Shown: piece by piece, positions 1 through 64,000 of the stretch
Position numbering within the stretch: position 1 is the stretch's first letter
Layout: each line of letters opens with the position of its first letter
Source of the DNA: Candidatus Acutalibacter stercorigallinarum
GTDB lineage: Bacteria > Bacillota > Clostridia > Oscillospirales > Acutalibacteraceae
NCBI GenBank assembly: GCA_019112625.1
Contig: DXIW01000047.1
Location: 1 to 64,000 of the forward strand
Reading direction: 5' to 3'
DNA length: 64,000 nucleotides
Translations under genes and position numbers: made by a program
The notes under the pieces: model-generated
Seen by the model: only the letters and a program-made list of their open reading frames with translations
What the model was told of the DNA's origin: nothing
Databases searched by the model: none

Positions 1-1159
1 CAAACTCCTCAAAATTGAGAGGCCGGTTGTCCAGAGCCGAGGGCAGGCGGAAGCCGTAGTCCACCAGGGTGGTCTTCCGGGACCGGTCGCCTGCGTACAT
101 TCCCCGGATCTGGGGCAGGGTAATGTGGGACTCATCGATCATGATGAGAAAATCATCGGGAAAATAATCGATGAGGGTGCAAGGCGGCTCCCCCGGCAGG
201 CCCCCGGTCAGGTGGCGGGAATAATTCTCAATTCCCGAGCAGAATCCCGTCTCCCGCATCATTTCCACATCAAAGTGGGTGCGCTCCGAGATGCGCTGGG
301 CCTCCAGGAGCTTGTCCTCGCTCTTAAAGAAGGCCACCCGCTCCTTTAGCTCCTCCAGGATATTCTCTGTGGCCTCCATCATCTTTTCCTTCGGCACCAC
401 GTAGTGGGAGGCAGGGAAAATGGCCACGTGCCCCAGCTGGGCCTTGGACTCCCCGGTCACGGTGTCAATCTCCATGATCCGGTCCACCTCGTCCCCGAAA
501 AACTCGATCCGGTAGGCTGTCCCGTCGGAATACGCCGGATAGATGTCCACCACATCCCCCTTGACCCGGAAGCAGCCCCGCTTAAAGTCCATGTCATTGC
601 GGTCGTACTGGATATCGATGAGCTTGTGGATCACCTCGTCCCGATCCTTTATCATGCCGGGCCGCAGGGAGATCACCATCTCTTTATAATCGATGGGGCT
701 TCCCAAACCGTAGATGCAGGACACTGAGGCCACAATGATCACGTCCCTCCGCTCAGAGAGCGCCGCCGTGGCCGAGTGGCGCAGCTTGTCGATCTCGTCG
801 TTGATGGCGGAGTCCTTCTCGATGTAGGTGTCCGTCTGGGCGATGTAGGCCTCGGGCTGGTAGTAGTCGTAGTAGGAGACGAAATACTCCACTGCGTTAT
901 GGGGGAAAAACTCCCGGAATTCGGAGCACAGCTGGGCGGCCAGGGTCTTGTTGTGGGCCAGCACCAGGGTGGGGCGGTTCACCCGGGCGATGACATTTGC
1001 CATGGTGAAGGTCTTGCCCGAGCCGGTGACGCCCAGCAGGGTCTGCTCCTTCATGCCGGACTCCACGCCCCGCACCAGCTTTTCGATGGCCTGGGGCTGG
1101 TCCCCGGTGGGCTGGTAGGAAGATACCAGCTGGAATTTGTCAAAGCTCTCCGCGCCCAT
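1..1159 (-). CDS. uvrB: UvrB, excinuclease ABC subunit B (C-terminal part lies beyond the window)
   Basis: Damage-recognition helicase subunit of nucleotide excision repair, working with UvrA and UvrC in the cytoplasm. About 386 codons are visible, starting at the ATG whose complement is 1157-1159. The N-terminus contains the [10 protein letters not shown] motif and the Walker A loop GVTGSGKT at residues 43-50. Further in are the [11 protein letters not shown] segment of the DNA-clamping beta-hairpin and the DEXH box MIDESH. The reading frame runs off the left edge at [17 protein letters not shown], so helicase domain 2 and the UvrC-binding C-terminus are missing only because the window ends. 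A good sigma-A promoter lies just upstream. Identity is secure from the motifs. Confidence 0.97.
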
Positions 1160-1208
1160 AGGGCAGGCCTCCTCCCGTCATAAGAAATCCGAACATCTGT
1201 ACGATTGT

Positions 1209-1237
1209 ATCATACACCATTGGCGGCCGGCTGTCAA
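1209..1237 (-). promoter_or_regulatory. Sigma-A promoter of uvrB
   Basis: On the minus strand TTGACA (1237-1232) is followed after exactly 17 nt by TATGAT (1214-1209), about 50 nt upstream of the uvrB ATG. It sits immediately downstream of the radC stop codon, so uvrB has its own promoter although both genes point the same way. No obvious SOS box was noticed next to it. Confidence 0.75.
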
Positions 1238-1246
1238 TATGAGAGC

Positions 1247-1996
1247 TCACCCCATCTGCCGCTGGAACTCCTCGTGGAGCTGGCGCGCGGCCTGCTCCGC
1301 CTCCCGGTGGAGGGAGAGCTGCTTGTCCACCAGGGAGCGGAGCATTCCGCTTTCGGCGAAGGAGAAGTAGTCGTCCTCGGAGAAGATGATGTGGTCCACC
1401 AGGCGGGCGTCGATGCTCTCCAGGGCCAGGATGATCTGGCAGGTGGAGAGCAGGTCGCTGCGGCTGGGCAGGGGGTTGCCGCTGGGGTGGTTGTGGGCCA
1501 GCACCGCCTGCTGCACCTGGTAGTCGATGCACAGGCGGATGATTTTTCGCACATAGATGGGCACCTCGCTGGCGGAGCCCTCCAGCAGGATGTCGTTGTA
1601 CCGCAGCCGGCCCCGGCCGTCCAGGAGCATGAGGCACACGGCCTCGGTCTTGCGGCCCAGGAATTTGGGCCGGAAGGCGTCCACCCGGGAACGGGTGTCG
1701 AAGATGCGCAGCATCCCGGCGGCCTGGTCCTCCAGGCAGGCCTGGGCCAGCTTCAGGGTGACCTCCAGGTAGCGGGCGGTCCGCTGGTCGATGCCGGCGG
1801 CCCGGACCAGCTCCTCCCGGGGGGCCCGGAACACCCCGGCCAGGCTGCCGAAGGTGTCCTGCAGGGTTTGGGCGGCCGTCTGGGCCTGCTGTTCCGGCAG
1901 CAGGAAGCCCAGGGCCTGACGCAAAAGGCCCAGCCCCTCCTGCTCCTCGGGGGCGGGGCATCCCTGGGGATGCCCGCCGTTGTTCCACGGGGCCAT
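1247..1996 (-). CDS. radC: RadC-family JAB1/MPN metalloprotein
   Basis: A 249-residue RadC-like protein. Residues about 20-90 form the helix-hairpin-helix-like N-terminal region. The C-terminal JAB/MPN domain carries the Zn-ligand signature H168-N-H170-P-S-G-N-P followed by S180-D181. The family was named for DNA repair, but its true role is unsettled; a nuclease or peptidase role of the JAB domain is only inferred. Transcribed divergently from the SLH/L,D-transpeptidase gene and upstream of uvrB, so it may be partly co-transcribed with it. The first ATG (complement of 1994-1996) has only a modest Shine-Dalgarno in the purine run upstream. Confidence 0.93.
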   Translation of the reverse strand: MAPWNNGGHPQGCPAPEEQEGLGLLRQALGFLLPEQQAQTAAQTLQDTFGSLAGVFRAPREELVRAAGIDQRTARYLEVTLKLAQACLEDQAAGMLRIFDTRSRVDAFRPKFLGRKTEAVCLMLLDGRGRLRYNDILLEGSASEVPIYVRKIIRLCIDYQVQQAVLAHNHPSGNPLPSRSDLLSTCQIILALESIDARLVDHIIFSEDDYFSFAESGMLRSLVDKQLSLHREAEQAARQLHEEFQRQMG

Positions 1997-2028
1997 GGTG
2001 CCCCCTCCTCTCTCTCCGGTTTGCCCCC

Positions 2029-2037
2029 ATTATAGCA
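2029..2037 (-). promoter_or_regulatory. Extended -10 promoter of radC
   Basis: Minus-strand TGC-TATAAT (2037-2029) sits about 33 nt upstream of the radC ATG. No convincing -35 element is seen at 17 nt spacing, so it would rely on the extended -10 TGN contact. Confidence 0.55.
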
Positions 2038-2063
2038 CAGCCCCGGGCCCAGAGGGAGGCCCG

Positions 2064-2079
2064 GGGAAAAATTTTTCCC
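2064..2079. promoter_or_regulatory. Perfect 16-bp palindrome in the radC / L,D-transpeptidase divergent region
   Basis: GGGAAAAATTTTTCCC is a perfect inverted repeat midway between the two divergent promoters. It is followed by an imperfect second copy of the half-site pattern at about 2084-2097. It has no loop or T-run placement that suits a terminator for either gene, so an operator is plausible. That role is inference. Confidence 0.4.
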
Positions 2080-2125
2080 GGCCGGGAAAATTTCGGGAAG
2101 TTCCGCTTCCATCCGGGGCGGGGGT

Positions 2126-2135
2126 ATGGTATAAT
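2126..2135 (+). promoter_or_regulatory. Extended -10 promoter of the SLH/L,D-transpeptidase gene
   Basis: TATGG-TATAAT has a TG one base upstream of a consensus -10 hexamer (2130-2135). No clear -35 hexamer is present in the GC-rich stretch above. This places transcription start near 2142 and gives a leader of about 65 nt before the chosen ATG. Confidence 0.55.
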
Positions 2136-2207
2136 CAAAAAAAAACCATGAGGAAGCGGGGCCCTGGGTCCCGCCGTGAGAATCCAGCAAGGAGCCGACG
2201 AAAACCT

Positions 2208-4160
2208 ATGATGAAACAGCCATCCCACCACCCCCACCTGCCCGCGCCCTTCCGCCGGGCCGCCTGCCTGCTGCTGTGCTGCCTGCTGGCGGCGGGCTGC
2301 TGGGCCGCCCCCGCCTTTGCCCTGGAGGACGCCTCCGGCGGGGAGCCTGTCTCCCAGGTGGAGGCAGCCCCCCAGGCCGAGGAAACTTCTCAGACCGAGA
2401 CTGCCCCGGCGGAGAGCCCTGCCCCCACCCTGGCCCCCGCGCCCTCCCAGGAGTTTACGGAGCCCGCGCCCTCGGAGGAGCTCAGCCCGGCGCCTTCGGC
2501 AGAACCCAGCGCCGACCCCAGCCCGGAGGCCTCGGCGGAACCCACCGCCACGCCCACGCCTACCCCCACTCCCACTCCCACCCCGGACCCGGTGTTCACC
2601 GTTACCTTCCAGCTGGGCAGCTTCGGCACCCAGACGGTGGAGGTAACGGCCGGAGAGCGGGTGGAGGAGGTCCCGGAGATCCCGGAGCTGCCGGTGGCGG
2701 AAGTGCTGGGCTGGTATGACGAGGACGGGGTGGAAGTGGACCCCGCCAAAGTCACCGTGACGGAGAACCTGGTGTTCACCGCCCGGTGGGAGCGCCAGGT
2801 GGAGGACCTGCTGGACACCGACACCCACAGCGCCTATCTGAACGGCTACGACAACGGCACCCTCCTCCCCGACCGGGAGGTCACCCGGGGGGAGGCCGCC
2901 CAGATGTTCTACAACCTGCTGCGGGACAAGGAGCTGGAGGGGAAGGCCTTCTCCGACGTGGACCCGGCCCTGTGGTACGGGGAGCCCATCGGGGCCATGG
3001 CGGCCCTGGGGGTCATCGGCGGGTATGAGGACGGCACCTTCCGGCCGGAGCAGCCCATCACCCGGGCGGAATTTGTGAAGATGGCCGTGGCCTGCGACAC
3101 CCTCTCCACCGGGGAGGCGAGCTTTACCGACGTGCCCGAGGGCTACTGGGCCGAGGACTACATCGCCACGGCGGTGGAGGCCGGGTGGATCGACGGCTAC
3201 GGCGGCAGCGTCTTTAAGCCCGAGGGGAAGATCACCCGGGTGGAGGCGGTGAAGATCCTGAACCGCATGCTGGGCCGCCACGCCGACCCGTCGGTAAAGG
3301 AGTACCAGGTCACCAATTTCTACGACGTGTACCCCGAGCACTGGGGCTACGGGGAGATCGCCGAGGCCTCTACCACCCACACCCCGGACCTGACCGGGGA
3401 GCAGGAGGTGTGGACCGACTATGTGAAGGACACCACCGCCGAGTCCGGCCGGTGGGTGACCATCGGCGGGGAGCGGTACTACATCGATCCGGTGAGCCGG
3501 AAGTTCCTGCGGGGCAAGCAGACCATCGGCGGGGAGAAGTACCTGCTGGACGCCGCCACCGGCGCAGCCGTCACCGGCTTTGCCATGGACGGCACCTGGA
3601 AGCGGTACTACTTAAACGGCCTTTTGCAGGACGACATTTCCGGCCTGGGGGTGGTGAGCGGGCCCTACTACATCGTGGTGGACAAGCCCAGCAACTACCT
3701 GATCATCTACGCCAAGGACGAGAACGGCACCTACAACATCCCGGTAAAGGCCATGCTGGTGTCCTGCGGGTACGGCACCCCCACCGGCGTGTACTACACC
3801 CCCTACCGCTACCGCTGGCTGGAGATGGTGGGGAACACCTGGGCCCAGTGGTGCACCCAGATTCAGGGCAACTACCTGTTCCACTCGGTGCCCAACTGGA
3901 CCTATAACAACCTGGACCTGGAGGTGGAGGAATTCAACCACCTGGGGGAGACCCGCTCGTTGGGGTGCATCCGCCTGTGCTGTGAGGACGCCAAGTGGAT
4001 TTACGACAACTGTGTGCTGGGCACCAAGGTGTACATCTCTCCCTCCAAGCTCTCCAGCCCCCTGGAGAAGCCCACGGGGATCAAGCTCCCCTATTGGCAC
4101 ACCTGGGACCCCACGGACCCCACCGCCTACTACATGTGCCAGCGCAACGGCTGCCATTAA
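2208..4160 (+). CDS. Exported SLH-domain L,D-transpeptidase (YkuD) with proline-rich linker
   Basis: A 650-residue secreted cell-wall protein. A signal peptide with a Leu/Cys/Ala core (about 16-38) is followed by a Pro/Ala/Glu/Thr linker to about residue 130. Next come an InlB/Listeria-Bacteroides-type repeat (about 131-200) and three S-layer-homology repeats (about 205-360). The C-terminal YkuD domain has H559 in FHSVPNW and nucleophile C587 in SLGCIRL. SLH repeats tether proteins to secondary cell-wall polymer; YkuD domains make or use 3-3 peptidoglycan cross-links. The ATG at 2208 was chosen because AAGGAG lies at 2189-2194 and a hydrophobic signal follows; an ATG at 2150 has no ribosome-binding site. 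Monocistronic, with a strong terminator behind it. Confidence 0.88.
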   Translation: MMKQPSHHPHLPAPFRRAACLLLCCLLAAGCWAAPAFALEDASGGEPVSQVEAAPQAEETSQTETAPAESPAPTLAPAPSQEFTEPAPSEELSPAPSAEPSADPSPEASAEPTATPTPTPTPTPTPDPVFTVTFQLGSFGTQTVEVTAGERVEEVPEIPELPVAEVLGWYDEDGVEVDPAKVTVTENLVFTARWERQVEDLLDTDTHSAYLNGYDNGTLLPDREVTRGEAAQMFYNLLRDKELEGKAFSDVDPALWYGEPIGAMAALGVIGGYEDGTFRPEQPITRAEFVKMAVACDTLSTGEASFTDVPEGYWAEDYIATAVEAGWIDGYGGSVFKPEGKITRVEAVKILNRMLGRHADPSVKEYQVTNFYDVYPEHWGYGEIAEASTTHTPDLTGEQEVWTDYVKDTTAESGRWVTIGGERYYIDPVSRKFLRGKQTIGGEKYLLDAATGAAVTGFAMDGTWKRYYLNGLLQDDISGLGVVSGPYYIVVDKPSNYLIIYAKDENGTYNIPVKAMLVSCGYGTPTGVYYTPYRYRWLEMVGNTWAQWCTQIQGNYLFHSVPNWTYNNLDLEVEEFNHLGETRSLGCIRLCCEDAKWIYDNCVLGTKVYISPSKLSSPLEKPTGIKLPYWHTWDPTDPTAYYMCQRNGCH

Positions 4161-4183
4161 AATACCGTTAGAAAAAGAAAAGG

Positions 4184-4212
4184 CCTCCCGCTAAAAAGCG
4201 GGAGGTTTTTTC
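4184..4212 (+). terminator. Rho-independent terminator of the L,D-transpeptidase gene
   Basis: Perfect 8-bp stem (4184-4191 with 4198-4205), six-base A-rich loop, then a T-run at 4206-4211, 24 nt after the stop codon. Confidence 0.9.
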
Positions 4213-4335
4213 TCTTTTCACCGTACCGTTATTCTAAAAGAAGCCGGCCCCGGCACCCAGCCGCCAAAAGGGGAGTGCCGCTTTACCCGATGCCGCGCGT
4301 CCTTTTGGCAGGTCTTACACCGGCGCCTCCGCCCG

Positions 4336-4845
4336 TCACAACACCTTCTCGTAGGCCAGGCGCTCGCTGCCGTCCTCCACGTGGATGACCCCCCGGAGGG
4401 TGAGACCCGCCTTGGCCATCACCCGCTGCATGGGCTTGTTGTCCCGGTGGGTGTCGCCCCGGATGGCCGCCACGCCCCGCTCCCGGGCCTGGCGTTCCAG
4501 CTCGGCGAAGAGCACCCCCGCCGCCCCCTGGCCCTTGGCTTGGGGCGCTACGGCGATGCGGTGGAGAAAGCCGTAATACTCCGCATTACTTCCCCAGCCG
4601 CCGCCCTCGATGACGTCGTAGGTGGGCTCGTGGCCAAAGGCCAGGCAGGCCACGGCGACGACCTGGCCCCCCTGGGTGAGGACGTAGCACCGGCCCTGGT
4701 CCATGTCCTTTTTGGCGTCGGCTTCGTTGGGGTAGTCCCCCTCCTGCCACTGGTCGATGCCCGCGGCCTTCATAGCGGCCCGGGCCGCCCGGTACAGCCC
4801 GCCGATGGCGGGCAGGTCGGCGTTTTCTGCCTTGCGAAGTTCCAT
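4336..4845 (-). CDS. GNAT family N-acetyltransferase
   Basis: A 169-residue single-domain GNAT enzyme that would transfer an acetyl group from acetyl-CoA to an unidentified small molecule or protein amine. The acetyl-CoA-binding motif A is seen as LHRIAVAPQAKGQGAAGVLF, preceded by the beta-4 strand and followed by the motif-B region ending in DNKPMQRVMAKAGL. The ATG at the complement of 4843-4845 is preceded by AGGAGGC, which rules out the longer upstream reading of the frame. Monocistronic and divergent from the SRP RNA. The substrate cannot be told from sequence. Confidence 0.85.
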   Translation of the reverse strand: MELRKAENADLPAIGGLYRAARAAMKAAGIDQWQEGDYPNEADAKKDMDQGRCYVLTQGGQVVAVACLAFGHEPTYDVIEGGGWGSNAEYYGFLHRIAVAPQAKGQGAAGVLFAELERQARERGVAAIRGDTHRDNKPMQRVMAKAGLTLRGVIHVEDGSERLAYEKVL

Positions 4846-4875
4846 CTTGCTGCCTCCTCTTGGTTTCCTGGGGGC

Positions 4876-4904
4876 ATTATAACAATTCCCTCTTGTTTTT
4901 TCAA
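4876..4904 (-). promoter_or_regulatory. Promoter of the GNAT gene
   Basis: Minus-strand TTGAAA (4904-4899), 17-nt spacer, TATAAT (4881-4876), 31 nt upstream of the ATG. Its -35 box abuts the -35 box of the SRP RNA promoter on the other strand, so the two promoters are back to back. Confidence 0.8.
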
Positions 4905-4921
4905 CCGCGAGCAGGTATAAT
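4893..4921 (+). promoter_or_regulatory. Promoter of the SRP RNA
   Basis: TTGTTT (4893-4898), 17-nt spacer, TATAAT (4916-4921). The predicted start at about 4927-4928 matches the 5' end of the RNA structure. Confidence 0.85.
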
Positions 4922-4926
4922 ATTAG

Positions 4927-5115
4927 GGCAACACCCCGCAGGGCTTGCGGGGACATGATGGTAGCGGCCCGATTGAATAGGCGGGCGGACAGGTCTGCGC
5001 GGCGGGGTGCCGTGAACCATGTCAGGCGGGGGACCGAGCAGCATTAAGCGGATCTCCCCGGGCGATGCAGGTCGCCTGTCCGCTCTCCTATTCCATTGGA
5101 CAGCTGCCATTTTTT
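4927..5115 (+). ncRNA. ffs: Signal recognition particle RNA, long Gram-positive type
   Basis: The RNA scaffold of SRP, which binds Ffh and targets nascent membrane proteins. The conserved helix-8 half GTGAACCATGTCAGG is at 5012-5026 and its partner GAGCAGCATTAAG at 5036-5048. They are closed by the stem CGG/CCG with a GGGA tetraloop, a GNRA variant of the usual GGAA. Outer helix 5 pairs GAATAGG...GGCGGACAGG (about 4975-4993) with CCTGTCCGC...CCTATTC (about 5075-5093). A further pairing joins ATGGTAGC (about 4958) to GCTGCCAT (5103-5110) and runs into a T-stretch. The 5' portion looks like the Alu-type domain of Bacillus scRNA. Position just before dnaX is typical of Firmicutes. Ends are accurate to a few bases. 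Confidence 0.9.
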
Positions 5116-5132
5116 GCAGGAGGTGATCTTTC

Positions 5133-6926
5133 GTGTACAAGGTGCTCTACCGGAAATACCGCCCCCGGTTTTTCGCCGATGTGGTGGGCCAGCCCCAGGT
5201 GACAGTCACCCTGAAAAACGAGCTGATGCGGGGCCGCATCGCCCACGCCTACCTGTTCACCGGCTCCCGGGGCACGGGAAAGACCACCTGCGCCAAGATC
5301 CTCTCCCGGGCGGTGAACTGCCTGAACCCCCAAAACGGCGACCCCTGCGGGGAGTGTGAGGTTTGTAAGGGCCTGGAGGAGGGCTCTATTTTAGACGTGG
5401 TGGAGATCGACGCCGCCAGCAACAACGGGGTGGACAGTATCCGCTCCCTCATCGAGGAGGCCAACTTCACCCCCACCACCGCCAAGTACCGGGTGTATAT
5501 CATCGACGAGGTGCACATGCTCTCGGTGGCGGCTTTCAACGCTTTGCTCAAGACCTTAGAGGAGCCCCCGGCCCACGTGGTGTTTATCCTGGCCACCACC
5601 GAGGTCCACAAGCTGCTGCCCACCATCCTGTCCCGGTGCCAGCGGTTCGACTTCCACCGCATCGACCCCGAGGCCATCGCCGGCCGGCTGGAGGAGATCG
5701 CCGGGAAGGAGGAGGCCCAGCTGGACCACGACGCGGCGCTGCTCATCGCCCGGGTGGCCGACGGCGCCATGCGGGACGCCCTGTCCCTTTTGGACCAGTG
5801 CCTGGGCCGGGACCGCCACGTGACGTTGGACATCGTCAACCAGACCGCCGGGGTGGCGGCCCGGGAGTACCTCACCGCCCTGGCCCAGGCCGTGACGGAG
5901 GAGAACGCCGCCGCCGCCCTGGAGATCATCGACGGGCTGTATAAAGAGTCCAAAGACATGAGCCGCCTCTGCGAGGAGCTGGGGGAGTACTTCCGGGGGC
6001 TGATGCTTGTAAAGACCATGAAGGACCCCGGCCCCCTGCTCACCGTCTCCCCCCAGGAGCTGGAGGCCATGACCCACCAGGCCCTTTCCATGAGCCTGCC
6101 GGCCATCCTCCACGGCCTGGACGTGCTGGAGGAAACGCTGCAGAAAATGCGGTTCGGCAGCCAGCGGCCCCTGCTGGAGATGGCCTTTGTGCGGCTGTGC
6201 ACCCCCCAGCTGGACGACTCCCCCGCCGCCCTGCTGCGGCGGATGGAGGCCCTGGAGACCGGGGCCGCCCTGGCCCGGCCGGCGGCAGCGCCCCAGCCCG
6301 CCCCGGCACCGGCGGTCCCGGCGCCGCCGGTCCAAGCCCCGGGGGAGACAGCCCCGGAGCCCTCCCCGGCGACGCCCGCCCGGGAGGAGGAACCCCCGGC
6401 GGAGCCTCCCCAGGAGACTGCCCCCCAGGCGGCCCCCCGGCAGGAGGAGGCCCCGCCCCCCGCGGCACCGCCCCAGCCCGCCCCGGCTCCCCGGCCCCGG
6501 CCTGCCGGGGAGGTGGACGTGACCGCCCTGTCCCAGGGGGCGGAGCGCTTCCGGGAGTGGCCGGAGGTGCTGCAGGTCATCAAGGGGGTCACCAAGAGCG
6601 TGGCCATGGCCTTTTCCGGGTCCACGGCCTACCTCAACGGGGACTATATGCTCATCCAGGCCCCCGACCTGGCCTTCGAGCTGCTCAAGCGGCCGGAGCA
6701 GCGCCGGCGCATCCGGGAGGCGGTGCGCCAGGTGACGGGCCGCAGCTACCACCTGGGCCCCTATAAGCCCCAGGCGGAGCAGGAGGAGCAGGACCCCCTG
6801 GCCGAGCTGGAACGCCGGGCCCAGGAGCAGGGTATCCCGGTCACAGAGGAGCAGCCGCCCCAGCGGTCCCTCCCCGAGGAGGACGACGGCCCGCCCCCGC
6901 CGGGGGACGCCGAGATCCCCTTTTAA
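5133..6926 (+). CDS. dnaX: DnaX, DNA polymerase III subunit gamma/tau
   Basis: A 597-residue clamp-loader ATPase that opens and loads the beta sliding clamp and organises the replisome. Walker A is GSRGTGKTT at 44-52; four zinc-ligand cysteines are C63, C72, C75 and C78; Walker B is IIDEVH at 123-128; the sensor/arginine-finger region ILSRCQRF follows. After the collar domain comes a long Pro/Ala/Glu linker (about 380-465), then a tau-like C-terminal domain. The GTG at 5133 is the start because AGGAGGTG lies at 5118-5125. No A-rich slippery heptamer was seen in the linker, so a frameshifted gamma form is not suggested. First gene of dnaX-ybaB-recR-smpB. Confidence 0.97.
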   Translation: MYKVLYRKYRPRFFADVVGQPQVTVTLKNELMRGRIAHAYLFTGSRGTGKTTCAKILSRAVNCLNPQNGDPCGECEVCKGLEEGSILDVVEIDAASNNGVDSIRSLIEEANFTPTTAKYRVYIIDEVHMLSVAAFNALLKTLEEPPAHVVFILATTEVHKLLPTILSRCQRFDFHRIDPEAIAGRLEEIAGKEEAQLDHDAALLIARVADGAMRDALSLLDQCLGRDRHVTLDIVNQTAGVAAREYLTALAQAVTEENAAAALEIIDGLYKESKDMSRLCEELGEYFRGLMLVKTMKDPGPLLTVSPQELEAMTHQALSMSLPAILHGLDVLEETLQKMRFGSQRPLLEMAFVRLCTPQLDDSPAALLRRMEALETGAALARPAAAPQPAPAPAVPAPPVQAPGETAPEPSPATPAREEEPPAEPPQETAPQAAPRQEEAPPPAAPPQPAPAPRPRPAGEVDVTALSQGAERFREWPEVLQVIKGVTKSVAMAFSGSTAYLNGDYMLIQAPDLAFELLKRPEQRRRIREAVRQVTGRSYHLGPYKPQAEQEEQDPLAELERRAQEQGIPVTEEQPPQRSLPEEDDGPPPPGDAEIPF

Positions 6927-6992
6927 CAAAACAGACCCAGTGAAAAAATCAAAATAAAAAAAGAACGGCAGACGCCGGAAAGGACGAGAACC

Positions 6993-7343
6993 ATGAAAGC
7001 AAGACTTCCCCAAGGGTACGGAGGCGGCGGGGCCGCCAATTTGCAGCAGCTGGCCCGCCAGGCCCAGAAGATGCAGGAGCAGATGGAGGCCGTCACCGCC
7101 GAGCTGGAGGCAAAGGAGTACACCGCCACTTCCGGCGGGGACGCGGTAAAGGCCGTGGTCACCGGGAAGATGGAGGTCAAGTCCATCGAGATCAAGCCCG
7201 AGGTCATCGACCCCGAGGACGCGGAGATGCTGGGCGACCTGGTCACCGCCGCGGTCAACGAGGCCCTGCGGGCCGCCGCCCAGGAGAAGGAGGAGCGCAT
7301 GGGCGCCCTGTCCGGCGGCATGAACCTGCCGGGGATGTTCTGA
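6993..7343 (+). CDS. YbaB/EbfC family nucleoid-associated protein
   Basis: A 116-residue small DNA-binding protein of the YbaB/EbfC family, which forms dimers shaped like tweezers and is almost always encoded between dnaX and recR. Visible features are a Gly/Gln-rich N-terminus, a long helix with the QKMQEQM repeat, the conserved strand segment GGDAVKAVVTGKMEVKSIEI, and a Met/Gly-rich tail. It lies 66 nt after dnaX and is separated from recR by 1 nt. The ATG is preceded by a purine-rich GGAAAGGACGAG stretch. Confidence 0.95.
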   Translation: MKARLPQGYGGGGAANLQQLARQAQKMQEQMEAVTAELEAKEYTATSGGDAVKAVVTGKMEVKSIEIKPEVIDPEDAEMLGDLVTAAVNEALRAAAQEKEERMGALSGGMNLPGMF

Positions 7344-7344
7344 G

Positions 7345-7944
7345 ATGGGCAGCTACTATGTGCCGCCCCTGGACCGGCTGGTGGAGAAATTCGAGAGCCT
7401 GCCGGGCATCGGGCACAAATCCGCCCAGCGCCTGGCCTACACCGTGCTGGATATGAGCCGGGAGGAGGCCCAGGACTTCGCCGCCGCCATCGTGGAGGCC
7501 CACGAGAAGATCCACACCTGTAAGGTGTGCTGCAACCTCACCGACGGCGACCTGTGCCCGGTGTGCCGTAGCGCCACCCGGGACAAGTCCACCATCTGCG
7601 TGGTGGAGGAGCCCAAGGACGTGTTCGCCCTGGAGCGGGCCGGGGACTACAACGGCCAGTACCACGTGCTCCACGGGGCCATCTCCCCCCTGTCCGGGGT
7701 GGGGCCCGACCAGCTGAAGATCAAGGAGCTGCTGGCCCGCATGGACGGCACCGTGGGGGAGGTCATCATGGCCACCAACCCCACGGTAGAGGGGGAGGCC
7801 ACCGCCATGTATGTGTCCCGGCTGTTAAAGCCCCTGGGGGTCAAAGTGACCCGCCTGGCCTACGGCATCCCCGTGGGGGGCGACTTGGAGTACGCCGACG
7901 AGGTCACCCTGCAGCGGGCCCTGGAGGGCCGCCAGGAGCTGTAA
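7345..7944 (+). CDS. recR: RecR, recombination mediator
   Basis: A 199-residue RecR that acts with RecO/RecF to load RecA at single-strand gaps. It has the N-terminal helix-hairpin-helix (LPGIGHKSAQR, about 19-29), a C4 zinc finger (C59, C62, C71, C74) and a Toprim domain (TICVVEEPKDV and the acidic ATNPTVEGEAT segment). The length is normal for the family. The ATG follows the ybaB stop codon by one base, so translational coupling is likely. Confidence 0.97.
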   Translation: MGSYYVPPLDRLVEKFESLPGIGHKSAQRLAYTVLDMSREEAQDFAAAIVEAHEKIHTCKVCCNLTDGDLCPVCRSATRDKSTICVVEEPKDVFALERAGDYNGQYHVLHGAISPLSGVGPDQLKIKELLARMDGTVGEVIMATNPTVEGEATAMYVSRLLKPLGVKVTRLAYGIPVGGDLEYADEVTLQRALEGRQEL

Positions 7945-7980
7945 TGTCATACATCCCAGAACAGAGAGGAGGGGGAGAGC

Positions 7981-8448
7981 ATGGCGGGAAAAGCCAGCAC
8001 CAAAACCATCGCCCAAAACAAAAAGGCCTACCACGACTACTTCGTGGAGGAGACCTTCGAAGCCGGCATCGAGCTGGTGGGCACCGAGGTGAAATCCCTG
8101 CGCCAGGGCCGGTGCAACCTGAAAGACGCCTGGTGCTCCGTGGTAAACGGGGAGATGCTCTTAAACGGCTGCCACATCAGCCCCTACGACTTCGGCAACA
8201 TCTTCAACAAGGACCCCATGCGGGTGCGCCGGCTGCTGATGCACAAACGGGAGATCATGCGCCTGTACGGCCTGGTAAAGCAGCAGGGCTACGCCCTCAT
8301 CCCCCTGTCGCTCTATTTCAAGGACTCCCGGGTGAAGGTCCAGGTGGGCCTGTGCCGGGGCAAAAAGCTCTACGACAAGCGGGCCGACCTGGCGGAAAAG
8401 GCCGCCAAGCGGGATGTGGAGCGCGCCCTGAAAGAGCGGAACCGGTAA
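7981..8448 (+). CDS. smpB: SmpB, tmRNA-binding protein
   Basis: A 155-residue SsrA-binding protein required for trans-translation on stalled ribosomes. It shows the typical [21 protein letters not shown] opening, [18 protein letters not shown] oligonucleotide-binding core, and [23 protein letters not shown] basic tail. AGAGGAGG at about 7962-7971 precedes the ATG. The companion tmRNA gene was looked for in the following intergenic region and not recognised, so ssrA is presumably elsewhere. Confidence 0.97.
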
Positions 8449-8467
8449 GCCCTGGGAGGTGTCGGCT

Positions 8468-9185
8468 GTGTACGATTTTGTGCTGTTCGACCTGGACCAG
8501 ACCTTGCTGTACCGGCGCCCCACCCTGCCGGAGCGCGTTTGGGAACTGGTCTCCCGCCGGCAGCCCGGCCTCTCCCGGGAGACGGTGGACCGGGCCTGGG
8601 CGGAGGGCGAATTCTGGCAGGGGGAAGCAGATCCGCCGGGAGAACGCCGCCGGGGTACGCCTCAGCGATGAGGAGTACCTGGAGGGCCTGCTGGCGGTCT
8701 ATGGCCGGTTTTTCCCGCTGGAACAAGGGCTGCGCGGGGAGCTTACGGAGTTGTTTTTGGGCCGCTTCTCCGGGGAGTACGCCCTGGCCCCCGGGGCAGA
8801 GGAGCTGCTGGAAGCCCTGGGGCGCCGGCACATCCCGGCGGGGGTGGTGAGCAACAACCGGCCCGCCGCCCGGGGAGAGCTGGACCGCCTGGGCATCGGG
8901 AGCTGTTTTGCCTGCGTCGTCCTCTCGGAGGAGGTGGGCCTGTACAAGCCGGACCCCCGGATTTTGGAGCTGGCCTGCCGCCAGCTGGAACTGTCCCCCG
9001 GGCGGGGCGTCTATGTAGGGGACCACCCGTTTGACGTGCTCTGCGCCCACGGCGCCGGGATGGCCGCCCTGTGGCTGCCGCCCAACCCCTTCTTCCGCCT
9101 GCCGGCGGGGGAGCGCCCCCCGGAACATACGGCGGGCAGTCTGCGCCAGGCCGGGGAGCTGCTGCTGGGGAGCGGCCCCCTTTGA
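8468..9185 (+). pseudogene. HAD-family hydrolase disrupted by a +1 frameshift
   Basis: A predicted phosphatase of the haloacid dehalogenase superfamily split between two frames. The first part (GTG at 8468, GGGAGG at 8454-8459) gives MYDFVLFDLDQTLLYRR, containing the catalytic DxD motif, and runs to WAEGEFWQG. There the frame is lost and hits a stop at 8669-8671. The remainder continues in the next frame from GKQIRRENAAG to the stop at 9183-9185. It includes VVSNNRPAARGEL (motif II), LYKPDPRI (motif III Lys) and VYVGDHPFDVLCAHGAGM (motif IV). Removing one G from the run of five at 8620-8624 restores a single frame of about 238 codons. This is either a recent mutation, a phase-variable tract, or a sequencing error. 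Confidence 0.8.
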
Positions 9186-9430
9186 AAGTTTTACTTTGCT
9201 GTGGCAAAACCGCGCTTTTTGCAGCCTCTATAAAAAATTCGCAGAATGAACCTCTTCCGCCGCCGCAACGCGATGCCGGAGGAGGTTTCTTGTCGAGGGG
9301 TCCCCACCCCCGTCTCGGCTGCCGGCTCGCTCGCTCCTGGCGGCCATCGTCCTCTTTGGAATCTCCGGCGAGGGCTAAGGACAGAGGAAGATAATTAGTC
9401 TTTTTGGTAATTAGGGCTTTTGGATGGGTA

Positions 9431-9587
9431 CCCCCTCAGTCACGACTACGTCGTGACAGCGTCTCGCCTGCCGGCTCGGTCGGCCGCTGGGCAACGTGCC
9501 ACCGGCACGCAGCGGCCCCCGCAGGGGGAGCCGGGACTTGCCTCCCCCTATGGGGGAGGTGTCATCGCAACGCGATGACGGAGGGGG
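9431..9587. repeat. Multi-arm palindromic element
   Basis: An outer pair CCCCCTC (9431) / GAGGGGG (ending 9587) encloses several hairpins: GTCACGAC/GTCGTGAC, a GCCGCTG...CAGCGGC arm, CCTCCCCC/GGGGGAGG, and GTCATCG/CGATGAC. It has the same plan as the cloverleaves at 31482-31578 and 35051-35149. Confidence 0.65.
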
Positions 9588-9604
9588 CGACTGGCCATGT
9601 GGTT

Positions 9605-9769
9605 CCCACCCCCTGCCCCCTCCCGTAAGGGAAATGAGCGAGAACAGATAATTTGTTTGTACGGGAGGGGGAGAATATTCTATACATCTCATTTCAAAGG
9701 GGGCGATGGTCGCCAGTGGCGACCGTCCATCGCCGACCGAGGCGGCAGCCGAGACCCGCCCCTTTGAAA
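9605..9769 (-). repeat. Module with TTTGAAATGAGAT core, minus orientation
   Basis: Read on the minus strand this contains CCCCCTTTGAAATGAGATG followed by TATAGAATATTCTCCCCCTCCCG, matching 31669-31710, 37975-38014 and 40837-40875. A TTTCAAAGGGG/CCCCTTTGAAA outer stem (about 9691-9769) encloses the GGCGATGG...CCATCGCC hairpin and the GACCGAGGCGGCAGCC motif found again near 31785 and 45190. Confidence 0.65.
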
Positions 9770-10089
9770 CCCCGTTGAAGGAGGCCGGGACTGAGCATGT
9801 CTCTGGGGGGGAAGGGAGCGGGGAACGATGGCCCCCTTTTTATGCCCCCGCGTGAGCGAGAACTGTCTCACAGTCATCTCCTTAAAATCCCGGCGGGCGA
9901 AGCCCAGAGGGATTTTCCTGTCCATGTCCGCACGAGTCAAGTTTCGCTTCATTCCACTCACTCGCGGGCACAGATTAAAAACCCCGGTTAGCGAACGAAG
10001 TGAGCGGATAGGGGTTTTTCCTGTCCATGTCCGCACGAGTCAAGTTTCGCTTCGCTCAACTTACTCGTGGCCACAGACCAAATGGGAGG

Positions 10090-10118
10090 TTGCACTTTTG
10101 GGCGGGGTATGGTATGAT
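10090..10118 (+). promoter_or_regulatory. Promoter of the 88-residue conserved protein gene
   Basis: TTGCAC (10090-10095), 17-nt spacer ending in the extended TGG, TATGAT (10113-10118), 38 nt upstream of the ATG. Confidence 0.7.
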
Positions 10119-10155
10119 GGAGGCCGAAAGAAAAAAGAAAAAGGAGGAAGATCCC

Positions 10156-10419
10156 ATGTCTCCAAAAATGGTCGAGCTGCACGACATCGACGTGCCAGCG
10201 TTCCTGAAAGTGCTGGACAGCTGCGAGGGCAACGTGTACCTGATGACCCGGGACGGCGACCGGCTGAACCTGAAGAGCAAGCTCTGCCAGCTGGTAGGCC
10301 TCACCGCCCTCATCGAGGGGGGGAAGATCGCCGAGGCCTTCGTCATGTGCGAGAACGAGGCGGACGAATCCAAGCTGTTCCGGTTCAACCTCTACAAGCA
10401 CACAGGAGAGGAAGAGTAA
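10156..10419 (+). CDS. Conserved small cytosolic protein, function unknown
   Basis: An 87-residue acidic protein. AAGGAGG at 10141-10147 and a promoter just upstream fix the ATG at 10156; the longer open frame from 10027 starts inside repeat DNA. It has no signal peptide, membrane span or recognisable catalytic motif. The composition (alternating charged and hydrophobic residues, VYLMTRDGDRLNLKSKLCQLVGL) suggests a compact alpha/beta fold. It precedes the ComEC-like gene by 32 nt and could share its transcript. I recall similar short proteins in related clostridia but cannot name a family. Confidence 0.8.
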   Translation: MSPKMVELHDIDVPAFLKVLDSCEGNVYLMTRDGDRLNLKSKLCQLVGLTALIEGGKIAEAFVMCENEADESKLFRFNLYKHTGEEE

Positions 10420-10451
10420 GGGCAGCCGCCCTTACCGGGAAATGAACGCCT

Positions 10452-11465
10452 ATGGGAAAACGGAACAGGACCCGCCCCCGGCCGGGAGGCAGGCGGGCCC
10501 GGAACGCCGGCTTCGGCGGGATGGGCGCTGTCTTTCTGCTGGCAGTGGTCCTTATTTTGTACAACCAGTTCGGCCCGGGCCGGCAGGAATCCGCCCCCGA
10601 CCCGGTGGCCCCTGTGGCGGTGCCCGAGGCCGGGCCCGGCATGGAGGACGGCCTGCAAGTCTACTTTCTGGACGTGGGCCAGGGGGACAGCGAGCTCATC
10701 CGCATCCCCGCCGAGGGGGACTACTTCAACGTCCTCCTGGATACCGGGGAGTACGCCTACGCCGACGGCCTCACCAACTACCTGCGGGACCTGGGGGTGG
10801 AGCGCATCGACGCGCTGATCTGCTCCCACCCCCACACCGACCACATGGGCTGTATGGCCCGCATCGTCCAGCGGTTCGACATCGGCAGCGTCTACATGCC
10901 CCTGCTGCCCGAGGACCAGACCCCCACCACCTCCGCCTACGAGGCGCTGCTGGACCGGGTGCTGGAAAAGGGCCTGGTCATCACCCAGCTCTACGCCGAC
11001 GTGCCCATCGACTGCCCCGCCGGGGCGGAGTTCCAGGTCATGGCCCCGGAAAAGGACGCGGTGTGGGACGACGTGAACAACTACTCCGCCGTCATCCGCT
11101 TAAGCTACGGGGAGACCAGCTTCCTCTTCACCGGGGACGCGGAATCCGACAGCGAGGAGCTGATTTTAGACGCGGGCTACGACCTGTCCGCCGACGTGCT
11201 GAAGGTGGGCCACCACGGCTCCTCTACCTCCACCTCCGAGCCCTTCCTGGCGGCCGTTGATCCCCGCTGGGCCGTCATCAGCTGCGGGAAGGACAACAGC
11301 TACGGCCACCCCCACCGGGAGACCCGGCAGCTGTTGGGGGACTGGCCCGGCCTTACCGTGTACCGCACTGACCAGGACGGCACCATCCTGGCCCAGAGCG
11401 ACGGGGAACAGATCACCTTTGAAACCGGCCTGCCCTCGGTGGAGGAGCGGACGGATTGGGACTAA
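10452..11465 (+). CDS. Membrane-anchored ComEC-type metallo-beta-lactamase-fold hydrolase
   Basis: A 337-residue protein. An arginine-rich N-terminus is followed by one membrane span (about 22-40) and a metallo-beta-lactamase domain. The domain opens with VYFLDVGQGDSELI, carries the metal motif SHPHTDH at 125-131, and contains NNYSAVIRLSYGETSFLFTGDAE and the distal ligand motif VLKVGHHGSS. This matches the extracellular C-terminal domain of the DNA-uptake channel ComEC, but the channel domain is absent. Solo proteins of this type are common in clostridia; nuclease or phosphodiesterase activity outside the membrane is inference. The start ATG has only a weak Shine-Dalgarno. Confidence 0.88.
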   Translation: MGKRNRTRPRPGGRRARNAGFGGMGAVFLLAVVLILYNQFGPGRQESAPDPVAPVAVPEAGPGMEDGLQVYFLDVGQGDSELIRIPAEGDYFNVLLDTGEYAYADGLTNYLRDLGVERIDALICSHPHTDHMGCMARIVQRFDIGSVYMPLLPEDQTPTTSAYEALLDRVLEKGLVITQLYADVPIDCPAGAEFQVMAPEKDAVWDDVNNYSAVIRLSYGETSFLFTGDAESDSEELILDAGYDLSADVLKVGHHGSSTSTSEPFLAAVDPRWAVISCGKDNSYGHPHRETRQLLGDWPGLTVYRTDQDGTILAQSDGEQITFETGLPSVEERTDWD

Positions 11466-11487
11466 ATCACAAAAGGGGAGAATGAAC

Positions 11488-12150
11488 ATGCTGACCCAGA
11501 GCAAAAAGGAATTTATCGAGTTCATGCTGTCTGCCAATGTGCTGCGCTTCGGCCACTTCGTCACCAAAAGCGGCCGGAACACCCAGTACTTCGTCAACAC
11601 CGGCAACTACAAGACCGGCGCCCAGCTGGCCCGGCTGGGGAGCTACTACGCCCAGCTGGTAAAGGACACCGTGGGCGGGGACTTCGAGGCCATGTTCGGC
11701 CCGGCCTACAAGGGCATCCCCCTGGCCTCCGCCTGCTCCATCGCCCTGTATAACGACCACGGCATCGACAAGCCCTACTTCTTCAACCGCAAAGAGGTGA
11801 AGGACCACGGCGAGGGCGGCGGCACCGTGGGCTACCAGCCCCAGGACGGGGACCGCATTATCATCATCGAGGACGTGATCACCGCCGGCACCGCCGTGCG
11901 GGAGACCATGCCCATCCTCAAGGCCTGCGCCGACGTGCAGGTGCCCCACATGTTCATCAGCGTGGACCGGTGCGAGGTGGGCCACACCCCCGGCAAGACC
12001 GCCATCATGGAGGTCCAGGAGGAGTTTGGCCTGCAGGTGCACCCCATCGTCACCGTGGTGGACATCCACGAGTACCTGAAAGACCATGGCACCGACCCGG
12101 AGCTGCTCAAGGCCATGGAAGGCTATATGGAGCAGTACTGCGTGCTGTAA
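11488..12150 (+). CDS. pyrE: PyrE, orotate phosphoribosyltransferase
   Basis: A 220-residue enzyme converting orotate and PRPP to orotidine 5'-monophosphate in de novo pyrimidine synthesis. The PRPP-binding loop is seen as RIIIIEDVITAGTAVRE; the N-terminal hood segment SGRNTQYFVNTGNY and the GPAYKGIPLA flexible-loop region are typical. GGGGAG at 11475-11480 gives correct spacing to the second ATG at 11488 rather than the first at 11482. It lies 22 nt after the ComEC-like gene and apart from other pyrimidine genes. A strong terminator follows. Confidence 0.95.
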   Translation: MLTQSKKEFIEFMLSANVLRFGHFVTKSGRNTQYFVNTGNYKTGAQLARLGSYYAQLVKDTVGGDFEAMFGPAYKGIPLASACSIALYNDHGIDKPYFFNRKEVKDHGEGGGTVGYQPQDGDRIIIIEDVITAGTAVRETMPILKACADVQVPHMFISVDRCEVGHTPGKTAIMEVQEEFGLQVHPIVTVVDIHEYLKDHGTDPELLKAMEGYMEQYCVL

Positions 12151-12167
12151 CAGCAAACCAAACAGCA

Positions 12168-12199
12168 AGGCCCCCGGTTTTTACCGGGGGCCTTTTTCT
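12168..12199. terminator. Bidirectional terminator between pyrE and the convergent hypothetical gene
   Basis: An 11-bp GC-rich stem AGGCCCCCGGT (12168-12178) pairs with ACCGGGGGCCT (12183-12193), followed by a T-run; the 3' end of the minus-strand gene touches it. Confidence 0.9.
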
Positions 12200-12607
12200 C
12201 TAGGGGGCGGTCTCTTTGGCGTTGTAATATTCCTTAACCAGCTCCCCCTCGCCGTCGGGGAAGCCCTCCCCGTCCCATAAGAGAACCAGCTGGGGCGGAG
12301 CGTCGTCACCATCGCCGTAGACAAAGAGCCAGCACAGCTCCCCCTCGTATGGCATGGGCAGCGAGTAGCAGACCGTGGCGATGCCGCTGCCCTCGTTTTT
12401 CCGGTGGACAAAGCTGCCGTACTTCTGGATGGGAGCCTTCTCCTCCAGCAGCTCCAGCACGTCCTCCTCCTGGATAACCCAGTCCGGTACCGCTGGGGGA
12501 TGGTAGTGCTGCCACAGCAGCGTGCCCCCCACCGAGATGGCGGCGGTGACCACCACGGCAACAAGCACCGCCATGACCGTGGCCTTTCCTGACTTTTTCG
12601 TTTCCAA
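12200..12607 (-). CDS. Hypothetical single-span membrane protein
   Basis: About 135 residues. TTG at 12607 is preferred as start because GAGGAGGTG precedes it with normal spacing; an in-frame TTG at 12625 overlaps that same Shine-Dalgarno. After a short basic N-terminus comes one membrane span (VMAVLVAVVVTAAISVGG). An acidic extracytoplasmic domain of about 100 residues follows with alternating beta-like segments (ATVCYSLPMPYEGELCWLFVY). It has two cysteines and no lipobox. No family is recognised. It is convergent with pyrE and downstream of, but not tightly linked to, the P-type ATPase. Confidence 0.7.
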   Translation of the reverse strand: METKKSGKATVMAVLVAVVVTAAISVGGTLLWQHYHPPAVPDWVIQEEDVLELLEEKAPIQKYGSFVHRKNEGSGIATVCYSLPMPYEGELCWLFVYGDGDDAPPQLVLLWDGEGFPDGEGELVKEYYNAKETAP

Positions 12608-12626
12608 CTGGCGGCACCTCCTCAAA

Positions 12627-12690
12627 AAAATCCCCCTGTTTCTCTGAGAAAAGCATATCAGCTTTTCTCCAAAAAAGCAAGGGGGATTCC
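12627..12690. terminator. Nested hairpin between the P-type ATPase and the small membrane protein gene
   Basis: An outer inverted repeat AATCCCCCT / AGGGGGATT encloses an inner hairpin GAGAAAAGC / GCTTTTCTC (about 12643-12666). It probably ends the ATPase transcript (minus strand), although the inner arm also lies at the 5' end of the next gene. Confidence 0.55.
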
Positions 12691-12718
12691 ATGAATTATT
12701 GTCGATTTTACGCAGGAC

Positions 12719-15175
12719 TTATTTCTGCCCGCTGTGCTTTCTGCGCCACAGCTTTTTGGGGTACACCGGGCTCTGCCGGTTGGCGATGACGTGGTCCACC
12801 AGGTGGAGCACCGCCAGCATGAACACCGTGGCGAACACCAGCATGGGGGCCAGGATCATCAGCATGGGCAGGGTCAGGGAGGTGAGGGAGAAGAACCACC
12901 CGAAGAACAGGAACGCCAGCACAAAGGCGGTGAGCAGCCCCCAGAACAGGAAGCCCCGCAGGCCGTTGAAGGGGGTGCACACCTTAAACAGCATGGTAAA
13001 GCCCGTAAAGGCGGTGAGCACCACCGCCAGGGTGGACATCTCCGGGTGGGTGAGGCCGAAGGGCTCGCTGAGGGCGCACAGCGCCACGATGTTGGCGGTC
13101 ATGGTCAGCGCCGCGGGGATGCACATGCGGATGACGTTTAAGATGAATTTGCCCTTCAGCCGGTCCCGGTTGGTCTCCAGCGCCAGGATGAAGGAGGGCA
13201 CCCCGATGGTAAGGGTGCTGATGAGGGTCTGCTGGATGGGCTCGAAGGGGTAGGTGTAGTTGATGAAGATGAACAGCACCCCGATCAGGGCGGAGAAGAT
13301 GGTCTTTACCAAAAACAGGGAGCTGGACCGCTGCAGGTTGTTGATGGACTGCCGCCCCTCCTGCACCACCCGGGGCATGGAGGCGAAGTTGGAGTCAAGC
13401 AGCACCAGGTTGGACACGGTGCGGGCGGCGTCGCTGCCCGAGGCCATGGCCACCGAGCAGTCCGCCTCCTTCAGGGCCAGCACGTCGTTGACCCCGTCGC
13501 CGGTCATGGCCACGGTGTGGCCGTCCTCCTTCAGGGCCTTGACGAAGGCCAGCTTCTGCTGGGGGGTCACCCGGCCGAACACCGCGTACTCCTTCACCGC
13601 CCGGCGGATGTCCTCCTCCGTCTCCAGGGTGGAGGCGTCCACGTACCGGTCGGCGTGCTCCAGCCCGGCCTTCCGGGCGATGTTGGCCACCGTCACCGCG
13701 TTGTCCCCGGAGATGACCTTCAGATCCACCCCCTGGTCCGCGAAGTACCGCAGGGTGCGGGGGGCCTCCCGGCGGATCTTATCGCTCAGCAGCACCAGGC
13801 CCAGGCACTCCAGCTCCCCGGCGGGCAGTGCCTTGTCCTGGAACTCCTCCGGGGAGTGGGCCACCAGCAGCACCCGCTGGCCCAGCTGGGAGTAGCCCTC
13901 CACCTGCTCCTTGATCTTGGAGAAACCCTCCCCCAGAATGAATTCCCCGGCGCCCATCACATAGGAGCCCTGGCCGGGGAAGAAGGCGCCGCTCCACTTC
14001 CGGGCCGAGGAGAAGGGCACCAGCTCCCCGGCCCGCCAGGGGCTGGGGGCAGGGAATTTCTCCCGGATGGCCTGGGAGGTGGGGTTGTCGTCGGCGAGGC
14101 TGCCCACCAGGGCGGTGAGGGCCGCCCCCAGCTCCTCCTCCGTGTGCCCGGCAAAGGGCGCCAGCCCGTCCACCTGCATGGTGCCCTCGGTGATGGTCCC
14201 GGTCTTGTCCAAACACAGGGTGTCCACCCGGGCCAGGGTCTCGATGCAGTACATGTCCTGCACCAAGGTCTTTTTGGCCGAGAGTTTTATCACGCTTACC
14301 GCAAAAGCCAGGCTGATAAGGAGCACCAGCCCCTCGGGGATCATGCCCACCATGGCGGCGGCGGTGCTCACCACGGAATTCTGGAAGGTATCGTGGAGCA
14401 CGAAGTACTGCTTCCAGAACAGCAGGCCCCCAATGGGCAGGATGGCGAAGCCGATGATCTTCACGATAAAGTCGATGGAGTCCATGATCTCCGAATTCCG
14501 CTTTTTGATGTACCCCGCGTCCCCGGCGATCTTCTGGGCGTAGTTGTCAGCCCCCACGTGCTCCACCTGGGCGGCGCAGCTGCCGCTTACCACAAAGCTG
14601 CCGGAGAGGAGGGAGTCCCCCTTCTGCTTCACCACCGGGTCCGACTCCCCGGTGATCAGGGACTCGTTGACCTCGCACTCCCCGTCGGCCACCACGGCGT
14701 CGGCGCAGATCTGGTTGCCCGAGGCCAGCAGCAGGATGTCGTCCAGCACCACCTCCTCGATGGGGATGCTCTGGCGCTGGCCCCCTCGCAGCACGTTGGC
14801 CTTGGGGGCGGAGATGAGGGACAGCTTGTCGATGGTGCGCTTGGCCCGGATGCCCTGGAAGGAGCCGATGAGGATGTTGGAGAAGATGACCCCCATGAAC
14901 AGGGCGCTCCGGGGGGAGCCCACCAGAATGACCGCCAGGGCCAAAGCGAAGTTCAACAAGTTGAAGAAGGTGAACACGTTCTCCCGGATGATCTGGCCCT
15001 CGGTCTTGGTCTTGATGCCCGTGTCCCCGTTGTCCAGGCCCTGGCGCTTCCGGGCGGCCACCTGGTCTAAAGTGAGGCCGGCGGCGGGGTCGGGCTGGTA
15101 GCGCTCCGCCGGGCGGCGGCGCTGGGATGGGGCCTCCCCGGGCCGGGGGGCCTTCTTGTCGCGTTTTTTAGACAA
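12719..15175 (-). CDS. P-type cation-transporting ATPase, CtpE-like
   Basis: An 818-residue membrane pump. Catalytic landmarks are the actuator motif TGES at 175-178, phosphorylation motif D323-KTGT and the hinge TGDGVNDVLALKEAD. The M4 helix carries MIPEGLVLL (about 278-286), which is the PEGL type of alkali-earth pumps. There is no CPx motif and no N-terminal heavy-metal domain. In overall plan it resembles the actinobacterial CtpE group, reported to move calcium, so Ca2+ is the best guess. A basic, Pro-rich cytosolic N-terminus precedes M1. Monocistronic, with a TG-extended TATACT (complement of 15221-15226) about 45 nt upstream. Confidence 0.9.
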   Translation of the reverse strand: MSKKRDKKAPRPGEAPSQRRRPAERYQPDPAAGLTLDQVAARKRQGLDNGDTGIKTKTEGQIIRENVFTFFNLLNFALALAVILVGSPRSALFMGVIFSNILIGSFQGIRAKRTIDKLSLISAPKANVLRGGQRQSIPIEEVVLDDILLLASGNQICADAVVADGECEVNESLITGESDPVVKQKGDSLLSGSFVVSGSCAAQVEHVGADNYAQKIAGDAGYIKKRNSEIMDSIDFIVKIIGFAILPIGGLLFWKQYFVLHDTFQNSVVSTAAAMVGMIPEGLVLLISLAFAVSVIKLSAKKTLVQDMYCIETLARVDTLCLDKTGTITEGTMQVDGLAPFAGHTEEELGAALTALVGSLADDNPTSQAIREKFPAPSPWRAGELVPFSSARKWSGAFFPGQGSYVMGAGEFILGEGFSKIKEQVEGYSQLGQRVLLVAHSPEEFQDKALPAGELECLGLVLLSDKIRREAPRTLRYFADQGVDLKVISGDNAVTVANIARKAGLEHADRYVDASTLETEEDIRRAVKEYAVFGRVTPQQKLAFVKALKEDGHTVAMTGDGVNDVLALKEADCSVAMASGSDAARTVSNLVLLDSNFASMPRVVQEGRQSINNLQRSSSLFLVKTIFSALIGVLFIFINYTYPFEPIQQTLISTLTIGVPSFILALETNRDRLKGKFILNVIRMCIPAALTMTANIVALCALSEPFGLTHPEMSTLAVVLTAFTGFTMLFKVCTPFNGLRGFLFWGLLTAFVLAFLFFGWFFSLTSLTLPMLMILAPMLVFATVFMLAVLHLVDHVIANRQSPVYPKKLWRRKHSGQK

Positions 15176-15399
15176 ATCGTATATCCTCCTACCGATATGT
15201 GACTGCGGTTTTCCCTACCAGTATACACCATACCGCCGGGATTGAAAAGGCGGAATTTCCAGCCCCCGCCTTGAAAATTCTACTTTTTCACGGTTTCCGG
15301 CCCCGTTTTGCCGAAGGCTTTTCCAAATATAGATAAAAACCAGGGGCGAATCCCCGAAAAACCCCGGAAATCAGGGCTTTTTCCGCCATTTTTGCAGAT
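15176..15399. other. Divergent intergenic region, no gene seen
   Basis: Between the divergent ATPase and beta-trefoil genes. The left part holds the ATPase ribosome-binding site (AGGAGG in the complement of 15183-15188) and its -10 box. The right part is AT-rich and carries only the promoter of the beta-trefoil gene. Confidence 0.6.
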
Positions 15400-15428
15400 T
15401 TGACAGAAAAGGTGAAAAAGCATATAAT
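15400..15428 (+). promoter_or_regulatory. Consensus sigma-A promoter of the beta-trefoil gene
   Basis: TTGACA (15400-15405), exactly 17 nt, TATAAT (15423-15428): a perfect consensus promoter, suggesting high expression. Confidence 0.9.
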
Positions 15429-15484
15429 GCAGGCAGAAACGCAACAGGTATCTTTCTATATTGGAGCGAAAGGACGAACCTATC

Positions 15485-16159
15485 ATGGCTAGCAAAAAAG
15501 AAGTTATGATCGTGAACCGCAGGAGCAAAAAGGCCCTGCAGGCCACCGGCCTGGACAACGGCCAGGTGGTAGAGCAGGCCGCCGCCACCGGGGCCGACAA
15601 CCAGCTGTGGACCATCGTAGAGGCCGAGGGCGGCGTAAAGCTGTTCAACAAGGCCAACGGCAAGGTCCTGGACGTGATGCAGGGCGGCACCGCCGACGGC
15701 ACCTGGGCCCAGACCTGGGAGGACGTAGGCGGCGAGAGCCAGCTGTGGACTGTGGAGAACGTGACCCCCACCTATAAAAAGCTGGTCCACGTGCTGTCCG
15801 GCAAGGCCCTGGACATCGTGGACATGAGCGACGAGGACGGCGCCCCCGCCCAGATCTGGGAGAGCGTGGACGGCGAGGGCCAGCAGTGGAAGCTGGTCTC
15901 CAGCGCCCCCAAGGCCGCCGCCAAGACCGGGAAGAAGCCCGCCGCCAAGAAGGCCCCTGCCGCCAAGGAGGAGAAGCCCGCCCCCGTAAAGGAGGAGAAG
16001 GCCGCCCCCGTAAAGGAGGAGAAGGCCGCCCCCGCCAAGGCCGAGAAGGCCCCGGCCAAGAAGCCCGCTGCGAAAAAGGCCCCCGCCCCCAAGGCGGAGC
16101 AGCCCGCGGAGAAGGCCCCCGCCAAAAAGCCCGCGGCCTCCAAGACCACCAAAAAGTAA
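15485..16159 (+). CDS. Ricin-type beta-trefoil protein with histone-H1-like Ala/Lys/Pro tail
   Basis: A 224-residue protein without a signal peptide. Residues about 5-140 form three beta-trefoil repeats with the hallmark Q-x-W motifs NQLWTI, SQLWTV and QQWKL. Residues about 141-224 are a low-complexity tail of AAKK, PAKKA and KEEKAAPVKEEK repeats, very like the C-terminus of histone H1 and of bacterial H1-like proteins. Trefoils bind sugars; such tails bind nucleic acid or polyanions. Both roles here are inference. The ATG at 15485 lies about 10 nt after GAAAGGA. It sits under a perfect consensus promoter and before a strong terminator, so it is likely abundant and monocistronic. Confidence 0.85.
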   Translation: MASKKEVMIVNRRSKKALQATGLDNGQVVEQAAATGADNQLWTIVEAEGGVKLFNKANGKVLDVMQGGTADGTWAQTWEDVGGESQLWTVENVTPTYKKLVHVLSGKALDIVDMSDEDGAPAQIWESVDGEGQQWKLVSSAPKAAAKTGKKPAAKKAPAAKEEKPAPVKEEKAAPVKEEKAAPAKAEKAPAKKPAAKKAPAPKAEQPAEKAPAKKPAASKTTKK

Positions 16160-16169
16160 ACTTCCCTGT

Positions 16170-16200
16170 GAGGACGGCCCCCGGGCCGTCCTCTTTTTTT
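16170..16200 (+). terminator. Terminator of the beta-trefoil gene
   Basis: An 11-bp stem GAGGACGGCCC (16170-16180) / GGGCCGTCCTC (16183-16193), then seven T. Confidence 0.95.
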
Positions 16201-16221
16201 CGCCCAAATTCCCCCGCCGCC

Positions 16222-16250
16222 TTTACAAAACCGGCAAAAACAGGTATGAT
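16222..16250 (+). promoter_or_regulatory. Promoter of the PfkB sugar kinase gene
   Basis: TTTACA (16222-16227), 17-nt spacer, TATGAT (16245-16250), 40 nt upstream of the ATG. Confidence 0.75.
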
Positions 16251-16289
16251 TAGCACAGAACATCGATTTTTGGAAAGGCGGTTTGGAAG

Positions 16290-17264
16290 ATGGCACAGCT
16301 TTTATCCATGGGCGAGCTCTTGATCGACTTTACCCCGGTGGGGCAGACGGAGGACGGCAGGCTGCTGTTCGCCCGCAACCCCGGCGGCGCGCCGGCCAAC
16401 GTGGCGGTGCAGGCCCAGCGGGCCGGGGTGTCCGCTGGCTTCCTGGGCCGGGTGGGCCAGGATATGTTCGGTGACTTTCTGGTAAAGACCTTACAGGACT
16501 GCGGCATCGAGACCGCCGGCCTCTCCCAGGACCCGGACCACGCCACCACCCTGGCCTTCGTGCAGCTCAACGACCAGGGGGACCGGGACTTCAGCTTTTA
16601 CCGAAACCCCGGGGCCGACACCCGCCTGGCCTTCGAGGGGGTAGACCTGTCCCTTCTGGACCAGTGCAGCCTGCTGTGCTTCGGCTCCCTGCTCCTCACC
16701 GCCGAGCCCAGCCGCTCCGCCGTGGAGAAGCTGGTGGCCTACGCCAAAGAGCGGGGGAAAATCACCGCTTACGACCCCAACTGGCGTCCCCCCCTGTGGA
16801 AGGGCCGGGAGGACGAGGGGGTGCAGCGGATGAAGAGCCTCATCCCCCTGGCGGACATTATGAAGGTCTCCGACGAGGAGCTGGCCCTCATCACCGGGGA
16901 AAGTGACCTGGCCGCCGGGGCCAAGGCCCTGCTGGACCAGGGGGTCTCCCTGGTGGTGGTGACCCAGGGGCCCAAGGGCTGCACCGTGTTCACCCCGGGC
17001 TTCTCCTTTGCCCAGCCCACCTACGACACCCCGGTGAAGGACACCACCGGCTCCGGCGACAGCTTCTTCGGGGCGTTGCTGGCCCAGGTCATCCTCTCCG
17101 GGAAAAAGCCCGGAGACCTGTCCCAGCAGGAGCTCTCCGCCTTCGTGGACTTCGCCAACGCCGCGGGCTCCACCTGCGCCACCAAGACCGGCGCCATCCC
17201 CGCCATGCCCACCACGGCGGAGATCCAGGCCTGCCAGCGGAATGTCCCCCTGCTGAAGCTCTGA
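16290..17264 (+). CDS. PfkB-family carbohydrate kinase (fructokinase type)
   Basis: A 324-residue cytosolic kinase. Family signature 1 is seen as NPGGAPANVAVQAQRAG near residue 30. Signature 2, with the catalytic Asp in an anion hole, is DTTGSGDSFFGALL near residue 250. The length and the FYRNPGADTRL segment fit bacterial fructokinases, so fructose to fructose 6-phosphate is the likely reaction; other sugars cannot be excluded. Own promoter, and convergent with the glycosyltransferase with a shared terminator between them. Confidence 0.9.
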   Translation: MAQLLSMGELLIDFTPVGQTEDGRLLFARNPGGAPANVAVQAQRAGVSAGFLGRVGQDMFGDFLVKTLQDCGIETAGLSQDPDHATTLAFVQLNDQGDRDFSFYRNPGADTRLAFEGVDLSLLDQCSLLCFGSLLLTAEPSRSAVEKLVAYAKERGKITAYDPNWRPPLWKGREDEGVQRMKSLIPLADIMKVSDEELALITGESDLAAGAKALLDQGVSLVVVTQGPKGCTVFTPGFSFAQPTYDTPVKDTTGSGDSFFGALLAQVILSGKKPGDLSQQELSAFVDFANAAGSTCATKTGAIPAMPTTAEIQACQRNVPLLKL

Positions 17265-17287
17265 TTTCAGAAATTACAACAACAACA

Positions 17288-17322
17288 AAGGCCGGCCCCC
17301 TAAAACAGGGGGCCGGCCTTTT
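17288..17322. terminator. Bidirectional terminator between sugar kinase and glycosyltransferase genes
   Basis: A 14-bp perfect stem (17288-17301 with 17307-17320) flanked by A-run and T-run, serving both convergent genes. Confidence 0.9.
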
Positions 17323-17336
17323 CCGCTGGGAGGCTT

Positions 17337-18299
17337 TTACTTGTCCTCCCCGTCGTTTGGCAAAAATTCCTCCACCCGGAAGCGGGGCCGGGCCTTTACC
17401 TCGCTGTAAATTTTCCCGATATAGCCCCCCACGACCCCCAGGCAGAGCATCTGCAGCCCGCCCAGCAGCCAGATGGAGCACACGGTGGCGGTCCAGCCAG
17501 GCACCGCCCAGCCGGCAAAGTAGGAGATGAGGGCGTACAGCAGCCCCAGAATACTGAGCACCGAGATGAGGATGCCCAGGTTGGAGATGAGCTTTAAGGG
17601 CTTTACGCTGAAGCTGGTGATGCCGTCCAGAGCAAAGGAGATCATCTTCTTCAGGGGGTATTTCGACTCTCCGGCGAACCGCTCGTGGCGGTCGTAGTAC
17701 ACGTAGTCGCTGCGGTACCCGATGAGGGGCACGATGCCCCGCAAAAACAGGTTTACCTCCCGGTACTCCGCGAGGGCCTCCAGGGCCCGCTGGCTCATCA
17801 GCCGGTAGTCCGCGTGGTTAAAGACGATGTCCACCCCCAACAGTTTCATCACCTTGTAAAAGCCCTCGGCGGTGGTGCGCTTGAACCAGGTGTCCGTGTC
17901 CCGCTTGTTGCGCACGCCGTACACCACATCGCAGCCCTCCAGGTACTTCTGGACGAACTGGTCCAGGGCGTCGGTGTCGTCCTGCAGGTCCGCGTCCAGG
18001 CTGATGGCGCAGTCGCACCGGTCCTTGGCGGTCATCAGCCCGCAGAGCAGGGCGTTCTGGTGGCCCCGGTTGTGGGCCAGCTTTACCCCCTCCACGTAGG
18101 GGTTCTCCCGGTTAAACTGGGAGATGAGCTGCCAGGTCTTGTCCTTGCTGCCGTCGTCCACCAGCAGCATGCGGCTCTTTTCGCCTGCCAGGCCCTGGCT
18201 TGCCATGGACTGCAGCTTCTCCGTCAGCCGCTTTACGGTCTCGGGGAGCACAGCCTCCTCGTTATAGCAGGGGATGACGAAATATACGGTAGGTGCCAT
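17337..18299 (-). CDS. Family 2 glycosyltransferase, polyprenyl-phosphate sugar transferase type
   Basis: A 320-residue GT2 enzyme of the DPM1/GtrB/YkoT group, which moves a sugar from a nucleotide donor to undecaprenyl phosphate. The N-terminal GT-A domain has VIPCYNEE, LLVDDGSKD and the metal-binding DADLQDD. At the C-terminus are two membrane spans (about 235-260 and 270-295), then a basic tail. The start ATG directly follows the YfhO-like stop codon (TAA-ATG), so the pair is translationally coupled. In Bacillus-type systems such an enzyme supplies lipid-linked sugar to a multi-span transferase of the YfhO family that decorates teichoic acid outside the cell; the same pairing is likely here. 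Confidence 0.9.
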   Translation of the reverse strand: MAPTVYFVIPCYNEEAVLPETVKRLTEKLQSMASQGLAGEKSRMLLVDDGSKDKTWQLISQFNRENPYVEGVKLAHNRGHQNALLCGLMTAKDRCDCAISLDADLQDDTDALDQFVQKYLEGCDVVYGVRNKRDTDTWFKRTTAEGFYKVMKLLGVDIVFNHADYRLMSQRALEALAEYREVNLFLRGIVPLIGYRSDYVYYDRHERFAGESKYPLKKMISFALDGITSFSVKPLKLISNLGILISVLSILGLLYALISYFAGWAVPGWTATVCSIWLLGGLQMLCLGVVGGYIGKIYSEVKARPRFRVEEFLPNDGEDK

Positions 18300-20915
18300 T
18301 TAGGGTTCCTCCTTTTCCGGCGCCGCCGGGGCGCTGGTGTTCTGGGTCTCGGGTGGTTCCGGGCTGTCCGTTTTGGGGCTTTCCTCCGGGGGCGGCGACT
18401 GGGCCGGCGGGTCCGGGGGCAGGGCGGCCTGCCGCTCCTGCCGGGGGATCATGGCCCCCTCCCGGCGGAAGCTGGCCCCCCGGGACCTGGCGTAGTCCTC
18501 GAACCGCCCGGGCCGGATGAGCCGGGGGATGGCCTTGGGGGCGGGCTGGCTGTCCTGCCACCGGCGCATGAGCACCAGGTAGGCCACCAGCAGGGCGATG
18601 GACCCCAGGGTGATGAGGAAGCCGGTAAACAGCCCCGGGGTGCGGTAGGTGAACTCGATGGTCACGTCCTCCCCCATGGGGACCATCACCGCCATAAAGC
18701 CCACGTTCACCCGCTCGATGGGCACTTCCTCCCCGTTGACCTTGGCACTCCAGCCCTCCTCGTAGGGGACGCTGAAGAACACCAGCTCCTCGGCCCGGGT
18801 GCTGAGGGAGGCGGTAAAGCCGGTGCGGGTGTACTGGAAGGTCTCGCAAGAGGTGGCCGCCCGCTCCAGGCAGTCCTGGACGTACCGGTTCTCGTCGAAG
18901 ACCCGCCGGTCGTCGGGGAGATGGCGCAGCAGCCCGTCGTACTGGGCGGCCCGGTCGTCCTCCAGCACGATGGCCCGCAGCATCACCAGCTCCCGGTCCG
19001 CCTCGGACATGGCGTTGTACTCGCTGCGGGTGATATAGTAGTCGTAGGAGAAGCCCATGGGAATGTAGTACTGGTTCTCCCAGATGTCGTAGCCGTTGGC
19101 GTTGCCGTAGTAGGCCCAGCCCGGCATGGCGGGGTCGGACATGTCCTCCCCGGCGAAGAAGTCGCTGTCGTGGTCGTCGTCAAACAGCCAGTGCACCGAG
19201 GTCAGGGCCCGCAGGCCGTAGTGGGAGGTGTCCGGCCGGCTGGCCACGTCCCGCTGCACGCCGATGGAGTCGTAGAACTCCATCACCGAGCCGGGCACAA
19301 TGCTGTGGAACGCCTGGATGGCGGGGATCTCCCAGAACATGCCGGCGTTGTCCAGGCTCTCGTAAAAGTCCGAGCGGCACTCCTGCAGGTCGGGCAGATC
19401 CACGTCCTTCCCGCCGTTTAAGTTGTAGGGGATCAGGTGGTCCCAGGTGTACTCCGACTGGGTCTTGCCCAAAGCGATGAAGTAGATGGAGTACAGCACC
19501 GTCACCACCGACAGGGCCACCATGGCCGAACGCTGGAAGCGCCTGCGGCTGCTGCGGCAGAAGGTGAACAGGTAGATCAGCGCCGCCAGGGAGATCAGGG
19601 CGATAGCCACGTAGGTCCAGAAGCGGGTGGGGTACTGCTCCAGCCCGTAGGTGACGGTCTCCGTGCCGTCGGAGCTGGTGGTGAAGGTGGGCATAAAGCC
19701 CACCACCAGGGCGATGGCCACGGTGATGCCCATGGTCCAGGAGATGGAGCGCTTCCAGTCCACCCGGCTGCACTCCAGGGACAGGATGGTGGCCAGCGCC
19801 ATCATCAGGGTGAGCATGTAGTACCACCTGGCGTAGAAGGAGGTGTTCATCATCTGGAAGGCGGAGTTGAGGAAGGGCACCATGGCCATGAGGAACAAGA
19901 TCCACAGCAGCTTCTTCAGCCAGTGCTTCCGGTGCAGCTGCAGCCACCCGATGACCCCCGTCATGCTGAACAGGGGCAGCCAGGCCCCCAGAGAGGCCCA
20001 TTTCGACTCGGACTCCGGGGTGAAGTTGGGCCGGGCGGGCAGGTCCGGCGGGAAGAAGAAGCACTCGATGATGTGCAGGTACCGCTGGTTCTTGTTGTAC
20101 AGCACCGCGTTCCAGCCGTTGATGTATTCCGAGGCCCGGTAATTCTGCACCACCGCCAGCACCGAGGGCACCAGCAGCACGCAGGCCATCCCCACCCCCA
20201 GCACGGCCTCCAACGCCAGCAGCAGGAAGTCCCGCAGGGAGATGCGCCAGCTTTTGCAGGCCAGCCGCAAAAAGAAGTAGATGAGGGTAAAGGTGACCTG
20301 CCCCACAAAGAAGTAGTAGTTCACCACGCAGCAGAAGCACACCGCCAGGGCGAACAGCCCCCGCCGCCGGGCGGCCATGTACTCGTCCAGGGCGGAGAGC
20401 AGCAGGGGGAAGAACACGATGGCCTCGTGGAAGTGGTTGAAAAATACGTTGTAGATGGAGAACCCGGAGAAGGCGTACAGCACCGCGCCGATGAGGGCGG
20501 TGTCCCTGGTCTTGGTGTACCGGTGCAGGTACACGTAGCCCGTCAGGGTGGCGCAGGCGAATTTCAGAATGAGCAGGGGCCCCATCAAAAACTGCAGCCA
20601 CTCCGAGGGGAAGGGGATGGTCAGCCAGAAGAAGGGGCTGCCCAGCAGGTAAAAGCTGTAGGACCCGATGAAATTCGCCCCCAGGTCCGTGTGCTGGCTC
20701 CAGCCGAACTGGCCGTTTCGCACCATGTCGTGGGCCAGGCGGTAGAAGGGCACCTGTTGGACGTTGAAGTCCCCGTAGAACAGGAACCGCCCCCCGTCCA
20801 CCACCAAAAAGGGCAGGAAGATGAGGAAGGACAGCCCCAGGCCCAGGAAAAAGGCCTTGAGGAAATAGTTGTTCCGCCAGCCGCCGCCGGCTTTTTGCTT
20901 GATCGTATGTTCCAT
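18300..20915 (-). CDS. YfhO-family multi-span membrane glycosyltransferase
   Basis: An 871-residue integral membrane protein with about a dozen spans, a large extracytoplasmic domain (about residues 480-760), a late single span and a Pro-rich cytosolic tail. It has the N-terminal hallmark FGDFNVQQVPFY-like segment (FLFYGDFNVQQVPFYRLAHD) and FSGFSIYNVFFNHFH typical of YfhO/GT-C proteins. These glycosylate lipoteichoic or wall polymers using lipid-linked sugar. The ATG at the complement of 20913-20915 is preferred over an upstream in-frame start because it begins a normal N-terminus (MEHTIKQK) just before the first span. Coupled to the GT2 gene that follows. The polymer acceptor is unknown. Confidence 0.88.
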   Translation of the reverse strand: MEHTIKQKAGGGWRNNYFLKAFFLGLGLSFLIFLPFLVVDGGRFLFYGDFNVQQVPFYRLAHDMVRNGQFGWSQHTDLGANFIGSYSFYLLGSPFFWLTIPFPSEWLQFLMGPLLILKFACATLTGYVYLHRYTKTRDTALIGAVLYAFSGFSIYNVFFNHFHEAIVFFPLLLSALDEYMAARRRGLFALAVCFCCVVNYYFFVGQVTFTLIYFFLRLACKSWRISLRDFLLLALEAVLGVGMACVLLVPSVLAVVQNYRASEYINGWNAVLYNKNQRYLHIIECFFFPPDLPARPNFTPESESKWASLGAWLPLFSMTGVIGWLQLHRKHWLKKLLWILFLMAMVPFLNSAFQMMNTSFYARWYYMLTLMMALATILSLECSRVDWKRSISWTMGITVAIALVVGFMPTFTTSSDGTETVTYGLEQYPTRFWTYVAIALISLAALIYLFTFCRSSRRRFQRSAMVALSVVTVLYSIYFIALGKTQSEYTWDHLIPYNLNGGKDVDLPDLQECRSDFYESLDNAGMFWEIPAIQAFHSIVPGSVMEFYDSIGVQRDVASRPDTSHYGLRALTSVHWLFDDDHDSDFFAGEDMSDPAMPGWAYYGNANGYDIWENQYYIPMGFSYDYYITRSEYNAMSEADRELVMLRAIVLEDDRAAQYDGLLRHLPDDRRVFDENRYVQDCLERAATSCETFQYTRTGFTASLSTRAEELVFFSVPYEEGWSAKVNGEEVPIERVNVGFMAVMVPMGEDVTIEFTYRTPGLFTGFLITLGSIALLVAYLVLMRRWQDSQPAPKAIPRLIRPGRFEDYARSRGASFRREGAMIPRQERQAALPPDPPAQSPPPEESPKTDSPEPPETQNTSAPAAPEKEEP

Positions 20916-20984
20916 AAAGCAGGAGACCTCCGCAGGTGATGGTGAGCACACGCCCCGTGCCGGGAAAACGCTATAAGTATCCTT

Positions 20985-20993
20985 AGTATAGCA
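20985..20993 (-). promoter_or_regulatory. Extended -10 promoter of the YfhO/glycosyltransferase operon
   Basis: Minus-strand TGC-TATACT; -10 hexamer 20990-20985, about 70 nt upstream of the ATG. The -35 region is weak. Confidence 0.55.
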
Positions 20994-20996
20994 CAA

Positions 20997-21360
20997 ATCC
21001 CCAGGAGGATAAAGTCTTTTTTCGCATTTGCCCTCCGGATGAATCCCCTTCCGGCCCGGCTTTGTCGGGCCCCCTCCCCGAGGGGGCTGTCACGGCTTCG
21101 CCGTGACTGGGGGAGTTTATGCTTTCTCTTTTCCCACCCCCTGCCCCCTCCCATTGATTTCATTTTCTATAAGAGGCAGCCTCGTCACAACGGGAGGGGG
21201 AGTTATTTTTTTATATATGAAGTTTTTCAAAGGGCTGCGCCCTTTGGAACCCCTTTTGCAGTAAGCCAGGGCCCAGCGTGCCCTTGGGGGGTTTTCGGGG
21301 GGCTTTCCCCCCCTTGAACAAACTTGCCAAAAGAAAATTCCCCTGGGCGGTGGCGAAAGC
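20997..21360. repeat. Intergenic block 2: palindromic repeat modules
   Basis: Contains CCCCCTC/GAGGGGG and GTCACGGC/GCCGTGAC hairpins (about 21070-21107), then CCACCCCCTGCCCCCTCCC (about 21128) opening a minus-orientation copy of the CCCCTCCCG module. These are followed by a CAAAGGGC/GCCCTTTG hairpin and the CCCTTGGGGGG motif shared with 34790 and 45440. No supported gene. Confidence 0.65.
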
Positions 21361-21373
21361 CCGCGGGATATTG

Positions 21374-21379
21374 TATAAT
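21374..21379 (+). promoter_or_regulatory. Probable -10 box of the YfbR-like gene
   Basis: TATAAT at 21374-21379, 40 nt upstream of the ATG; only a poor -35 match (TGGCGA, 21351-21356) is present. Confidence 0.45.
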
Positions 21380-21418
21380 AAAGGGTACCCGAGGAAAATC
21401 GGGAGGGAGGAGACCCTC

Positions 21419-22066
21419 ATGTATCACTTTTTCGCCATGCTTTCGCGTATGAAATACATCAACCGCTGGGGGCTCATGCGCAACACCCGCAGCGAGAACA
21501 TCTGCGAGCACAGCCTGGAGGTGGCCCTGGTGGCCCACGCCCTGGCCACCCTGGGCAACCAGAAATTCGGCAAGCACTACGACCCCGAGCGGGCCGCCAT
21601 GCTGGCCGTGCTCCACGACGCCTCGGAGATCATCACCGGGGACATGCCCACCCCGGTGAAGTACCACTCCGAGGAGATCCGCAGGGCCTACAGCGAGGTG
21701 GAGGACCTGGCGGTGGAGCACCTGGTGAAGATGCTCCCCGAGGAGCTGCGCCCCCAGTACCGGGAGCTGATGACTATGACCGGGGAGCAGGACGCAGAGC
21801 TCAGGCCCCTGGTCAAGGCCGCGGACCGCATTTCCGCCGTCATCAAGTGCGTGGAGGAGCGCCGCAGCGGCAACTGGGACTTCTCCCAGGCCGAGCAGAC
21901 CATCACCAAGTCCATCAAGGACATGAAGCTCCCCGAGGCCGACTATTTTATGGAGGAATTTCTCCCCTCCTACGGCCTCACCATCGAGGAGCAGGACTAC
22001 ACCCGGGAGGCCGGCCTCAAATTTTCAGAATCGTCACAACTGGTATTCTCCAAAGTGCTAAAATAG
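21419..22066 (+). CDS. yfbR: HD-domain 5'-deoxynucleotidase, YfbR type
   Basis: A 215-residue HD-superfamily phosphohydrolase that would remove phosphate from deoxynucleoside monophosphates. The metal ligands expected for YfbR are visible: H31 in ENICEHSLEV, H66-D67 in AVLHDASE, and the distal Asp in KAADRISA. GGGAGGGAGGAG at 21401-21412 supports the ATG at 21419; the longer frame from 21278 comes from repeat DNA. The length matches the family. Tandem hairpin repeats begin directly after the TAG stop. Confidence 0.9.
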   Translation: MYHFFAMLSRMKYINRWGLMRNTRSENICEHSLEVALVAHALATLGNQKFGKHYDPERAAMLAVLHDASEIITGDMPTPVKYHSEEIRRAYSEVEDLAVEHLVKMLPEELRPQYRELMTMTGEQDAELRPLVKAADRISAVIKCVEERRSGNWDFSQAEQTITKSIKDMKLPEADYFMEEFLPSYGLTIEEQDYTREAGLKFSESSQLVFSKVLK

Positions 22067-22245
22067 TCTGTATCCAGACTGGATAGGAAAATCCCTCTGC
22101 AAGGCGCTTACGCCTTGCGCCGGGATTTTGGTCTGTGACCAGACAGGACAAGAAAATCCCTCCGCTGAAGGGCGCTCCGGGATTTTAGTCTGTGACCAGA
22201 CAGGACGGGAAAATCCCTCTGCACTTCGTGCGCCGGGATTTTAAG
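22067..22245. repeat. Three tandem hairpin repeats directly behind the yfbR stop codon
   Basis: Three units start with TCTGTRWCCAGAC at 22067, 22132 and 22189. In each, GGACARGAAAATCCC is followed by a variable GC-rich loop and then GGGATTTT, so every unit is an AAAATCCC/GGGATTTT hairpin; the loops differ (about 27, 19 and 18 nt). The same hairpin design recurs at about 9888-9916, 37702-37735, 37799-37832 and 41098-41190. Too few and too unlike each other for CRISPR. Confidence 0.75.
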
Positions 22246-22570
22246 GGCATACGAGTTGCCCCTGTCTGCCGTTCGCTAACCGGGGTTTTTGAATCCGTAC
22301 CGCTAGTTTTGCTCACGGGGGATTCCCAAGGGGGACGACAGTCCCCCTTGGGATAAAGATGCTTTCAACCTGGGCACGGCCCCCCGCCCGCCCCGGCTTT
22401 CGCGCAGCGAAAGCGCCTCCCCGCCTCCGGCGGTGAGGCCGCCGCAGCTTGCCGCGGCGCGGGGCGGCCCAAGAAAAAGTTTTTCGTCCACCTTTTTTCA
22501 AAAAGGTGGCGTGGTGTGGAGCGGAGCTCCACGGCCTTTTCGATACCATATACAGAAAGGAAGTGCCCCC
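22246..22570. repeat. Remaining intergenic block 3 before dus, with two clear hairpins
   Basis: No gene. A GCTAACCGGGGTTTTT motif near 22273 matches in reverse the sequence near 9977. A 10-bp hairpin CCACCTTTTT/AAAAAGGTGG is at 22488-22509, and a 7-bp hairpin GTGGAGC/GCTCCAC at 22516-22532 is followed by GGCCTTTT, a possible terminator in front of the dus operon. The region 22360-22470 is very GC-rich with palindromes and no reading frame of note. Confidence 0.55.
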
Positions 22571-23548
22571 ATGCGCATTGGGGACGTGGAAATACAGGGC
22601 CGGGCGGCCTTGGCCCCCATGGCCGGGGTGACGGACAGCGCCTGCCGCCAGATCTGCCAGGGCTTCGGCACGGCCTACACCGTCACCGAGATGGTCAGCG
22701 CCAAGGCCATCCAATACGGCGACAAAAAATCCCGGGAGCTGGCGGACCTCTCCCACGACCAGGGGCCGGTGTTCCTGCAGATTTTCGGCGACGACCCCCA
22801 GGTGATGGCGGGGGCCGCCCAAAGCCTTTTGGACCTGGGCCCCGCCGGGTTCGACATCAACATGGGCTGCCCGGTGCCCAAGGTGGCGGGCAACGGCTGC
22901 GGCAGCGCTTTGATGAAAGACCCCCAGCGCTGCGGGGAGATCGTGGCGGCGGTCAAGGCCGCGGTGCCCGTGCCTGTCACCGCCAAAATGCGCCTGGGCT
23001 GGGACCAGGAACACAAAAACGTGGTGGAGGTGGCCCGTATCTGTGAGCAGGCCGGGGCCGACGCCGTCTGCGTCCACGGTCGCACCCGGGACCAGATGTA
23101 CGCCGGCAAAGCGGACTGGCAGGCCATCCGCCAGGTAAAAGAGGCCCTGTCCATCCCGGTCATCGCCAACGGCGACGTGACAGACGCCCTCTCCGCCGCC
23201 AAACTCCTGGAGGAGACCGGCTGCGACCTGGTGATGGTGGGCCGGGGCGCCCTGGGCAATCCTTGGATCTTCCGGCAGATCAACGCCTACCTGTCCCCGG
23301 AGTTCCGCCTCATCCCGCCCCCCGGCCTGGCGGAGCGCACTTTAGTCATCCGCAAGCATATCGGCCTGCTCTGCCAGTACAAGGGGGAGGCCCGGGGCAT
23401 GCGGGAGGCCCGCAAGCATGTGGGGTGGTACCTCCACGGCATGCGGGGCGCGGCGGAATTCCGCCGCCGGGCCGGGGAGCTCGCCGCCCTGGCCGACTTG
23501 GACCGCCTGCTCGCCGACGTCTATGAGAAAAACCAGGCCCAGGCCTGA
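22571..23548 (+). CDS. dus: tRNA-dihydrouridine synthase, DusB type
   Basis: A 325-residue flavoenzyme that reduces specific uridines in tRNA with NADPH. It shows the opening LAPMAGVTDSACRQIC, the active-site loop DINMGCPVPKV with catalytic C100, the FMN-phosphate motif VMVGRGALGNPWIF, and VCVHGRTRDQMYAGKADW. The ATG at 22571 follows GAAAGGAAG; the upstream extension of the frame is repeat DNA. First gene of a long colinear run; polA follows after 46 nt. Confidence 0.95.
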   Translation: MRIGDVEIQGRAALAPMAGVTDSACRQICQGFGTAYTVTEMVSAKAIQYGDKKSRELADLSHDQGPVFLQIFGDDPQVMAGAAQSLLDLGPAGFDINMGCPVPKVAGNGCGSALMKDPQRCGEIVAAVKAAVPVPVTAKMRLGWDQEHKNVVEVARICEQAGADAVCVHGRTRDQMYAGKADWQAIRQVKEALSIPVIANGDVTDALSAAKLLEETGCDLVMVGRGALGNPWIFRQINAYLSPEFRLIPPPGLAERTLVIRKHIGLLCQYKGEARGMREARKHVGWYLHGMRGAAEFRRRAGELAALADLDRLLADVYEKNQAQA

Positions 23549-23594
23549 GAAAAAGGAGAACAACGGGGTCACCCCGAGGAAAGGGAAAAACGCT

Positions 23595-26174
23595 ATGAAG
23601 CTACTGGTACTCGATGGCAACAGCATCCTAAACCGGGCCTTTTTCGGCATCAAGCTGCTCACCACCAAAGAGGGGGATTTCACCAACGGCATCTACGGCT
23701 TCCTCACCATGTTCAAAAAGCTGTGGGACGAGACCCAGCCCGACGCCGTGGCCATCGCCTTCGACCGGAAGGCCCCCACCTTCCGCCACCAGAAATACGC
23801 GGGCTACAAGGCAAACCGCAAGGGCATGCCCGAGGAGCTGGCCCAGCAGCTGCCGGTGCTGGAGCAGCTGCTGGTGGACTTGGGCTACCGCACCGTCTCC
23901 TGCGAGGGCTGGGAGGCCGACGACATTTTAGGCACCCTCTCCGCCCAGTGCGAGCGGGAGGGGGCCCAGTGCGTCATCGCCACGGGAGATCGGGACAGCC
24001 TCCAGCTGGTAAGCCCCGCCACCACCGTGCGGCTGGCCACCACCAAGTTCGGCCAGCCCCAGGTCACTTTGTACGACGAGGCCAAGATCCAGGAGGACTA
24101 CGGCGTCACCCCCCGCCAGCTCATCGACATCAAGGCCATCCAGGGGGACAGCTCCGACTGTATCCCCGGGGTGGCGGGCATCGGCCCCAAAGGGGCGGGG
24201 GAGCTCATCCAGAAGTTTGGCAGCGTGCAGTATATCTACGACCATTTGGACGAGCTGGACATCAAGCCCGCCATGAAGCAGAAGCTGCAAAACTCCAGGG
24301 ACAACGCCTTTTTAAGTTTTGACTTGGGCACCATCCGCCGGGACGCCCCCGTGGACACCGACCTCTCCCACTACGTGAAGGGGGCGGGCGACCCCCAGAA
24401 GGCCGCGGCCGCCATGGTAAAGCTGGAGCTCTTCTCCCTTTTGGAGAAGTTCGGCCTCACCGCCGCCCCGGCCCCCGCGGCGGACGCCCCCGCTGGGGAG
24501 CGGCCCGAAGTGGTAGAGCTGGCCGACGGCGCCCCCATGCTCCCCCGTCTGGAGGACGCCGGGGAGGCCGTGTTCTACTGCCAGTGGGGGGAGGGGGACC
24601 AGAAGGGGGAGCTTATAAGCCTCACCTTCGCCCACCAGGGCAAGCTCTACCGGGTGGCCCCGGACGAGGCCTTCCTCCGGGCCTTCTTCCAGAACAGCCG
24701 CATCCAGAAATCCACCCACGACGCGAAGCCCCTCCACCGCAAGGCCCTGGCCTTGGGGGAGAAACTTGTGGGCGTCAAGCTGGACACCATCCTGGCGGCC
24801 TATCTCCTGAATCCCTCGGCCTCGGGCTACGACGTGCCCCGGCTGGCCGCGGAGTACGGCGTCCCCTGCCCCGACTTCGAGGACCCGTCCCTTACCGCGG
24901 CGGCGGCCCTGCCCGGCCTGTGCCAGGCATTGTCCCGGGCCATCGACGAAAACGGCCAGCGGGAGCTGCTGGAGACCATCGAGATCCCCTTAAGCGCCGT
25001 GCTGGCCCAAATGGAGCACGTGGGCTTCTACGTGGACCGGCAGAGCATAGAGGAGTACGGCAAGGAGATGGAGCGCCAGGTCCAGCAGCTCCACGACCAG
25101 ATCATCGGGGAGGTGGGCTACGAGTTCAACATCAACTCCCCCAAGCAGCTGGGGGAGGCCCTCTTCGGCAAGCTGGGCCTGCCCCACGGGAAAAAGACCA
25201 AAAGCGGCTGGTCCACCAACGCCGACGTGCTGGAGGAGCTGCGCTACCTTCACCCGGTGGTGGATGAGGTGCTGCGCTACCGCACCGTGGCCAAGCTGAA
25301 GTCCACCTACTGCGACGGGCTGTTGAAGGTCATCGGCCCCGACGGCCGCATCCACTCCAGCTTCAACCAGACGGAGACCCGCACCGGCCGCATCTCCAGC
25401 ACCGAGCCCAACCTGCAGAACATCCCCGTGCGCACTCCCATCGGCCGGGAGCTGCGGAAGTTCTTCGCCGCCGAGCACGGCCTGCTGGTGGACGCGGACT
25501 ACTCCCAGATCGAGCTGCGGGTGCTGGCCCACGTGGCCAACGACCCCGCCATGCAGGAGGACTTCAAAGCGGGCCGGGACGTGCACACCGCCACCGCCGC
25601 CCGGGTGTTCGGCATGCCCACCGAGCTGGTGACCAAGGACATGCGCTCCAAGGCCAAGGCCGTCAACTTCGGCATCGTCTACGGTATCGGGGCCTTCTCC
25701 CTCAGTAAGGACATCGGCGTCTCCCGGGCCGAGGCCGACGCCTATATCAAAGAGTACCTGAAAAACTACGCCGGGGTAGACACCTACATGAAGCAGGTGG
25801 TGGAACAGGCCAAGGAAAAAGGCTATGTAGAGACCATGTTCGGCCGCCGCCGGTATTTGCCGGAGCTGAAAAGCGGCAACTTCAACTTGCGCTCCTTCGG
25901 GGAGCGGGTGGCCCGGAACATGCCCATCCAGGGGGCCGCGGCGGACATCATCAAGATCGCCATGATCCGGGTCAGCGACCGGCTGGAGAAAGAGGGCCTA
26001 AAGGCCAGGCTCATCCTCCAGGTCCACGACGAGCTCATCGTGGAGTGCCCCACGGAGGAGGCGGAGCAGGTCAAAACCCTCCTCACCCAGGAGATGGAGG
26101 GGGCGGTGAAGCTCTCGGTGCCCATGGTGGCCGACGCCGGGGCGGGCCGCACCTGGTTCGAGGCCAAGGAATGA
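23595..26174 (+). CDS. polA: PolA, DNA polymerase I
   Basis: An 859-residue family A polymerase for Okazaki-fragment maturation and repair synthesis. Residues 1-290 are the 5'-3' exonuclease (LVLDGNSILNRAF, AFDRKAPTFRH, EADDILGTL, ATGDRDSLQL). The middle domain (about 300-470) keeps the 3'-5' exonuclease fold but reads VFYCQWG where active enzymes have FDTET. The proofreading metal ligands are therefore lost, as in several Gram-positive Pol I proteins. The polymerase domain holds motif A (DADYSQIELRVLAH), the O-helix (RSKAKAVNFGIVYG) and motif C (QVHDELIVE). Start ATG 23595. Its TGA overlaps the ATG of the next gene. Confidence 0.97.
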   Translation: MKLLVLDGNSILNRAFFGIKLLTTKEGDFTNGIYGFLTMFKKLWDETQPDAVAIAFDRKAPTFRHQKYAGYKANRKGMPEELAQQLPVLEQLLVDLGYRTVSCEGWEADDILGTLSAQCEREGAQCVIATGDRDSLQLVSPATTVRLATTKFGQPQVTLYDEAKIQEDYGVTPRQLIDIKAIQGDSSDCIPGVAGIGPKGAGELIQKFGSVQYIYDHLDELDIKPAMKQKLQNSRDNAFLSFDLGTIRRDAPVDTDLSHYVKGAGDPQKAAAAMVKLELFSLLEKFGLTAAPAPAADAPAGERPEVVELADGAPMLPRLEDAGEAVFYCQWGEGDQKGELISLTFAHQGKLYRVAPDEAFLRAFFQNSRIQKSTHDAKPLHRKALALGEKLVGVKLDTILAAYLLNPSASGYDVPRLAAEYGVPCPDFEDPSLTAAAALPGLCQALSRAIDENGQRELLETIEIPLSAVLAQMEHVGFYVDRQSIEEYGKEMERQVQQLHDQIIGEVGYEFNINSPKQLGEALFGKLGLPHGKKTKSGWSTNADVLEELRYLHPVVDEVLRYRTVAKLKSTYCDGLLKVIGPDGRIHSSFNQTETRTGRISSTEPNLQNIPVRTPIGRELRKFFAAEHGLLVDADYSQIELRVLAHVANDPAMQEDFKAGRDVHTATAARVFGMPTELVTKDMRSKAKAVNFGIVYGIGAFSLSKDIGVSRAEADAYIKEYLKNYAGVDTYMKQVVEQAKEKGYVETMFGRRRYLPELKSGNFNLRSFGERVARNMPIQGAAADIIKIAMIRVSDRLEKEGLKARLILQVHDELIVECPTEEAEQVKTLLTQEMEGAVKLSVPMVADAGAGRTWFEAKE

Positions 26175-27028
26175 CCGGGGCAAACACCACGCCGGAGGCC
26201 CTGGGCTTCTGCTGCCCCCTGTGCGGCGCCGCCCTCACCCGGGAGGGCCCCGCCGCCCGGTGTGAAAACGGCCACAGCTTCGACGTGGCCCGCCAGGGCT
26301 ACGTCCACCTGCTGCCGGCAAACAAGATGCACGCCAAACTCCCCGGGGACAGCCGGGAGATGGTGGCAGCCCGCCGCCGGTTTTTGCAGGCCGGGTACTA
26401 TGCCGTTTTCCGGGATGCTTTGTGTGAGCTGGCCCTGGACTGCGCCGCCTCCCTGGGCAAGCCCGGGGGAGAGGGCCTGCGCCTGTGCGACGCCGGCTGC
26501 GGGGAGGGCTACTACACCGCCGCCCTGGCCGACGCCCTGCCCCAGGGGGAGGTCTACGGCTTCGACATCTCCAAGCTGGCGGTAAAGGCCGCCGCGGGGC
26601 AGTACAAAAAGCCCCGGTTCGCCGTGGCCAGCTCCTTCGCCATCCCCCTGCCCGCCGGTTTCGCGGACTGCCTCACCGACGTGTTCTCCCCCCTGGCGGA
26701 GGGAGAGTTCGCCCGGGTGGTAAAGCCCGGGGGGTACTTCCTCTACGCGGTGCCCGGTCCCCGGCACCTCTACGGCATGAAGGAGCTTTTGTACCAGGAG
26801 CCCTACGAGAACCCGGTGCGGGACACAGAGTACCCGGGCTTCCGTTTTGTGGACCGCACTCCCGTGCGGGGGGTCATCCGCATCCCCGACGGGGACACCG
26901 CCCAGGCCCTCTTCGCCATGACCCCCTATTACTGGAAAACAGGAGTCTCCGGGGCCCGGCGCCTGGCGGAGACCGGGGCCTTCGAGACGGAGATCGCCTT
27001 CGATTTTTTGCGCTACCAACGAGTATAA
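26171..27028 (+). CDS. RlmA-type 23S rRNA (guanine-N1) methyltransferase
   Basis: A 285-residue SAM-dependent methyltransferase. An N-terminal zinc site is seen as C15-x2-C18...C31-x3-H35 followed by SFDVARQGYVHLLPANK, which is diagnostic for the RlmA group. Next is the SAM-binding glycine loop LCDAGCGEGYYT. The family methylates N1 of G745 or G748 in 23S rRNA, and some members confer macrolide resistance. The ATG overlaps the polA stop by 4 bp (ATGA), so translation is coupled. Which of the two positions is modified is not evident. Confidence 0.88.
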   Translation: MTGANTTPEALGFCCPLCGAALTREGPAARCENGHSFDVARQGYVHLLPANKMHAKLPGDSREMVAARRRFLQAGYYAVFRDALCELALDCAASLGKPGGEGLRLCDAGCGEGYYTAALADALPQGEVYGFDISKLAVKAAAGQYKKPRFAVASSFAIPLPAGFADCLTDVFSPLAEGEFARVVKPGGYFLYAVPGPRHLYGMKELLYQEPYENPVRDTEYPGFRFVDRTPVRGVIRIPDGDTAQALFAMTPYYWKTGVSGARRLAETGAFETEIAFDFLRYQRV

Positions 27029-27068
27029 GGCCGGGCCCTGCCCGGATGGACATAAAGGAGATAGACCA

Positions 27069-27518
27069 TTGAAGATTTTATTTGTTTGCACGGGGAACAC
27101 CTGCCGCAGCCCCATGGCGGAGGGCCTCTTCCGGAAGATGATGCAGGAGCGGGAGCTGGAGGACAAGGTGCTGTGCCAGAGCGCGGGCCTCGCCGCCGTA
27201 GAGGGCATGCCCGTGTCGGAAAACGCGGTGCTGGCCTGCCAGGAGCTGGGGGTGGACATCAGCGACCACACCGCCCGGCGCATCACCGGGGAGGAGATCC
27301 CCGTGTGGGACCTGTACTTCCCCATGTCCAAGACCCACGGCTACATCTTGGAGCAGGCCGGGGTGCCCAACCAGAAGATCTACGTGCCCCACTACATCCC
27401 CGACCCCTTCGGCCAGGACCTGGAGGTGTACCGCCAGTGCCGGGACAAGCTCCGGGGGGAGCTGGAGGCCTTCTTCACCGACTGCGTGTCCCGGCTGCTG
27501 GTGTTCGAGCAGCCGTAA
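27069..27518 (+). CDS. Low-molecular-weight protein-tyrosine phosphatase
   Basis: A 149-residue LMW-PTP with the P-loop C7-TGNTC-R13-S directly at the N-terminus and the general-acid region YIPDPFG near residue 113. Family members dephosphorylate protein tyrosine or arginine phosphate. In clostridia this gene often sits beside translation-factor genes, as here before rimI-tsaD. The start is TTG at 27069 with AAAGGAG at 27054-27060. The middle of the protein (VWDLYFPMSKTHGYIL) is like the YwlE type, so arginine phosphatase activity is possible but unproven. Confidence 0.88.
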   Translation: MKILFVCTGNTCRSPMAEGLFRKMMQERELEDKVLCQSAGLAAVEGMPVSENAVLACQELGVDISDHTARRITGEEIPVWDLYFPMSKTHGYILEQAGVPNQKIYVPHYIPDPFGQDLEVYRQCRDKLRGELEAFFTDCVSRLLVFEQP

Positions 27519-27531
27519 AGGGGGATTTATT

Positions 27532-27987
27532 GTGAACGTGATACCCATGGCCCCGGAGCATCTGGACGCCCTGGCAGCCCTGGAGCGGGCCTGCTTCCCC
27601 CGGCCCTGGAGCCGGGAGGCCCTGGCCGAGGAGCTGGAGAACCCCACCGCCTGCTTCCTGGTGGCGGCGGAGGGGGACCGGGTGCTGGGCTACGGCGGCA
27701 TGCACTGCGCCGCCGGGGAGTGCTATGTGGACAACATCGCCGTGGACCCCGCCTGCCGCCGGCAGGGGGTAGGCACGGCCCTGGTCACCGCCCTTCGGGA
27801 GGCGGCCAGAGCCCGGGGCGGGGAATTCCTCTCCCTGGAGGTGCGGCCCTCCAACACAGGGGCCGTGGCCCTGTACACCGGCCTGGGCTTTCAGAGCGTG
27901 GGCCGCCGGAAAAATTTTTACACCCAGCCTGTGGAGGACGCCCTGCTCCTCACCCTGGGGCTGAAAGAGGAGGAAGCGCTATGCTGA
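27532..27987 (+). CDS. rimI: RimI, ribosomal protein bS18 N-alpha-acetyltransferase
   Basis: A 151-residue GNAT enzyme expected to acetylate the N-terminus of ribosomal protein S18. It has the RimI-type opening (ERACFPRPWSREALAEEL), motif A (DNIAVDPACRRQGVGTALV) and the C-terminal EVRPSNTGAVALYTGLGFQSVGRRKNFY. GTG start at 27532 after AAAGGGGG. It lies directly before tsaD and overlaps it by 7 bp, the usual arrangement in Firmicutes, where rimI and the tRNA t6A genes are neighbours. Confidence 0.94.
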   Translation: MNVIPMAPEHLDALAALERACFPRPWSREALAEELENPTACFLVAAEGDRVLGYGGMHCAAGECYVDNIAVDPACRRQGVGTALVTALREAARARGGEFLSLEVRPSNTGAVALYTGLGFQSVGRRKNFYTQPVEDALLLTLGLKEEEALC

Positions 27988-28988
27988 TCTTGGGGATCGA
28001 GAGCTCCTGCGACGAGACCGCCGCCGCGGTGGTGGAGGACGGCAGGAAAATTTTGTCCTCGGTGGTGGCCTCCCAGATCGAGGAGCACCGCATCTACGGC
28101 GGGGTGGTGCCGGAAATCGCCTCCCGCCGCCACAGCGAGGCCATCGTGGGGGTGGTGGGGGAGGCTTTGTCCCAGAGCGGCAAAACCCTCTCCGACCTGG
28201 ACGGCATCGCCGTCACCTATGCCCCAGGGCTCATCGGGGCCCTGCTGGTGGGGGTCAACTTCGCCAAGGGCCTGGCCCTCTCCGCCGGGCTGCCCCTCAT
28301 CCCGGTGCACCACCTGCGGGGACACATCGCCTCCAACTATCTCTCCAGCCCGGAGCTCACGCCCCCCTTCCTCTGCCTGGTGGTGTCCGGGGGCCACAGC
28401 CATATCGTCCAGGTGGAGGACTACACAAAGCTGAAAATTCTGGGCCGCACCCGGGACGACGCCGCCGGCGAGGCCTTCGACAAGGCCGCCCGGGCCATGG
28501 GCATCCCCTACCCCGGGGGCGTGGAGCTGGACAAGATCGCCGAGGAGGGGGACGAGAACGCCTACCAGCTGCCCCATCCCCACGTGGAGGGCGCCCCCCT
28601 GGACTTCAGCTTCTCCGGCCTCAAGACCGCGGTGCTGAATCTCTTGAACAACGCCAAACAGAAGGGGCAGCCCGTCTCCGTCCCCGACCTGTGCGCCAGC
28701 TACCGCAAGGCCGTGGTGGACTGCCTGGCCCAGAACTTCTTCCGGGCCGCGGAGGAGACCGGAGCCCGCACCCTGGCCGTGGCCGGGGGCGTCTCCGCCA
28801 ACCGGCTGCTGCGCCGGCGCTTCGGCGAGCTGTGCCAGCAGACCGGCCGCCGGCTGTACGTGCCGGACCTGTCCCTCTGCGGGGACAACGCCGCCATGAT
28901 CGCCAGCCAGGGGTGCTACGAATTTCTGGCCGGCCACACCGCCGGCATGGACCTGAACGCCTGTGCCCAGCGGTCTATCGAGGAATGA
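27981..28988 (+). CDS. tsaD: TsaD, tRNA N6-threonylcarbamoyladenosine transferase
   Basis: A 335-residue Kae1/Qri7/TsaD protein that transfers the threonylcarbamoyl group to A37 of ANN-decoding tRNAs with TsaB and TsaE. It begins MLILGIESSCDETAAAVV. The metal site is VHHLRGH near residue 110; CLVVSGGHSHIV, GEAFDKAARAMGIPYPGG and VAGGVSANRLLR complete the ASKHA fold. ATG 27981 overlaps rimI. TsaB and TsaE genes are not in this window. Confidence 0.97.
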   Translation: MLILGIESSCDETAAAVVEDGRKILSSVVASQIEEHRIYGGVVPEIASRRHSEAIVGVVGEALSQSGKTLSDLDGIAVTYAPGLIGALLVGVNFAKGLALSAGLPLIPVHHLRGHIASNYLSSPELTPPFLCLVVSGGHSHIVQVEDYTKLKILGRTRDDAAGEAFDKAARAMGIPYPGGVELDKIAEEGDENAYQLPHPHVEGAPLDFSFSGLKTAVLNLLNNAKQKGQPVSVPDLCASYRKAVVDCLAQNFFRAAEETGARTLAVAGGVSANRLLRRRFGELCQQTGRRLYVPDLSLCGDNAAMIASQGCYEFLAGHTAGMDLNACAQRSIEE

Positions 28989-29002
28989 GAGGGAGTGACA
29001 GC

Positions 29003-30643
29003 ATGAACAACGGCGCGCAGATCATGGTAAAATGCCTGGAGGCCGAGGGGGTGGAGATCGCCTTCGGCTACCCCGGGGCGGCCATCTGTCCTTTTTACGA
29101 CGCTCTGTACCGCTCGCCCATCCGCCACGTGCTGGTGCGCACCGAGCAAAACGCCGCCCACATGGCCAGCGGCTACGCCCGTGTGGCGGGAAAGCCCGGG
29201 GTGTGCATCGCCACCTCCGGCCCGGGAGCCACCAACCTGATCACCGGCATCGCCACGGCGTATATGGACTCCGTGCCCCTCATCGCCATCACCGGCCAGG
29301 TGAATCTGGAGCAGCTGGGCCGGGACGTGTTCCAGGAGGCGGACATCACCGGGGCCTGCCACTCCTTTACCAAGCACAGCTACCTGGTAAAGTCCGCGGC
29401 GGACCTGCCCCGCGTCTTTAAGGAGGCCTTCCACATCGCCGCCACCGGCCGGCCCGGCCCGGTGCTCATCGACGTGCCCCAGGATGTCCAAGAGCAGCTG
29501 GTGGAGTCCTTCTCCTACCCGGAAAAGGCGGACATCCCCGGCTACAAGCCCAACACCGCCGGCCACCCCATGCAGGTCAAGCGGGCGGCCCAGGTCATCG
29601 GTGAGGCCAAGCGCCCGGTGATCGTCTGCGGGGGCGGGGTGGTCTCCGCCGGCGCCCGGGAGGAGATGCTGGCCTTCGCCAAAAAGACGGGCATCCCCGC
29701 CGTGGCCACCATGATGGGCCTGGGGGTGTTCCCCGGCAACCCCCAGCACATGGGGAAAAAGACCCCGGTGTACCTGGGGATGATCGGCCGCTACGGCCGC
29801 AGCTGCGCCAACCGGGCGGTGGGGGAGGCGGACCTGATCCTCCTCTGCGGAGCCCGGGTGGGGGACCGGGCCATCGCCGTACCCAACCAGATCGCCGAGC
29901 AGGCCAAGGTGGTCCACATCGACATCGACCCCGCGGAGATCGGCAAAAATATGCGGGTGGACGTGCCCATCGTGGGTGACATCAAGCAGGTGCTCTCCGC
30001 CCTCACCGCCCAGGCCCCCGCGGCCTGCTGCCCCGCCTGGGCGGAGCAGGCCCTGGCCTACCGCCTGGCCGCCGTAGAGCGTGGGCAGGACCGGGAGGAC
30101 TATGTGGAGCCCCGCTCCTTCCTGCGGGAGCTCTCCTGGCGGATGGAGGAGGACTCCGTCCTGGCCGCCGACCCGGGCCAGGGGCAGATCTGGGCCGCCC
30201 GGCACCACACCCTGCGCCGGGGGCGGTTCCTCACCAGCGGGGGCCTGGGCACCATGGGCTACGCCCTGCCCGCCGCCCTGGGGGCCAAGCTGGCCCAGCC
30301 CGGCCGCCAGGTGGTGGCGGTGTGCGGCGACGGCGCCTTCCAGATGAGCCTCTGCGAGCTGGCCACCGTCCACGCGGCCAACGCCCCCCTAAAGATCGTG
30401 GTCCTGGATAACCGCCGCCTGGGCATGGTGCGGGAGTACCAAAACCAGCGGTACGACAGCCGCCACATGGCCACCCACATGTACGGCAACCCGGACTTCG
30501 TGGCATTGTGCCAGGCCTACGGCATCCCGGCGGCCCGGGCAGAGAACAACGCCCAGGCCAGCCGCCTCATCGGGGAGATGCTCAGCGCCCCCACCCCATA
30601 CGTGCTGGTGTGCCGGGTAGACCCGGACACCCCGTCCATTTAG
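29003..30643 (+). CDS. ilvB: Acetolactate synthase large subunit
   Basis: A 546-residue thiamine-diphosphate enzyme that condenses two pyruvates (or pyruvate and 2-ketobutyrate) in branched-chain amino acid synthesis. It shows the catalytic-Glu region VRTEQNAAHMASGYAR, SGPGATNLITGIATAYMDSVPL, and the ThDP motif GDGAFQMSLCELATV ending in DNRRLGMV. The second motif position is DN rather than the usual NN. Start ATG 29003 lies 14 nt after tsaD, with GAGGGAG upstream. It is paired with ilvN, which argues for the anabolic enzyme rather than catabolic AlsS. No leucine-rich leader peptide was seen, as expected for an internal operon position. Confidence 0.94.
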   Translation: MNNGAQIMVKCLEAEGVEIAFGYPGAAICPFYDALYRSPIRHVLVRTEQNAAHMASGYARVAGKPGVCIATSGPGATNLITGIATAYMDSVPLIAITGQVNLEQLGRDVFQEADITGACHSFTKHSYLVKSAADLPRVFKEAFHIAATGRPGPVLIDVPQDVQEQLVESFSYPEKADIPGYKPNTAGHPMQVKRAAQVIGEAKRPVIVCGGGVVSAGAREEMLAFAKKTGIPAVATMMGLGVFPGNPQHMGKKTPVYLGMIGRYGRSCANRAVGEADLILLCGARVGDRAIAVPNQIAEQAKVVHIDIDPAEIGKNMRVDVPIVGDIKQVLSALTAQAPAACCPAWAEQALAYRLAAVERGQDREDYVEPRSFLRELSWRMEEDSVLAADPGQGQIWAARHHTLRRGRFLTSGGLGTMGYALPAALGAKLAQPGRQVVAVCGDGAFQMSLCELATVHAANAPLKIVVLDNRRLGMVREYQNQRYDSRHMATHMYGNPDFVALCQAYGIPAARAENNAQASRLIGEMLSAPTPYVLVCRVDPDTPSI

Positions 30644-30655
30644 GGAGGACAGCCT

Positions 30656-31129
30656 ATGAAATACACACTTTCCGTCTTGGTGGAAAACCAGCCCGGCGTC
30701 CTCTCCAAGGTGGTCAGCCTCTTCGCCCGGCGGGGCTACAACATCGACAGCCTGGCCGTGGGCACCACCGAGGACCCCGCCCTCTCCCGCATGACCATCG
30801 TGGGGGAGGGGGACGACCACATTTTAGAGCAGGTGGAAAAGCAGCTCAATAAGCTCATCCCCGTCATCAAGGTCCGCTCGTTGGGGGACTCCGCCACCCA
30901 GGCGGAGCTCCTTCTCATCAAGATCGGCCGGGACACCCAGACCCTGGGGGAGGTAAATGAAATCGCCGCCCTGATGAAGGCCGAGGTGGTGGACGTGGGC
31001 AAAAACACCATCACCTTGAAATTCGCCGGGGAGCACGACAAGTGCGCCACCCTCTGCGATTTACTCAAGCCCTACGGCATCCGCGAAATCGCCCGCACCG
31101 GCGTCATCGCCCTGGAAAGAGGGGGCTGA
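30656..31129 (+). CDS. ilvN: Acetolactate synthase small (regulatory) subunit
   Basis: A 157-residue regulatory subunit. The N-terminal ACT domain begins MKYTLSVLVENQPGVLSKVVSLFARRGYNIDSLAVG, the valine-binding region that gives feedback inhibition; the C-terminal half (about 80-157) is the second ferredoxin-like domain that activates the large subunit. GGGAGGA at 30643-30649 overlaps the ilvB stop. It ends in ...ALERGG, and its TGA stop is also the first base of a tandem repeat array. Confidence 0.95.
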   Translation: MKYTLSVLVENQPGVLSKVVSLFARRGYNIDSLAVGTTEDPALSRMTIVGEGDDHILEQVEKQLNKLIPVIKVRSLGDSATQAELLLIKIGRDTQTLGEVNEIAALMKAEVVDVGKNTITLKFAGEHDKCATLCDLLKPYGIREIARTGVIALERGG

Positions 31130-31350
31130 GCCAAGTCTCGCGCTGCTTGACTTGCTCGCGCAAAAACCCCTGCGGTTTTTTTGAAGCTGAGCCAAGTCTC
31201 GCTTCGCTCCACTTGCTCGCGCAAAAACCCCTGCGGGCTTTTTGAAGCTGAGCCAAGTCTCACTTACGTTCAAACTTACTACGAGTTATCCTCGCTCCCG
31301 CTCGGCTAACTCGGCCAAAAACCCCTGGCAGGCTTTTTGGGGCTGAGCCG
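31127..31350. repeat. Tandem repeats starting at the ilvN stop codon
   Basis: Units beginning TGAGCCAAGTCTCGC occur at 31127, 31188 and 31249, with a partial start at 31344. The first two are 61 nt long and contain CACTTGCTCGCGCAAAAAC and CCCTGCGGGTTTTTTGAAGC; the third is enlarged to about 95 nt. The CTTGCTCGC and AAGTTTCGCTTCGCTCAAC motifs recur near 9940, 10043 and 37589. Confidence 0.75.
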
Positions 31351-31353
31351 ACC

Positions 31354-31444
31354 CCCGCGCCCTCCTGCCGCCTTCCGGCGGCGCCCCGCCTCCGGCGGGG
31401 CCAGGGCTGCCCCCCAGCAGGGGCCAGCCCTGGGAGGGCGCGGG
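31354..31444. repeat. Three-armed cloverleaf palindrome
   Basis: Outer stem CCCGCGCCCTCC (31354-31365) pairs with GGAGGGCGCGGG (31433-31444). Inside are three hairpins: 31367-31382 (6-bp stem, TTCC loop), 31384-31400 (7-bp stem) and 31401-31433 (9-bp stem). Almost every base is accounted for by pairing. Confidence 0.75.
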
Positions 31445-31481
31445 AGCCAAGCTCCACTGGCCCCCTCCCGCCGGGAAAAAA

Positions 31482-31578
31482 CTCCCTCCGTCATCGCTCC
31501 GCGATGACACCTCCCTCACTGAGGGAGGCAGGCCCCCTCCATGAGGGGGCTGTCACGCCTCTGGCGTGACGGAGGGAG
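31482..31578. repeat. Four-armed cloverleaf palindrome
   Basis: Outer stem CTCCCTCC (31482-31489) / GGAGGGAG (31571-31578) encloses four back-to-back hairpins at 31490-31508 (GTCATCG/CGATGAC), 31510-31528, 31532-31550 and 31552-31570 (GTCACGCC/GGCGTGAC). The arms are separated by 0-3 bases. Same plan as 35051-35149. Confidence 0.8.
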
Positions 31579-32084
31579 TTGCCCTTCAAAAGCCCTAAAC
31601 ACCAAAAAGGATAATTTTTTAATCCCATTCCTCACCTGCGGGGGTTCCAAAGGGGGAGCGTCAGCTCCCCCTTTGAAATGAGATATATAGAATAATCTTC
31701 CCCCTCCCGTTGCGGAGTGGCTCCCTCCCACACAAACCATATCAACGGGAGGGGGGTGAGCGAGCGCCGGTGGCGCTCTGCCGCGAACCGACCGAGGCGG
31801 CAGCCGAGACGGGGGAGGGCACGAGTTATCCTCGCTCCCGCTCGGCTAACTCGCCAAGAACCACTTGGGAGTTTGCAAAACTCCCATTTTGCTTCGCAAA
31901 ACCGCGGTTCTTGCGGCTTCTATAAAATTTGCAGGATAAACCCCTTCCGGCCCGGCTCTACCGGGCCACCTCCCCCATAGGGGGAGGCAGGCCCCCTCTC
32001 CGAGGGGGCCGCCTCCGTAGGCGGCTGGGGGAGTCCCTGCCAGGAGCCCCCGCAGTCCCCAACTGCGCAAAAAAAGGGGAGGGC
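31579..32084. repeat. Remainder of intergenic block 4
   Basis: No gene. Holds a plus-orientation copy of the CCCCCTTTGAAATGAGATAT core module (about 31640-31760), the GAGCGAGCGCC...GGCGCTC hairpin with CGACCGAGGCGGCAGCC (about 31765-31815), and an AACTCCCATTTTGC segment (about 31875-31900) repeated near 37640. Another set of GGGGGAG/CTCCCCC arms is at about 31966-32033. The final CCCCTAAC borders the HAD stop codon. Confidence 0.6.
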
Positions 32085-32750
32085 TCAGCCCTCCCCTAAC
32101 ACAATGGCCCGCAGCCCGGCGGCGTCGGCGGCCAGATAGCTGGCCCCGTGGGCCAGCAGCTCCTCCCGGCCCCGGAAGCCCCACAGCACGCCGCAAGTGG
32201 TCATACCTGCGTTTTTTCCAGTTTCCATGTCCACGCCGCTGTCCCCCACATACAGGACCTCCCCCGGCTCCACCCCCAGCTCGCCCGCCAGGGCCAGCAG
32301 GGCGGTGGGGTCGGGTTTTTTCGGCACCCCGGCCCGCTGGCCGTGGACGCCGTCCAGCACCGCCCCGTACAGCTCCCCGGCGATAAACCGGGTCATGTTG
32401 TCCGGCTTGTTGGACAGCACCCCCAGCTTCAGCCCCCGGGACTTCAGCTCCCCCAGCAGCTCCGGCAGCCCCGGGTAGGGGACGACGAACCGCATGGGCT
32501 GGGCCTCGTACCGGCGGTCGTACTCCTGGCGGAACCGCTTCCGCTCCTCCGGGGGGAGCTCCACCCCCACGGTGCGCAGCATCCGGTCCATGAGCACGTC
32601 GGCCCCGTTGCCCACCAGCTGCTTGTACTCCTCCGCCGGGATGGCGGGCAGGCCGAAGGCGGCCAGGGTGTCGTTGCCAAACCCGGCGATGGACCGCAGG
32701 GTGTCCGCCAGGGTGCCGTCCAAATCAAAAATACAGGCTTTGTACGCCAT
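32085..32750 (-). CDS. HAD-family phosphatase, phosphoglycolate phosphatase-like
   Basis: A 221-residue HAD subfamily IA hydrolase. Motif I is FDLDGTLADT (nucleophile Asp and acid Asp at residues 9 and 11), motif II LGVLSNKPDN, motif III lysine in PKKPDPT, and motif IV VGDSGVDMETGKNAG. The alpha-helical cap between motifs I and II fits phosphoglycolate phosphatase (Gph) or pyrophosphatase PpaX; the substrate is not certain. The ATG at the complement of 32748-32750 is the natural start (AGGTC upstream is weak). 16 nt downstream of the lipoprotein gene, so probably co-transcribed. Confidence 0.9.
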   Translation of the reverse strand: MAYKACIFDLDGTLADTLRSIAGFGNDTLAAFGLPAIPAEEYKQLVGNGADVLMDRMLRTVGVELPPEERKRFRQEYDRRYEAQPMRFVVPYPGLPELLGELKSRGLKLGVLSNKPDNMTRFIAGELYGAVLDGVHGQRAGVPKKPDPTALLALAGELGVEPGEVLYVGDSGVDMETGKNAGMTTCGVLWGFRGREELLAHGASYLAADAAGLRAIVLGEG

Positions 32751-32766
32751 GGAAATGACCTCTTTT

Positions 32767-33366
32767 CTATGCGGTAAAAGTAAGGGTGACCGCCTGGACC
32801 AGTGCCAGGCCCTCCCCGTGAAAGGCTTGTGGATCGGAAAAATCAGACAGGGCGTGGGTGTGGAGGCTGCTGGTCCCGGCATAGAGGAACAGCGCCACGG
32901 GGATGGGCTCCCCCAGGGTAATATCCTGTTCCTGGTCCAGAAATTGCAGGCTCCAGGCCAGGGGTTCCGTTTCCGGCGCGGCTTCCCCGCTGGTGTAGGA
33001 GGCGACGCCGTCCGTTTTCAGTCGCAGGCCGATGCTGTAGTCCTCCCGGCTCTGGATGGCCGCCAGGCCCTCCCAGGGCCCCCCGGCCTCCTCCCGGCTG
33101 AGCTGCCCGCCGCCGGTAGTTTCCCAAGCGCCGTCCCGCAACACATAGGTGTCGATGGAAAGCGCCGTGGCCTCCTCTGGTCCGGTGAACGCTACCACCC
33201 CCACCGTGCCCGAAAGCCCCAGCAGCTCCAGCAGTTCCTCCTGGTCCTGGCTCAGCTCATAGGGCCCCAGGGTGCTGCCCGCCTGGGGCGTCTGGCCCCT
33301 GCACCCCGTCAGCAGGGTGAGGACCACCGCCAACGCCAAACACAGCAGCCGCGCTTTTTTCCTCAT
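32767..33366 (-). CDS. Hypothetical lipoprotein
   Basis: A 199-residue predicted surface lipoprotein. Signal MRKKARLLCLALAVVLTLLTGC carries the lipobox LLTGC with C22 as the acylated residue. The mature domain of about 175 residues has alternating beta-strand-like segments and no cysteines; no family is recognised. GAGGAGGCG precedes the ATG. First gene of a two-gene unit with the HAD phosphatase; the pairing does not suggest a function. Confidence 0.8.
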   Translation of the reverse strand: MRKKARLLCLALAVVLTLLTGCRGQTPQAGSTLGPYELSQDQEELLELLGLSGTVGVVAFTGPEEATALSIDTYVLRDGAWETTGGGQLSREEAGGPWEGLAAIQSREDYSIGLRLKTDGVASYTSGEAAPETEPLAWSLQFLDQEQDITLGEPIPVALFLYAGTSSLHTHALSDFSDPQAFHGEGLALVQAVTLTFTA

Positions 33367-33443
33367 ACAGACGCCTCCTCAAAAAATTATTTCCTGCCCC
33401 CATTGTACCGGAAACCCCCGGGAAAAGCAAGTGCTTTCGCCCC

Positions 33444-33472
33444 TTGCGCCCTCTTGACAGAGGTGCTACAAT
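33444..33472 (+). promoter_or_regulatory. Promoter of the malic enzyme gene
   Basis: TTGCGC (33444-33449), 17 nt, TGC-TACAAT (hexamer 33467-33472). A TTGACA at 33454-33459 is only 7 nt from the -10 box and is therefore not its partner. Confidence 0.7.
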
Positions 33473-33501
33473 GAGACTAGAAATCCCAAGGAGGAACGAA
33501 C

Positions 33502-34674
33502 ATGGACCGCAACGAAAAAGCCCTGGAGCTGCACCGCCAGTGGAAGGGGAAGATCCGGGTGACCACCCCCTGCAAACTGGAGGACCGGGAGGACCTCTCC
33601 CTGGCCTACACCCCGGGTGTGGCAGCCCCCTGTTTAGAGATCCAGAAGGACGTGGAAAAGTCCTACGAATATACCCGCCGGGGCAACCTGGTGGCCGTGG
33701 TCACCGACGGCACCGCCGTGCTGGGCCTGGGGGACATCGGCCCCGAGGCGGGCATGCCCGTCATGGAGGGCAAGTGCGCCCTGTTTCAGGCCTTCGCCGG
33801 GGTAGACGCCTTCCCCCTGTGCGTCCGCTCCAAGGACGTGGACGAGATCGTCCACGCGGTAGAGCTCATCGCCGGCTCCTTCGGGGGCATCAACCTGGAG
33901 GACATCGCCGCCCCCCGCTGCTTCGAGGTGGAGCGGAAATTGAAGGAGAAGCTGGACATCCCCGTGTTCCACGACGACCAGCACGGCACCGCGGTGGTCA
34001 CCGTGGCGGCCATGCTCAACGCCCTCAAGCTGGTGGGCAAGGAGATCGGGGAGGTAAAGGCCGTGGTCAACGGGGCAGGGGCCGCTGGCACCGCCTGCAC
34101 CAAGCTCCTCATGGCCCTGGGCCTGAAAAACGTGGTGGTCTGCGACAAGATGGGCGCCCTGGTGCCGGGCCTTCCCGGCATGACCGACGCCCAGGCCCAG
34201 CTGGCGGAGGTCACCAATCCCCAGCGCCAGTCCGGCGCCCTGGCCGACGTGATAAAAGGCGCGGATGTGTTTATGGGCTTCTCCGCGCCGGGCGTCCTCA
34301 CCGGCGATATGGTGCGTACCATGGCCCAGGACCCGGTGATCTTCGCCTGCGCCAACCCCACCCCGGAGATCTTCCCCGAAGAGGCCCTGGCCGCCGGGGC
34401 GCGGGTGGTGGGCACCGGCCGGTCCGACTACCCCAACCAGATCAACAACGTGCTGGTGTTCCCCGGCATCTTCCGGGGCGCCCTGGACGTCCGCGCCCGG
34501 GACATCAACGACGCCATGAAGGTGGCGGCGGCCAAGGCCATCGCCAGCCTCATCCCCGACAGCGAGCTGCGGGAGGACAACATCATCCCCTCCGCCTTCG
34601 ACCCCCGGGTGGCCAAAGCCGTGGCCGCCGCCGTGGCCCAGGCCGCCCGCGACACCGGCGTAGCGAGAGTATAA
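33502..34674 (+). CDS. NAD(P)-dependent malic enzyme
   Basis: A 390-residue short-form bacterial malic enzyme that decarboxylates malate to pyruvate. Visible are the conserved Tyr in [41 protein letters not shown], metal and substrate residues in [15 protein letters not shown] and FHDDQHGTA, and the Rossmann motif [12 protein letters not shown]. Length and lack of a C-terminal phosphotransacetylase domain match clostridial enzymes. AAGGAGG upstream of the ATG; monocistronic under its own promoter. Confidence 0.94.
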
Positions 34675-34774
34675 GACCTGCTCTTACCCATTCGCCAGCG
34701 CAAAATAACCCCCTCCGCCGCCCCTGGCGGCACCTCCCCCACAGGGGGAGGCAGGCCCCATTTTCTGTAAGCTC

Positions 34775-34895
34775 GGGTCGAGCATGCCCTTGGGGGGTGC
34801 GAGGGGGGTCCTGGTGCCCAGTGGGCACCGTCCAGGACCGACCGAGGCGGGAGCCGAGACCGAAGCCCCGCCTCGTAGGAGTGGGTACGGGGGAG
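34775..34895 (+). repeat. Dispersed module, copy 1 (inverted copy at 45329-45451)
   Basis: About 121 bp that reads almost identically to the reverse complement of 45329-45451. It includes AGCATGCCCTT, a GGTCCTGGTGCCCAGTGGG hairpin, CGACCGAGGCGG and GCCCCGCCTCGTAGGAG. By eye only a handful of mismatches and one short length difference separate the copies. Confidence 0.85.
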
Positions 34896-35050
34896 TGCAC
34901 TCCCCCGGGGGGATACAAAGGGGGCTCGCCCCCTTTGAAAAACTTAATATAATAAAAAGTAAGGTCCCCCTCCCGCGCCAGCGCAGTCCCCTCCTAAAAA
35001 AGCTATTATGCGTGGGAGGGGGCAGGGGGAGGGGGCCACTAAGGAAGGAA

Positions 35051-35149
35051 CCCCCTCCGCCGCCCCCGGCGGCACCTCCCCCTGTGGGGGAGGCAAGTCT
35101 CGGCTCCCCCTATGGGGGAGCTGGCACGATTTCATCGTGCCTGAGGGGG
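35051..35149. repeat. Four-armed cloverleaf palindrome
   Basis: Outer stem CCCCCTC (35051-35057) / GAGGGGG (35143-35149) encloses the hairpins GCCGCC/GGCGGC, CCTCCCCC/GGGGGAGG, GCTCCCCC/GGGGGAGC and GGCACGAT/ATCGTGCC. Arm order and spacing match 31482-31578, but arm sequences differ with compensating changes. Confidence 0.8.
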
Positions 35150-35226
35150 CTCGAGCTATCCCCGCTCACGCTTGCAAGTTTGCAAAACCACACAAAGATA
35201 TTTCTTTACAGAAAGAAGCGATCCTT

Positions 35227-35796
35227 ATGGCAAAAGACAACCGGAAAATGACTTACGCCATCGTGGCGGTGGCCTTGTTCGCCGCCCTGGTGTTCGTGGG
35301 CAGCGTCATCCAGGTGCCCGTCCCCGCCGCCTTCGGCATGACCCGCATCCACCTGGGCAACATCTTCTGCCTGCTGGCCGGGTTTTTGCTGGGGCCGGTC
35401 AGCGGAGGCCTGGCGGCCGGCATCGGCTCCGGCCTCTACGACATCATCATCTACGGCGACATGCTCTCCGCCCCCTTCACCCTGGTGTTCAAAGGGCTCC
35501 TGGCCGGGGTCTGCGGCCTGGTGGCCTATGCCGGCCACAACAAGGGGGAGAACCACAAGCGCAACATCATCGCGGGCATCTGCGGCAGCGTGACCTATAT
35601 GATCCTCTACCTGGGCAAGAGCTTCGCCGAGGGCCTGCTCATCGGCAGCGAGATGGGCACCGTCCTTACCGCCCTGGCCACCAAGTTTGTGACTTCCGGC
35701 ATCAACGCCATCATCGCCGTGGTGGTGTCCGTGCCCCTGTACACTGTGCTCCGCCTGGCCCTCAAGCGCAGCGGCCTGCTGGAAAAGCTGGGCTGA
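35227..35796 (+). CDS. ECF transporter S component (substrate-binding membrane subunit)
   Basis: A 189-residue membrane protein with about six spans, matching substrate-specific S components of energy-coupling-factor vitamin transporters. It has a short basic N-terminus before span 1 and the segment TRIHLGNIFCLLAGFLLGPVSGGLAAGIGSGLYDI typical of the fold. AGAAAGAAG precedes the ATG at 35227. The shared EcfA/EcfA'/EcfT module is not here, so it probably uses a common module encoded elsewhere. No riboswitch was recognised upstream, so the vitamin cannot be assigned. Confidence 0.85.
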   Translation: MAKDNRKMTYAIVAVALFAALVFVGSVIQVPVPAAFGMTRIHLGNIFCLLAGFLLGPVSGGLAAGIGSGLYDIIIYGDMLSAPFTLVFKGLLAGVCGLVAYAGHNKGENHKRNIIAGICGSVTYMILYLGKSFAEGLLIGSEMGTVLTALATKFVTSGINAIIAVVVSVPLYTVLRLALKRSGLLEKLG

Positions 35797-35936
35797 TTTT
35801 CCCCCGCGCCAAAAGATTCATCCAAGATTGCAAAAACCGTCACATCATTTTCACACATGGGGTAGATACTAAGACCGTACCAAAGAGATAGACCCCCGAG
35901 ATCATTCAGGACTATGTGCGAAAGGAGAGATGGTTT

Positions 35937-37505
35937 ATGTATGATCCCAAGGACGATCGCATCAACGACAACAGCTCCCAGAGCGAGCAGAACAATACTA
36001 CCGTAAACGAGACCGAGACGGCCGCCCCGGCCGCCGCCCCCCAGGCAGAGACCCCTTCCTCCGGCGAGTACCACTACACCGCCAGCGAGGTCAAGGACCG
36101 GGCCCCCAGCGGGCAGCAGCCGGCCACCTCCTACACGGCCCCCACCTACGGGCCCCAGGGAGGCTCCTACAGCAGCGGCCCCTACGCTGCCCCGGGCGCC
36201 TACGCCTCCGGCGGGGACCAGCCCCAGCAGCAGCCCTACAGCGCTTACACCTGGAACACCCAGCCGGCCCCCTACTACCACCCCTACCAGCAGCAGCCCC
36301 CCAAGCCCAAAAAGAAGCGGGGCGCCAAATTCGGCCTCAAGCTCCTGGCCGCGGTGCTGGCCTGCTGTGTGGTGTCCCTGGGCTCGGTGGGCGTGTTCGC
36401 CGCCTTCATCCAGACGGGCGTTATAGACGTGGAAAGCCCCGACGACGCCAGCAAGACCGCTGCCTTCACCATCTACAAGCAGGCGGAGGACAGCGAGGAT
36501 ACCACCCCCACCGTCACCCAAGAGGGCATGACCGCCCAGGAGATTGCCCAAAAGCTCATCCCCTCGGTGGTGTGCGTGCAGAACTACCAGGTCACCCAGC
36601 AGATGCCCTGGTACCTGGGCACCGCCTATGACGAGGAAGAGAGCGGCTCCGAAGTCTCCCCCGCGGGCGAGGGCTCCGGCGTCATCTTCTCCGAGGACGG
36701 CTATATCGTCACCAACCAGCACGTGGTGGACGGCGCCACCAGCCTGAAGGTGGTCACCTCCGACGGCACCTCCTACGAGGCGCAGCTGGTGGGCGAGGAC
36801 ACCCAGACCGACCTGGCCGTGCTGAAAATCGAGGCCCAGGGCCTCACCCCTGCCGAGTTTGGCAGCTCCGAGGACCTGCAGGTGGCCGATGAAGTCATGG
36901 CCATCGGCAACCCCGGCGGCCTGCAGCTCAGCTCCAGCGTGACCATGGGCTACGTCTCCGCCCTCAACCGGGCGGTCACCAATTCCGAGACCGGCTACAC
37001 CCTCAACTGCATCCAGACCGACGCGGCCATCAACCCCGGCAACTCCGGCGGCGCGCTGGTGGATATGAACGGCCATGTGGTGGGCATCAACTCTTCGAAG
37101 ATCGCCGCCGTGGACTACGAGGGCCTGGGCTTCGCCATCCCCTCCGACACCGTCCAGCCCGTGGTGTCCGATCTCATTGAGTACGGCTATGTGAAGGACC
37201 GTCCCATGCTGGGCATCACCGGCCAGTATGTGGACCGGCTGTCCGCCGGGTTCTACGGCCTCAGCCAGGGCTATTACGTGGCCGAGGTAGTCACTGACAA
37301 CGCCAAGGCCTCCGGCCTGCAGCAGTACGATGTGATCACCGCCATTGACGACACCCAGGTGACTTCCGCCTCCACCATTTCCAACTATATCGCCAACAAG
37401 AAGCCCGGCGACACGGTGACCCTCACCGTAGACCGCGCCTTGGCCGGCGAGGAGGGCCTGAAGATCAACCTGGTCCTCTCCGAGAACTCCGGCTCCTCCA
37501 ACTAA
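35937..37505 (+). CDS. HtrA/DegP-type membrane-anchored serine protease with PDZ domain
   Basis: A 522-residue quality-control protease. A cytosolic N-terminal region rich in Gln, Pro, Tyr and Ala (about 1-128) leads to one membrane span (about 132-155). The trypsin-like domain has triad H262 (TNQHVVDG), D292 (QTDLAVLK) and S370 (NPGNSGGALV), and the C-terminal PDZ domain includes LQQYDVITAIDDTQVTSAS. The architecture equals Bacillus HtrA/HtrB/YyxA. AAAGGAGAG at 35921-35929 supports the ATG at 35937. Monocistronic. No CssR-like box or two-component gene is nearby. Confidence 0.94.
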   Translation: MYDPKDDRINDNSSQSEQNNTTVNETETAAPAAAPQAETPSSGEYHYTASEVKDRAPSGQQPATSYTAPTYGPQGGSYSSGPYAAPGAYASGGDQPQQQPYSAYTWNTQPAPYYHPYQQQPPKPKKKRGAKFGLKLLAAVLACCVVSLGSVGVFAAFIQTGVIDVESPDDASKTAAFTIYKQAEDSEDTTPTVTQEGMTAQEIAQKLIPSVVCVQNYQVTQQMPWYLGTAYDEEESGSEVSPAGEGSGVIFSEDGYIVTNQHVVDGATSLKVVTSDGTSYEAQLVGEDTQTDLAVLKIEAQGLTPAEFGSSEDLQVADEVMAIGNPGGLQLSSSVTMGYVSALNRAVTNSETGYTLNCIQTDAAINPGNSGGALVDMNGHVVGINSSKIAAVDYEGLGFAIPSDTVQPVVSDLIEYGYVKDRPMLGITGQYVDRLSAGFYGLSQGYYVAEVVTDNAKASGLQQYDVITAIDDTQVTSASTISNYIANKKPGDTVTLTVDRALAGEEGLKINLVLSENSGSSN

Positions 37506-37548
37506 CACGAGTACAAGTTTCTTTTTCATAAATCTCCTTTTTCAAGCG

Positions 37549-37582
37549 GAAAGGGCAGAGCGCAAGCTCTGCCCTTTCTGCC
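37549..37582 (+). terminator. Terminator of the HtrA gene
   Basis: A 13-bp stem GAAAGGGCAGAGC (37549-37561) / GCTCTGCCCTTTC (37566-37578) with a GCAA loop; the T-run is short. Confidence 0.7.
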
Positions 37583-38158
37583 TACGAGTCAAGTTTCGCT
37601 AGCGCTCAACTTACTCGGCCAAGAACCGCTTGGGAGTTTGTAAAACTCCCATTTTGCTTCGCAAAACCGCGTTTCTTGCGGCCCGTGGCCGGACAGGACA
37701 GGAAAATTCCTCTGGGCTTCGCCCGCCGGAATTTTGGTCTGCAAAAATTTCGTCCCCGCAAAACCGCGGTTCTTGCGGCCCGTGGCCGGGTAGGACAGGA
37801 AAATTCCTCTGGGCTTCGCCCGCCGGAATTTTGAGGACACCCCTTCCGTCATCGCTCTGCGATGACACCTCCCACTGTGGGGGAGGCGGGTCCAGCCTTT
37901 AAGGAGCCCAAAAAAGAAAAAGAGAATTGGAGTCAAACATGCCCTTACGGGGGTTCCAAAGGGGGCCCACGCCCCCTTTGAAATGAGATATATAGAATAA
38001 TTCTCCCCCTCCCGCGCCAGCGCAGCCCCCTCCTCAAAAAATGTGTACGCGTGGGAGGGGGTAGGGGGAGGGATATAGTATAGTAAGTATGCACCCCCTT
38101 CCGACCCGGCTCCGCCGCCCCCCTCCTTCGCTAAATCCACAGCCTCTCCACAACCAAA
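37583..38158. repeat. Intergenic block 6: repeats including a 97-bp-spaced direct repeat
   Basis: No gene. AAGTTTCGCTAGCGCTCAAC motif at about 37589, then near-identical segments of about 78 bp at 37660-37737 and 37757-37834, each ending in a GAAAATTCC/GGAATTTT hairpin. A GTCATCG/CGATGAC plus CCTCCC/GGGGGAGG pair is at about 37850-37887. The plus-orientation core module CCCCCTTTGAAATGAGATAT with its CCCCTCCCG...CGTGGGAGGGGG arms spans about 37950-38072. Confidence 0.7.
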
Positions 38159-38159
38159 A

Positions 38160-38186
38160 ACACCCCGCTCCCGCGGGGTGTTTCTT
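38160..38186 (-). terminator. Terminator of the sigma/anti-sigma operon
   Basis: A 9-bp stem ACACCCCGC (38160-38168) / GCGGGGTGT (38173-38181). On the minus strand it is followed by a T-run from 38160 downward; on the plus strand by TTTCTT. Confidence 0.85.
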
Positions 38187-38233
38187 CATGCTTGCATCAG
38201 GCTTTTCGCCCCGGGGCCCTGGGCCCCGTTTCG

Positions 38234-39886
38234 TCAGGTGATCTCCCGGTTGGTCAGCCGCAGCTGGCGCTGGTACACCTGCTCCCCGCTGTTGGGGTCG
38301 GTGAGGGTGACGGTCACATCGTCCATCATCCGCAGCTCCTTCCCCTCCTCCAGGGTGAGGCTGGTCTCCCAGGTGTAGTAGTCCCAGGTCTCGCCGCTGG
38401 TGTGCTCCGCCGTGGCCGCGGCCAGCTGGCCCACGGCCAGGGGGTTCCCCTGGCTGTCCGCCACCGTCACGGTCAGGTCTTTTTCAGGCTTTGTGCCATC
38501 CGTGGCAAAGATCACATCCAGCTCCCGGCTGGCCTTGCTGTACTCCAGGGTGTGCAGGGTCTCCCCGTTCTGGAACAGCCCCGGCAGGGCGACCAGGCCA
38601 TCCCATGTCCACTGCCCCAGCTCTGCCACCTGTGGGTCGCTCCAGTAGACGACCCACAGAAGGGACGTGAACGCGTCCTGGTAGGTGTCGGCCACAGAGG
38701 ACACCCCATACTCCAGGTAGGTCTCGCTGGGGACGGCTTCGCCGGTGGCCAGGTCAATGGTGACCTCCGCCAGCACCCCAACCGTATAGGGGGTGATCTC
38801 CATGGTATCGTCAGAGACGTAGTACACCTCCGGCGCCGTTCTCGTGGAGGGGTCCCAGTCGATCTGCTCCTCGAAGAACCGCAAAATCACTTTCTCCGTG
38901 CCCTGGGGCAGGCCGTCGAAAAAGGCGGTGTGGGTGATGGTCTCTGCCTCCTGCTCGGGGCCGTCCGTTTTCACAAACCCTACGTTCTCTTCTTCCCCAA
39001 TACTCCTCTGCAAAGGGGTGCCGTCCTCCAGATACAGCATGGCAATACCCAGGGGCATGGAATGGGTGCTGCCCCAGTAGGGGATGGTGTAGTTGATCTT
39101 GGTGTAAGAGGGGGTGGACTCCACCCAGTTGATCTGCACCTCGCTGTCGCTGGCAAAGGCGTCGTAGTGCTGGTTGTGGCTGGTGTCCACCGTCACCGCC
39201 GCCTCACCGGAGAAAGAACCCTCCAGGTCTTCCCGGCTGCCGCCGCCTGCGTAGAACCGCACCAGGTCTGTCACCTGGTAGTTCAGCTCCAGGGTGGTCC
39301 CGTTTTCCGGGGGATTCTCCAGGGCCAGAGCGAGCGTGCCGCCCAGGGTGTCCCCCTGGGGGTACAGATTCAGCATTTCCTCCTCCAGGTCTGTCCCGTT
39401 CGCCTGGGAAGTCACCAGGCCGCTCAGGCAGAACAGGTCATCCATCACCTGCTCCGGCACGTTCCCCATGGTAAAGGACAGGTGGATAAACTCCCCGTCG
39501 CTGTAGGCCTCGTTCAGGGTGAGGCCCATGCCCTGGGCGTTCTCCTCCTCTGCCGGGGCGTTTACAAGCTCGATCTCGTCGTAGGTGCCCACATAGCTGC
39601 CCACGCCCAGCTTCCGCTCGCCGTTATACAGCCGGAAGGCTTCCCCCACCAGGGGCAGGCTCTCGGCGAAGGCGGGGTTCACGGCGTTCACCCCGCACAG
39701 CAGCACAAAGGCCGCCGCCACCGTGGAGAAGGACACCGCCACGCCCTTCCACACCGGGCGGCGCTTTTTCACCGGCCGCTCCTCCAGCAGCCGGAAGGTC
39801 TCGGTGAGCTTTTGATGTACCTGCTCCGGTACCTGTTCCCGGGCAAAATACGCCCGGATGGTCTCTTCCTGCCGGTTATTTTTCAT
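38234..39886 (-). CDS. DUF4179-type membrane anti-sigma factor
   Basis: A 550-residue single-span protein. The cytosolic N-terminus (1-46) begins MKNNRQEETIRAYFAREQVPEQVHQKL, a sigma-binding helical region. A membrane span at about 49-69 is followed by the NAVNPAFAESLPLVG hallmark of DUF4179 and a large extracellular domain of beta-sandwich character to residue 550. Overlaps the ECF sigma gene by 11 bp, the standard layout for a cognate anti-sigma factor that holds the sigma at the membrane until an external signal arrives. The signal is unknown. Confidence 0.88.
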   Translation of the reverse strand: MKNNRQEETIRAYFAREQVPEQVHQKLTETFRLLEERPVKKRRPVWKGVAVSFSTVAAAFVLLCGVNAVNPAFAESLPLVGEAFRLYNGERKLGVGSYVGTYDEIELVNAPAEEENAQGMGLTLNEAYSDGEFIHLSFTMGNVPEQVMDDLFCLSGLVTSQANGTDLEEEMLNLYPQGDTLGGTLALALENPPENGTTLELNYQVTDLVRFYAGGGSREDLEGSFSGEAAVTVDTSHNQHYDAFASDSEVQINWVESTPSYTKINYTIPYWGSTHSMPLGIAMLYLEDGTPLQRSIGEEENVGFVKTDGPEQEAETITHTAFFDGLPQGTEKVILRFFEEQIDWDPSTRTAPEVYYVSDDTMEITPYTVGVLAEVTIDLATGEAVPSETYLEYGVSSVADTYQDAFTSLLWVVYWSDPQVAELGQWTWDGLVALPGLFQNGETLHTLEYSKASRELDVIFATDGTKPEKDLTVTVADSQGNPLAVGQLAAATAEHTSGETWDYYTWETSLTLEEGKELRMMDDVTVTLTDPNSGEQVYQRQLRLTNREIT

Positions 39887-40412
39887 GGCAAAGTTCCTCC
39901 TTTTCCAAATACGCTGCCTGAAACCGCTTCCTCCCCCGGTGCAGCCGCTGCTTCACGCTGTCCTCGCTGATGCCCAGCGCCTTGGCGATGTCCCGCACCG
40001 AGAGCCCGTCGTAGTAAAACAACCCCAAGATCATCTGGTCCTCCGGCCGCAGGGAACGCAGTGTGTTGCCCACGTCCAGCGCCTGGTCCCAGTCCGGTAA
40101 GCTCCCGGCGTCCAACGCCTCCTCCAAAGGGCTGTGATTGTGCTTGCTGCGCAGGGAGCTGATATGGTAGCACTTGGTCATCAGAATGCGCACCAGCCAG
40201 GTCTTGAAATACCGGGGCTGCCGCAGCTTCTCCATACCCTGCCAGGCCTCCAGCACCGCGTCCTGTACTGCGTCCGCCGCGTCGTCGGGATTTTTTAAGA
40301 TGCCCATAGCCACCCGGGAGAGCATCCCCTCCTGGGAGAGCACCAGCCGGGTAAAGGCCTCCCGGTCCCCGGCCCGGGCCAGCTTCACCAGGCGCAAGAG
40401 TTCTTGTTCCAT
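39876..40412 (-). CDS. ECF-type RNA polymerase sigma factor
   Basis: A 178-residue group IV sigma factor. Region 2 includes NPDDAADAVQDAVLEAWQGMEKLRQPRYFKTWLVRI and region 4 includes DGLSVRDIAKALGISEDSVKQRLHRGRKRF. The ATG at the complement of 40410-40412 has AAGGAGGCGG at the right distance; the longer frame to 40451 lacks this. Co-transcribed with the anti-sigma gene. A perfect GTACCGGTAC palindrome lies about 30 nt upstream and could belong to an autoregulated promoter. Confidence 0.92.
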   Translation of the reverse strand: MEQELLRLVKLARAGDREAFTRLVLSQEGMLSRVAMGILKNPDDAADAVQDAVLEAWQGMEKLRQPRYFKTWLVRILMTKCYHISSLRSKHNHSPLEEALDAGSLPDWDQALDVGNTLRSLRPEDQMILGLFYYDGLSVRDIAKALGISEDSVKQRLHRGRKRFQAAYLEKEELCHEK

Positions 40413-40439
40413 CCTGCCGCCTCCTTTTTCCTCTCTTTT

Positions 40440-40449
40440 GTACCGGTAC
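40440..40449. promoter_or_regulatory. GTACCGGTAC palindrome upstream of the sigma factor gene
   Basis: Perfect 10-bp palindrome 28-37 nt upstream of the sigma ATG, in a region without a sigma-A -10 box. An autoregulatory element is plausible but unproven. Confidence 0.3.
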
Positions 40450-40451
40450 AC

Positions 40452-41213
40452 CTGTTAGATGCTTTCCCCCCCCAAAAAGGTGACCGCCTGGTTTTATTTT
40501 ACCCCCCGCCACCGCGCAGGACAAGCCATTCCCCCACTGCCGGCGGGCCCCTCCGCCATCGCTCCGCGATGCCGCCTCGCCCTGCAGGCGAGCAGTCACG
40601 GCGCAGCCGTGCCTGCGGGGCCCGCCCTATCGCCCCCCACTCCCGTCTCGCCTCCCCCTATGGGGGAGCTGTCACGCCATCGGCGTGACTGAGGGGGCGC
40701 GAATAAGCCCCGCAAACCCACCACGCCAAAAGGCCCCCTCCCCGAGGGGGCTGTCATGGCTGCGCCATGACTGGGGGAGTTTCTTTCACTTTTCGTTTTC
40801 CCTGCCCTTTCGGGGGTTTCAAAGGGGGCAACGCCCCCTTTGAAATGAGATGTATAGAATAGTCTCCCCCTCCCGCGCCAGCGCAGCCCCCTCTTTCACA
40901 AAAGTATGGGCGTGGGAGGGGGGTGAGCGAGCGCCAGTGGCGCTCTGCCGCGAACCGGTCTCCGTTGCCACTCCGGTCGGTCCTGGACGCGCCCCACCGG
41001 GGCGCAGGACCCGAGCCGGCAGGCGAGACGGGGGAGGGGACAATCAAGAAAGCGCCCTCCCTTCCGCCGCCCCTGGCGTGACGAAGGGAGTAGCCCTCAA
41101 AATTCCGCAGGGCGAAGCCCAGAAAAATTTTCCTGTCAGGCCCGGTTGCGCTTCCAAAATTCCGGAACGCCCTTTGTGGAGGAATTTTCTTGTCCTGCGC
41201 GGTCACGCGCAGA
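40452..41213. repeat. Intergenic block 7: palindromic repeat modules
   Basis: No gene. Cloverleaf at 40542-40626; CTCCCCC and GTCACGCC arms at about 40650-40698; CCCCCTC and GTCATGGC arms at about 40735-40778. The plus-orientation core module CCCCCTTTGAAATGAGATGT is at about 40820-40925, joined to the GAGCGAGCGCCAGTGGCGCTC hairpin (40925-40948). Two AAAATTCC/GGAATTTT-type hairpins (about 41098-41190) end the block just before the promoter of the D-amino-acid operon. Confidence 0.7.
40542..40626. repeat. Three-armed cloverleaf palindrome
   Basis: Outer stem GGCGGGCCCC (40542-40551) / GGGGCCCGCC (40617-40626). Internal hairpins are CATCG/CGATG, CTCGCC/GGCGAG and CACGGC/GCCGTG. Confidence 0.75.
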
Positions 41214-41242
41214 TTGCCCCCCAAGAAAAATCGTGCTATACT
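41214..41242 (+). promoter_or_regulatory. Promoter of the D-amino-acid operon
   Basis: TTGCCC (41214-41219), 17 nt, TGC-TATACT (hexamer 41237-41242), about 40 nt upstream of the GTG start. Confidence 0.7.
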
Positions 41243-41283
41243 AGAAAAAGCAAAGCCCCTCGTGGGCTGGGAGGAGTGAAAGC

Positions 41284-42432
41284 GTGAACGTGTTCCATGA
41301 GATCCGCGCGGGGCGGCTCCCCGTGCCGGAGACCCCCTGCCTGGTGGTGGACGAATCCCTGGCCCGGGAGAATATCGCCCGGGTGCAGCAGGGCGTCACC
41401 GCCGCGGGCTGTCAGCTGCGGCCCCATATCAAGACCCACAAAATGCCCTATTTCGCCCGGCTCCAGCTGGAGGCCGGGGCCGCGGGCATCACCTGCGCCA
41501 AGGTCAGCGAGGCGGAGGTCATGGCCGACGGCGGGGCGGAGGACATCTTCCTCGCCTATCCCATGGTGGGCGATTTCCGCATCAAGAGGGCCCTGGCCCT
41601 CAGCCAGCGGGAGCGGCGGCTCATCCTGGCCGTGGACAGCCTGGAGGGCGCCAAAGCCCTAAGCGACGCCGCCGCGGCCGCGGGCCTCCCCCTGGAGGTC
41701 CGGCTGGAGGTGGACACCGGGGCCCAGCGCACCGGCGTCCTCCGGGACCACGCGGTGGACCTGGCCAAAGCCGTGGCCGCCCTGCCAAACCTGCGGTTGA
41801 CCGGCATCTACACCTTCAAAAGCCTGGTGCTCCACGGCGCCCCCACCCAGGACAACGACGCCGCCGGGAAGGAGGAGGCCCAGCTCATGTACGATACGGC
41901 CCAGGTCATCCGGGCCGCCGGGGTGGAGGTCCAGGACATCAGCGTGGGCTCCACCCCCACCTGGCGCCAGGCGGCGGAGACCGGCCTGGTCACTGAGGTA
42001 AGGCCCGGCACCTACATCTTCGGGGACTGGATGCTCACCCGGGAACACTGCGCCACCTTCGACCAGATCGCCGTGCGGCTCTACGCCACAGTGGTGAGCA
42101 CCCCCGCCCCGGGCTACGCCATTTTGGACGGCGGCACCAAGACCTTCCCCATGGACATCCCCCTGGACGCGGAGCCCTACCACTACCCCGGCTACGCCAT
42201 CCCCATCGGGAAGGACGGCCAGCCGGACTGGAACGTCCAGCTCCGCCGCATGAACGAGGAGCACGGCATCCTCACCGCCCAAAACGGTGAGACGGGCCTT
42301 ACCGTGGGCCAGGTGCTGGAGCTGGTGCCCATCCACGTGTGCACCGCGGTGAATATGCAGAACCACGTGTTCGTGGCCCAGGGCGGGGCCCTGCGCCCCA
42401 TGGACGTGGCCGCCCGGGGGATGCTGGTATGA
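41284..42432 (+). CDS. D-threonine aldolase / D-serine dehydratase-like PLP enzyme
   Basis: A 382-residue fold-type III PLP enzyme. The N-terminal alanine-racemase-like barrel has the Schiff-base lysine K50 in RPHIKTHK; the C-terminal domain keeps the metal-ligand motif IHVCTAVN typical of the DSD1/D-threonine aldolase family. Expected reaction: cleavage of D-threonine to glycine and acetaldehyde, or dehydration of D-serine. The GTG at 41284 has GGGAGGAG at 41268-41275. First gene of a three-gene operon; its stop overlaps the next ATG (ATGA). The adjacent D-aminoacylase and RidA fit a role in D-amino-acid breakdown. Confidence 0.88.
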   Translation: MNVFHEIRAGRLPVPETPCLVVDESLARENIARVQQGVTAAGCQLRPHIKTHKMPYFARLQLEAGAAGITCAKVSEAEVMADGGAEDIFLAYPMVGDFRIKRALALSQRERRLILAVDSLEGAKALSDAAAAAGLPLEVRLEVDTGAQRTGVLRDHAVDLAKAVAALPNLRLTGIYTFKSLVLHGAPTQDNDAAGKEEAQLMYDTAQVIRAAGVEVQDISVGSTPTWRQAAETGLVTEVRPGTYIFGDWMLTREHCATFDQIAVRLYATVVSTPAPGYAILDGGTKTFPMDIPLDAEPYHYPGYAIPIGKDGQPDWNVQLRRMNEEHGILTAQNGETGLTVGQVLELVPIHVCTAVNMQNHVFVAQGGALRPMDVAARGMLV

Positions 42433-44003
42433 TCCACATCAAAAACGTGACGATCTGCGACGGCACCGGCCGGGAGCCCTTCCCCGGGGAGCTTTTGCTG
42501 GACGGGGAGCGTATCGAAGCCGTCAGTGAAACACCTTTGGGCGATCTGGACGCCGAGACCATCGACGGGGCTGGCATGACCGCCACCCCCGGCTTTATCG
42601 ACGCCCACCGCCACTGCGACCTGGCCGCCCTCTTCGACCCCAACTTCGGGGAGCTGGAGCTGGCCCAGGGCCTCACCACCGTGGTCATGGGCAACTGCGG
42701 CCTGGCCCCCACCCCCAGCACACCGGAGACCCGCCAGGCCCTCTACGACTTTATCGAGCCCTGCCTGGGCAAGGCCCCGTCCGGCAGCGCCTTCCCCAAA
42801 GTCTCCGACTTCCTCCGCGCCCTGGAGAGCCGCCCCCACCCCCTGAACCTGGGGGTGCTGGGGGCCACCGGGGCCATCACCACCGCCTGCAAGGGCTACG
42901 GGGACGTGCCCTTCACCGCGGACACCCGCAGGCAGGCGGAAGCCTACGTCCGGGACGCCATGGAGGCCGGGGCCCTGGGCCTCTCCTGCGGCATCATGTA
43001 CACCCCGGAGTGCTACAGCGCCACCGAGGACTTCGCCTTCCTGGCCAAAATCGCCGGGGAGTACGGCGGCTATCTCACCAGCCACATCCGGGGGGAGGGC
43101 AACTCCCTCACCCAGTCCGTGGAGGAGGTGCTTGAAATCGGCCGGCAGGCCGGGGTGGGGGTGAACATCAGCCACTTCAAGGTGACGGGGCTCAAAAACC
43201 ACGGCTGGGGCATCGAACAGGCCATCGCCGCCCTGGAGGCCGCCCGGGCCCAGGGCCAGGACGCCACCGCCGACGCCTACCCCTACCCGGCAGGCTCCAC
43301 CACTATTTTGTCCCTGGTGCCCCCCACAGTGGTGGCCGCGGCCGGGGGCGACGTGTGCGCCTTCCTGGCCACCCGCCCGGGGCGGGAGCTGCTGGAAACA
43401 GAAATCACCAAAGAGTTTGACGGCTGGGACAACATGGTGTCCTCCATCGGCTGGGAGCGCATCTCCATCAGCTCCGTGACCGCCGAGGAGGACCGGCCCT
43501 TCGCCGGCCTGGACTTCACCGCCGCCGCGGAAGCTGCCGGGGTCTCCCAGGCGGAGCTCCTCTGCGGCCTGGTGGCCCGCAGCCAGGGCAAGGTGGGGGT
43601 CATTCTCCAAAGCATGGCCCAGGCCGACGTGGACCGGGTGCTCACCCTGCCCTGGGTGTCCCTCATCTCCGACGCCCTCTACGGCGGCGGGGACATGCCC
43701 CACCCCCGGCTCTACGGGGCCTTCCCCAAGTTTTTGCGGGAGTATGTCCGGGAGCGCTCCCTCCTCACCTTCGGCCAGGCGGTGCGCAAGATGACCAGCC
43801 TCCCCGCGAAACGCCTGGGTCTCAAGGACCGGGGCGCCCTGCTCCCCGGGTACTACGCCGACCTGCTCCTCTTTGACCCGGCCAAATTCACCGACCGGGC
43901 CACCTTCCAGAACCCCAAGCGGCTGGCCTCCGGCCTCGCCCGGGTATTCGTCAATGGGACCGACCCGCGGCACCGCAGCGGGAAACTCATAAAACGCAAC
44001 TAA
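42429..44003 (+). CDS. N-acyl-D-amino-acid deacylase (D-aminoacylase)
   Basis: A 524-residue amidohydrolase that removes acyl groups from N-acyl-D-amino acids. The zinc site is seen as H60-R-H62 in PGFIDAHRHCD, a cysteine in MGNCGLAPTPS, then histidines in TSHIRGEG and ISHFK, and an Asp in LISDALYGGG. These match the D-aminoacylase subgroup, which uses a cysteine ligand. A C-terminal beta-domain returns with PGYYADLLLFDPAKFTD. Start ATG 42429 overlaps the previous stop by 4 bp. No signal peptide, so it acts on imported or internal substrates. Confidence 0.92.
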   Translation: MIHIKNVTICDGTGREPFPGELLLDGERIEAVSETPLGDLDAETIDGAGMTATPGFIDAHRHCDLAALFDPNFGELELAQGLTTVVMGNCGLAPTPSTPETRQALYDFIEPCLGKAPSGSAFPKVSDFLRALESRPHPLNLGVLGATGAITTACKGYGDVPFTADTRRQAEAYVRDAMEAGALGLSCGIMYTPECYSATEDFAFLAKIAGEYGGYLTSHIRGEGNSLTQSVEEVLEIGRQAGVGVNISHFKVTGLKNHGWGIEQAIAALEAARAQGQDATADAYPYPAGSTTILSLVPPTVVAAAGGDVCAFLATRPGRELLETEITKEFDGWDNMVSSIGWERISISSVTAEEDRPFAGLDFTAAAEAAGVSQAELLCGLVARSQGKVGVILQSMAQADVDRVLTLPWVSLISDALYGGGDMPHPRLYGAFPKFLREYVRERSLLTFGQAVRKMTSLPAKRLGLKDRGALLPGYYADLLLFDPAKFTDRATFQNPKRLASGLARVFVNGTDPRHRSGKLIKRN

Positions 44004-44030
44004 AATTTTTTTCAGAAAGGGACGATCACA

Positions 44031-44495
44031 ATGAGTAAGATCGAAGAAAAACTGCAAGCCCTGGGCCTCACCCTGCCCCAGCCCCCCGCCAAAGGCGGCC
44101 TGTACACCCCGGCCAAGCGCTTCGGGGAGAAGCTGGTGTACATCTCCGGCTGCGGCCCCTCCGTAGACGGCGCCCCCATCGTGGGCAAGCTGGGGGAGGA
44201 GGTCACCCAGGAGCAGGGCTACGGCTACGCCAGAGACAGCATGCTCAACGTCCTGGCCGTGCTCAAGGCCGAGGTGGGCGACCTGGACCTGGTCAAGTGC
44301 CCGGTGAAGGTGACCTGCTTCGTGGCCTCCACCCCGGACTTCTACGCCCAGCCCCAGGTGGCCAACGGCGGCACCCAGCTGCTCATCGACCTGTGGGGCC
44401 AGGAGGAAGGGGCCCCCAGCCGCTCCGCCATCGGCATGAGCGTCCTCCCCGGCAACATGCCCGTGGAGACCGAGGCCATCTTCGAGCTGAAATAA
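44031..44495 (+). CDS. RidA/YjgF-family enamine/imine deaminase
   Basis: A 154-residue RidA-superfamily protein that hydrolyses reactive 2-aminoacrylate-type intermediates made by PLP enzymes. The key arginine is kept in GAPSRSAIGMSVLPG and the following acidic residue in VETEAIFEL. AGAAAGGGACG precedes the ATG. It closes the operon with the PLP enzyme and D-aminoacylase, which suggests it clears imine or enamine products released by the first enzyme. The fit is stronger if that enzyme is a dehydratase rather than an aldolase. Confidence 0.88.
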   Translation: MSKIEEKLQALGLTLPQPPAKGGLYTPAKRFGEKLVYISGCGPSVDGAPIVGKLGEEVTQEQGYGYARDSMLNVLAVLKAEVGDLDLVKCPVKVTCFVASTPDFYAQPQVANGGTQLLIDLWGQEEGAPSRSAIGMSVLPGNMPVETEAIFELK

Positions 44496-44510
44496 GCCCA
44501 AAAACAACAC

Positions 44511-44542
44511 AATCCCCTGGCATTTGCCAGGGGATTTCTTTT
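44511..44542. terminator. Bidirectional terminator after the RidA gene
   Basis: An 11-bp stem AATCCCCTGGC (44511-44521) / GCCAGGGGATT (44526-44536) followed by TCTTTTC, shared with the convergent DUF3784 gene. Confidence 0.85.
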
Positions 44543-44549
44543 CGCGCTA

Positions 44550-44882
44550 TTATTTCCGGAACCGCCCGCCGGTGTTGGCGTACACCACGGCGAACAGCGC
44601 CAGGGCGGTGATCACCGCGAAGTAGGCCTTGGGCAGCCACCCGATATGGAAGATGCCCCCCACCGCCACCGCGGGGGACAGCAGCCCCACCGGCAGCAAA
44701 ATCTTCCCCACAAACCGGCACAGGGCCTTCTCGTCGTACTTGGCCTGCTCTTTGGGGGGCATGGTGTTGTACCCGGCAATGAGGAACCCGCCCTTGCCGC
44801 AGAGCAGCACCACCGCCAGCGCCACCAGCACCACGCCGATGAAACACGTCAGCACCAGCCCGCCCACATCGCTGCCTGTCAT
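44550..44882 (-). CDS. DUF3784-type small membrane protein
   Basis: A 110-residue protein with three predicted spans. The linker GYNTMPPKEQAKYDEKALCRFVGK is the hallmark of the DUF3784 family (the N-terminal half of SdpI-like proteins). The function is unknown; relatives sit beside transport or immunity genes. AAAGGAGGTG favours the ATG at the complement of 44880-44882 over the in-frame GTG three codons earlier. Monocistronic. Confidence 0.82.
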   Translation of the reverse strand: MTGSDVGGLVLTCFIGVVLVALAVVLLCGKGGFLIAGYNTMPPKEQAKYDEKALCRFVGKILLPVGLLSPAVAVGGIFHIGWLPKAYFAVITALALFAVVYANTGGRFRK

Positions 44883-44899
44883 TCCCGGCACCTCCTTTG

Positions 44900-45486
44900 C
44901 GGTAAAAAGTCAGCTGATTTGTACTCCCTCTGCCGCCTGCGGCGGCATCTCCCTCAAAGAGGGAGGCTGGGTCTCGCCTGCCGGCTCGGTCGGTTCGCGG
45001 CAGAGCGCCACCGGCGCTCGCTCACCCCCTCTCTGAGGGGGCTGTCATGGCTGCGCCATGACTGGGGGAGTTGCCCTTAAAAGCTCAGAATACCTGAAAG
45101 ATAGAATTTTCCCGCTCTGGGGGTGGTAAGCCTTCCGCCACTCTTTACTGCGCTTTCTTCTTAGCACCATTTCCTCAAAGGGGGACAGGGTCTCGGCTGC
45201 CGCCTCGGTCGGCGATGGATGGTCGCCACCGGCGACCATCCATCGCCCCCCTTTGTATCCCCCCACGGGGGAGAGGTCTCACCTGCCGGTTCGGTCGGCG
45301 TTGGGAAAGCGCCACCGGCGCTTAACGCCTCCCCCGCACCCCCTCCTACGAGGCGGGGCTCCGGTCTCGACTGCCGCCTCGGTCGGTCCTGGACGGTGCC
45401 CACTGGGCACCAGGACCCCCCTCGCACCCCCCGTAAGGGCATGCTTGACCCGGGCTCACGATAGAGTTCTTTCCTGCCCCTACGAA
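44900..45486. repeat. Intergenic block 8: palindromic repeat modules
   Basis: No gene. A multi-arm element runs from about 44928 to 45072 and has a GAGCGCCACCGGCGCTC hairpin inserted. Next are the GCGATGGATGGTCGCC / GGCGACCATCCATCGC hairpin (about 45208-45246) with its GGCTGCCGCCTCGGTCGG leader, a CCCCCGTGGGGG-like arm, a GCGTTGGGAAAGCGCC arm, and the dispersed module at 45329-45451. Confidence 0.7.
45329..45451 (-). repeat. Dispersed module, copy 2 (inverted relative to 34775-34895)
   Basis: Reverse complement matches 34775-34895 over its whole length with a few substitutions and a short insertion near CCCCCCGTAAGGGC. The pair encloses about 10.4 kb. Confidence 0.85.
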
Positions 45487-46977
45487 TCAAGTATGATACA
45501 ACTTCTTCGACTCATACTGGGGCTCGCAGGTCAGGTTCATGCCCAGCTTGCGGAAGGTATTCTCGTCCACCTTGGAGAGGATCACCGAGGAGTGGGCCTC
45601 GCAGCCCCGCAGCTTGGGCAGCTGGCTCAACGCCAGCTCTGCGGTGGGGTTGGTGGTGGCGCAGATGGACAAAGCGATGAGGATCTCATCAATGTGCAGC
45701 AGGGGGCTGCGGTTGCCCAAATGGGTGGTCTTCAGCTTCTGGATGGGCTCGATGATGAGGGCGGGCAGCAGGTGAATCTTCTTGTGGATGCCCGCCAGGG
45801 CCTTCAGGGCGTTGAGCAGCGCCGCGGAGGAGGCCCCCAGCAGCGCCGTGGTCTTGCCGGTGACAATGCTCCCGTCCGGCAGCTGGATGGCGGCGGCGGG
45901 CAGGCCGGTCTCCTCGGCCCGCTCCCGGGCCGGGGCTACCACGGCCCGGTCCTCCACGCTCACCCCGGCCTGGTTCATCAAAAGCTCCAGCTTGTACACC
46001 ATCTCGTCGTCGGCGCTGCCCTGGCGGCACTCGCACAAAGCGGTGTAGTACCGGCGGATGATCTCCTGCTGGGCGGCCTTGCGGCAGGCCTCGTCGTCCA
46101 CGATGCAGTTACCCGCCATGTTCACCCCCATGTCCGTGGGGGAGCGGTAGGGCGACTTCCCGGCGATCTTCTCGAACATGGCGTTCAGCACCGGGAACAC
46201 CTCCACGTCCCGGTTGTAGTTTACGGCGGTCTCGCCATAGGCGTCCAGGTGGAAGGGGTCGATCATGTTCACGTCGCTCAGGTCCGCGGTGGCGGCCTCG
46301 TAGGCCAGGTTCACCGGGTGCTTCAGGGGCAGGTTCCAGATGGGGAAGGTCTCAAACTTGGCGTAGCCCGCCTTCACCCCCCGCTTGTACTCGTGGTACA
46401 GTTGGCTAAGGCACGTGGCCATTTTGCCGCTGCCCGGGCCGGGGGCGGTCACCACCACCAGGCTGCGGGTGGTCTCCACATACTCGTTTTTCCCAAAGCC
46501 CTCGTCGCTTACAATCAGGGGGATGTTGGAGGGGTACCCCGGGATGCTGTAGTGCCGGAACACCTTCACCCCCAAGGACTCCAGCCGCTTCTGGAAGGCC
46601 TCGGCGGCGGGCTGGGCGTTGTACTGGGCCAGCACCACGCTGCCCACATACAGCCCGATGCCCCGGAAGGCGTCGATGAGCCGCAGCACGTCCACGTCGT
46701 AGGTGATGCCCAAATCCCCCCGCACCTTGTTCTTCTCAATGTCCGAGGCGTTGATGACGATGAGGATCTCCGCCTGGTCCTTCATCTGCAGCAGCATCTT
46801 CACCTTGCTGTCCGGCATAAAGCCCGGCAGCACCCGGGAGGCGTGGTAGTCGTCGAACAGCTTCCCGCCGAACTCCAGGTACAGCTTGCCCCCAAAGTGG
46901 GCGATGCGCTCCTTGATCTTCTCCGACTGCATCCGCACGTATTTGTCGTTGTCAAAACCGATGGTACCCATAGACAT
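45487..46977 (-). CDS. DUF1846 family protein
   Basis: A 496-residue cytosolic protein of the DUF1846 family, conserved across clostridia and some actinobacteria. Visible are [23 protein letters not shown] at the start, a P-loop-like [23 protein letters not shown], and [19 protein letters not shown]. The family has a known crystal fold but no agreed biochemical role; nucleotide binding is inferred from the Gly-rich loop. The first ATG (complement of 46975-46977) is used; a second ATG two codons later is equally possible. It has its own promoter, divergent from the sugar kinase. Confidence 0.88.
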
Positions 46978-47006
46978 ACCCCCACTTCAATTTTCCATAC
47001 CCATCT

Positions 47007-47035
47007 ATTATAACACTTTCCGGCCCCGGGCTCAA
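47007..47035 (-). promoter_or_regulatory. Promoter of the DUF1846 gene
   Basis: Minus-strand TTGAGC (47035-47030), 17 nt ending in TGT, TATAAT (47012-47007), 30 nt upstream of the ATG. Confidence 0.75.
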
Positions 47036-47074
47036 CAGGGCATTTACTTTCTTTTTTCTCATGGCGATTTTCTC

Positions 47075-47103
47075 TTGCAATCCCCGCCCCAATGGGATAT
47101 GAT
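47075..47103 (+). promoter_or_regulatory. Promoter of the FGGY kinase gene
   Basis: TTGCAA (47075-47080), 17 nt, TATGAT (47098-47103), 44 nt upstream of the ATG. Confidence 0.7.
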
Positions 47104-47146
47104 GGGAGAAACAGAGGAACTTTTGGAGAGGAAGGGTGAAAAAACT

Positions 47147-48742
47147 ATGGACACTACGCAAATCGCCGCGGCCGTAAAGAAAGGGGATACCGCCCTGGGC
47201 ATCGAGCTGGGCTCCACCCGCATCAAGGCGGTGCTCATCGGCCCCGACCACGCCCCCATCGCCACCGGCGCCTACGACTGGGAAAACCGCCTGGAAAACG
47301 GCGTGTGGACCTACCACCTAGACGACGTGTGGACCGGCATCCAGGCCGCCTTTCGGGAACTGAGGGAAGAGGTGCAGAGCCGCTATGGCGTCCCCCTTAC
47401 CACCCTGGGGGCCATGGGCGTCTCCGCCATGATGCACGGCTACCTGCCCTTCGGTCAGAACGGGGAGCAGCTCTGCGAATTCCGTACCTGGCGCAACACC
47501 ATCACCGAGGCCGAGGCCCAGGAGCTCACCCAGCTCTTCCAATTCAACATCCCCCAGCGGTGGAGCATCGCCCACCTGTACCGGGCCATCCGCCAGGGGG
47601 AGGCCCACGTGAAGGACATTGCCTTCCTCACCACCCTGGAGGGCTACGTCCACTGGAAGCTCACCGGTAAAAAAGTGCTGGGCGTGGGGGAGGCCGCCGG
47701 CATGTTCCCCCTGGATGAAACCGGCCGGTTCCACCCCCGCATGATGGCCCAATTCGACGAGATTTTACAGCAGCGGAATATCCCCTGGCGCCTGGAGGAC
47801 ATCCTTCCCGAAATTCTGGTGGCCGGCGACCCTGCCGGGGAGCTGACCCCCGAGGGCGCGAAGCTCCTGGACCCCACCGGCACCCTGCAAGCCGGCATCC
47901 CCCTCTGCCCCCCGGAAGGGGACGCGGGCACCGGCATGACCGCCACCAACAGCGTGTCCGCCCGCACGGGCAACGTGTCCGCGGGCACCTCCATCTTCGC
48001 CATGGTGGTGCTGGAGCACCCCCTGTCCCAGGTCCACCCGGAGATCGACATGGTGGCCACCCCGGCGGGCCTGCCCGCGGCCATGGTCCACTGCAACACC
48101 TGCACCTCCGACCTGGACGCCTGGGTCAAGCTCTTCGCCGAGCTGCTGAACAGCGCCGGCGCCCCGCTGCCCAAAAGCCAGCTCTACGACCTGCTCTACC
48201 ACAAGGCCCTGGAGGGCGCTGCCGACTGCGGCGGCGTGGTGAGCTACAACTGCTACTCCGGCGAGCCCGTCATCCACCTGGAGGAGGGCCGGCCCCTGCT
48301 CATGCGCCTGCCCGAATCCCAGCTCACCCTGGGCAACTTCATGCGGGCCCAGCTCTACGCCGCCATGGCCACCCTGCGCCTGGGCATGGAGATCCTCTAC
48401 GGGGAGCACGTGGCCCTGGAGAAGCTCTACGGCCACGGCGGCCTGTTCAAGACCAAGGGCGTGGGCCAACGGCTCATGGCCGGGGCCTTGGGCGTCCCCG
48501 TGGCGGTGATGGAGACCGCCGGGGAGGGCGGCCCCTGGGGCATGGCCCTGCTCGCCATGTACCGCAAAAACCGCCGGCCCGGCGACACCCTGGAGGGCTA
48601 CCTGCAAGAGCAGGTGTTCGCCCAGGCCAAGGGGGAAGAACTCCCGCCCGACCCCGCCGACGCCGCAGGCTTTGCCGCTTACCTCAAGCGCTACCAGGCC
48701 GGCCTGGCTGTGGAGCGCGCCGCCGGCGCCGCCTTGACCTGA
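47147..48742 (+). CDS. FGGY-family carbohydrate kinase
   Basis: A 531-residue ASKHA-fold sugar kinase. The N-terminal phosphate loop is [17 protein letters not shown]; a second is seen in [16 protein letters not shown]; the adenosine-binding Gly loop is in [21 protein letters not shown]. The overall plan is like xylulokinase or ribulokinase, but FGGY substrates cannot be called from motifs alone. The ATG at 47147 follows GGAAGGGTG; the open frame further upstream overlaps the DUF1846 promoter. Convergent with the Opp-type transporter, with a shared terminator. Confidence 0.88.
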
Positions 48743-48760
48743 CATTTTCCCAGCATAACA

Positions 48761-48797
48761 AAAAGCCTGAAAGACGAAAGTCTTTCAGGCTTTTTTC
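48761..48797. terminator. Bidirectional terminator between the kinase and the ABC transporter
   Basis: A 15-bp stem (48761-48775 with 48780-48794) and GAAA loop, T-run on the plus side and A-run on the other. Confidence 0.95.
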
Positions 48798-48808
48798 AAA
48801 TGCCGTGT

Positions 48809-49783
48809 TTACTTGGTGCCCTGGAACAGGGGGTGATAGCACAGCACCATCCGGCCTCCGCCAATATCCTTGGGCTCGGGCTTGGATTTCCGGCACTCGT
48901 CCGTAGCATAGGGGCAGCGGGGCGCGAACTTGCAGCAAGACAAGCCGTACTCCTTGTCCTCCATGTCGGGCATCACCAGGTCCTCTTTCCACTTGTCGCC
49001 TACACGGGGTACCGCGTTCATCAGCAGCTCGGTGTAGGGGTGGGCGGGGTCGTCCATAATCTCCTTGGCCGGTCCGTACTCGATCAACCCGCCGCGGTAC
49101 AGCGTGGCGATGTAGTCGGATACGTAGTACGCCGTAGACAGGTCATGGGTGATGTACAAAAACGATACCTTGTACTTATCCTTCAGCTCCTTGAAGAGGT
49201 TCACGATGTTCATCTTCATGGAGGCGTCGATAGCCGCCACAGGCTCATCGGCGATGATCAGCTTCGGGCGGGTGATGAGGGCGCGGGCGATAGACACACG
49301 CTGCAGCTCGCCGCCGGAGAACTGGGTGGGGTACTTGCCCTTTACCACCGCCAGGGACATGCCCACGTTCTTCAGGGACTCGTCCACCAGCTTTTCCGCC
49401 TCCTGCTTGTTCTTGGCGATGCCAAGCCGCAGGGCGGTGTTGAACAGGTAGGTGTCCACGGTTTTCCGGGAGGAGAAGGACTCGTAGGGGTTCTGGAAGA
49501 TCGGCTGTACTTCCAGCTTAAACCGCTTGTGGTCGTACTTCTTGTCCGCGTAAGACTGGCCGTCCAGGACGATGTCGCCCATGTCGGGCCGGTGCAGGCG
49601 CAGGATCATTTTACACAGGGTAGACTTGCCGCAGCCGGACTCGCCTACGATGGACAGGATGACGGGCTTCTCATCGGAGATGGTGAAAGACACGTCGTCC
49701 ACAGCCACCAGCTTTTTGCCGCGCAGCATGCCGCCAATGCGGAAGATCTTGCTTACGCCCTTTACTTCTAGCAGATTACCCAT
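48809..49783 (-). CDS. Opp/Dpp-type ABC transporter ATP-binding protein (OppF-like)
   Basis: A 324-residue ATPase. Walker A is GESGCGKST, the signature is FSGGELQRVSIARAL, and Walker B is LIIADEPVAAID. The C-terminal oligopeptide-type extension ends with four cysteines in the spacing CCKFAPRCPYATDECRKS...LC, the set reported in some Dpp/Opp ATPases to bind an iron-sulfur cluster. The A-loop region is atypical (DEPVAAIDAS where DEPVSALDVS is common). Last gene of the five-gene operon, overlapping the OppD-like gene by 8 bp. AGGAGGTGC precedes the ATG. Confidence 0.93.
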   Translation of the reverse strand: MGNLLEVKGVSKIFRIGGMLRGKKLVAVDDVSFTISDEKPVILSIVGESGCGKSTLCKMILRLHRPDMGDIVLDGQSYADKKYDHKRFKLEVQPIFQNPYESFSSRKTVDTYLFNTALRLGIAKNKQEAEKLVDESLKNVGMSLAVVKGKYPTQFSGGELQRVSIARALITRPKLIIADEPVAAIDASMKMNIVNLFKELKDKYKVSFLYITHDLSTAYYVSDYIATLYRGGLIEYGPAKEIMDDPAHPYTELLMNAVPRVGDKWKEDLVMPDMEDKEYGLSCCKFAPRCPYATDECRKSKPEPKDIGGGRMVLCYHPLFQGTK

Positions 49784-50756
49784 TCTTCTGCACCTCCTCG
49801 TTTAAGAGATGGCAGGCGGCAAAGCGCCCGGGTCTGATCTCCCGGAATTCAGGGACTTCCTTCCGGCAGCGGTCGGTAGCCTTGGGGCACCGGGGGGCGA
49901 AGCGGCACCCCGGAGGGGGAGACGCCAGGGCCGGCGGGCGCCCGGGGATGCCGACTTTGGCGCTCTTGTCGCCCACGCGGGGCAGCGCGTTCACCAGCAT
50001 CTGGGTGTAGGGATGGATGGGGTCGTTGAAGATGTCCTCGGTGGGGCCCAGCTCAATCACGCTGCCGGAGTACATAATGGCCATCCGGTTGGTGATCTGG
50101 TAGTGCACACCCATGTCGTGGGACACGATGACCATGGTGTTCTTCAGCTGTTTCTGCAGCCGCATCAGCATCATCAGAATGCCCCGCTGCACCACCACGT
50201 CCAGGGCGGTGGTGGGCTCGTCGGCCAGCACCACACGGGGGCCCATAAAGGTGGCCAGGGCGATAATGACACGCTGCCGCATGCCGCCGGAGAGCTGGAA
50301 GGGGAAGGACTCCAGAATATCAGGAGAGAGGCTCAGCTCCTCCAGATACTTGGACACCCGGTCCAGGGTCTGTTTTTCTGTCTCGTTCTTCCGGTCCTCC
50401 TTGGGAATGGAGTCCAAGAACTGCTTCTTTAAGCGGACGATGGGGTTCAGCACGCTCTGGGCGGCCTGGGGCACATACGAGATGTTGTTCCACCAGGTCT
50501 TGCGGATCTCGCCCGACTCGAAGGAGAAGGGCTGCCCGTTTTTCTCGCCGCTGAGGATGACCTTGCCCTGGTCGATGACCAGAGGAAACTCCACAATGTC
50601 GTACAGGGTCTTCAGCAGGGTGGTCTTGCCGCAGCCAGACTCGCCGGCGATACCGAAGATCTCGTTGTCATAAATTTCGAAGTTCAGGTCGTTGATAACG
50701 TGGATATCCCCATCGATGGTCTTGTAAGAAGTGGACAGATGATCGATTTTTAGCAT
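49776..50756 (-). CDS. Opp/Dpp-type ABC transporter ATP-binding protein (OppD-like)
   Basis: A 326-residue ATPase with Walker A GESGCGKTT, signature LSGGMRQRVIIALA, Walker B VVLADEPTTALD and the H-loop IVSHDMGVH. The C-terminal cysteine set CRFAPRCPKATDRC...C is preceded by the PGRPPAL segment typical of OppD. It pairs with the OppF-like subunit to drive the two permeases. The start lies 5 nt after the OppC-like stop. Confidence 0.94.
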   Translation of the reverse strand: MLKIDHLSTSYKTIDGDIHVINDLNFEIYDNEIFGIAGESGCGKTTLLKTLYDIVEFPLVIDQGKVILSGEKNGQPFSFESGEIRKTWWNNISYVPQAAQSVLNPIVRLKKQFLDSIPKEDRKNETEKQTLDRVSKYLEELSLSPDILESFPFQLSGGMRQRVIIALATFMGPRVVLADEPTTALDVVVQRGILMMLMRLQKQLKNTMVIVSHDMGVHYQITNRMAIMYSGSVIELGPTEDIFNDPIHPYTQMLVNALPRVGDKSAKVGIPGRPPALASPPPGCRFAPRCPKATDRCRKEVPEFREIRPGRFAACHLLNEEVQKNG

Positions 50757-50761
50757 ATTCG

Positions 50762-51598
50762 TTACCTGCCTCTCTTCATGTTCAGATAGTCGTTATAGCC
50801 GGTGATCAGCATAAACAGGCCGATAAACAGGATCACCGTGGCTACGATGGGGGCGCCGATCCACAGGTACTGCTTGTTGAAGATGGCGTTGTAGTTTCTC
50901 GCCCACTGGATCATGTTGCCCAGGGACACCAGGTTGCCGGGGGACAGGCCCAGCACGGCCAGGCTGGACTCGCTGCCGATGGCGGACAGCACGGCGTTCA
51001 TAAAGTTGGACAGGGACCAGGTAAAGGCATAGGGCAGAATCTCGGTCACAACGATCTGCAGCGTGCCCTCACCAGAGAACTTGGCCACCTGGATGAAGTC
51101 CCGCTCCTTGATGGTCAGAGCCATAGAGCGGATCTGCCGGCTGGGCCAGGCCCAGGCGAACATGGCCAGCACCAGGGCCATCACGATGACCGTGGAAGAA
51201 CCCTTCATCAGGGAGGTCATCAAAATCAGGATGGGCAGCTGGGGGATGACCACGAAGGTGTCGGTGATGATCATCAGGATGCGGTCCAGCACGCCGCCGG
51301 CGAAACCGGCCAGCAGGCCCACCAGCACGCCTACCACCGTACCGATCAGGGCTACGATCAAGCCGATGAGCAGGGAGTTGTGGATGGCGTCAATCAGCAG
51401 CCATACCACGTCCTGGCCCATGGAGGTGGTGCCCAGCCAGTGCTCGGCCGAGGCCCCCAGCTTGGGCTCGTAGGTGTTGAAGGTAAAGGGGTTGATGTGG
51501 GGGATGTAGTACACCACAAAACCGATGATCACGAAGATGGCGGTAATGATCAACCCGGCCTTCAGCCGCAGGGAGGAAACTTTCCAAAACTTTTTCAT
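50762..51598 (-). CDS. Opp/Dpp-type ABC transporter permease (OppC-like)
   Basis: A 278-residue permease with six spans (one N-terminal, five in the BPD_transp domain). The cytoplasmic coupling helix EAA-like motif is seen as FIQVAKFSGEGTLQIVVTEILPYA. The N-terminal OppC extension runs VVYYIPHINPFTFNTYEPKLGASAEHWLGTTSMGQDV. The second ATG (complement of 51596-51598) has better spacing from AGGAGGAG than the one at 51604. Confidence 0.93.
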   Translation of the reverse strand: MKKFWKVSSLRLKAGLIITAIFVIIGFVVYYIPHINPFTFNTYEPKLGASAEHWLGTTSMGQDVVWLLIDAIHNSLLIGLIVALIGTVVGVLVGLLAGFAGGVLDRILMIITDTFVVIPQLPILILMTSLMKGSSTVIVMALVLAMFAWAWPSRQIRSMALTIKERDFIQVAKFSGEGTLQIVVTEILPYAFTWSLSNFMNAVLSAIGSESSLAVLGLSPGNLVSLGNMIQWARNYNAIFNKQYLWIGAPIVATVILFIGLFMLITGYNDYLNMKRGR

Positions 51599-51616
51599 AA
51601 TCATTCTCCTCCTCTA

Positions 51617-52615
51617 TCAGCCGTACCGGATCCGCGGGTCGATAAAGGGGTACACCAGGTCCACAATCAGGGTGGCGGTAGAGATGGCCACGATGGAAAT
51701 GGTGATACAGCCCAGAATCATGTTGTAGTCAGACTGCAGAATGGCGTTCTGCACCAGAGAGCCCACGCCGGGATACCCGAAGATGATCTCGGTCATGATG
51801 GAGCCGCCGAACACGCCGCCCAGGCTCATGGCCAAAGCCGTAATCTGGGTCAGGATGCAGTTGCGGAACACATAGCTCACGCCGATCTTCCCCTCAGAGA
51901 TGCCCCGGTACCGGGCAAACTGTACGAAGTCTTCGTCGGCGGTGGTGTTGGCCAGCGACTTCATGGAGATGATCTGCCAGCCCATGCCTACCAGCAGCAG
52001 GGACAGACCCGGCAAAATCGAAGCCTTCAGCAGCGACCCGATGAACTGCCACGTGGTGCCCAGGGTGTTCAGCGTGGTCTGGATGGGGAACCACCCCAGC
52101 GCGTAGGCGAACACGATCTGCAGAATCAACGCGATCAGGAAGTAGGGCACAGGGTAAATACAAATGGCGATGCTCTCCATAATCTTGGAGGAGCGGGCCT
52201 TGGGCCGGAAACCGGCGATCAGGCCCACAATGTTGCCGATGATCCACGCGATCAGCGTGGAGGTCAGCGACAGGCCCAGCGTGTAGGGCAGGTTCCGGCC
52301 GATGATGTTGTTCACGGGCTCGGGGTAGCTGCCCAGGGAGGGGCCGAAGTCAAAGTGGAGAAGCCCCTTCCACAGGAAGGAGAAATACTGCTCTACCAGA
52401 GAGCCCTCCAGGCCGAACTGGACACGCAGAGATCTGCGCAGCGCTTCCATTTCCTCGGGAGGCATGTTGCCAGAGCGGGACTGCATCTGGGCGATCATGT
52501 TCTCAACGGGATCGGAAGGGAACATGCGGGGGATGAAGAAGATGAACGTAACGCCGATCAAAATCGTCAACGCCCACGCAAGGACACGCTGCAAAAAGAA
52601 GGTTTTGAATTTCAC
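51617..52615 (-). CDS. Opp/Dpp-type ABC transporter permease (OppB-like)
   Basis: A 332-residue permease. The OppB hallmark N-terminus is seen as FLQRVLAWALTILIGVTFIFFIPRMFPSDP, followed by a periplasm-side domain (about 30-110) and five spans. The coupling motif is FVQFARYRGISEGKIGVSYVFRN. The start is GTG at the complement of 52613-52615 with AAGGAAG upstream. Separated from the binding-protein gene by 210 bp containing a stem-loop. Confidence 0.93.
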   Translation of the reverse strand: MKFKTFFLQRVLAWALTILIGVTFIFFIPRMFPSDPVENMIAQMQSRSGNMPPEEMEALRRSLRVQFGLEGSLVEQYFSFLWKGLLHFDFGPSLGSYPEPVNNIIGRNLPYTLGLSLTSTLIAWIIGNIVGLIAGFRPKARSSKIMESIAICIYPVPYFLIALILQIVFAYALGWFPIQTTLNTLGTTWQFIGSLLKASILPGLSLLLVGMGWQIISMKSLANTTADEDFVQFARYRGISEGKIGVSYVFRNCILTQITALAMSLGGVFGGSIMTEIIFGYPGVGSLVQNAILQSDYNMILGCITISIVAISTATLIVDLVYPFIDPRIRYG

Positions 52616-52716
52616 AGCTGCACTTCCTTACTGTAGTAAAGTATTCCGAGCAATAGACCCGCCGCATGCCGCGGCGAGAAGTGTTTGTGAAATACGGAAC
52701 CCATAATTTGATATAA

Positions 52717-52766
52717 GGAAAGAGGCGCGGTCTAATACAGTACACTTAGGCGCGCGCCTCTCTTCC
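52717..52766 (-). promoter_or_regulatory. Intercistronic stem-loop between binding-protein and permease genes
   Basis: GAGGCGCG (52722-52729) pairs with CGCGCCTC (52753-52760), extended by GGAA/TTCC across a small internal loop. There is no long T-run, so it more likely stabilises the upstream message or limits read-through, giving more binding protein than permease, as is common in Opp-type operons. Confidence 0.5.
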
Positions 52767-52825
52767 TTCTTTCCTATCAAATCATGTTAGGCTGAAGTAT
52801 GATTCAAGACAACGCTACAACGCTT

Positions 52826-54871
52826 TTACTCCATCACAGGGGTGATGTTGGGCAGCATGTACTTGAAGCAGCTCCACCACCACCAGGGACCATTGTAGGG
52901 ATTCTCAGAATCGGGATAGCCCTCCCAGTAGGTGCAGTTGGTGGGAACGAACTTGGTGCCGCTGGTCACGTTGATGTAGGGCATATCGGTAACAGCGGTC
53001 TGCAGCAGGTCAACAGTCACGTCGTAAGCCTCTTCGCTCTCGGGGTCCAGGTTGGCCAGCTTGTGCAGGTCGTCAGAAGCCTGCTGGTTGTCCCAGCGGC
53101 AGCCCTGGCCAGAACCCTTTTCGCCCAAGGGTTTGATCAGCTGATTGTCAAAGCCGGACAGAGCGGAGTACAGGTCGGTGGTGATACCGCCGGACGGCCA
53201 GTAACCAGCGATGTACCAGTTGCCGGTGCCGCCGTCAGCGTCCCAAACAGCCTGGCTCTTGGTGGTCAGGTTGCCCATGATGCCGAAGGACTGCCACTGG
53301 TTGTAGGCCATCTGGATGGTACGGCCAGCCTGCTGCTCGGTGTCAGCCAGGTAAACGATTTCGGGGGTGAACAGCTCGCCGTTGAAGTACCAGCCGTCGT
53401 CCTTCTTCTCCAGGCCGGCCTTCTCCAGCAGCTTGGTGGCAGCCTCGGTGTCATGCTTCCACCAGCCAGCGCCGAACATGTCGATCTTCTCCTCGTCGCT
53501 CAGGTCAGACAGGCCAACCTTCTCGGCGATCCGGGAAGCAACAGTGTTGTCATAGGGCTTGAAGGTGGTGCCGTCGCCCAGGTCCAGCTCGAAGTCCAGC
53601 AGCCAGTCCTCCATGGGGATGACGTACTTGTCGGTCAGGTACTCGGTGTGGTTCAGCAGCGGGATGGGAGCCGCACGGCCGGCGCCCTGGAAGATGCCCA
53701 TGGTCAGCTCGTCGTAATTCAGGGCGAGGGTCATGCCCCAGCGGAAGTCGGCGTTGTTGTAGGGCTCGCCCTGGCCGTGGGAGAACACGATGGACTTGGC
53801 GCCCGGGTCATCCAGGTAGGCGTAGGGGAACTCAGGCCACCAGCACTTTACGTTGGGGTTGGTCTCGTTCATGGCCTCGAACTCTTCCATGGTCACTTCA
53901 CAGAGTACGTCAAACTCGTTGGTGGTCATCAGCATCTGCTTGGTGGAGGAGTCGCCCGCCACGCGGAACCATACGTACTTGGCAGGAGCCTGGTCCTCGG
54001 TAAAGCCGTAGTAATCGGAACCGACAACGCCCAGGGTGGACTGCCACCAGTCCTCACGCAGCTGGTACAGAATCCATTCGCCGTTGGGGTCGTAGGCGCT
54101 CACAGTGTAGGGGCCGGCCACAACGGGGTTCTCATCCTTGTAGGTGGTCACATCGTCCAGGGTGGAGTAGATGTGCTCGGGAACGATACGGTAGTCGCAG
54201 CCCCACACGGAGATGCCGTAACGCATGGTCAGGCGGGGGAAGGACTCGGTCATGTTGAACTGTACGGTGTAGTCGTCCACCTTCTCAACAGACTCAATGT
54301 AGAGGTTGGTAGCGGCGGAAGCGCCGATGCCCTCGTTCTCCTTGATCATGTTGAAGGTGAATACCACGTCGTCGGCGTTCAGGTCCTCACCGTCGGACCA
54401 CTTGATGCCCTCGCGGATCTTCACGGTCCACTGGGTGTAGTCCTCGTTGGGGGTGCCCATGTCGGCGGCAACTTCAGGGAACTGCTCGCCCTTGACAGAG
54501 TCCATCTCCCACATGTGTGCGCTCATCAGCTGGTGAATGCCCATGCCCATGGTAGTGCCCATCATGTAGCTGTTGAACTGTCCGGGGGTGTCCGTGGGAG
54601 TCTGAGTTTCAACAATCAGAGTCTCCGCACGGGGGGTGTTCACCTGAGTCATGGCGTCGCCAGCTTTGGGAGTGCCTCCCTCAGTAGTCTCGCTGGTCGC
54701 GGGCTCAGAGGTCTCCGTGTCGGAGGTCTCGTCGCCAGTATCAGCGGGAGTGCTGGTGCTGGTGTCGCCGCCGCTTGCTGTGCTGCTGGTCTCGTTGCCA
54801 CCGCAGCCGCTAAGGGCGAAGGTGAGCAGCATAGCCAGAGCCAGAAGCAGGGCTAGTGTTCTTTTTCTCAT
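52826..54871 (-). CDS. Family 5 extracellular solute-binding lipoprotein, probable oligosaccharide type
   Basis: A 681-residue substrate-binding lipoprotein. The signal peptide ends in the lipobox LSGC, followed by a Ser/Thr/Glu-rich linker (about 25-75) and an SBP-family-5 domain. The ATG at the complement of 54869-54871 is fixed by AGGAGGAAC. It is longer than most peptide binders. Near the C-terminus it has TYWEGYPDSENPY followed by a Trp-rich stretch, resembling the W/Y-P-x-x-x-NPY segment I recall from family-5 proteins that bind sugars in Thermotoga and relatives. That recollection, and the kinase and glycosidase neighbours, suggest an oligosaccharide ligand; peptide is the alternative. 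Confidence 0.88.
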   Translation of the reverse strand: MRKRTLALLLALAMLLTFALSGCGGNETSSTASGGDTSTSTPADTGDETSDTETSEPATSETTEGGTPKAGDAMTQVNTPRAETLIVETQTPTDTPGQFNSYMMGTTMGMGIHQLMSAHMWEMDSVKGEQFPEVAADMGTPNEDYTQWTVKIREGIKWSDGEDLNADDVVFTFNMIKENEGIGASAATNLYIESVEKVDDYTVQFNMTESFPRLTMRYGISVWGCDYRIVPEHIYSTLDDVTTYKDENPVVAGPYTVSAYDPNGEWILYQLREDWWQSTLGVVGSDYYGFTEDQAPAKYVWFRVAGDSSTKQMLMTTNEFDVLCEVTMEEFEAMNETNPNVKCWWPEFPYAYLDDPGAKSIVFSHGQGEPYNNADFRWGMTLALNYDELTMGIFQGAGRAAPIPLLNHTEYLTDKYVIPMEDWLLDFELDLGDGTTFKPYDNTVASRIAEKVGLSDLSDEEKIDMFGAGWWKHDTEAATKLLEKAGLEKKDDGWYFNGELFTPEIVYLADTEQQAGRTIQMAYNQWQSFGIMGNLTTKSQAVWDADGGTGNWYIAGYWPSGGITTDLYSALSGFDNQLIKPLGEKGSGQGCRWDNQQASDDLHKLANLDPESEEAYDVTVDLLQTAVTDMPYINVTSGTKFVPTNCTYWEGYPDSENPYNGPWWWWSCFKYMLPNITPVME

Positions 54872-55167
54872 AGCTTTGTTCCTCCTTGTCTCCTCGAAAG
54901 GATTGGTGGATGAGGTCCACCATAAAGATTTGAAATATTTTAGCGCGAAAGACCCGCCGCCCCAGCCGTCCCTTCTGTCGGGACCGGGTGATGGGGACCT
55001 GTCGGTTTGCACAAATCAGGTCCGCCGCCTCCCTCCCGGAGAGGGGGCCGGCCGAAGCCTTGGTTCCTCCGCATATTTCACAGGGTTTTTTTCACAAGGT
55101 ATGGCGATTTACCAGAGTGAAGTGACAGAACTGCCGAAAAAGCTCGCCAAAAGTGCCTTATATTTAT
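54872..55167 (-). promoter_or_regulatory. Long untranslated leader of the ABC operon
   Basis: About 296 nt separate the predicted transcription start from the ATG. On the minus strand it contains a GGACCTG...CAGGTCC hairpin (about 55021-54993) and a GC-rich CCGGCCCCCTCTCCGGGAGGG stem-forming stretch cut into by T-rich segments. It does not match a riboswitch class I can recognise; cis-regulation is possible. Confidence 0.4.
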
Positions 55168-55173
55168 GCTGTA

Positions 55174-55202
55174 ATTATAGCGCTTTCTGGGCAAAGTGTC
55201 AA
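55174..55202 (-). promoter_or_regulatory. Consensus promoter of the ABC transporter operon
   Basis: Minus-strand TTGACA (55202-55197), exactly 17 nt, TATAAT (55179-55174): a perfect sigma-A promoter. Confidence 0.9.
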
Positions 55203-55224
55203 CTATTTGTTTCGAAATTGTGTA

Positions 55225-55460
55225 CGCCTCCCCCGCCGGGCCAAAACCGGGCCAAACAGGGCCAAAACCGGGCTTTTTTGGGCATTTTCCGGGCTTTTTT
55301 GGGTCCTTTCCGGGCCGGAAGTGTTACAATATTGTCATCTTTTTGGCACAAATTTTTTTGTCGATTCTGCCCGACCCCCCCAAAAAGAAGGGCCCGCCCC
55401 TTCCCGGGCAGGCCCAACTTTGGCGATCTTGGCTGTATTGTGGGTTCGGCTTCTGTGGCT
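55225..55460. other. Non-coding stretch with short GGGCC / AAAACC repeats
   Basis: No gene. 55232-55320 contains repeated CGGGCCAAAACCGGGCC and GGGCTTTTTTGGGC-type units, forming mutually complementary hairpins with T-runs on the plus strand and A-runs on the minus. It may act as a bidirectional terminator behind the GH4 gene. A GGGCCCGCCCCTTCCCGGGC segment follows at about 55391. Confidence 0.4.
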
Positions 55461-55792
55461 TTTCGCCAATCCCGGCCGGTTGATTCCGCGCCCCCGCCGC
55501 TGTCCGAGTTTGGTCACCTTGGCCAAACTCGGACAGCGGTTTCTGTGCGCTTTCCCCAGCCGCGACCGGCCTCGCCGCCCCACTTTTGGCTATTTTAGTT
55601 ATATTTTGGCAGCCAATCCCGGGCGGTTTCGCCAATCCCGGCCGGCGGCTCCAGCGCCCTCGGCCCCGCCCGGGTTTGGTCACCCTGGCCAAATTCAGCC
55701 GCCGGTTTCTATGCGCTTTCCCCAGCTGTGACCGGCCTCGCCGCCCCACTTTTGGCTATTTTAGTTATATTTCGGCAGCCAATCCCCGTGCG
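55461..55792. repeat. 166-bp tandem duplication, two copies, reaching into the GH4 gene
   Basis: Units 55461-55626 and 55627-55792 align at a constant offset of 166 bp at many anchor points (TTTCGCCAATCCCGGCCGG, GGTCACC, CTTTCCCCAGC, CACTTTTGGCTATTTTAG). Copy 2 ends inside the coding sequence of the GH4 gene, so copy 1 contains a second version of its last codons and stop. Copy 1 also holds the hairpin GTCCGAGTTTGG/CCAAACTCGGAC (55502-55535), which is degenerate in copy 2. Confidence 0.85.
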
Positions 55793-57083
55793 CCTCGATC
55801 AAATCGTCCACCATCTTCACAATGGTGTCGATGTCCAGCTCGCTGCCCGTGTGGGGGTCCAGCATCGCCGCCTGGTAGATGTGCTCCTTTTTCCGGGTCA
55901 CCGCGGCCTCAATGGTCAGCAGCTGCACGTTGATGTTGGTCATGTTCATAGCGGCGCACTGCACCGGCAGCCGGCCCACCCGGGTGGGGTGCACCCCCAT
56001 CCCGTCGATGAGGCAGGGCACCTCCACGCAGGCGTCCACGGGCAGATTCTCGATGAGATGGCCGGTATTCAGCACGTTTCCGCCGATTTTATAGGGGTTC
56101 CCGGTCACCACCGCCTCCATGATGTGGGAGGCGTACTCGTTGGACCGCTCGTGGGTGATGCTGCCCTTCTGCCGCAGCTCGTCCCGCTCCTTGGCCCAAC
56201 CCGCGATCTGGTTCACGCACCGCCGGGGGTACTCGTCCAGGGGGATGTTGAACCGGTCGATAAGCTCCGGGTATTTCGACTTGATGTAGTACATGTTGTA
56301 CTCGGCGTTGTGCTCGCTGGACTCGGTGCAGTAGTAGCCAAACTTGTCAATGTAGTCGAAGCGCACCATGTCGTTGTGCTTCTCCGCGGCGTTCTTCTCC
56401 TTGGCCCGCCGGCGCACCTCGGGGTAAAGGTCGTTGCCTTCCCTGTCGTAGAGCTCCAGCAGCCACCCCATGTGGTTAATGCCCGCGATCAGCTCTTTCC
56501 GGCCCTCCAGCTTGTCCTCCATCCCCAGGGACTTTAAGAGGTTCTCCGAGCACACCTGCACGCTGTGGCACAGGCCCACGGTCTTTACGTTGGTGTACCG
56601 CAGCATGTACCCGGTGAGCATGGCCATGGGGTTGGTGTAATTCAGGAACAAGGCGTCGGGGCACACCTCCTCCATATCCCGGGCGAAGTCGTCCATCACC
56701 GGGATGGTGCGCAGGGCCCGCATAATGCCCCCGATGCCCAGGGTGTCGGCGATGGTCTGGCGCAGGCCGTACTTTTTGGGCACCTCAAAGTCGATGATGG
56801 TGCAGGGGTCGTACAGCCCCACCTGGATGGCGTTCACCACGAAATCCGCCCCCCGCAGGGCGTCCTTCCGGTTCTCCACCCCCAGGTAGGTGGTGATTTT
56901 GGCGTGGCTCCCCATGGTCTGGTTCATGGCGCCGATGATCTCCGCGCTCTCCGCCAGCCGGGTGCCGTCAATGTCGTACAGGGCGAATTCCGCCTCCCGC
57001 AGTACCGGGCTGCACAGGCAGTCCCCCAGCACGTTCCGGGCAAAGACGGTGCTGCCCGCCCCCATAAAAGTGATCTTTTTCAT
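55761..57083 (-). CDS. Glycoside hydrolase family 4, alpha-galactosidase-like
   Basis: A 440-residue NAD- and Mn-dependent glycosidase. The Rossmann motif GAGSTVFARNVLGD is at the N-terminus; LNYTNPMAM and the metal-binding GLCHSVQ follow. The CHS form of that motif and TLGIGGIMRALRTIP fit the alpha-galactosidase/alpha-glucuronidase branch better than the 6-phospho-glycosidases. The ATG at the complement of 57081-57083 follows GGAAAGGAAC. Divergent from a LysR regulator that may control it. It lies behind, and on the same strand as, the ABC operon but has its own promoter. Confidence 0.9.
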   Translation of the reverse strand: MKKITFMGAGSTVFARNVLGDCLCSPVLREAEFALYDIDGTRLAESAEIIGAMNQTMGSHAKITTYLGVENRKDALRGADFVVNAIQVGLYDPCTIIDFEVPKKYGLRQTIADTLGIGGIMRALRTIPVMDDFARDMEEVCPDALFLNYTNPMAMLTGYMLRYTNVKTVGLCHSVQVCSENLLKSLGMEDKLEGRKELIAGINHMGWLLELYDREGNDLYPEVRRRAKEKNAAEKHNDMVRFDYIDKFGYYCTESSEHNAEYNMYYIKSKYPELIDRFNIPLDEYPRRCVNQIAGWAKERDELRQKGSITHERSNEYASHIMEAVVTGNPYKIGGNVLNTGHLIENLPVDACVEVPCLIDGMGVHPTRVGRLPVQCAAMNMTNINVQLLTIEAAVTRKKEHIYQAAMLDPHTGSELDIDTIVKMVDDLIEAHGDWLPKYN

Positions 57084-57138
57084 AAGAGTATGTTCCTTTC
57101 CGCGTCGGCGGCCTGGAAGCAGCCGCCCTGCTACCCCC

Positions 57139-57166
57139 ATTATACCGGACTGGCGCCAGATTACAA
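57139..57166 (-). promoter_or_regulatory. Promoter of the GH4 gene with a palindrome in its spacer
   Basis: Minus-strand TTGTAA (57166-57161), 16 nt, TATAAT (57144-57139). The spacer holds the perfect palindrome CTGGCGCCAG (57150-57159), a candidate operator. Confidence 0.65.
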
Positions 57167-57183
57167 CACGGGAATACTGCACA

Positions 57184-57200
57184 AAATCCCGCCGGGATTT
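57184..57200. promoter_or_regulatory. AAATCCCGCCGGGATTT-type inverted repeat between GH4 and LysR genes
   Basis: Near-perfect inverted repeat lying just upstream of the LysR -35 box. It could be a LysR site, or a short member of the AAATCCC/GGGATTT hairpin family seen in the intergenic blocks. Confidence 0.35.
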
Positions 57201-57213
57201 CCGGCGCTCCCCC

Positions 57214-57242
57214 TTGACAGGCCGCTCCTTTCCCGATATCCT
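57214..57242 (+). promoter_or_regulatory. Promoter of the LysR regulator gene
   Basis: TTGACA (57214-57219), 17 nt, TATCCT (57237-57242), 32 nt before the ATG. Confidence 0.55.
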
Positions 57243-57273
57243 ATACTATAATAATAGGAAGGGGGCGACGGCC

Positions 57274-58164
57274 ATGGAACTGCGGCTGCTCCGCTACTTT
57301 TTGGCGGTGGCCCGGGAGGGGAACATCACCCGGGCAGCCGAGGACCTGCACATCACCCAGCCCACCCTCAGCCGGCAGCTGGCCCAGCTGGAGGAGGAGC
57401 TGGGCTGTACCCTGTTCCGCCGGGGTGGGCGGAAGCTGGAGCTCACCCAGGAGGGCATGCTCCTGCGCCGCCGGGCCGAGGAGATGCTCCAGCTGGAGGA
57501 GCGCATCCAGCGGGAGCTGACCGGCACGGCGCGGGAGCTCAGCGGGGTGGTGGCCATCGGCAGCGGGGAGTCCGCCGCGGCCAGGTTCTTGCCCATCCTC
57601 ATCCAGAGCTTCCACGGGGAGCACCCCCTGGTGCGGTACCAGCTGGTCACCGGCAACGCCGACCAGATTATGGAGCAGATGGACTTGGGCCTCATCGACA
57701 TGGCCCTGCTCATGGAGCCGGTGGACCTGGAGAAGTACCAGTACCTCGCCCTGCCCCAGGCGGACCACTGGGGGGTGCTGATGCCCGCCGGGGACCCCTT
57801 GGCCCAGAAGGAAGCTGTCTCGCCCCGGGACCTGGCGGGCCGGCCGGTGATGGTGAGCTACCGCCCCTCGGTGGAGCAGCAGCTGGCCACCCTGCTGGGG
57901 GAGGACTTCCAGCGCATGGAGATCCTCTCCACCCACAACCTCATCCGCAACACCGCCCTGCTGGTGGAGCAGGGCCTGGGCTACGCCATCACTCTCCAGG
58001 GGGCGGTGGAGATCTACGACGACCGGCGGGTGTGCTTCCGGCCCTTCCGCCCGGAGCTGCCCTGCCGGGCGGTGCTGGCCTGGAAGGAGCACCAGGTCCA
58101 GTCCCCGGCGGCGGCGGGGCTGCTGGCCTACGCGAAAATGCTTTTGGGGTATGGGGATGGATAA
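57274..58164 (+). CDS. LysR-family transcriptional regulator
   Basis: A 296-residue regulator. The winged helix-turn-helix is at residues 1-60 (LRYFLAVAREGNITRAAEDLHITQPTLSRQLAQLEEELG), then a linker helix and a periplasmic-binding-protein-like effector domain (about 90-290). AGGAAGGGGG precedes the ATG at 57274. Divergent from the GH4 gene with a 190-bp shared control region, so it probably regulates that gene in response to a related metabolite. A terminator follows before the MATE gene. Confidence 0.92.
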   Translation: MELRLLRYFLAVAREGNITRAAEDLHITQPTLSRQLAQLEEELGCTLFRRGGRKLELTQEGMLLRRRAEEMLQLEERIQRELTGTARELSGVVAIGSGESAAARFLPILIQSFHGEHPLVRYQLVTGNADQIMEQMDLGLIDMALLMEPVDLEKYQYLALPQADHWGVLMPAGDPLAQKEAVSPRDLAGRPVMVSYRPSVEQQLATLLGEDFQRMEILSTHNLIRNTALLVEQGLGYAITLQGAVEIYDDRRVCFRPFRPELPCRAVLAWKEHQVQSPAAAGLLAYAKMLLGYGDG

Positions 58165-58204
58165 AAAATAGGTATTGGACATTTTCCGCTGTTCCGGGTA
58201 AGAT

Positions 58205-58248
58205 GGGAGTGCGGGCGGGGGAGAGCCCCTGCCCCGCTCCCATTTTTT
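58205..58248 (+). terminator. Terminator of the LysR gene
   Basis: Stem GGGAG-GCGGG-type (58205-58221) / CCCCGCTCCC (58232-58241) followed by a T-run at 58243-58248. Confidence 0.75.
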
Positions 58249-58265
58249 GTTGAGGTGATGCTGTG

Positions 58266-59666
58266 ATGGAGAAAACCCGCAGGCACTGGCTGGGCCGGTG
58301 GATCGAGCCCAAAACCCAGGTGGAGGAGGGGCGCAAGCTGTTCTCCGACCGGGACCTGAAAGCGTTGATCCTGCCCCTGTTCGTCGAGCAGGCGCTGGCC
58401 ATGCTGGTGGGGGTGGCGGACACCCTGATGGTGAGCTACGCCGGGGAGGCGGCGGTGTCCGGGGTCTCCCTGGTGAATATGGTGAACACCCTGTTCATCT
58501 ACCTGTTTACGGCCCTGGCCTCCGGCGGGGCGGTGGTGGTCAGCCAGTACCTGGGCAGGGGCGACAAGAAGGAGGGGGACGGGGCCTCCTGCCAGCTGTA
58601 CGCCGTCATGTTCCTCTTCTCCCTGGCCGTGGCGGCCCTGATGCTCCTGTTTCACCGACAGCTTCTGGGGCTTTTGTTCCGGCAGACGGAGCCGGTGGTG
58701 ATGGAGGCCGGGGTCACCTATCTGCGAATTCTGGCCCTCTCCTACCCGGCCTTGGCCCTGTATAACGCCGGGGCGGCCCTGTACCGCAGCATGGGCAGGA
58801 CCAAGACCACCATGAAGGTCTCCCTGTGCATGAATGTCATCAATACCGGGGGCAACGCCATCGGCATTTTCGTGCTCCACGCCGGGGTGGCGGGGGTGGC
58901 CTGGCCCTCTACCATCTCCTGGTACTTCGCCGCCGTGGTGATGACCGCCCTGTGCTTCCAAAAAAAGAACCAGGCCCGCATCGCCTGGCGGGGGCTGTTC
59001 TCCTGGGACAGCGCCATGGTGCGGCGGATTCTGGGCATCGCCGTGCCAAACGGCATCGAGAACGGCCTGTTCCAGCTGGCCAAGGTAGCCCTGAGCACCA
59101 TCACCGCCCTGTTCGGCACCAGCCAGATCGCCGCCAACGGGGTGGCCCAGAGCATCTGGTCCCTGGCGGCTTTGGTGGGGGCGGCCCTGGGGCCGGCCTT
59201 CATCACCGTGGTGGGGCGGTGCATGGGCGCCGGGGACCCCGAGGCCGCGGACTACTACATGAAAAAGCTGCTGCGGCTGACCTTCCTCATCTCCGTGGGG
59301 TGGAACGCCCTGGTGCTGCTCCTCACCCCGGCGCTGCTGCTGTGCTACGATTTGGAGCCGGGGACGAAACAGCTGGTGCTGTGGCTGGTGGTCATCCACA
59401 ACATCGCCAACGCCGTGGCCTACCCGGTGTCCGGGCCCTTCTCCAACGGGCTGCGGGCCGCCGGGGACGTGAAATTCACCATGTACGCCTCCCTGTTCGC
59501 CACCCTGGTGTGCCGGGTGTCCCTGTCGGTGGTGTTCGGCATCTGGCTGGACCTGGGGGTTATCGGCGTGGCCCTGGCCATGGTGTGCGACTGGTGCATC
59601 AAAGCGGCGCTGCTGCTGGCCCGGTACCGGGCCGGCAAGTGGAAGGCCTTGCGGGTGCTGGGGTGA
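58266..59666 (+). CDS. MATE-family efflux transporter
   Basis: A 466-residue, 12-span MATE/DinF-type exporter driven by a Na+ or H+ gradient. The N-terminal repeat opens with LILPLFVEQALAMLVGVADTLMVSYAGEAAVSGVSLVN; the second repeat starts near GIAVPNGIENGLFQLAK. The membrane-proximal N-terminus is about 40 residues. GTG at 58263 and ATG at 58266 are both possible after GAGGTG (58251-58256). Substrate unknown. Confidence 0.93.
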   Translation: MEKTRRHWLGRWIEPKTQVEEGRKLFSDRDLKALILPLFVEQALAMLVGVADTLMVSYAGEAAVSGVSLVNMVNTLFIYLFTALASGGAVVVSQYLGRGDKKEGDGASCQLYAVMFLFSLAVAALMLLFHRQLLGLLFRQTEPVVMEAGVTYLRILALSYPALALYNAGAALYRSMGRTKTTMKVSLCMNVINTGGNAIGIFVLHAGVAGVAWPSTISWYFAAVVMTALCFQKKNQARIAWRGLFSWDSAMVRRILGIAVPNGIENGLFQLAKVALSTITALFGTSQIAANGVAQSIWSLAALVGAALGPAFITVVGRCMGAGDPEAADYYMKKLLRLTFLISVGWNALVLLLTPALLLCYDLEPGTKQLVLWLVVIHNIANAVAYPVSGPFSNGLRAAGDVKFTMYASLFATLVCRVSLSVVFGIWLDLGVIGVALAMVCDWCIKAALLLARYRAGKWKALRVLG

Positions 59667-59694
59667 GGCAACCGCTCCGGCCGTGCTTGACTGC

Positions 59695-59735
59695 AGGGGC
59701 CCATGCTTTCCCCATTGGGGAAAGCATGGGCCCCT
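59695..59735. terminator. 19-bp perfect hairpin after the MATE gene
   Basis: AGGGGCCCATGCTTTCCCC (59695-59713) pairs perfectly with 59717-59735 across an ATT loop. No T-run follows, so it may be a processing or attenuator structure rather than a classic terminator. Confidence 0.6.
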
Positions 59736-59882
59736 GGCTGCGTTATTTACACGTTTTCCGCCAGATTTTGCACAGCGGGAGCACAGCCGCCCCCGGACCG
59801 CTATACTATAAGGATGAGGCGGCAGGCCTACTCGGCCGGGGCGGTACCGCGCCCCGGCGCACAACACAGGAGGAGGGACGGC

Positions 59883-60995
59883 ATGAAAGGGAAGCTGGCA
59901 GAATTTTTCCGCGTACCCCGGGAGATACGCCGTGATTTTTGGGAGGACACCCTGCAGCACAACCGGCTCTCGCTGCTGGTGATCTGTATTATGATCTTCG
60001 GCATGGAGCTGTTCAACATGTGCCGGGTGCTGTTTCTGTCCAACGCCGGCCTCTCTACCTGGAACAACCGGATGTACTTCGGCATGTACTGCTCCCTGTT
60101 TTTGGTGGCGGCGCTGTACCTGGGGCTGTGTCACTTCCTCAGGCGGTGGCCCTGCCGGGTGCGGTGGGCGGTGCAGTACATCACGGTGCTCTGCATGCTG
60201 CTGTGGCACGGGGGCATGAACGCCTACGACCTCCACCGGGACCCCCAGGCGGGCACCATCATTTTCGTCACCGCGGTGCTGGGGCTGGCGGTGTTCATCC
60301 AGATGTCCCCGGCCTTTGCCTTTCTGGCCTACGGGGCGGGGTACGGGCTGTTCGCGGCCCTGGCCTTCCCCGTGCTGGAGAGCGGCGACCAGCTGAACCT
60401 GACCATCACCTCCATCGTGTCCCTGGCCATCGCCCTCACCCGGAGCCACCACGCGGTGGTGCTGCTCCTCCAGCGCAGGGAGATCAGCGAGATCAACCAG
60501 CAGCTGCGGGCCCTGGTGCAGCAGGACCCCCTCACCGGCCTGCTGAACAAGACCGCCCTCCAGCACCAGGCGGAGTACCGCCTGTCCCAGGGCCCCGCCC
60601 CGGCGGAGACCGCCCTGCTCATTTTGGACATGGACGACTTCAAGGCCGTCAACGACCGGTACGGCCACCCCTGCGGGGACTACATCCTCCAGGAGGTGGG
60701 CCGGAAGCTGCGGGAGGTGTTCCCCGGGGAGGCGGTGGGCCGCATCGGCGGGGACGAGTTCGCCGTGGTGTGCACCGGCGGCCGGGACTCCCTGGAGCAG
60801 GCGGCGGACAAACTCATCCGGGAGGTGGCCTCCCTGCGCTGGAAGGGGACGGACATCGGCGTCTCCTGCAGCGTGGGCATCTGCCTGGCGGGCCGCGCCG
60901 GGGTGGACTACCAGCGCCTGTACCGGGAGGCGGACAACGCCCTGTACCAGGCGAAAAATCGGGGCAAGGGCCGGTACAGCGTGGGCGCTGTCTAG
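59883..60995 (+). CDS. Membrane-bound diguanylate cyclase (GGDEF domain)
   Basis: A 370-residue protein. Six predicted spans (about 30-200) are followed by a short coiled linker (QRREISEINQQLRALVQQDPLTGLLNK) and a GGDEF domain with intact RIGGDEFAVV. It should make cyclic di-GMP from GTP, with the membrane part as sensor. No RxxD inhibitory site is seen five residues before the GGDEF motif. The ATG at 59883 has AGGAGGAGGG upstream. A TATACT at 59802-59807 could be its -10 box. No EAL partner is in the window. Confidence 0.93.
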   Translation: MKGKLAEFFRVPREIRRDFWEDTLQHNRLSLLVICIMIFGMELFNMCRVLFLSNAGLSTWNNRMYFGMYCSLFLVAALYLGLCHFLRRWPCRVRWAVQYITVLCMLLWHGGMNAYDLHRDPQAGTIIFVTAVLGLAVFIQMSPAFAFLAYGAGYGLFAALAFPVLESGDQLNLTITSIVSLAIALTRSHHAVVLLLQRREISEINQQLRALVQQDPLTGLLNKTALQHQAEYRLSQGPAPAETALLILDMDDFKAVNDRYGHPCGDYILQEVGRKLREVFPGEAVGRIGGDEFAVVCTGGRDSLEQAADKLIREVASLRWKGTDIGVSCSVGICLAGRAGVDYQRLYREADNALYQAKNRGKGRYSVGAV

Positions 60996-61058
60996 GGCTT
61001 GCGCGGCGGGGCGGGGTGTGGTATCCTTTTCTCAGACTGATTTGAGGAGGGGAAGGCC

Positions 61059-61319
61059 ATGCGCTTTACACGCCAGGGCCCGGTGATGACGGTGGACCTG
61101 CACGGCATGTATCTGGAGGACGCCAAAAGCCTGCTGGAAAACTGGCTGGGCCACGCCCCGGCCGGGGTGACGGAGCTGCGGGTCATCCACGGCAGCAACC
61201 GGGGCACCGTGCTGCGGGACATGGTGCAGAGGGACCTGAAGCACCCCCGCATCCAGAGAAAGCTCCTCACCCTGAACCCCGGGGAGACCCGGCTGCTTTT
61301 GAAGCCCCCCAAGGGGTGA
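61059..61319 (+). CDS. Small stand-alone Smr-domain protein
   Basis: An 86-residue Smr domain without the MutS2 body. The conserved VDLHGMYLEDAKSLLENWL and the nuclease-loop motif VIHGSNRGTVLRDMV are present; the usual HGKGxGxLR reads HGSNRGTVLR. Stand-alone Smr domains are structure-specific nicking or RNA-cleaving enzymes in some organisms; activity here is inference. GAGGAGGGGAAGG precedes the ATG. Confidence 0.88.
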   Translation: MRFTRQGPVMTVDLHGMYLEDAKSLLENWLGHAPAGVTELRVIHGSNRGTVLRDMVQRDLKHPRIQRKLLTLNPGETRLLLKPPKG

Positions 61320-61401
61320 GTCACCACTTGTCCGCGTTTGGCATAGGATAGGAACGGGCCGCCCCCGGCCGGGCGGCCCTCCTCCTTCGAAAATAGAAAA
61401 G

Positions 61402-61432
61402 GGCCGCCATCGCTGGGATGGCGGCCTTGCTG
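61402..61432. terminator. Hairpin between Smr and purC
   Basis: 10-bp stem GGCCGCCATC (61402-61411) / GATGGCGGCC (61417-61426); T-rich on both sides, serving the convergent genes. Confidence 0.8.
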
Positions 61433-61442
61433 TTTTTCTGTT

Positions 61443-62294
61443 TTACTTCTGGGGCACCAGCAGCTGCAGGCACTCCAGGTATTTCTCCCGGGTCTTTTCC
61501 ACCACTTCGGCGGGCAGGTCCGGGGCGGGGGTGACGCCGGCCAGCTTGTTGTCGGTGAGCCAGTCCCGCAAATACTGCTTGTCGTAGCTTAAGGGGGAAG
61601 TGCCCACCTGGTACTCCGCCTTGTTCCAGAAGCGGCTGGAGTCCGGGGTGAGGACCTCGTCGGCCAGCACCAGGTCCCCGGCCTCATCCAGGCCGAATTC
61701 CAGCTTGGTGTCGGCGATGATGATGCCCCGGTCGTAGGCGTAGTTGTAGCACTTCTCGTAGACGGCAAGGCAGGCCTCTTCCAGCTGCCGGGTGAGGTCG
61801 GCGCCCAGGTCCTGCACCATGCCCTCGTGGGTGACGGAGTACTCGTCGTGGCCCTCGGTGGCCTTGGTGGAGGGGGTGAGCAGGGGCTTTTCCAGCTTCT
61901 GGGCCAGCTGGTAGTCGCCGGTGATGGTCTGGCCGCAGAAGGGCTCGCCCTTCTTGTAGGCCTTCCACATAGAGCCGAACATGTACCCCCGGATGATGAA
62001 CTCGTAGGGGAGCATCTTCAGCTTCTTGGTGAGGACCACCCGGTCCTTGTAGTGCTCCTGGGAGAACTCCTCGGGCATGTCCTTGGGGTCCAGGGAGAGC
62101 ACGTGGTTCTTCACGATATCTTTCGTATAGTCGAACCAAAAGGCGGAGAGCTGGTTTAAGACCATGCCCTTCTGGGGCACGGGGGTGGGGAGCACCACGT
62201 CGAAGGCGGAGACCCGGTCGGTGGTGTAGATGACCAGCTCCTTGTCCGAGACCTCGTAGATCTCCCGTACTTTACCGCTGCCGATCTTTTTCAT
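61443..62294 (-). CDS. purC: PurC, SAICAR synthetase
   Basis: A 283-residue enzyme of purine synthesis that joins aspartate to CAIR using ATP. It shows GSGKVREIYEV (ATP loop), YTTDRVSAFDVVLP, the signature LPYEFIIRGYMFGSMWKAY, and IIIADTKLEFGLD. The length is in the longer clostridial/eukaryote-like PurC range rather than about 235 residues. Stands alone, away from other pur genes. AAAGGATG precedes the ATG. Confidence 0.95.
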   Translation of the reverse strand: MKKIGSGKVREIYEVSDKELVIYTTDRVSAFDVVLPTPVPQKGMVLNQLSAFWFDYTKDIVKNHVLSLDPKDMPEEFSQEHYKDRVVLTKKLKMLPYEFIIRGYMFGSMWKAYKKGEPFCGQTITGDYQLAQKLEKPLLTPSTKATEGHDEYSVTHEGMVQDLGADLTRQLEEACLAVYEKCYNYAYDRGIIIADTKLEFGLDEAGDLVLADEVLTPDSSRFWNKAEYQVGTSPLSYDKQYLRDWLTDNKLAGVTPAPDLPAEVVEKTREKYLECLQLLVPQK

Positions 62295-62326
62295 GGGTAT
62301 ATCATCCTTTCCTCATGTTATCCTCT

Positions 62327-62355
62327 ATTGTACCGCAAGTGCTACCAGATTACAA
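62327..62355 (-). promoter_or_regulatory. Promoter of purC
   Basis: Minus-strand TTGTAA (62355-62350), 17 nt, TACAAT (62332-62327). It overlaps the 3' end of the preceding 111-residue membrane protein gene. No purine riboswitch fits into the 33-nt leader. Confidence 0.7.
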
Positions 62356-62677
62356 GGCCCGCAAGGCAGGAAAAAGCGTTGAGCCCCAGGGACCACAGCC
62401 CCGCCCGCCGCCAGGAGAGCCCCAGCAGCAGCCGGTAGACGGCGGCCTCCATCCACACTACGGCCAGCTCCACCGCCAGCAGGGAGGGATAATAGGCCCC
62501 CACCCCCAGCCACAGGGTGAGCCCCGCCACCAGGGCGTTGGCGGCGGGGTTGGTCAGCAGGTTGCAGAGAAAGCTCACGTACACCGGCCGCCACCGCCGG
62601 ACGGCCAGGAGCAGGGCCCCGCCCTCCAGGACCACGGTGAGGAGGAAGGCCCCGCCCAGGGCCAGCAGGGCGCCCAT
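62342..62677 (-). CDS. Small polytopic membrane protein, last gene of the small-protein cluster
   Basis: A 111-residue protein with about four spans and few charged loop residues (RRWRP and SWRRAG). No family recognised. Its ATG overlaps the stop of the preceding 52-residue gene (TAATG), and it is the last member of a coupled cluster that begins with the MFS transporter at the right edge. purC follows from its own promoter. Confidence 0.75.
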   Translation of the reverse strand: MGALLALGGAFLLTVVLEGGALLLAVRRWRPVYVSFLCNLLTNPAANALVAGLTLWLGVGAYYPSLLAVELAVVWMEAAVYRLLLGLSWRRAGLWSLGLNAFSCLAGLVIW

Positions 62678-62835
62678 TACCTTTTCTTACGGGCCCGGGC
62701 GATGAGCACCGCGGCCAGCACCACCGCCGCCGCTGCCACCAATATCCACAGGACAGGGGACTGGTACCAGGCTCCCGCTGGGGCGGCCGGCTCTGGGGTG
62801 TAGATCGGGGAGGGGATGACGTCCAGGAATTTCAT
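62677..62835 (-). CDS. 52-residue single-span protein of the LDxIxSP type
   Basis: Begins MKFLDVIPSPIYTPE, then a Pro/Ala stretch, WYQSP, one membrane span (LWILVAAAAVVLAAVLI) and a basic end ARARKKR. Start ATG overlaps the stop of the gene before it (ATGA), and its TAA overlaps the next ATG. It shares the N-terminal LD-x-I-x-SP pattern, single span and RxRKK end with its neighbours, so they look like diverged paralogues. Confidence 0.75.
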   Translation of the reverse strand: MKFLDVIPSPIYTPEPAAPAGAWYQSPVLWILVAAAAVVLAAVLIARARKKR

Positions 62836-63038
62836 GGCTTTTCCTCCTTATCGTCCCGGGAACGGCGCTCCAGCCCCTGGCTCTCCCGGCGGCGGGCTTC
62901 CGCTTTTTTCCTGTCCCAGCGGATGAGGGCCACGGTCACGGCCACGACCACCAGCACCCCCAGCAGGACCCAGGGGAGCAGGGAGGGGGCCAAATCCGCC
63001 GGGGAGGCGATGGCGTCCAATGGGAAAAAGGGCCTCAC
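62832..63038 (-). CDS. 68-residue single-span protein of the LDxIxSP type
   Basis: Begins MRPFFPLDAIASPADLAPS, has one span (about 20-40, LLPWVLLGVLVVVAVTVALI) and a long charged tail WDRKKAEARRRESQGLERRSRDDKEEKP. AGGAGGAAT lies before the ATG. Stop overlaps the next start by 4 bp. Confidence 0.78.
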   Translation of the reverse strand: MRPFFPLDAIASPADLAPSLLPWVLLGVLVVVAVTVALIRWDRKKAEARRRESQGLERRSRDDKEEKP

Positions 63039-63060
63039 GGGGATTCCTCCTTTGTGCGGG

Positions 63061-63204
63061 TCATTTTTTCTTCTTGCGGGCCCGAAGGATGAGGGCCGCC
63101 GCCACGATCACCAGGGCGACGGCGATGAGCACCACCCAGGGGTACTGTTCCCCGGAGATGGCACCCGGCGAGGCTACCTCGTCCAACGTGTGAAAAAAGG
63201 TCAT
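63061..63204 (-). CDS. 47-residue single-span protein of the LDxIxSP type
   Basis: Begins MTFFHTLDEVASPGAISGEQYPWVV, followed by one span (VLIAVALVIVAAALIL) and RARKKKK. Its ATG overlaps the stop of the upstream 56-residue gene by 4 bp; AGGAGGAAAAG inside that gene serves as ribosome-binding site. Confidence 0.75.
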   Translation of the reverse strand: MTFFHTLDEVASPGAISGEQYPWVVLIAVALVIVAAALILRARKKKK

Positions 63205-63371
63205 GGCTTTTCCTCCTCCCTGTCGTTTTCCTCAGCGGACTGTTTTTTCCGCCGGGCCCGGTTTACCAGCCACACCCCCACGGCCACCGCCGCGATGGGC
63301 AGCACCACCAGCAGGAAGGGGGAGAGGCCCAGGAGCACCATGGGCCAGACGACCACATCTAAGAGTTTCAT
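63201..63371 (-). CDS. 56-residue single-span protein, first of the small-protein series
   Basis: Begins MKLLDVVVWPMVLLGLSP, then one span to about residue 35, RARRKKQ and an acidic tail SAEENDREEEKP. Its ATG overlaps the MFS stop by 4 bp. The N-terminal LD-x-V pattern and RARRKK boundary link it to the next three proteins, though the SP pair is replaced by WP. Confidence 0.75.
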   Translation of the reverse strand: MKLLDVVVWPMVLLGLSPFLLVVLPIAAVAVGVWLVNRARRKKQSAEENDREEEKP

Positions 63372-64000
63372 GGCTGTTTTCCTTTCCGGCCCCGGCTGGA
63401 CAGGGCCACACAGGCCGCGGAGACTAAAATCCCCGCCGCCACCAGGACCAGAGCCTGCCCCTGCCCCAGGGACACCCCATACAGGGGCAGTGTCCCCACG
63501 ATGAGGAACTGGGCCGTGAGCCCGAAGGCCAGGCCCGGGGCGTTGGGCAGCTTGTCCGCCACAGTGCCCAGGGTGACAGGCATGGTTATGTTAAAGAACA
63601 GGAGTCCCAGCAGGCCGGGCAGGGGGTGGGCCCACCCCAGGCACAGCAGGGGCAGGGACAGGAGCAACGCCCCCACCCCGGCAAACCGGGGGCTGGTCCT
63701 GTCCGCCAGGAAGCCCCCGGCGGCCTTGCCCAAAAAGGCCGCAGCCGCCGCGGCCAGGGCCCACAGGCCGGTTTTCCAGGGCATGGGGACCGCGCCGCCC
63801 ACAAAGGCCCGCAGGGCCACCGACGCCAGTGCCAGGCCCACCACCCACCAGAAGGGCAGGGAAGAGGCAGCGGGGATTCTTGTCTCCTCCCGGGGGGAGG
63901 GCAGGGGCGTTTTCCAGCAGAGGAGGGCGCACAGACCCAGCAGGGCCGCCATGGCCCCGGCGAACCAGGCCTGGGGGAAGGCGGTGCCCCAGAACATGCC
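63368..64000 (-). CDS. MFS transporter, C-terminal half (continues beyond the window)
   Basis: About 210 codons are visible, in frame to the right edge; the methionine at 63997 is internal. At least five or six hydrophobic spans are seen, with the cytoplasmic-loop motif GGFLADRTSPRFAG (MFS motif A-like, as found between spans 8 and 9) and a basic end SSRGRKGKQP. It would move an unidentified small molecule. Its stop codon overlaps the first of four tiny membrane-protein genes, so the cluster is probably one operon with it. Confidence 0.8.
   Translation of the reverse strand, partial: GMFWGTAFPQAWFAGAMAALLGLCALLCWKTPLPSPREETRIPAASSLPFWWVVGLALASVALRAFVGGAVPMPWKTGLWALAAAAAAFLGKAAGGFLADRTSPRFAGVGALLLSLPLLCLGWAHPLPGLLGLLFFNITMPVTLGTVADKLPNAPGLAFGLTAQFLIVGTLPLYGVSLGQGQALVLVAAGILVSAACVALSSRGRKGKQP

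Follow-up and report, generated by a model that had tools for sequence, protein, structure and literature searches.

Element C, a bulged hairpin among the intergenic palindromes of an Acutalibacter genome, is probably a non-autonomous mobile element acting as folded DNA

Results

Palindromic modules in the intergenic gaps

The window analysed here comprises 64,000 nt of contig DXIW01000047.1 from the draft genome of Candidatus Acutalibacter stercorigallinarum (G000); 20 of its ORFs, some of them shadow frames, were scanned against Pfam as a check on the absence of transposases. A preliminary description made from the sequence alone had claimed that eight intergenic gaps (9.19-10.09, 21.00-21.36, 22.07-22.57, 31.13-32.08, 34.68-35.21, 37.58-38.16, 40.45-41.21 and 44.90-45.49 kb) are built of recurring palindromic modules. 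This was borne out by a self-comparison of the window together with 356 kb from elsewhere in the genome, in total 420,364 bases or about 19% of the 2.19-Mb draft. All 18 window runs with three or more overlying matches (E up to 1e-6, match length up to 600 nt) fell inside these eight gaps, the only gaps on which the claim was checked. The extra stretches were taken mostly from contigs with known copies of module C, so that module densities are not representative. A two-copy 160-nt repeat (55461-55786) and a coding low-complexity stretch (15.9-16.1 kb) lie outside the eight gaps. The modules located in the window are as follows.

9461-9517 (+): element C, 57-nt form, within an interrupted A-type module (left part 9432-9469, +)
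9539-9586 (-): module A (CCCTCC arm, then two hairpins)
9617-9772 (-): module B (palindrome, TGAGATRTATAGA core, CCCCCTCCC arms), containing C
9702-9755 (-): element C, sited in the 5' palindrome loop of module B
9884-10027 (-): two modules D, 9884-9924 and 9978-10027
21067-21114 (-): module A
21145-21252 (-): module B, divergent core
22070-22242 (+): three modules D, head to tail
31483-31577 (both strands): inverted pair of modules A, 31483-31530 (+) and 31530-31577 (-)
31642-31754 (+): module B
31755-31810 (-): element C, at the 3' end of module B
31831-31916 (+): module E
31942-31989 (+): module A
34710-34753 (+): module A
34807-34860 (-): element C
34910-35021 (+): module B, divergent core
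35052-35148 (both strands): pair of modules A, 35052-35095 (+) and 35101-35148 (-)
37585-37681 (+): module E
37684-37832 (+): two modules D, 37684-37735 and 37781-37832
37841-37888 (+): module A
37951-38060 (+): module B
40649-40778 (-): two modules A, 40649-40696 and 40731-40778
40814-40921 (+): module B
40958-41011 (+): element C, nested or paired, surrounded by weaker inverted C matches (40927-40951, -, E 0.08; 40979-41029, -)
41099-41207 (-): two modules D, 41099-41146 and 41156-41207
44925-44968 (+): module A
44971-45026 (+): element C, flanked by module A and inverted module A
45022-45069 (-): module A
45190-45247 (+): element C, lengthened stem
45276-45329 (+): element C
45364-45417 (+): element C

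In the 22.07-22.57 kb gap the matches among the six modules were to D alone. The TTTGAAATGAGATRTATAGA core was found where it had been reported, exactly at 31671, 37976 and 40838 (+) and at 9677-9699 (-), and occurs 25 times genome-wide (up to three mismatches; reversed-pattern control, 0). The reported sites of the CGACCGAGGCGGCAGCC motif also hold, but the interchangeable hairpins ascribed to it do not, the motif being, when read on the opposite strand, the left part of one structured element, C. This left part lies at 9733-9755 (-), 31788-31810 (-), 34838-34860 (-, one mismatch), 45190 (+) and 45364 (+), with additional window copies at 9461, 40958, 44971 and 45276, and numbers 53 occurrences genome-wide with up to three mismatches, against none for the reversed pattern.

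The modules are thus not confined to the window but genome-wide, which favours mobility; module A occurs across the class, and the B core was found in this genome and once in one relative only. Orthologous gaps favour it too: between the malic-enzyme and ECF-transporter genes the nearest relative (L120) has different modules, differently oriented, and in all nine other genus genomes in which the pair is adjacent the protein matches are separated by no more than 214 nt and no module match falls between them (loci fetched for 20 of 28 relatives, which are different species, not strains).

Structure and distribution of element C

Element C reads GTCTC-NNN-TGCC-N'N'N'-TCGGTC followed by a bulged hairpin GG..CC and is mostly 54-57 nt long, model matches spanning 52-80 nt, cut or partial ones apart. 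It starts with NTCTC (mostly GTCTC) and finishes with CC. Its first hairpin, h1, has 3 bp and a TGCC loop here, with 3-nt loops in some other families, and the bulged hairpin, closed by GG:CC, tolerates additional hairpins in its bulge or loop. The element folds as a stable hairpin. In set A1, the 32 of 136 motif copies that were distinct, 54 nt long and equipped with a good closing stem, 98.8% of 512 cells were paired, compared with 74.6 ± 1.3 in shuffles, and covariation reached 0.637 as against 0.184 for shuffles and 0.03-0.11 for slid versions. The bulge measures 4 nt in these rows, which were picked for their 54-nt length, and is longer in other forms; a separate analysis of C copies used 72 of the 136. 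A wider set of 60 distinct rows gave 95.1% pairing and a covariation of 0.474 vs 0.131, values that lean towards the model's structure because this alignment, like that used for flank folding, was fitted to it. One pair of the closing helix was unpaired in 22 of 55 wider-set rows, which counts against the folded-DNA reading.

G-U cells account for 9 of 1266 and 6 of 870 helix cells (together 15 of 2136), compared with 54 of 639 in 30 tRNA calls from the fetched loci, duplicates included. The three helices of C therefore show strong covariation almost without G-U pairs, and the constraint looks DNA-like; the scarcity could alternatively stem from hairpin-templated repair, and the copies are related by ancestry, so that cells and sites are not independent. 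At gathering cut-offs Rfam gave no match on C, the matches being SRP RNA only in the window and tRNA and rRNA only in five C loci. A permissive search of five loci yielded 12 matches, none of which reached its gathering score; the best two (E 0.003 and 0.006) lay off C. An identity of C as a self-cleaving (HDV-like) ribozyme found no Rfam support.

Across 29 genomes of the genus, C motif copies range from 0 to 259 (reversed-pattern control, 0), with 259 in G282, 178 in G323 and 20 in G304 (95% complete). Relatives of C are present in phages and in seven family codes of the class; two scans scored at most 14 and at most 16 candidates per genome under stricter filters, and copy numbers from them are floors. 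A 57-base query returned no match among phages and plasmids, a 65-base query three phage records and no plasmid; a 22-residue peptide sought in phages and a longer DNA pattern sought in IMG/VR yielded none. Among viral copies, L384 (E 1.5e-4) was dropped as chance and L408 was added by eye.

Insertion sites

Comparison of filled and empty sites resolved the insertions. A filled phage tail-terminator gene (L205) exceeds 11 empty homologues by a net 66 nt, and a filled methyltransferase gene (L144) exceeds its empty counterpart (L295) by 63 nt, with 685 of 751 bases identical; a further methyltransferase gene (L142) carries two insertions, of 66 and 63 nt. In L083, C splits the T-loop of a tRNA-Trp 3' fragment, the gene being intact in L103. 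Five sites could be read at base resolution; in each, C stands directly before a base C and has swapped out 2-3 host bases ending in C, and the five filled sites with empty homologues show no target duplication. The lost host base is ambiguous wherever host and element share C's. Five copies lie in frame in phage genes (one in a tail terminator, four in methyltransferases in three contigs), adding about 21-22 new residues to the proteins.

Among the targets of C are its own h1 loop and other palindromes, as well as tRNA fragments and genes of phages. Self-nesting was found in three complete cases by script and in one more by eye (L146:7869), and some nested pairs may have spread as one unit. 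Folding is more favourable for rejoined than for mispaired flanks (-11.31 vs -9.74, sd 0.22; best of 200, -10.43) at the 143 of 164 sites that ended in CC, had flanks long enough and were distinct. At least seven pairs across the junction were counted at 63 sites, compared with 51.6 ± 4.8, some shuffles being higher. The hairpin preference is not strict, and the phage-gene targets are not obvious hairpins. tRNA T-arms lay within 45 nt of C at 4 of 158 unique sites vs 70 of 8600 random positions, a weak signal in a count that misses T-loops broken by C. Orientation relative to local GC skew, a mere proxy in draft contigs, was 46 to 37 (p = 0.38).

Search for a mobiliser

Profiles for Y1/RAYT, IS110 and reverse transcriptase were tested in the genus genomes with working controls, and none tracks C copy number. 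IS110 had no match in six of the 11 genomes with at least 20 copies, sub-cut-off matches being counted as present (Spearman -0.07), and RVT_1 had no match in five of these 11 (G000, G300, G304, G305 and G323); G304 has no match to any of the three. Y2 (IS91) transposase gave no match in the 29 genomes, but it gave none in the control genomes either, and the negative carries no weight. An autonomous C with an internal gene was likewise rejected: of 166 motif hits in fetched loci, none of the 18 lacking a full model match opened onto a gene, these being, by eye, cut at a contig or stretch end, extended by extra hairpins, degenerate or due to chance. No shared gene beside C emerged in low-copy genomes and phages. 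The neighbours of C differ, with relaxase, amylase and glycosidase genes beside L083, L084 and L103. In G302 an integrase gene is about 300 nt away from one copy and a sub-cut-off integrase remnant is near a second, and the viral copies in L140 and L393 lie near a serine recombinase and a tyrosine integrase, respectively.

Discussion

Element C is probably mobile but non-autonomous, acting as folded DNA. The earlier proposal that the window's modules are non-autonomous elements without a RAYT thus stands for C, through its filled and empty sites, self-nesting, range of copy number and lack of a Y1 match in this genome; this support does not extend to A, B, D, E and G. A putative trans-acting enzyme would recognise the folded C strand and join it to a target with C's able to pair with the GG of the element. 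Landing sites for C would lie inside palindromes such as A and B, which would explain why the gaps are mosaics. Against this model, no mobiliser was found among the enzyme families searched, and no clear orientation bias was seen by GC skew, although a lagging-strand mechanism would predict one. More tentatively, and with the balance tilted against it, Clostridia and their phages might carry 50-80-nt DNA hairpin transposons served by a kind of enzyme new to transposition, with folded-strand recognition, GG-CC target pairing, replacement of 2-3 host bases, nesting in their own loop, broken tRNA fragments and new in-frame phage peptides.

A REP-like nature of C, with mobilisation by a HUH transposase of the Y1 type (IS200/IS605, RAYT) later lost from some carriers, is unlikely. 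The bulged hairpin with a conserved unpaired motif and the insertion without duplication fit such an origin, as does Y1_Tnp in nine of the 29 genomes, including high-copy G282 and G323. However, seven of the 11 genomes with at least 20 copies have no Y1_Tnp match, among them G301 and G315 (99% complete), G125 shows the reverse with two matches and zero C, copy number is poorly related to Y1_Tnp (Spearman 0.27, p = 0.16), and C has no GTAG tag and shows no clear lagging-strand bias by GC skew. Replication template switching at stalled hairpins, in which a nascent GG anneals to the CC of a distant copy, copies it and returns without a dedicated enzyme, would account for the right junction at C's, the small target deletions, the hairpin contexts, the self-nesting and the lack of a correlated transposase among those tested. 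We hold it to be improbable, since the left end is nearly always NTCTC, which is unexpected from free switching back, and since conservation of a motif in phages and over several families implies that something recognises it.

A SINE-like origin, in which a reverse transcriptase acting in trans copies back a small structured RNA, would match the conserved structured core and the small target deletions; the scarcity of G-U pairs relative to tRNA and the five RVT_1-negative genomes with at least 20 copies make this very unlikely. That the modules are host regulatory structures (terminators or RNA processing sites) spread by recombination rather than mobile DNA agrees with their position between genes in the window and the stability of the C hairpin. 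Yet copies lying in frame in phage genes whose homologues are empty, insertion into tRNA fragments and one another, the spread of copy number within one genus and the lack of Rfam matches at gathering cut-offs speak against it, and the sole orthologous gap examined shows the opposite of conserved position, leaving this the least credible of the explanations.

It has long been an open question how short palindromic repeats spread when no transposase lies nearby. With its defined ends, strict secondary structure, base-resolved natural filled and empty sites and congeneric genomes holding 0-259 copies, C makes this question testable by providing a bait and a comparison set. The residues added in frame to phage proteins parallel those of Rickettsia genes, here in phages of Clostridia.

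REP/REPIN sequences are described, in the available parts of the sources, as short palindromes, often with a bulge, that carry a conserved unpaired motif, reach high copy number and frequently come in pairs,PMC3733652,PMC8266576 and C resembles them in its bulge, its high copy number (53 copies of the motif in G000) and a conserved unpaired motif of its own. The same portions assign mobility of GTAG-type REPs to an HUH transposase and know none for the CGTC type;PMC3733652,PMC8266576 the text of one of these papers contains no mention of 'Firmicutes' or 'Clostridi'.PMC3733652 Unlike GTAG-type REPs, C has no unpaired GTAG end tag (NTCTC start, CC end), and in contrast to the CGTC type neither end reads as a CGTC tag or mostly CCA tail on either strand. 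C further differs from REPs in having two hairpins, nesting in itself and sitting in phage genes, and from RAYT-mobilised REPs in the zero Y1 matches of G000 (86% complete) and of the seven high-copy genomes noted above.

C shares with bacterial MITEs a short, non-autonomous, multi-copy nature, whereas its ends (GTCTC..., ...CC) form no inverted repeats and the five sites show no target duplication, terminal inverted repeats and target duplication being the structural marks of MITEs in the available part of the source.PMC10969869 The MRSC-65-2 motif, as far as the accessible text describes it, has a covarying stem, often occurs in dozens of copies per genome and is thought possibly to act as DNA;PMC11109978 C likewise covaries and is multi-copy but, by description, consists of h1 and a bulged hairpin with other conserved letters instead of one long stem bearing a UYCCGG repeat. 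Rickettsia palindromic elements (RPE), in the portion of the source at hand, are likewise small palindromic elements in frame within unrelated genes;PMC10969869 by description only, they measure about 150 bp, whereas C is mostly 52-80 nt, occurs in Clostridia and their phages and takes the place of 2-3 host bases. Element C is thus best read as a new family of non-autonomous palindromic mobile elements that works like REP and, compared by description only, Rickettsia palindromic elements, and fits neither definition.

Structure of element C

The recurrence of CGACCGAGGCGGCAGCC reported in the preliminary description was borne out; its reading as a motif with interchangeable hairpins was not, since its reverse complement forms the left part of a single palindromic element of about 54-57 nt, termed C. 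Read from the left, C opens with GTCTC; h1, a hairpin of 3 bp looped by TGCC, comes next, then TCGGTC, and last a GG:CC-closed hairpin bearing a bulge of 4 nt and the loop ACN. The three helices were paired in 98.8% of 512 cells, with double-sided changes in 120 cells where 36 were expected and a covariation of 0.637 against 0.184 (0.03-0.11 in slid alignments). A second set, mostly from other genera and phages and with rows fitted to the model, was 95.1% paired with a covariation of 0.474, one closing-helix pair being unpaired in 22 of 55 rows. G-U cells were few in C (9/1266 and 6/870; compared with 54/639 for 30 tRNA calls from the fetched loci), which suggests that the structure acts as DNA, or else that hairpin-templated repair is at work. 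Single-stranded DNA folding gave the closing hairpin in five of the five copies folded, at z -2.3 to -3.7, and h1 in four of the five minimum structures; at 45276-45329 of the window, a rival small hairpin takes the place of h1. Other species have a further hairpin in the bulge, which makes the fold a three-way junction. In genome G282 (loci L145-L152), a second small hairpin, ACTTGGC..GCCAAGT, is repeated within C loops and elsewhere.

Insertion into phage genes, tRNA fragments and other modules

Comparison of filled and empty homologous sites shows that C inserts. The phage tail terminator gene of L205 carries 66 nt missing from the next 11 homologues, and matches other than L205 span at most 336 nt against 396 (both among the best 80 of 150). 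The phage methyltransferase gene of L144 is longer than that of L295 by 63 nt, with 685 of 751 bases identical; that of L142 is interrupted twice (+66 and +63), and its +66 insertion sits at the L144 site. Among nine further methyltransferase loci aligned, both sites were empty in seven and the whole stretch was missing in two; L398, judged from its own frame only, has C at the second L142 site. In all five phage-gene cases (L205, L144, L142 twice, L398), C runs antisense to the gene without breaking the reading frame. Each of the two methyltransferase sites (L142 567-760, L144 8805-8869, L398 2434-2498) is filled in two contigs, reflecting either a hot spot or inherited insertions.

Read in the orientation of C, with the element taken as ending in CC, insertions cost the host two or three bases, the last one C, and no target duplication was seen at the insertion sites.

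Host bases lost at C junctions
L144: TC
L142, second site: TC
L205: CAC
L083, tRNA-Trp: AAC
L142, first site: GCC, next base differing

Immediately downstream of the element, the base is a cytosine at 86% of 143 sites. Rejoined flanks folded at -11.31 against -9.74 (sd 0.22) for mispaired flanks, and 63 sites had at least seven pairs across the junction against a shuffle maximum of 66; this folding is supportive only, as the flanks are often one repeated host module and some shuffles exceed 63.

In host DNA (L083), a tRNA-Trp 3' fragment is split by C in its T-loop part, the intact version being found in L103. L103, L084 and L393 each hold a C-broken tRNA fragment and, some 170 nt away, an unbroken one, the sequence right of C no longer matching tRNA, and L172 has two tandem C pairs within tRNA-Pro-like fragments adjoining an intact tRNA-Pro. 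The tRNA 3' fragments holding C (L103 1470-1728, L084, L393, L172, L035 5600-5730) are of the kind left by integrative elements; a tyrosine integrase gene lies near C in L393. C also occurs within C, splitting the h1 loop at TG^CC, in three complete cases found by script and one by eye, and with the left half only in four cases found by script; here, the host CC is equally readable as kept, the body then being 52 nt. The nesting of modules noted earlier in the window was likewise recovered, with one C inside a B palindrome and another within an A module.

The malic enzyme-ECF transporter gap of this genome contains modules A, G, C, B and A; in its nearest relative, G305, the same gap holds D, two overlapping opposite-strand C matches, a partial A and a B in inverted orientation. 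In 9 more relatives with both genes as neighbours, among 20 relatives' loci, our own profiles, which divergent forms may escape, gave no module hit between them, the two protein matches overlapping or lying at most 214 nt apart. The orthologous-gap comparison, proposed in the preliminary description for sister strains and made here between different species, revealed differing module content.

Distribution and mobilisation

The left-part motif of C was present in 52 of 300 family genomes (at most two mismatches; 1 match overall for the reversed pattern) and in 26 of the 29 genomes of the genus, from 0 copies (G125, G312 and G317) to 259 (G282), with 178 in G323, 99 in G305, 72 in G217 and 52 in this genome. 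The full model matched 23 of 391 genomes of the class, across seven family codes, and 15 phage copies were examined (12 from IMG/VR contigs, 3 from GenBank records). The one-contig genome G302 has three copies, two of them with nearly identical flanks: that in L196 adjoins an integrase gene, with LytTR and GHKL regulator genes also present, and that in L197 a sub-cut-off integrase remnant.

Neither the IS200/IS605-RAYT transposase Y1, IS110 nor the reverse transcriptase RVT_1 follows C copy number (Spearman 0.27, -0.07 and 0.15, respectively), and among the 11 genomes with at least 20 copies they were missing in 7, 6 and 5. G300 (60% complete), G304 (95%) and G305 (86%) have none of the three. 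In this 86%-complete draft, the RAYT search suggested previously found no Y1, RVT_1 was not found, and the single IS110 match was sub-cut-off. By GC skew, a proxy in these draft contigs, no orientation bias of C was seen. As the preferred reading, we infer that a putative trans-acting enzyme would act on folded C DNA and that GG:CC pairs would form at the target.

Module vocabulary of the window

The window is the initial 64 kb of a 79-kb contig from a 70-contig, 86%-complete draft of 2.19 Mb; the closest named match of its trypsin/PDZ protein is from Candidatus Acutalibacter pullistercoris (75% identity). Self-comparison of the window plus 356 kb more of the genome, chiefly C-bearing contigs (420,364 bases), agreed with the shared modules described for eight gaps (9.19-10.09, 21.00-21.36, 22.07-22.57, 31.13-32.08, 34.68-35.21, 37.58-38.16, 40.45-41.21 and 44.90-45.49 kb): all 18 window runs with at least three matches fall inside them. 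Bases covered by at least three matches numbered 12,332 of 420,364 in this mostly C-bearing sample, within which six families were built from by-eye seeds.

Hits by iterative nhmmer extension, 420,364-base sample
Module A: 30
Module B: 43
Element C: 43
Module D: 27
Module E: 32
Module G: 19

Module features and other features of the window
4987-5084: bacterial small SRP RNA (Rfam)
9702-9755: C inside B palindrome
22070-22242, 37684-37832, 41099-41207: short head-to-tail arrays of module D, an AAAATYCC...GGRATTTT hairpin
31483-31577, 35052-35148: inverted pairs of module A, common also elsewhere (L031-L050)
55461-55786: two direct repeats of 160 nt, 87% alike, 166 nt between, unrelated to the modules

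Module A has a CCCTCC arm followed by two hairpins; in 18 copies, 97.9% of cells were paired and 32 had both sides changed against 10.5 expected. Its covariance model matched 76 of 381 genomes of the class, and A may be a class-wide REP-like element. The B core occurs 25 times in this genome and once in G305, and is absent from all 27 other genomes of the genus.

Comparison with known repeats

In the literature searched, most subscription papers being outside its scope, neither six strings taken from the C, B and A sequences nor a description of such repeats in Clostridia was found. Comparison sources included PMC11109978 (MRSC-65-2 motif). Set against REPs (PMC3733652, PMC8266576) and Rickettsia palindromic elements (PMC10969869), element C fits neither definition but works like both.
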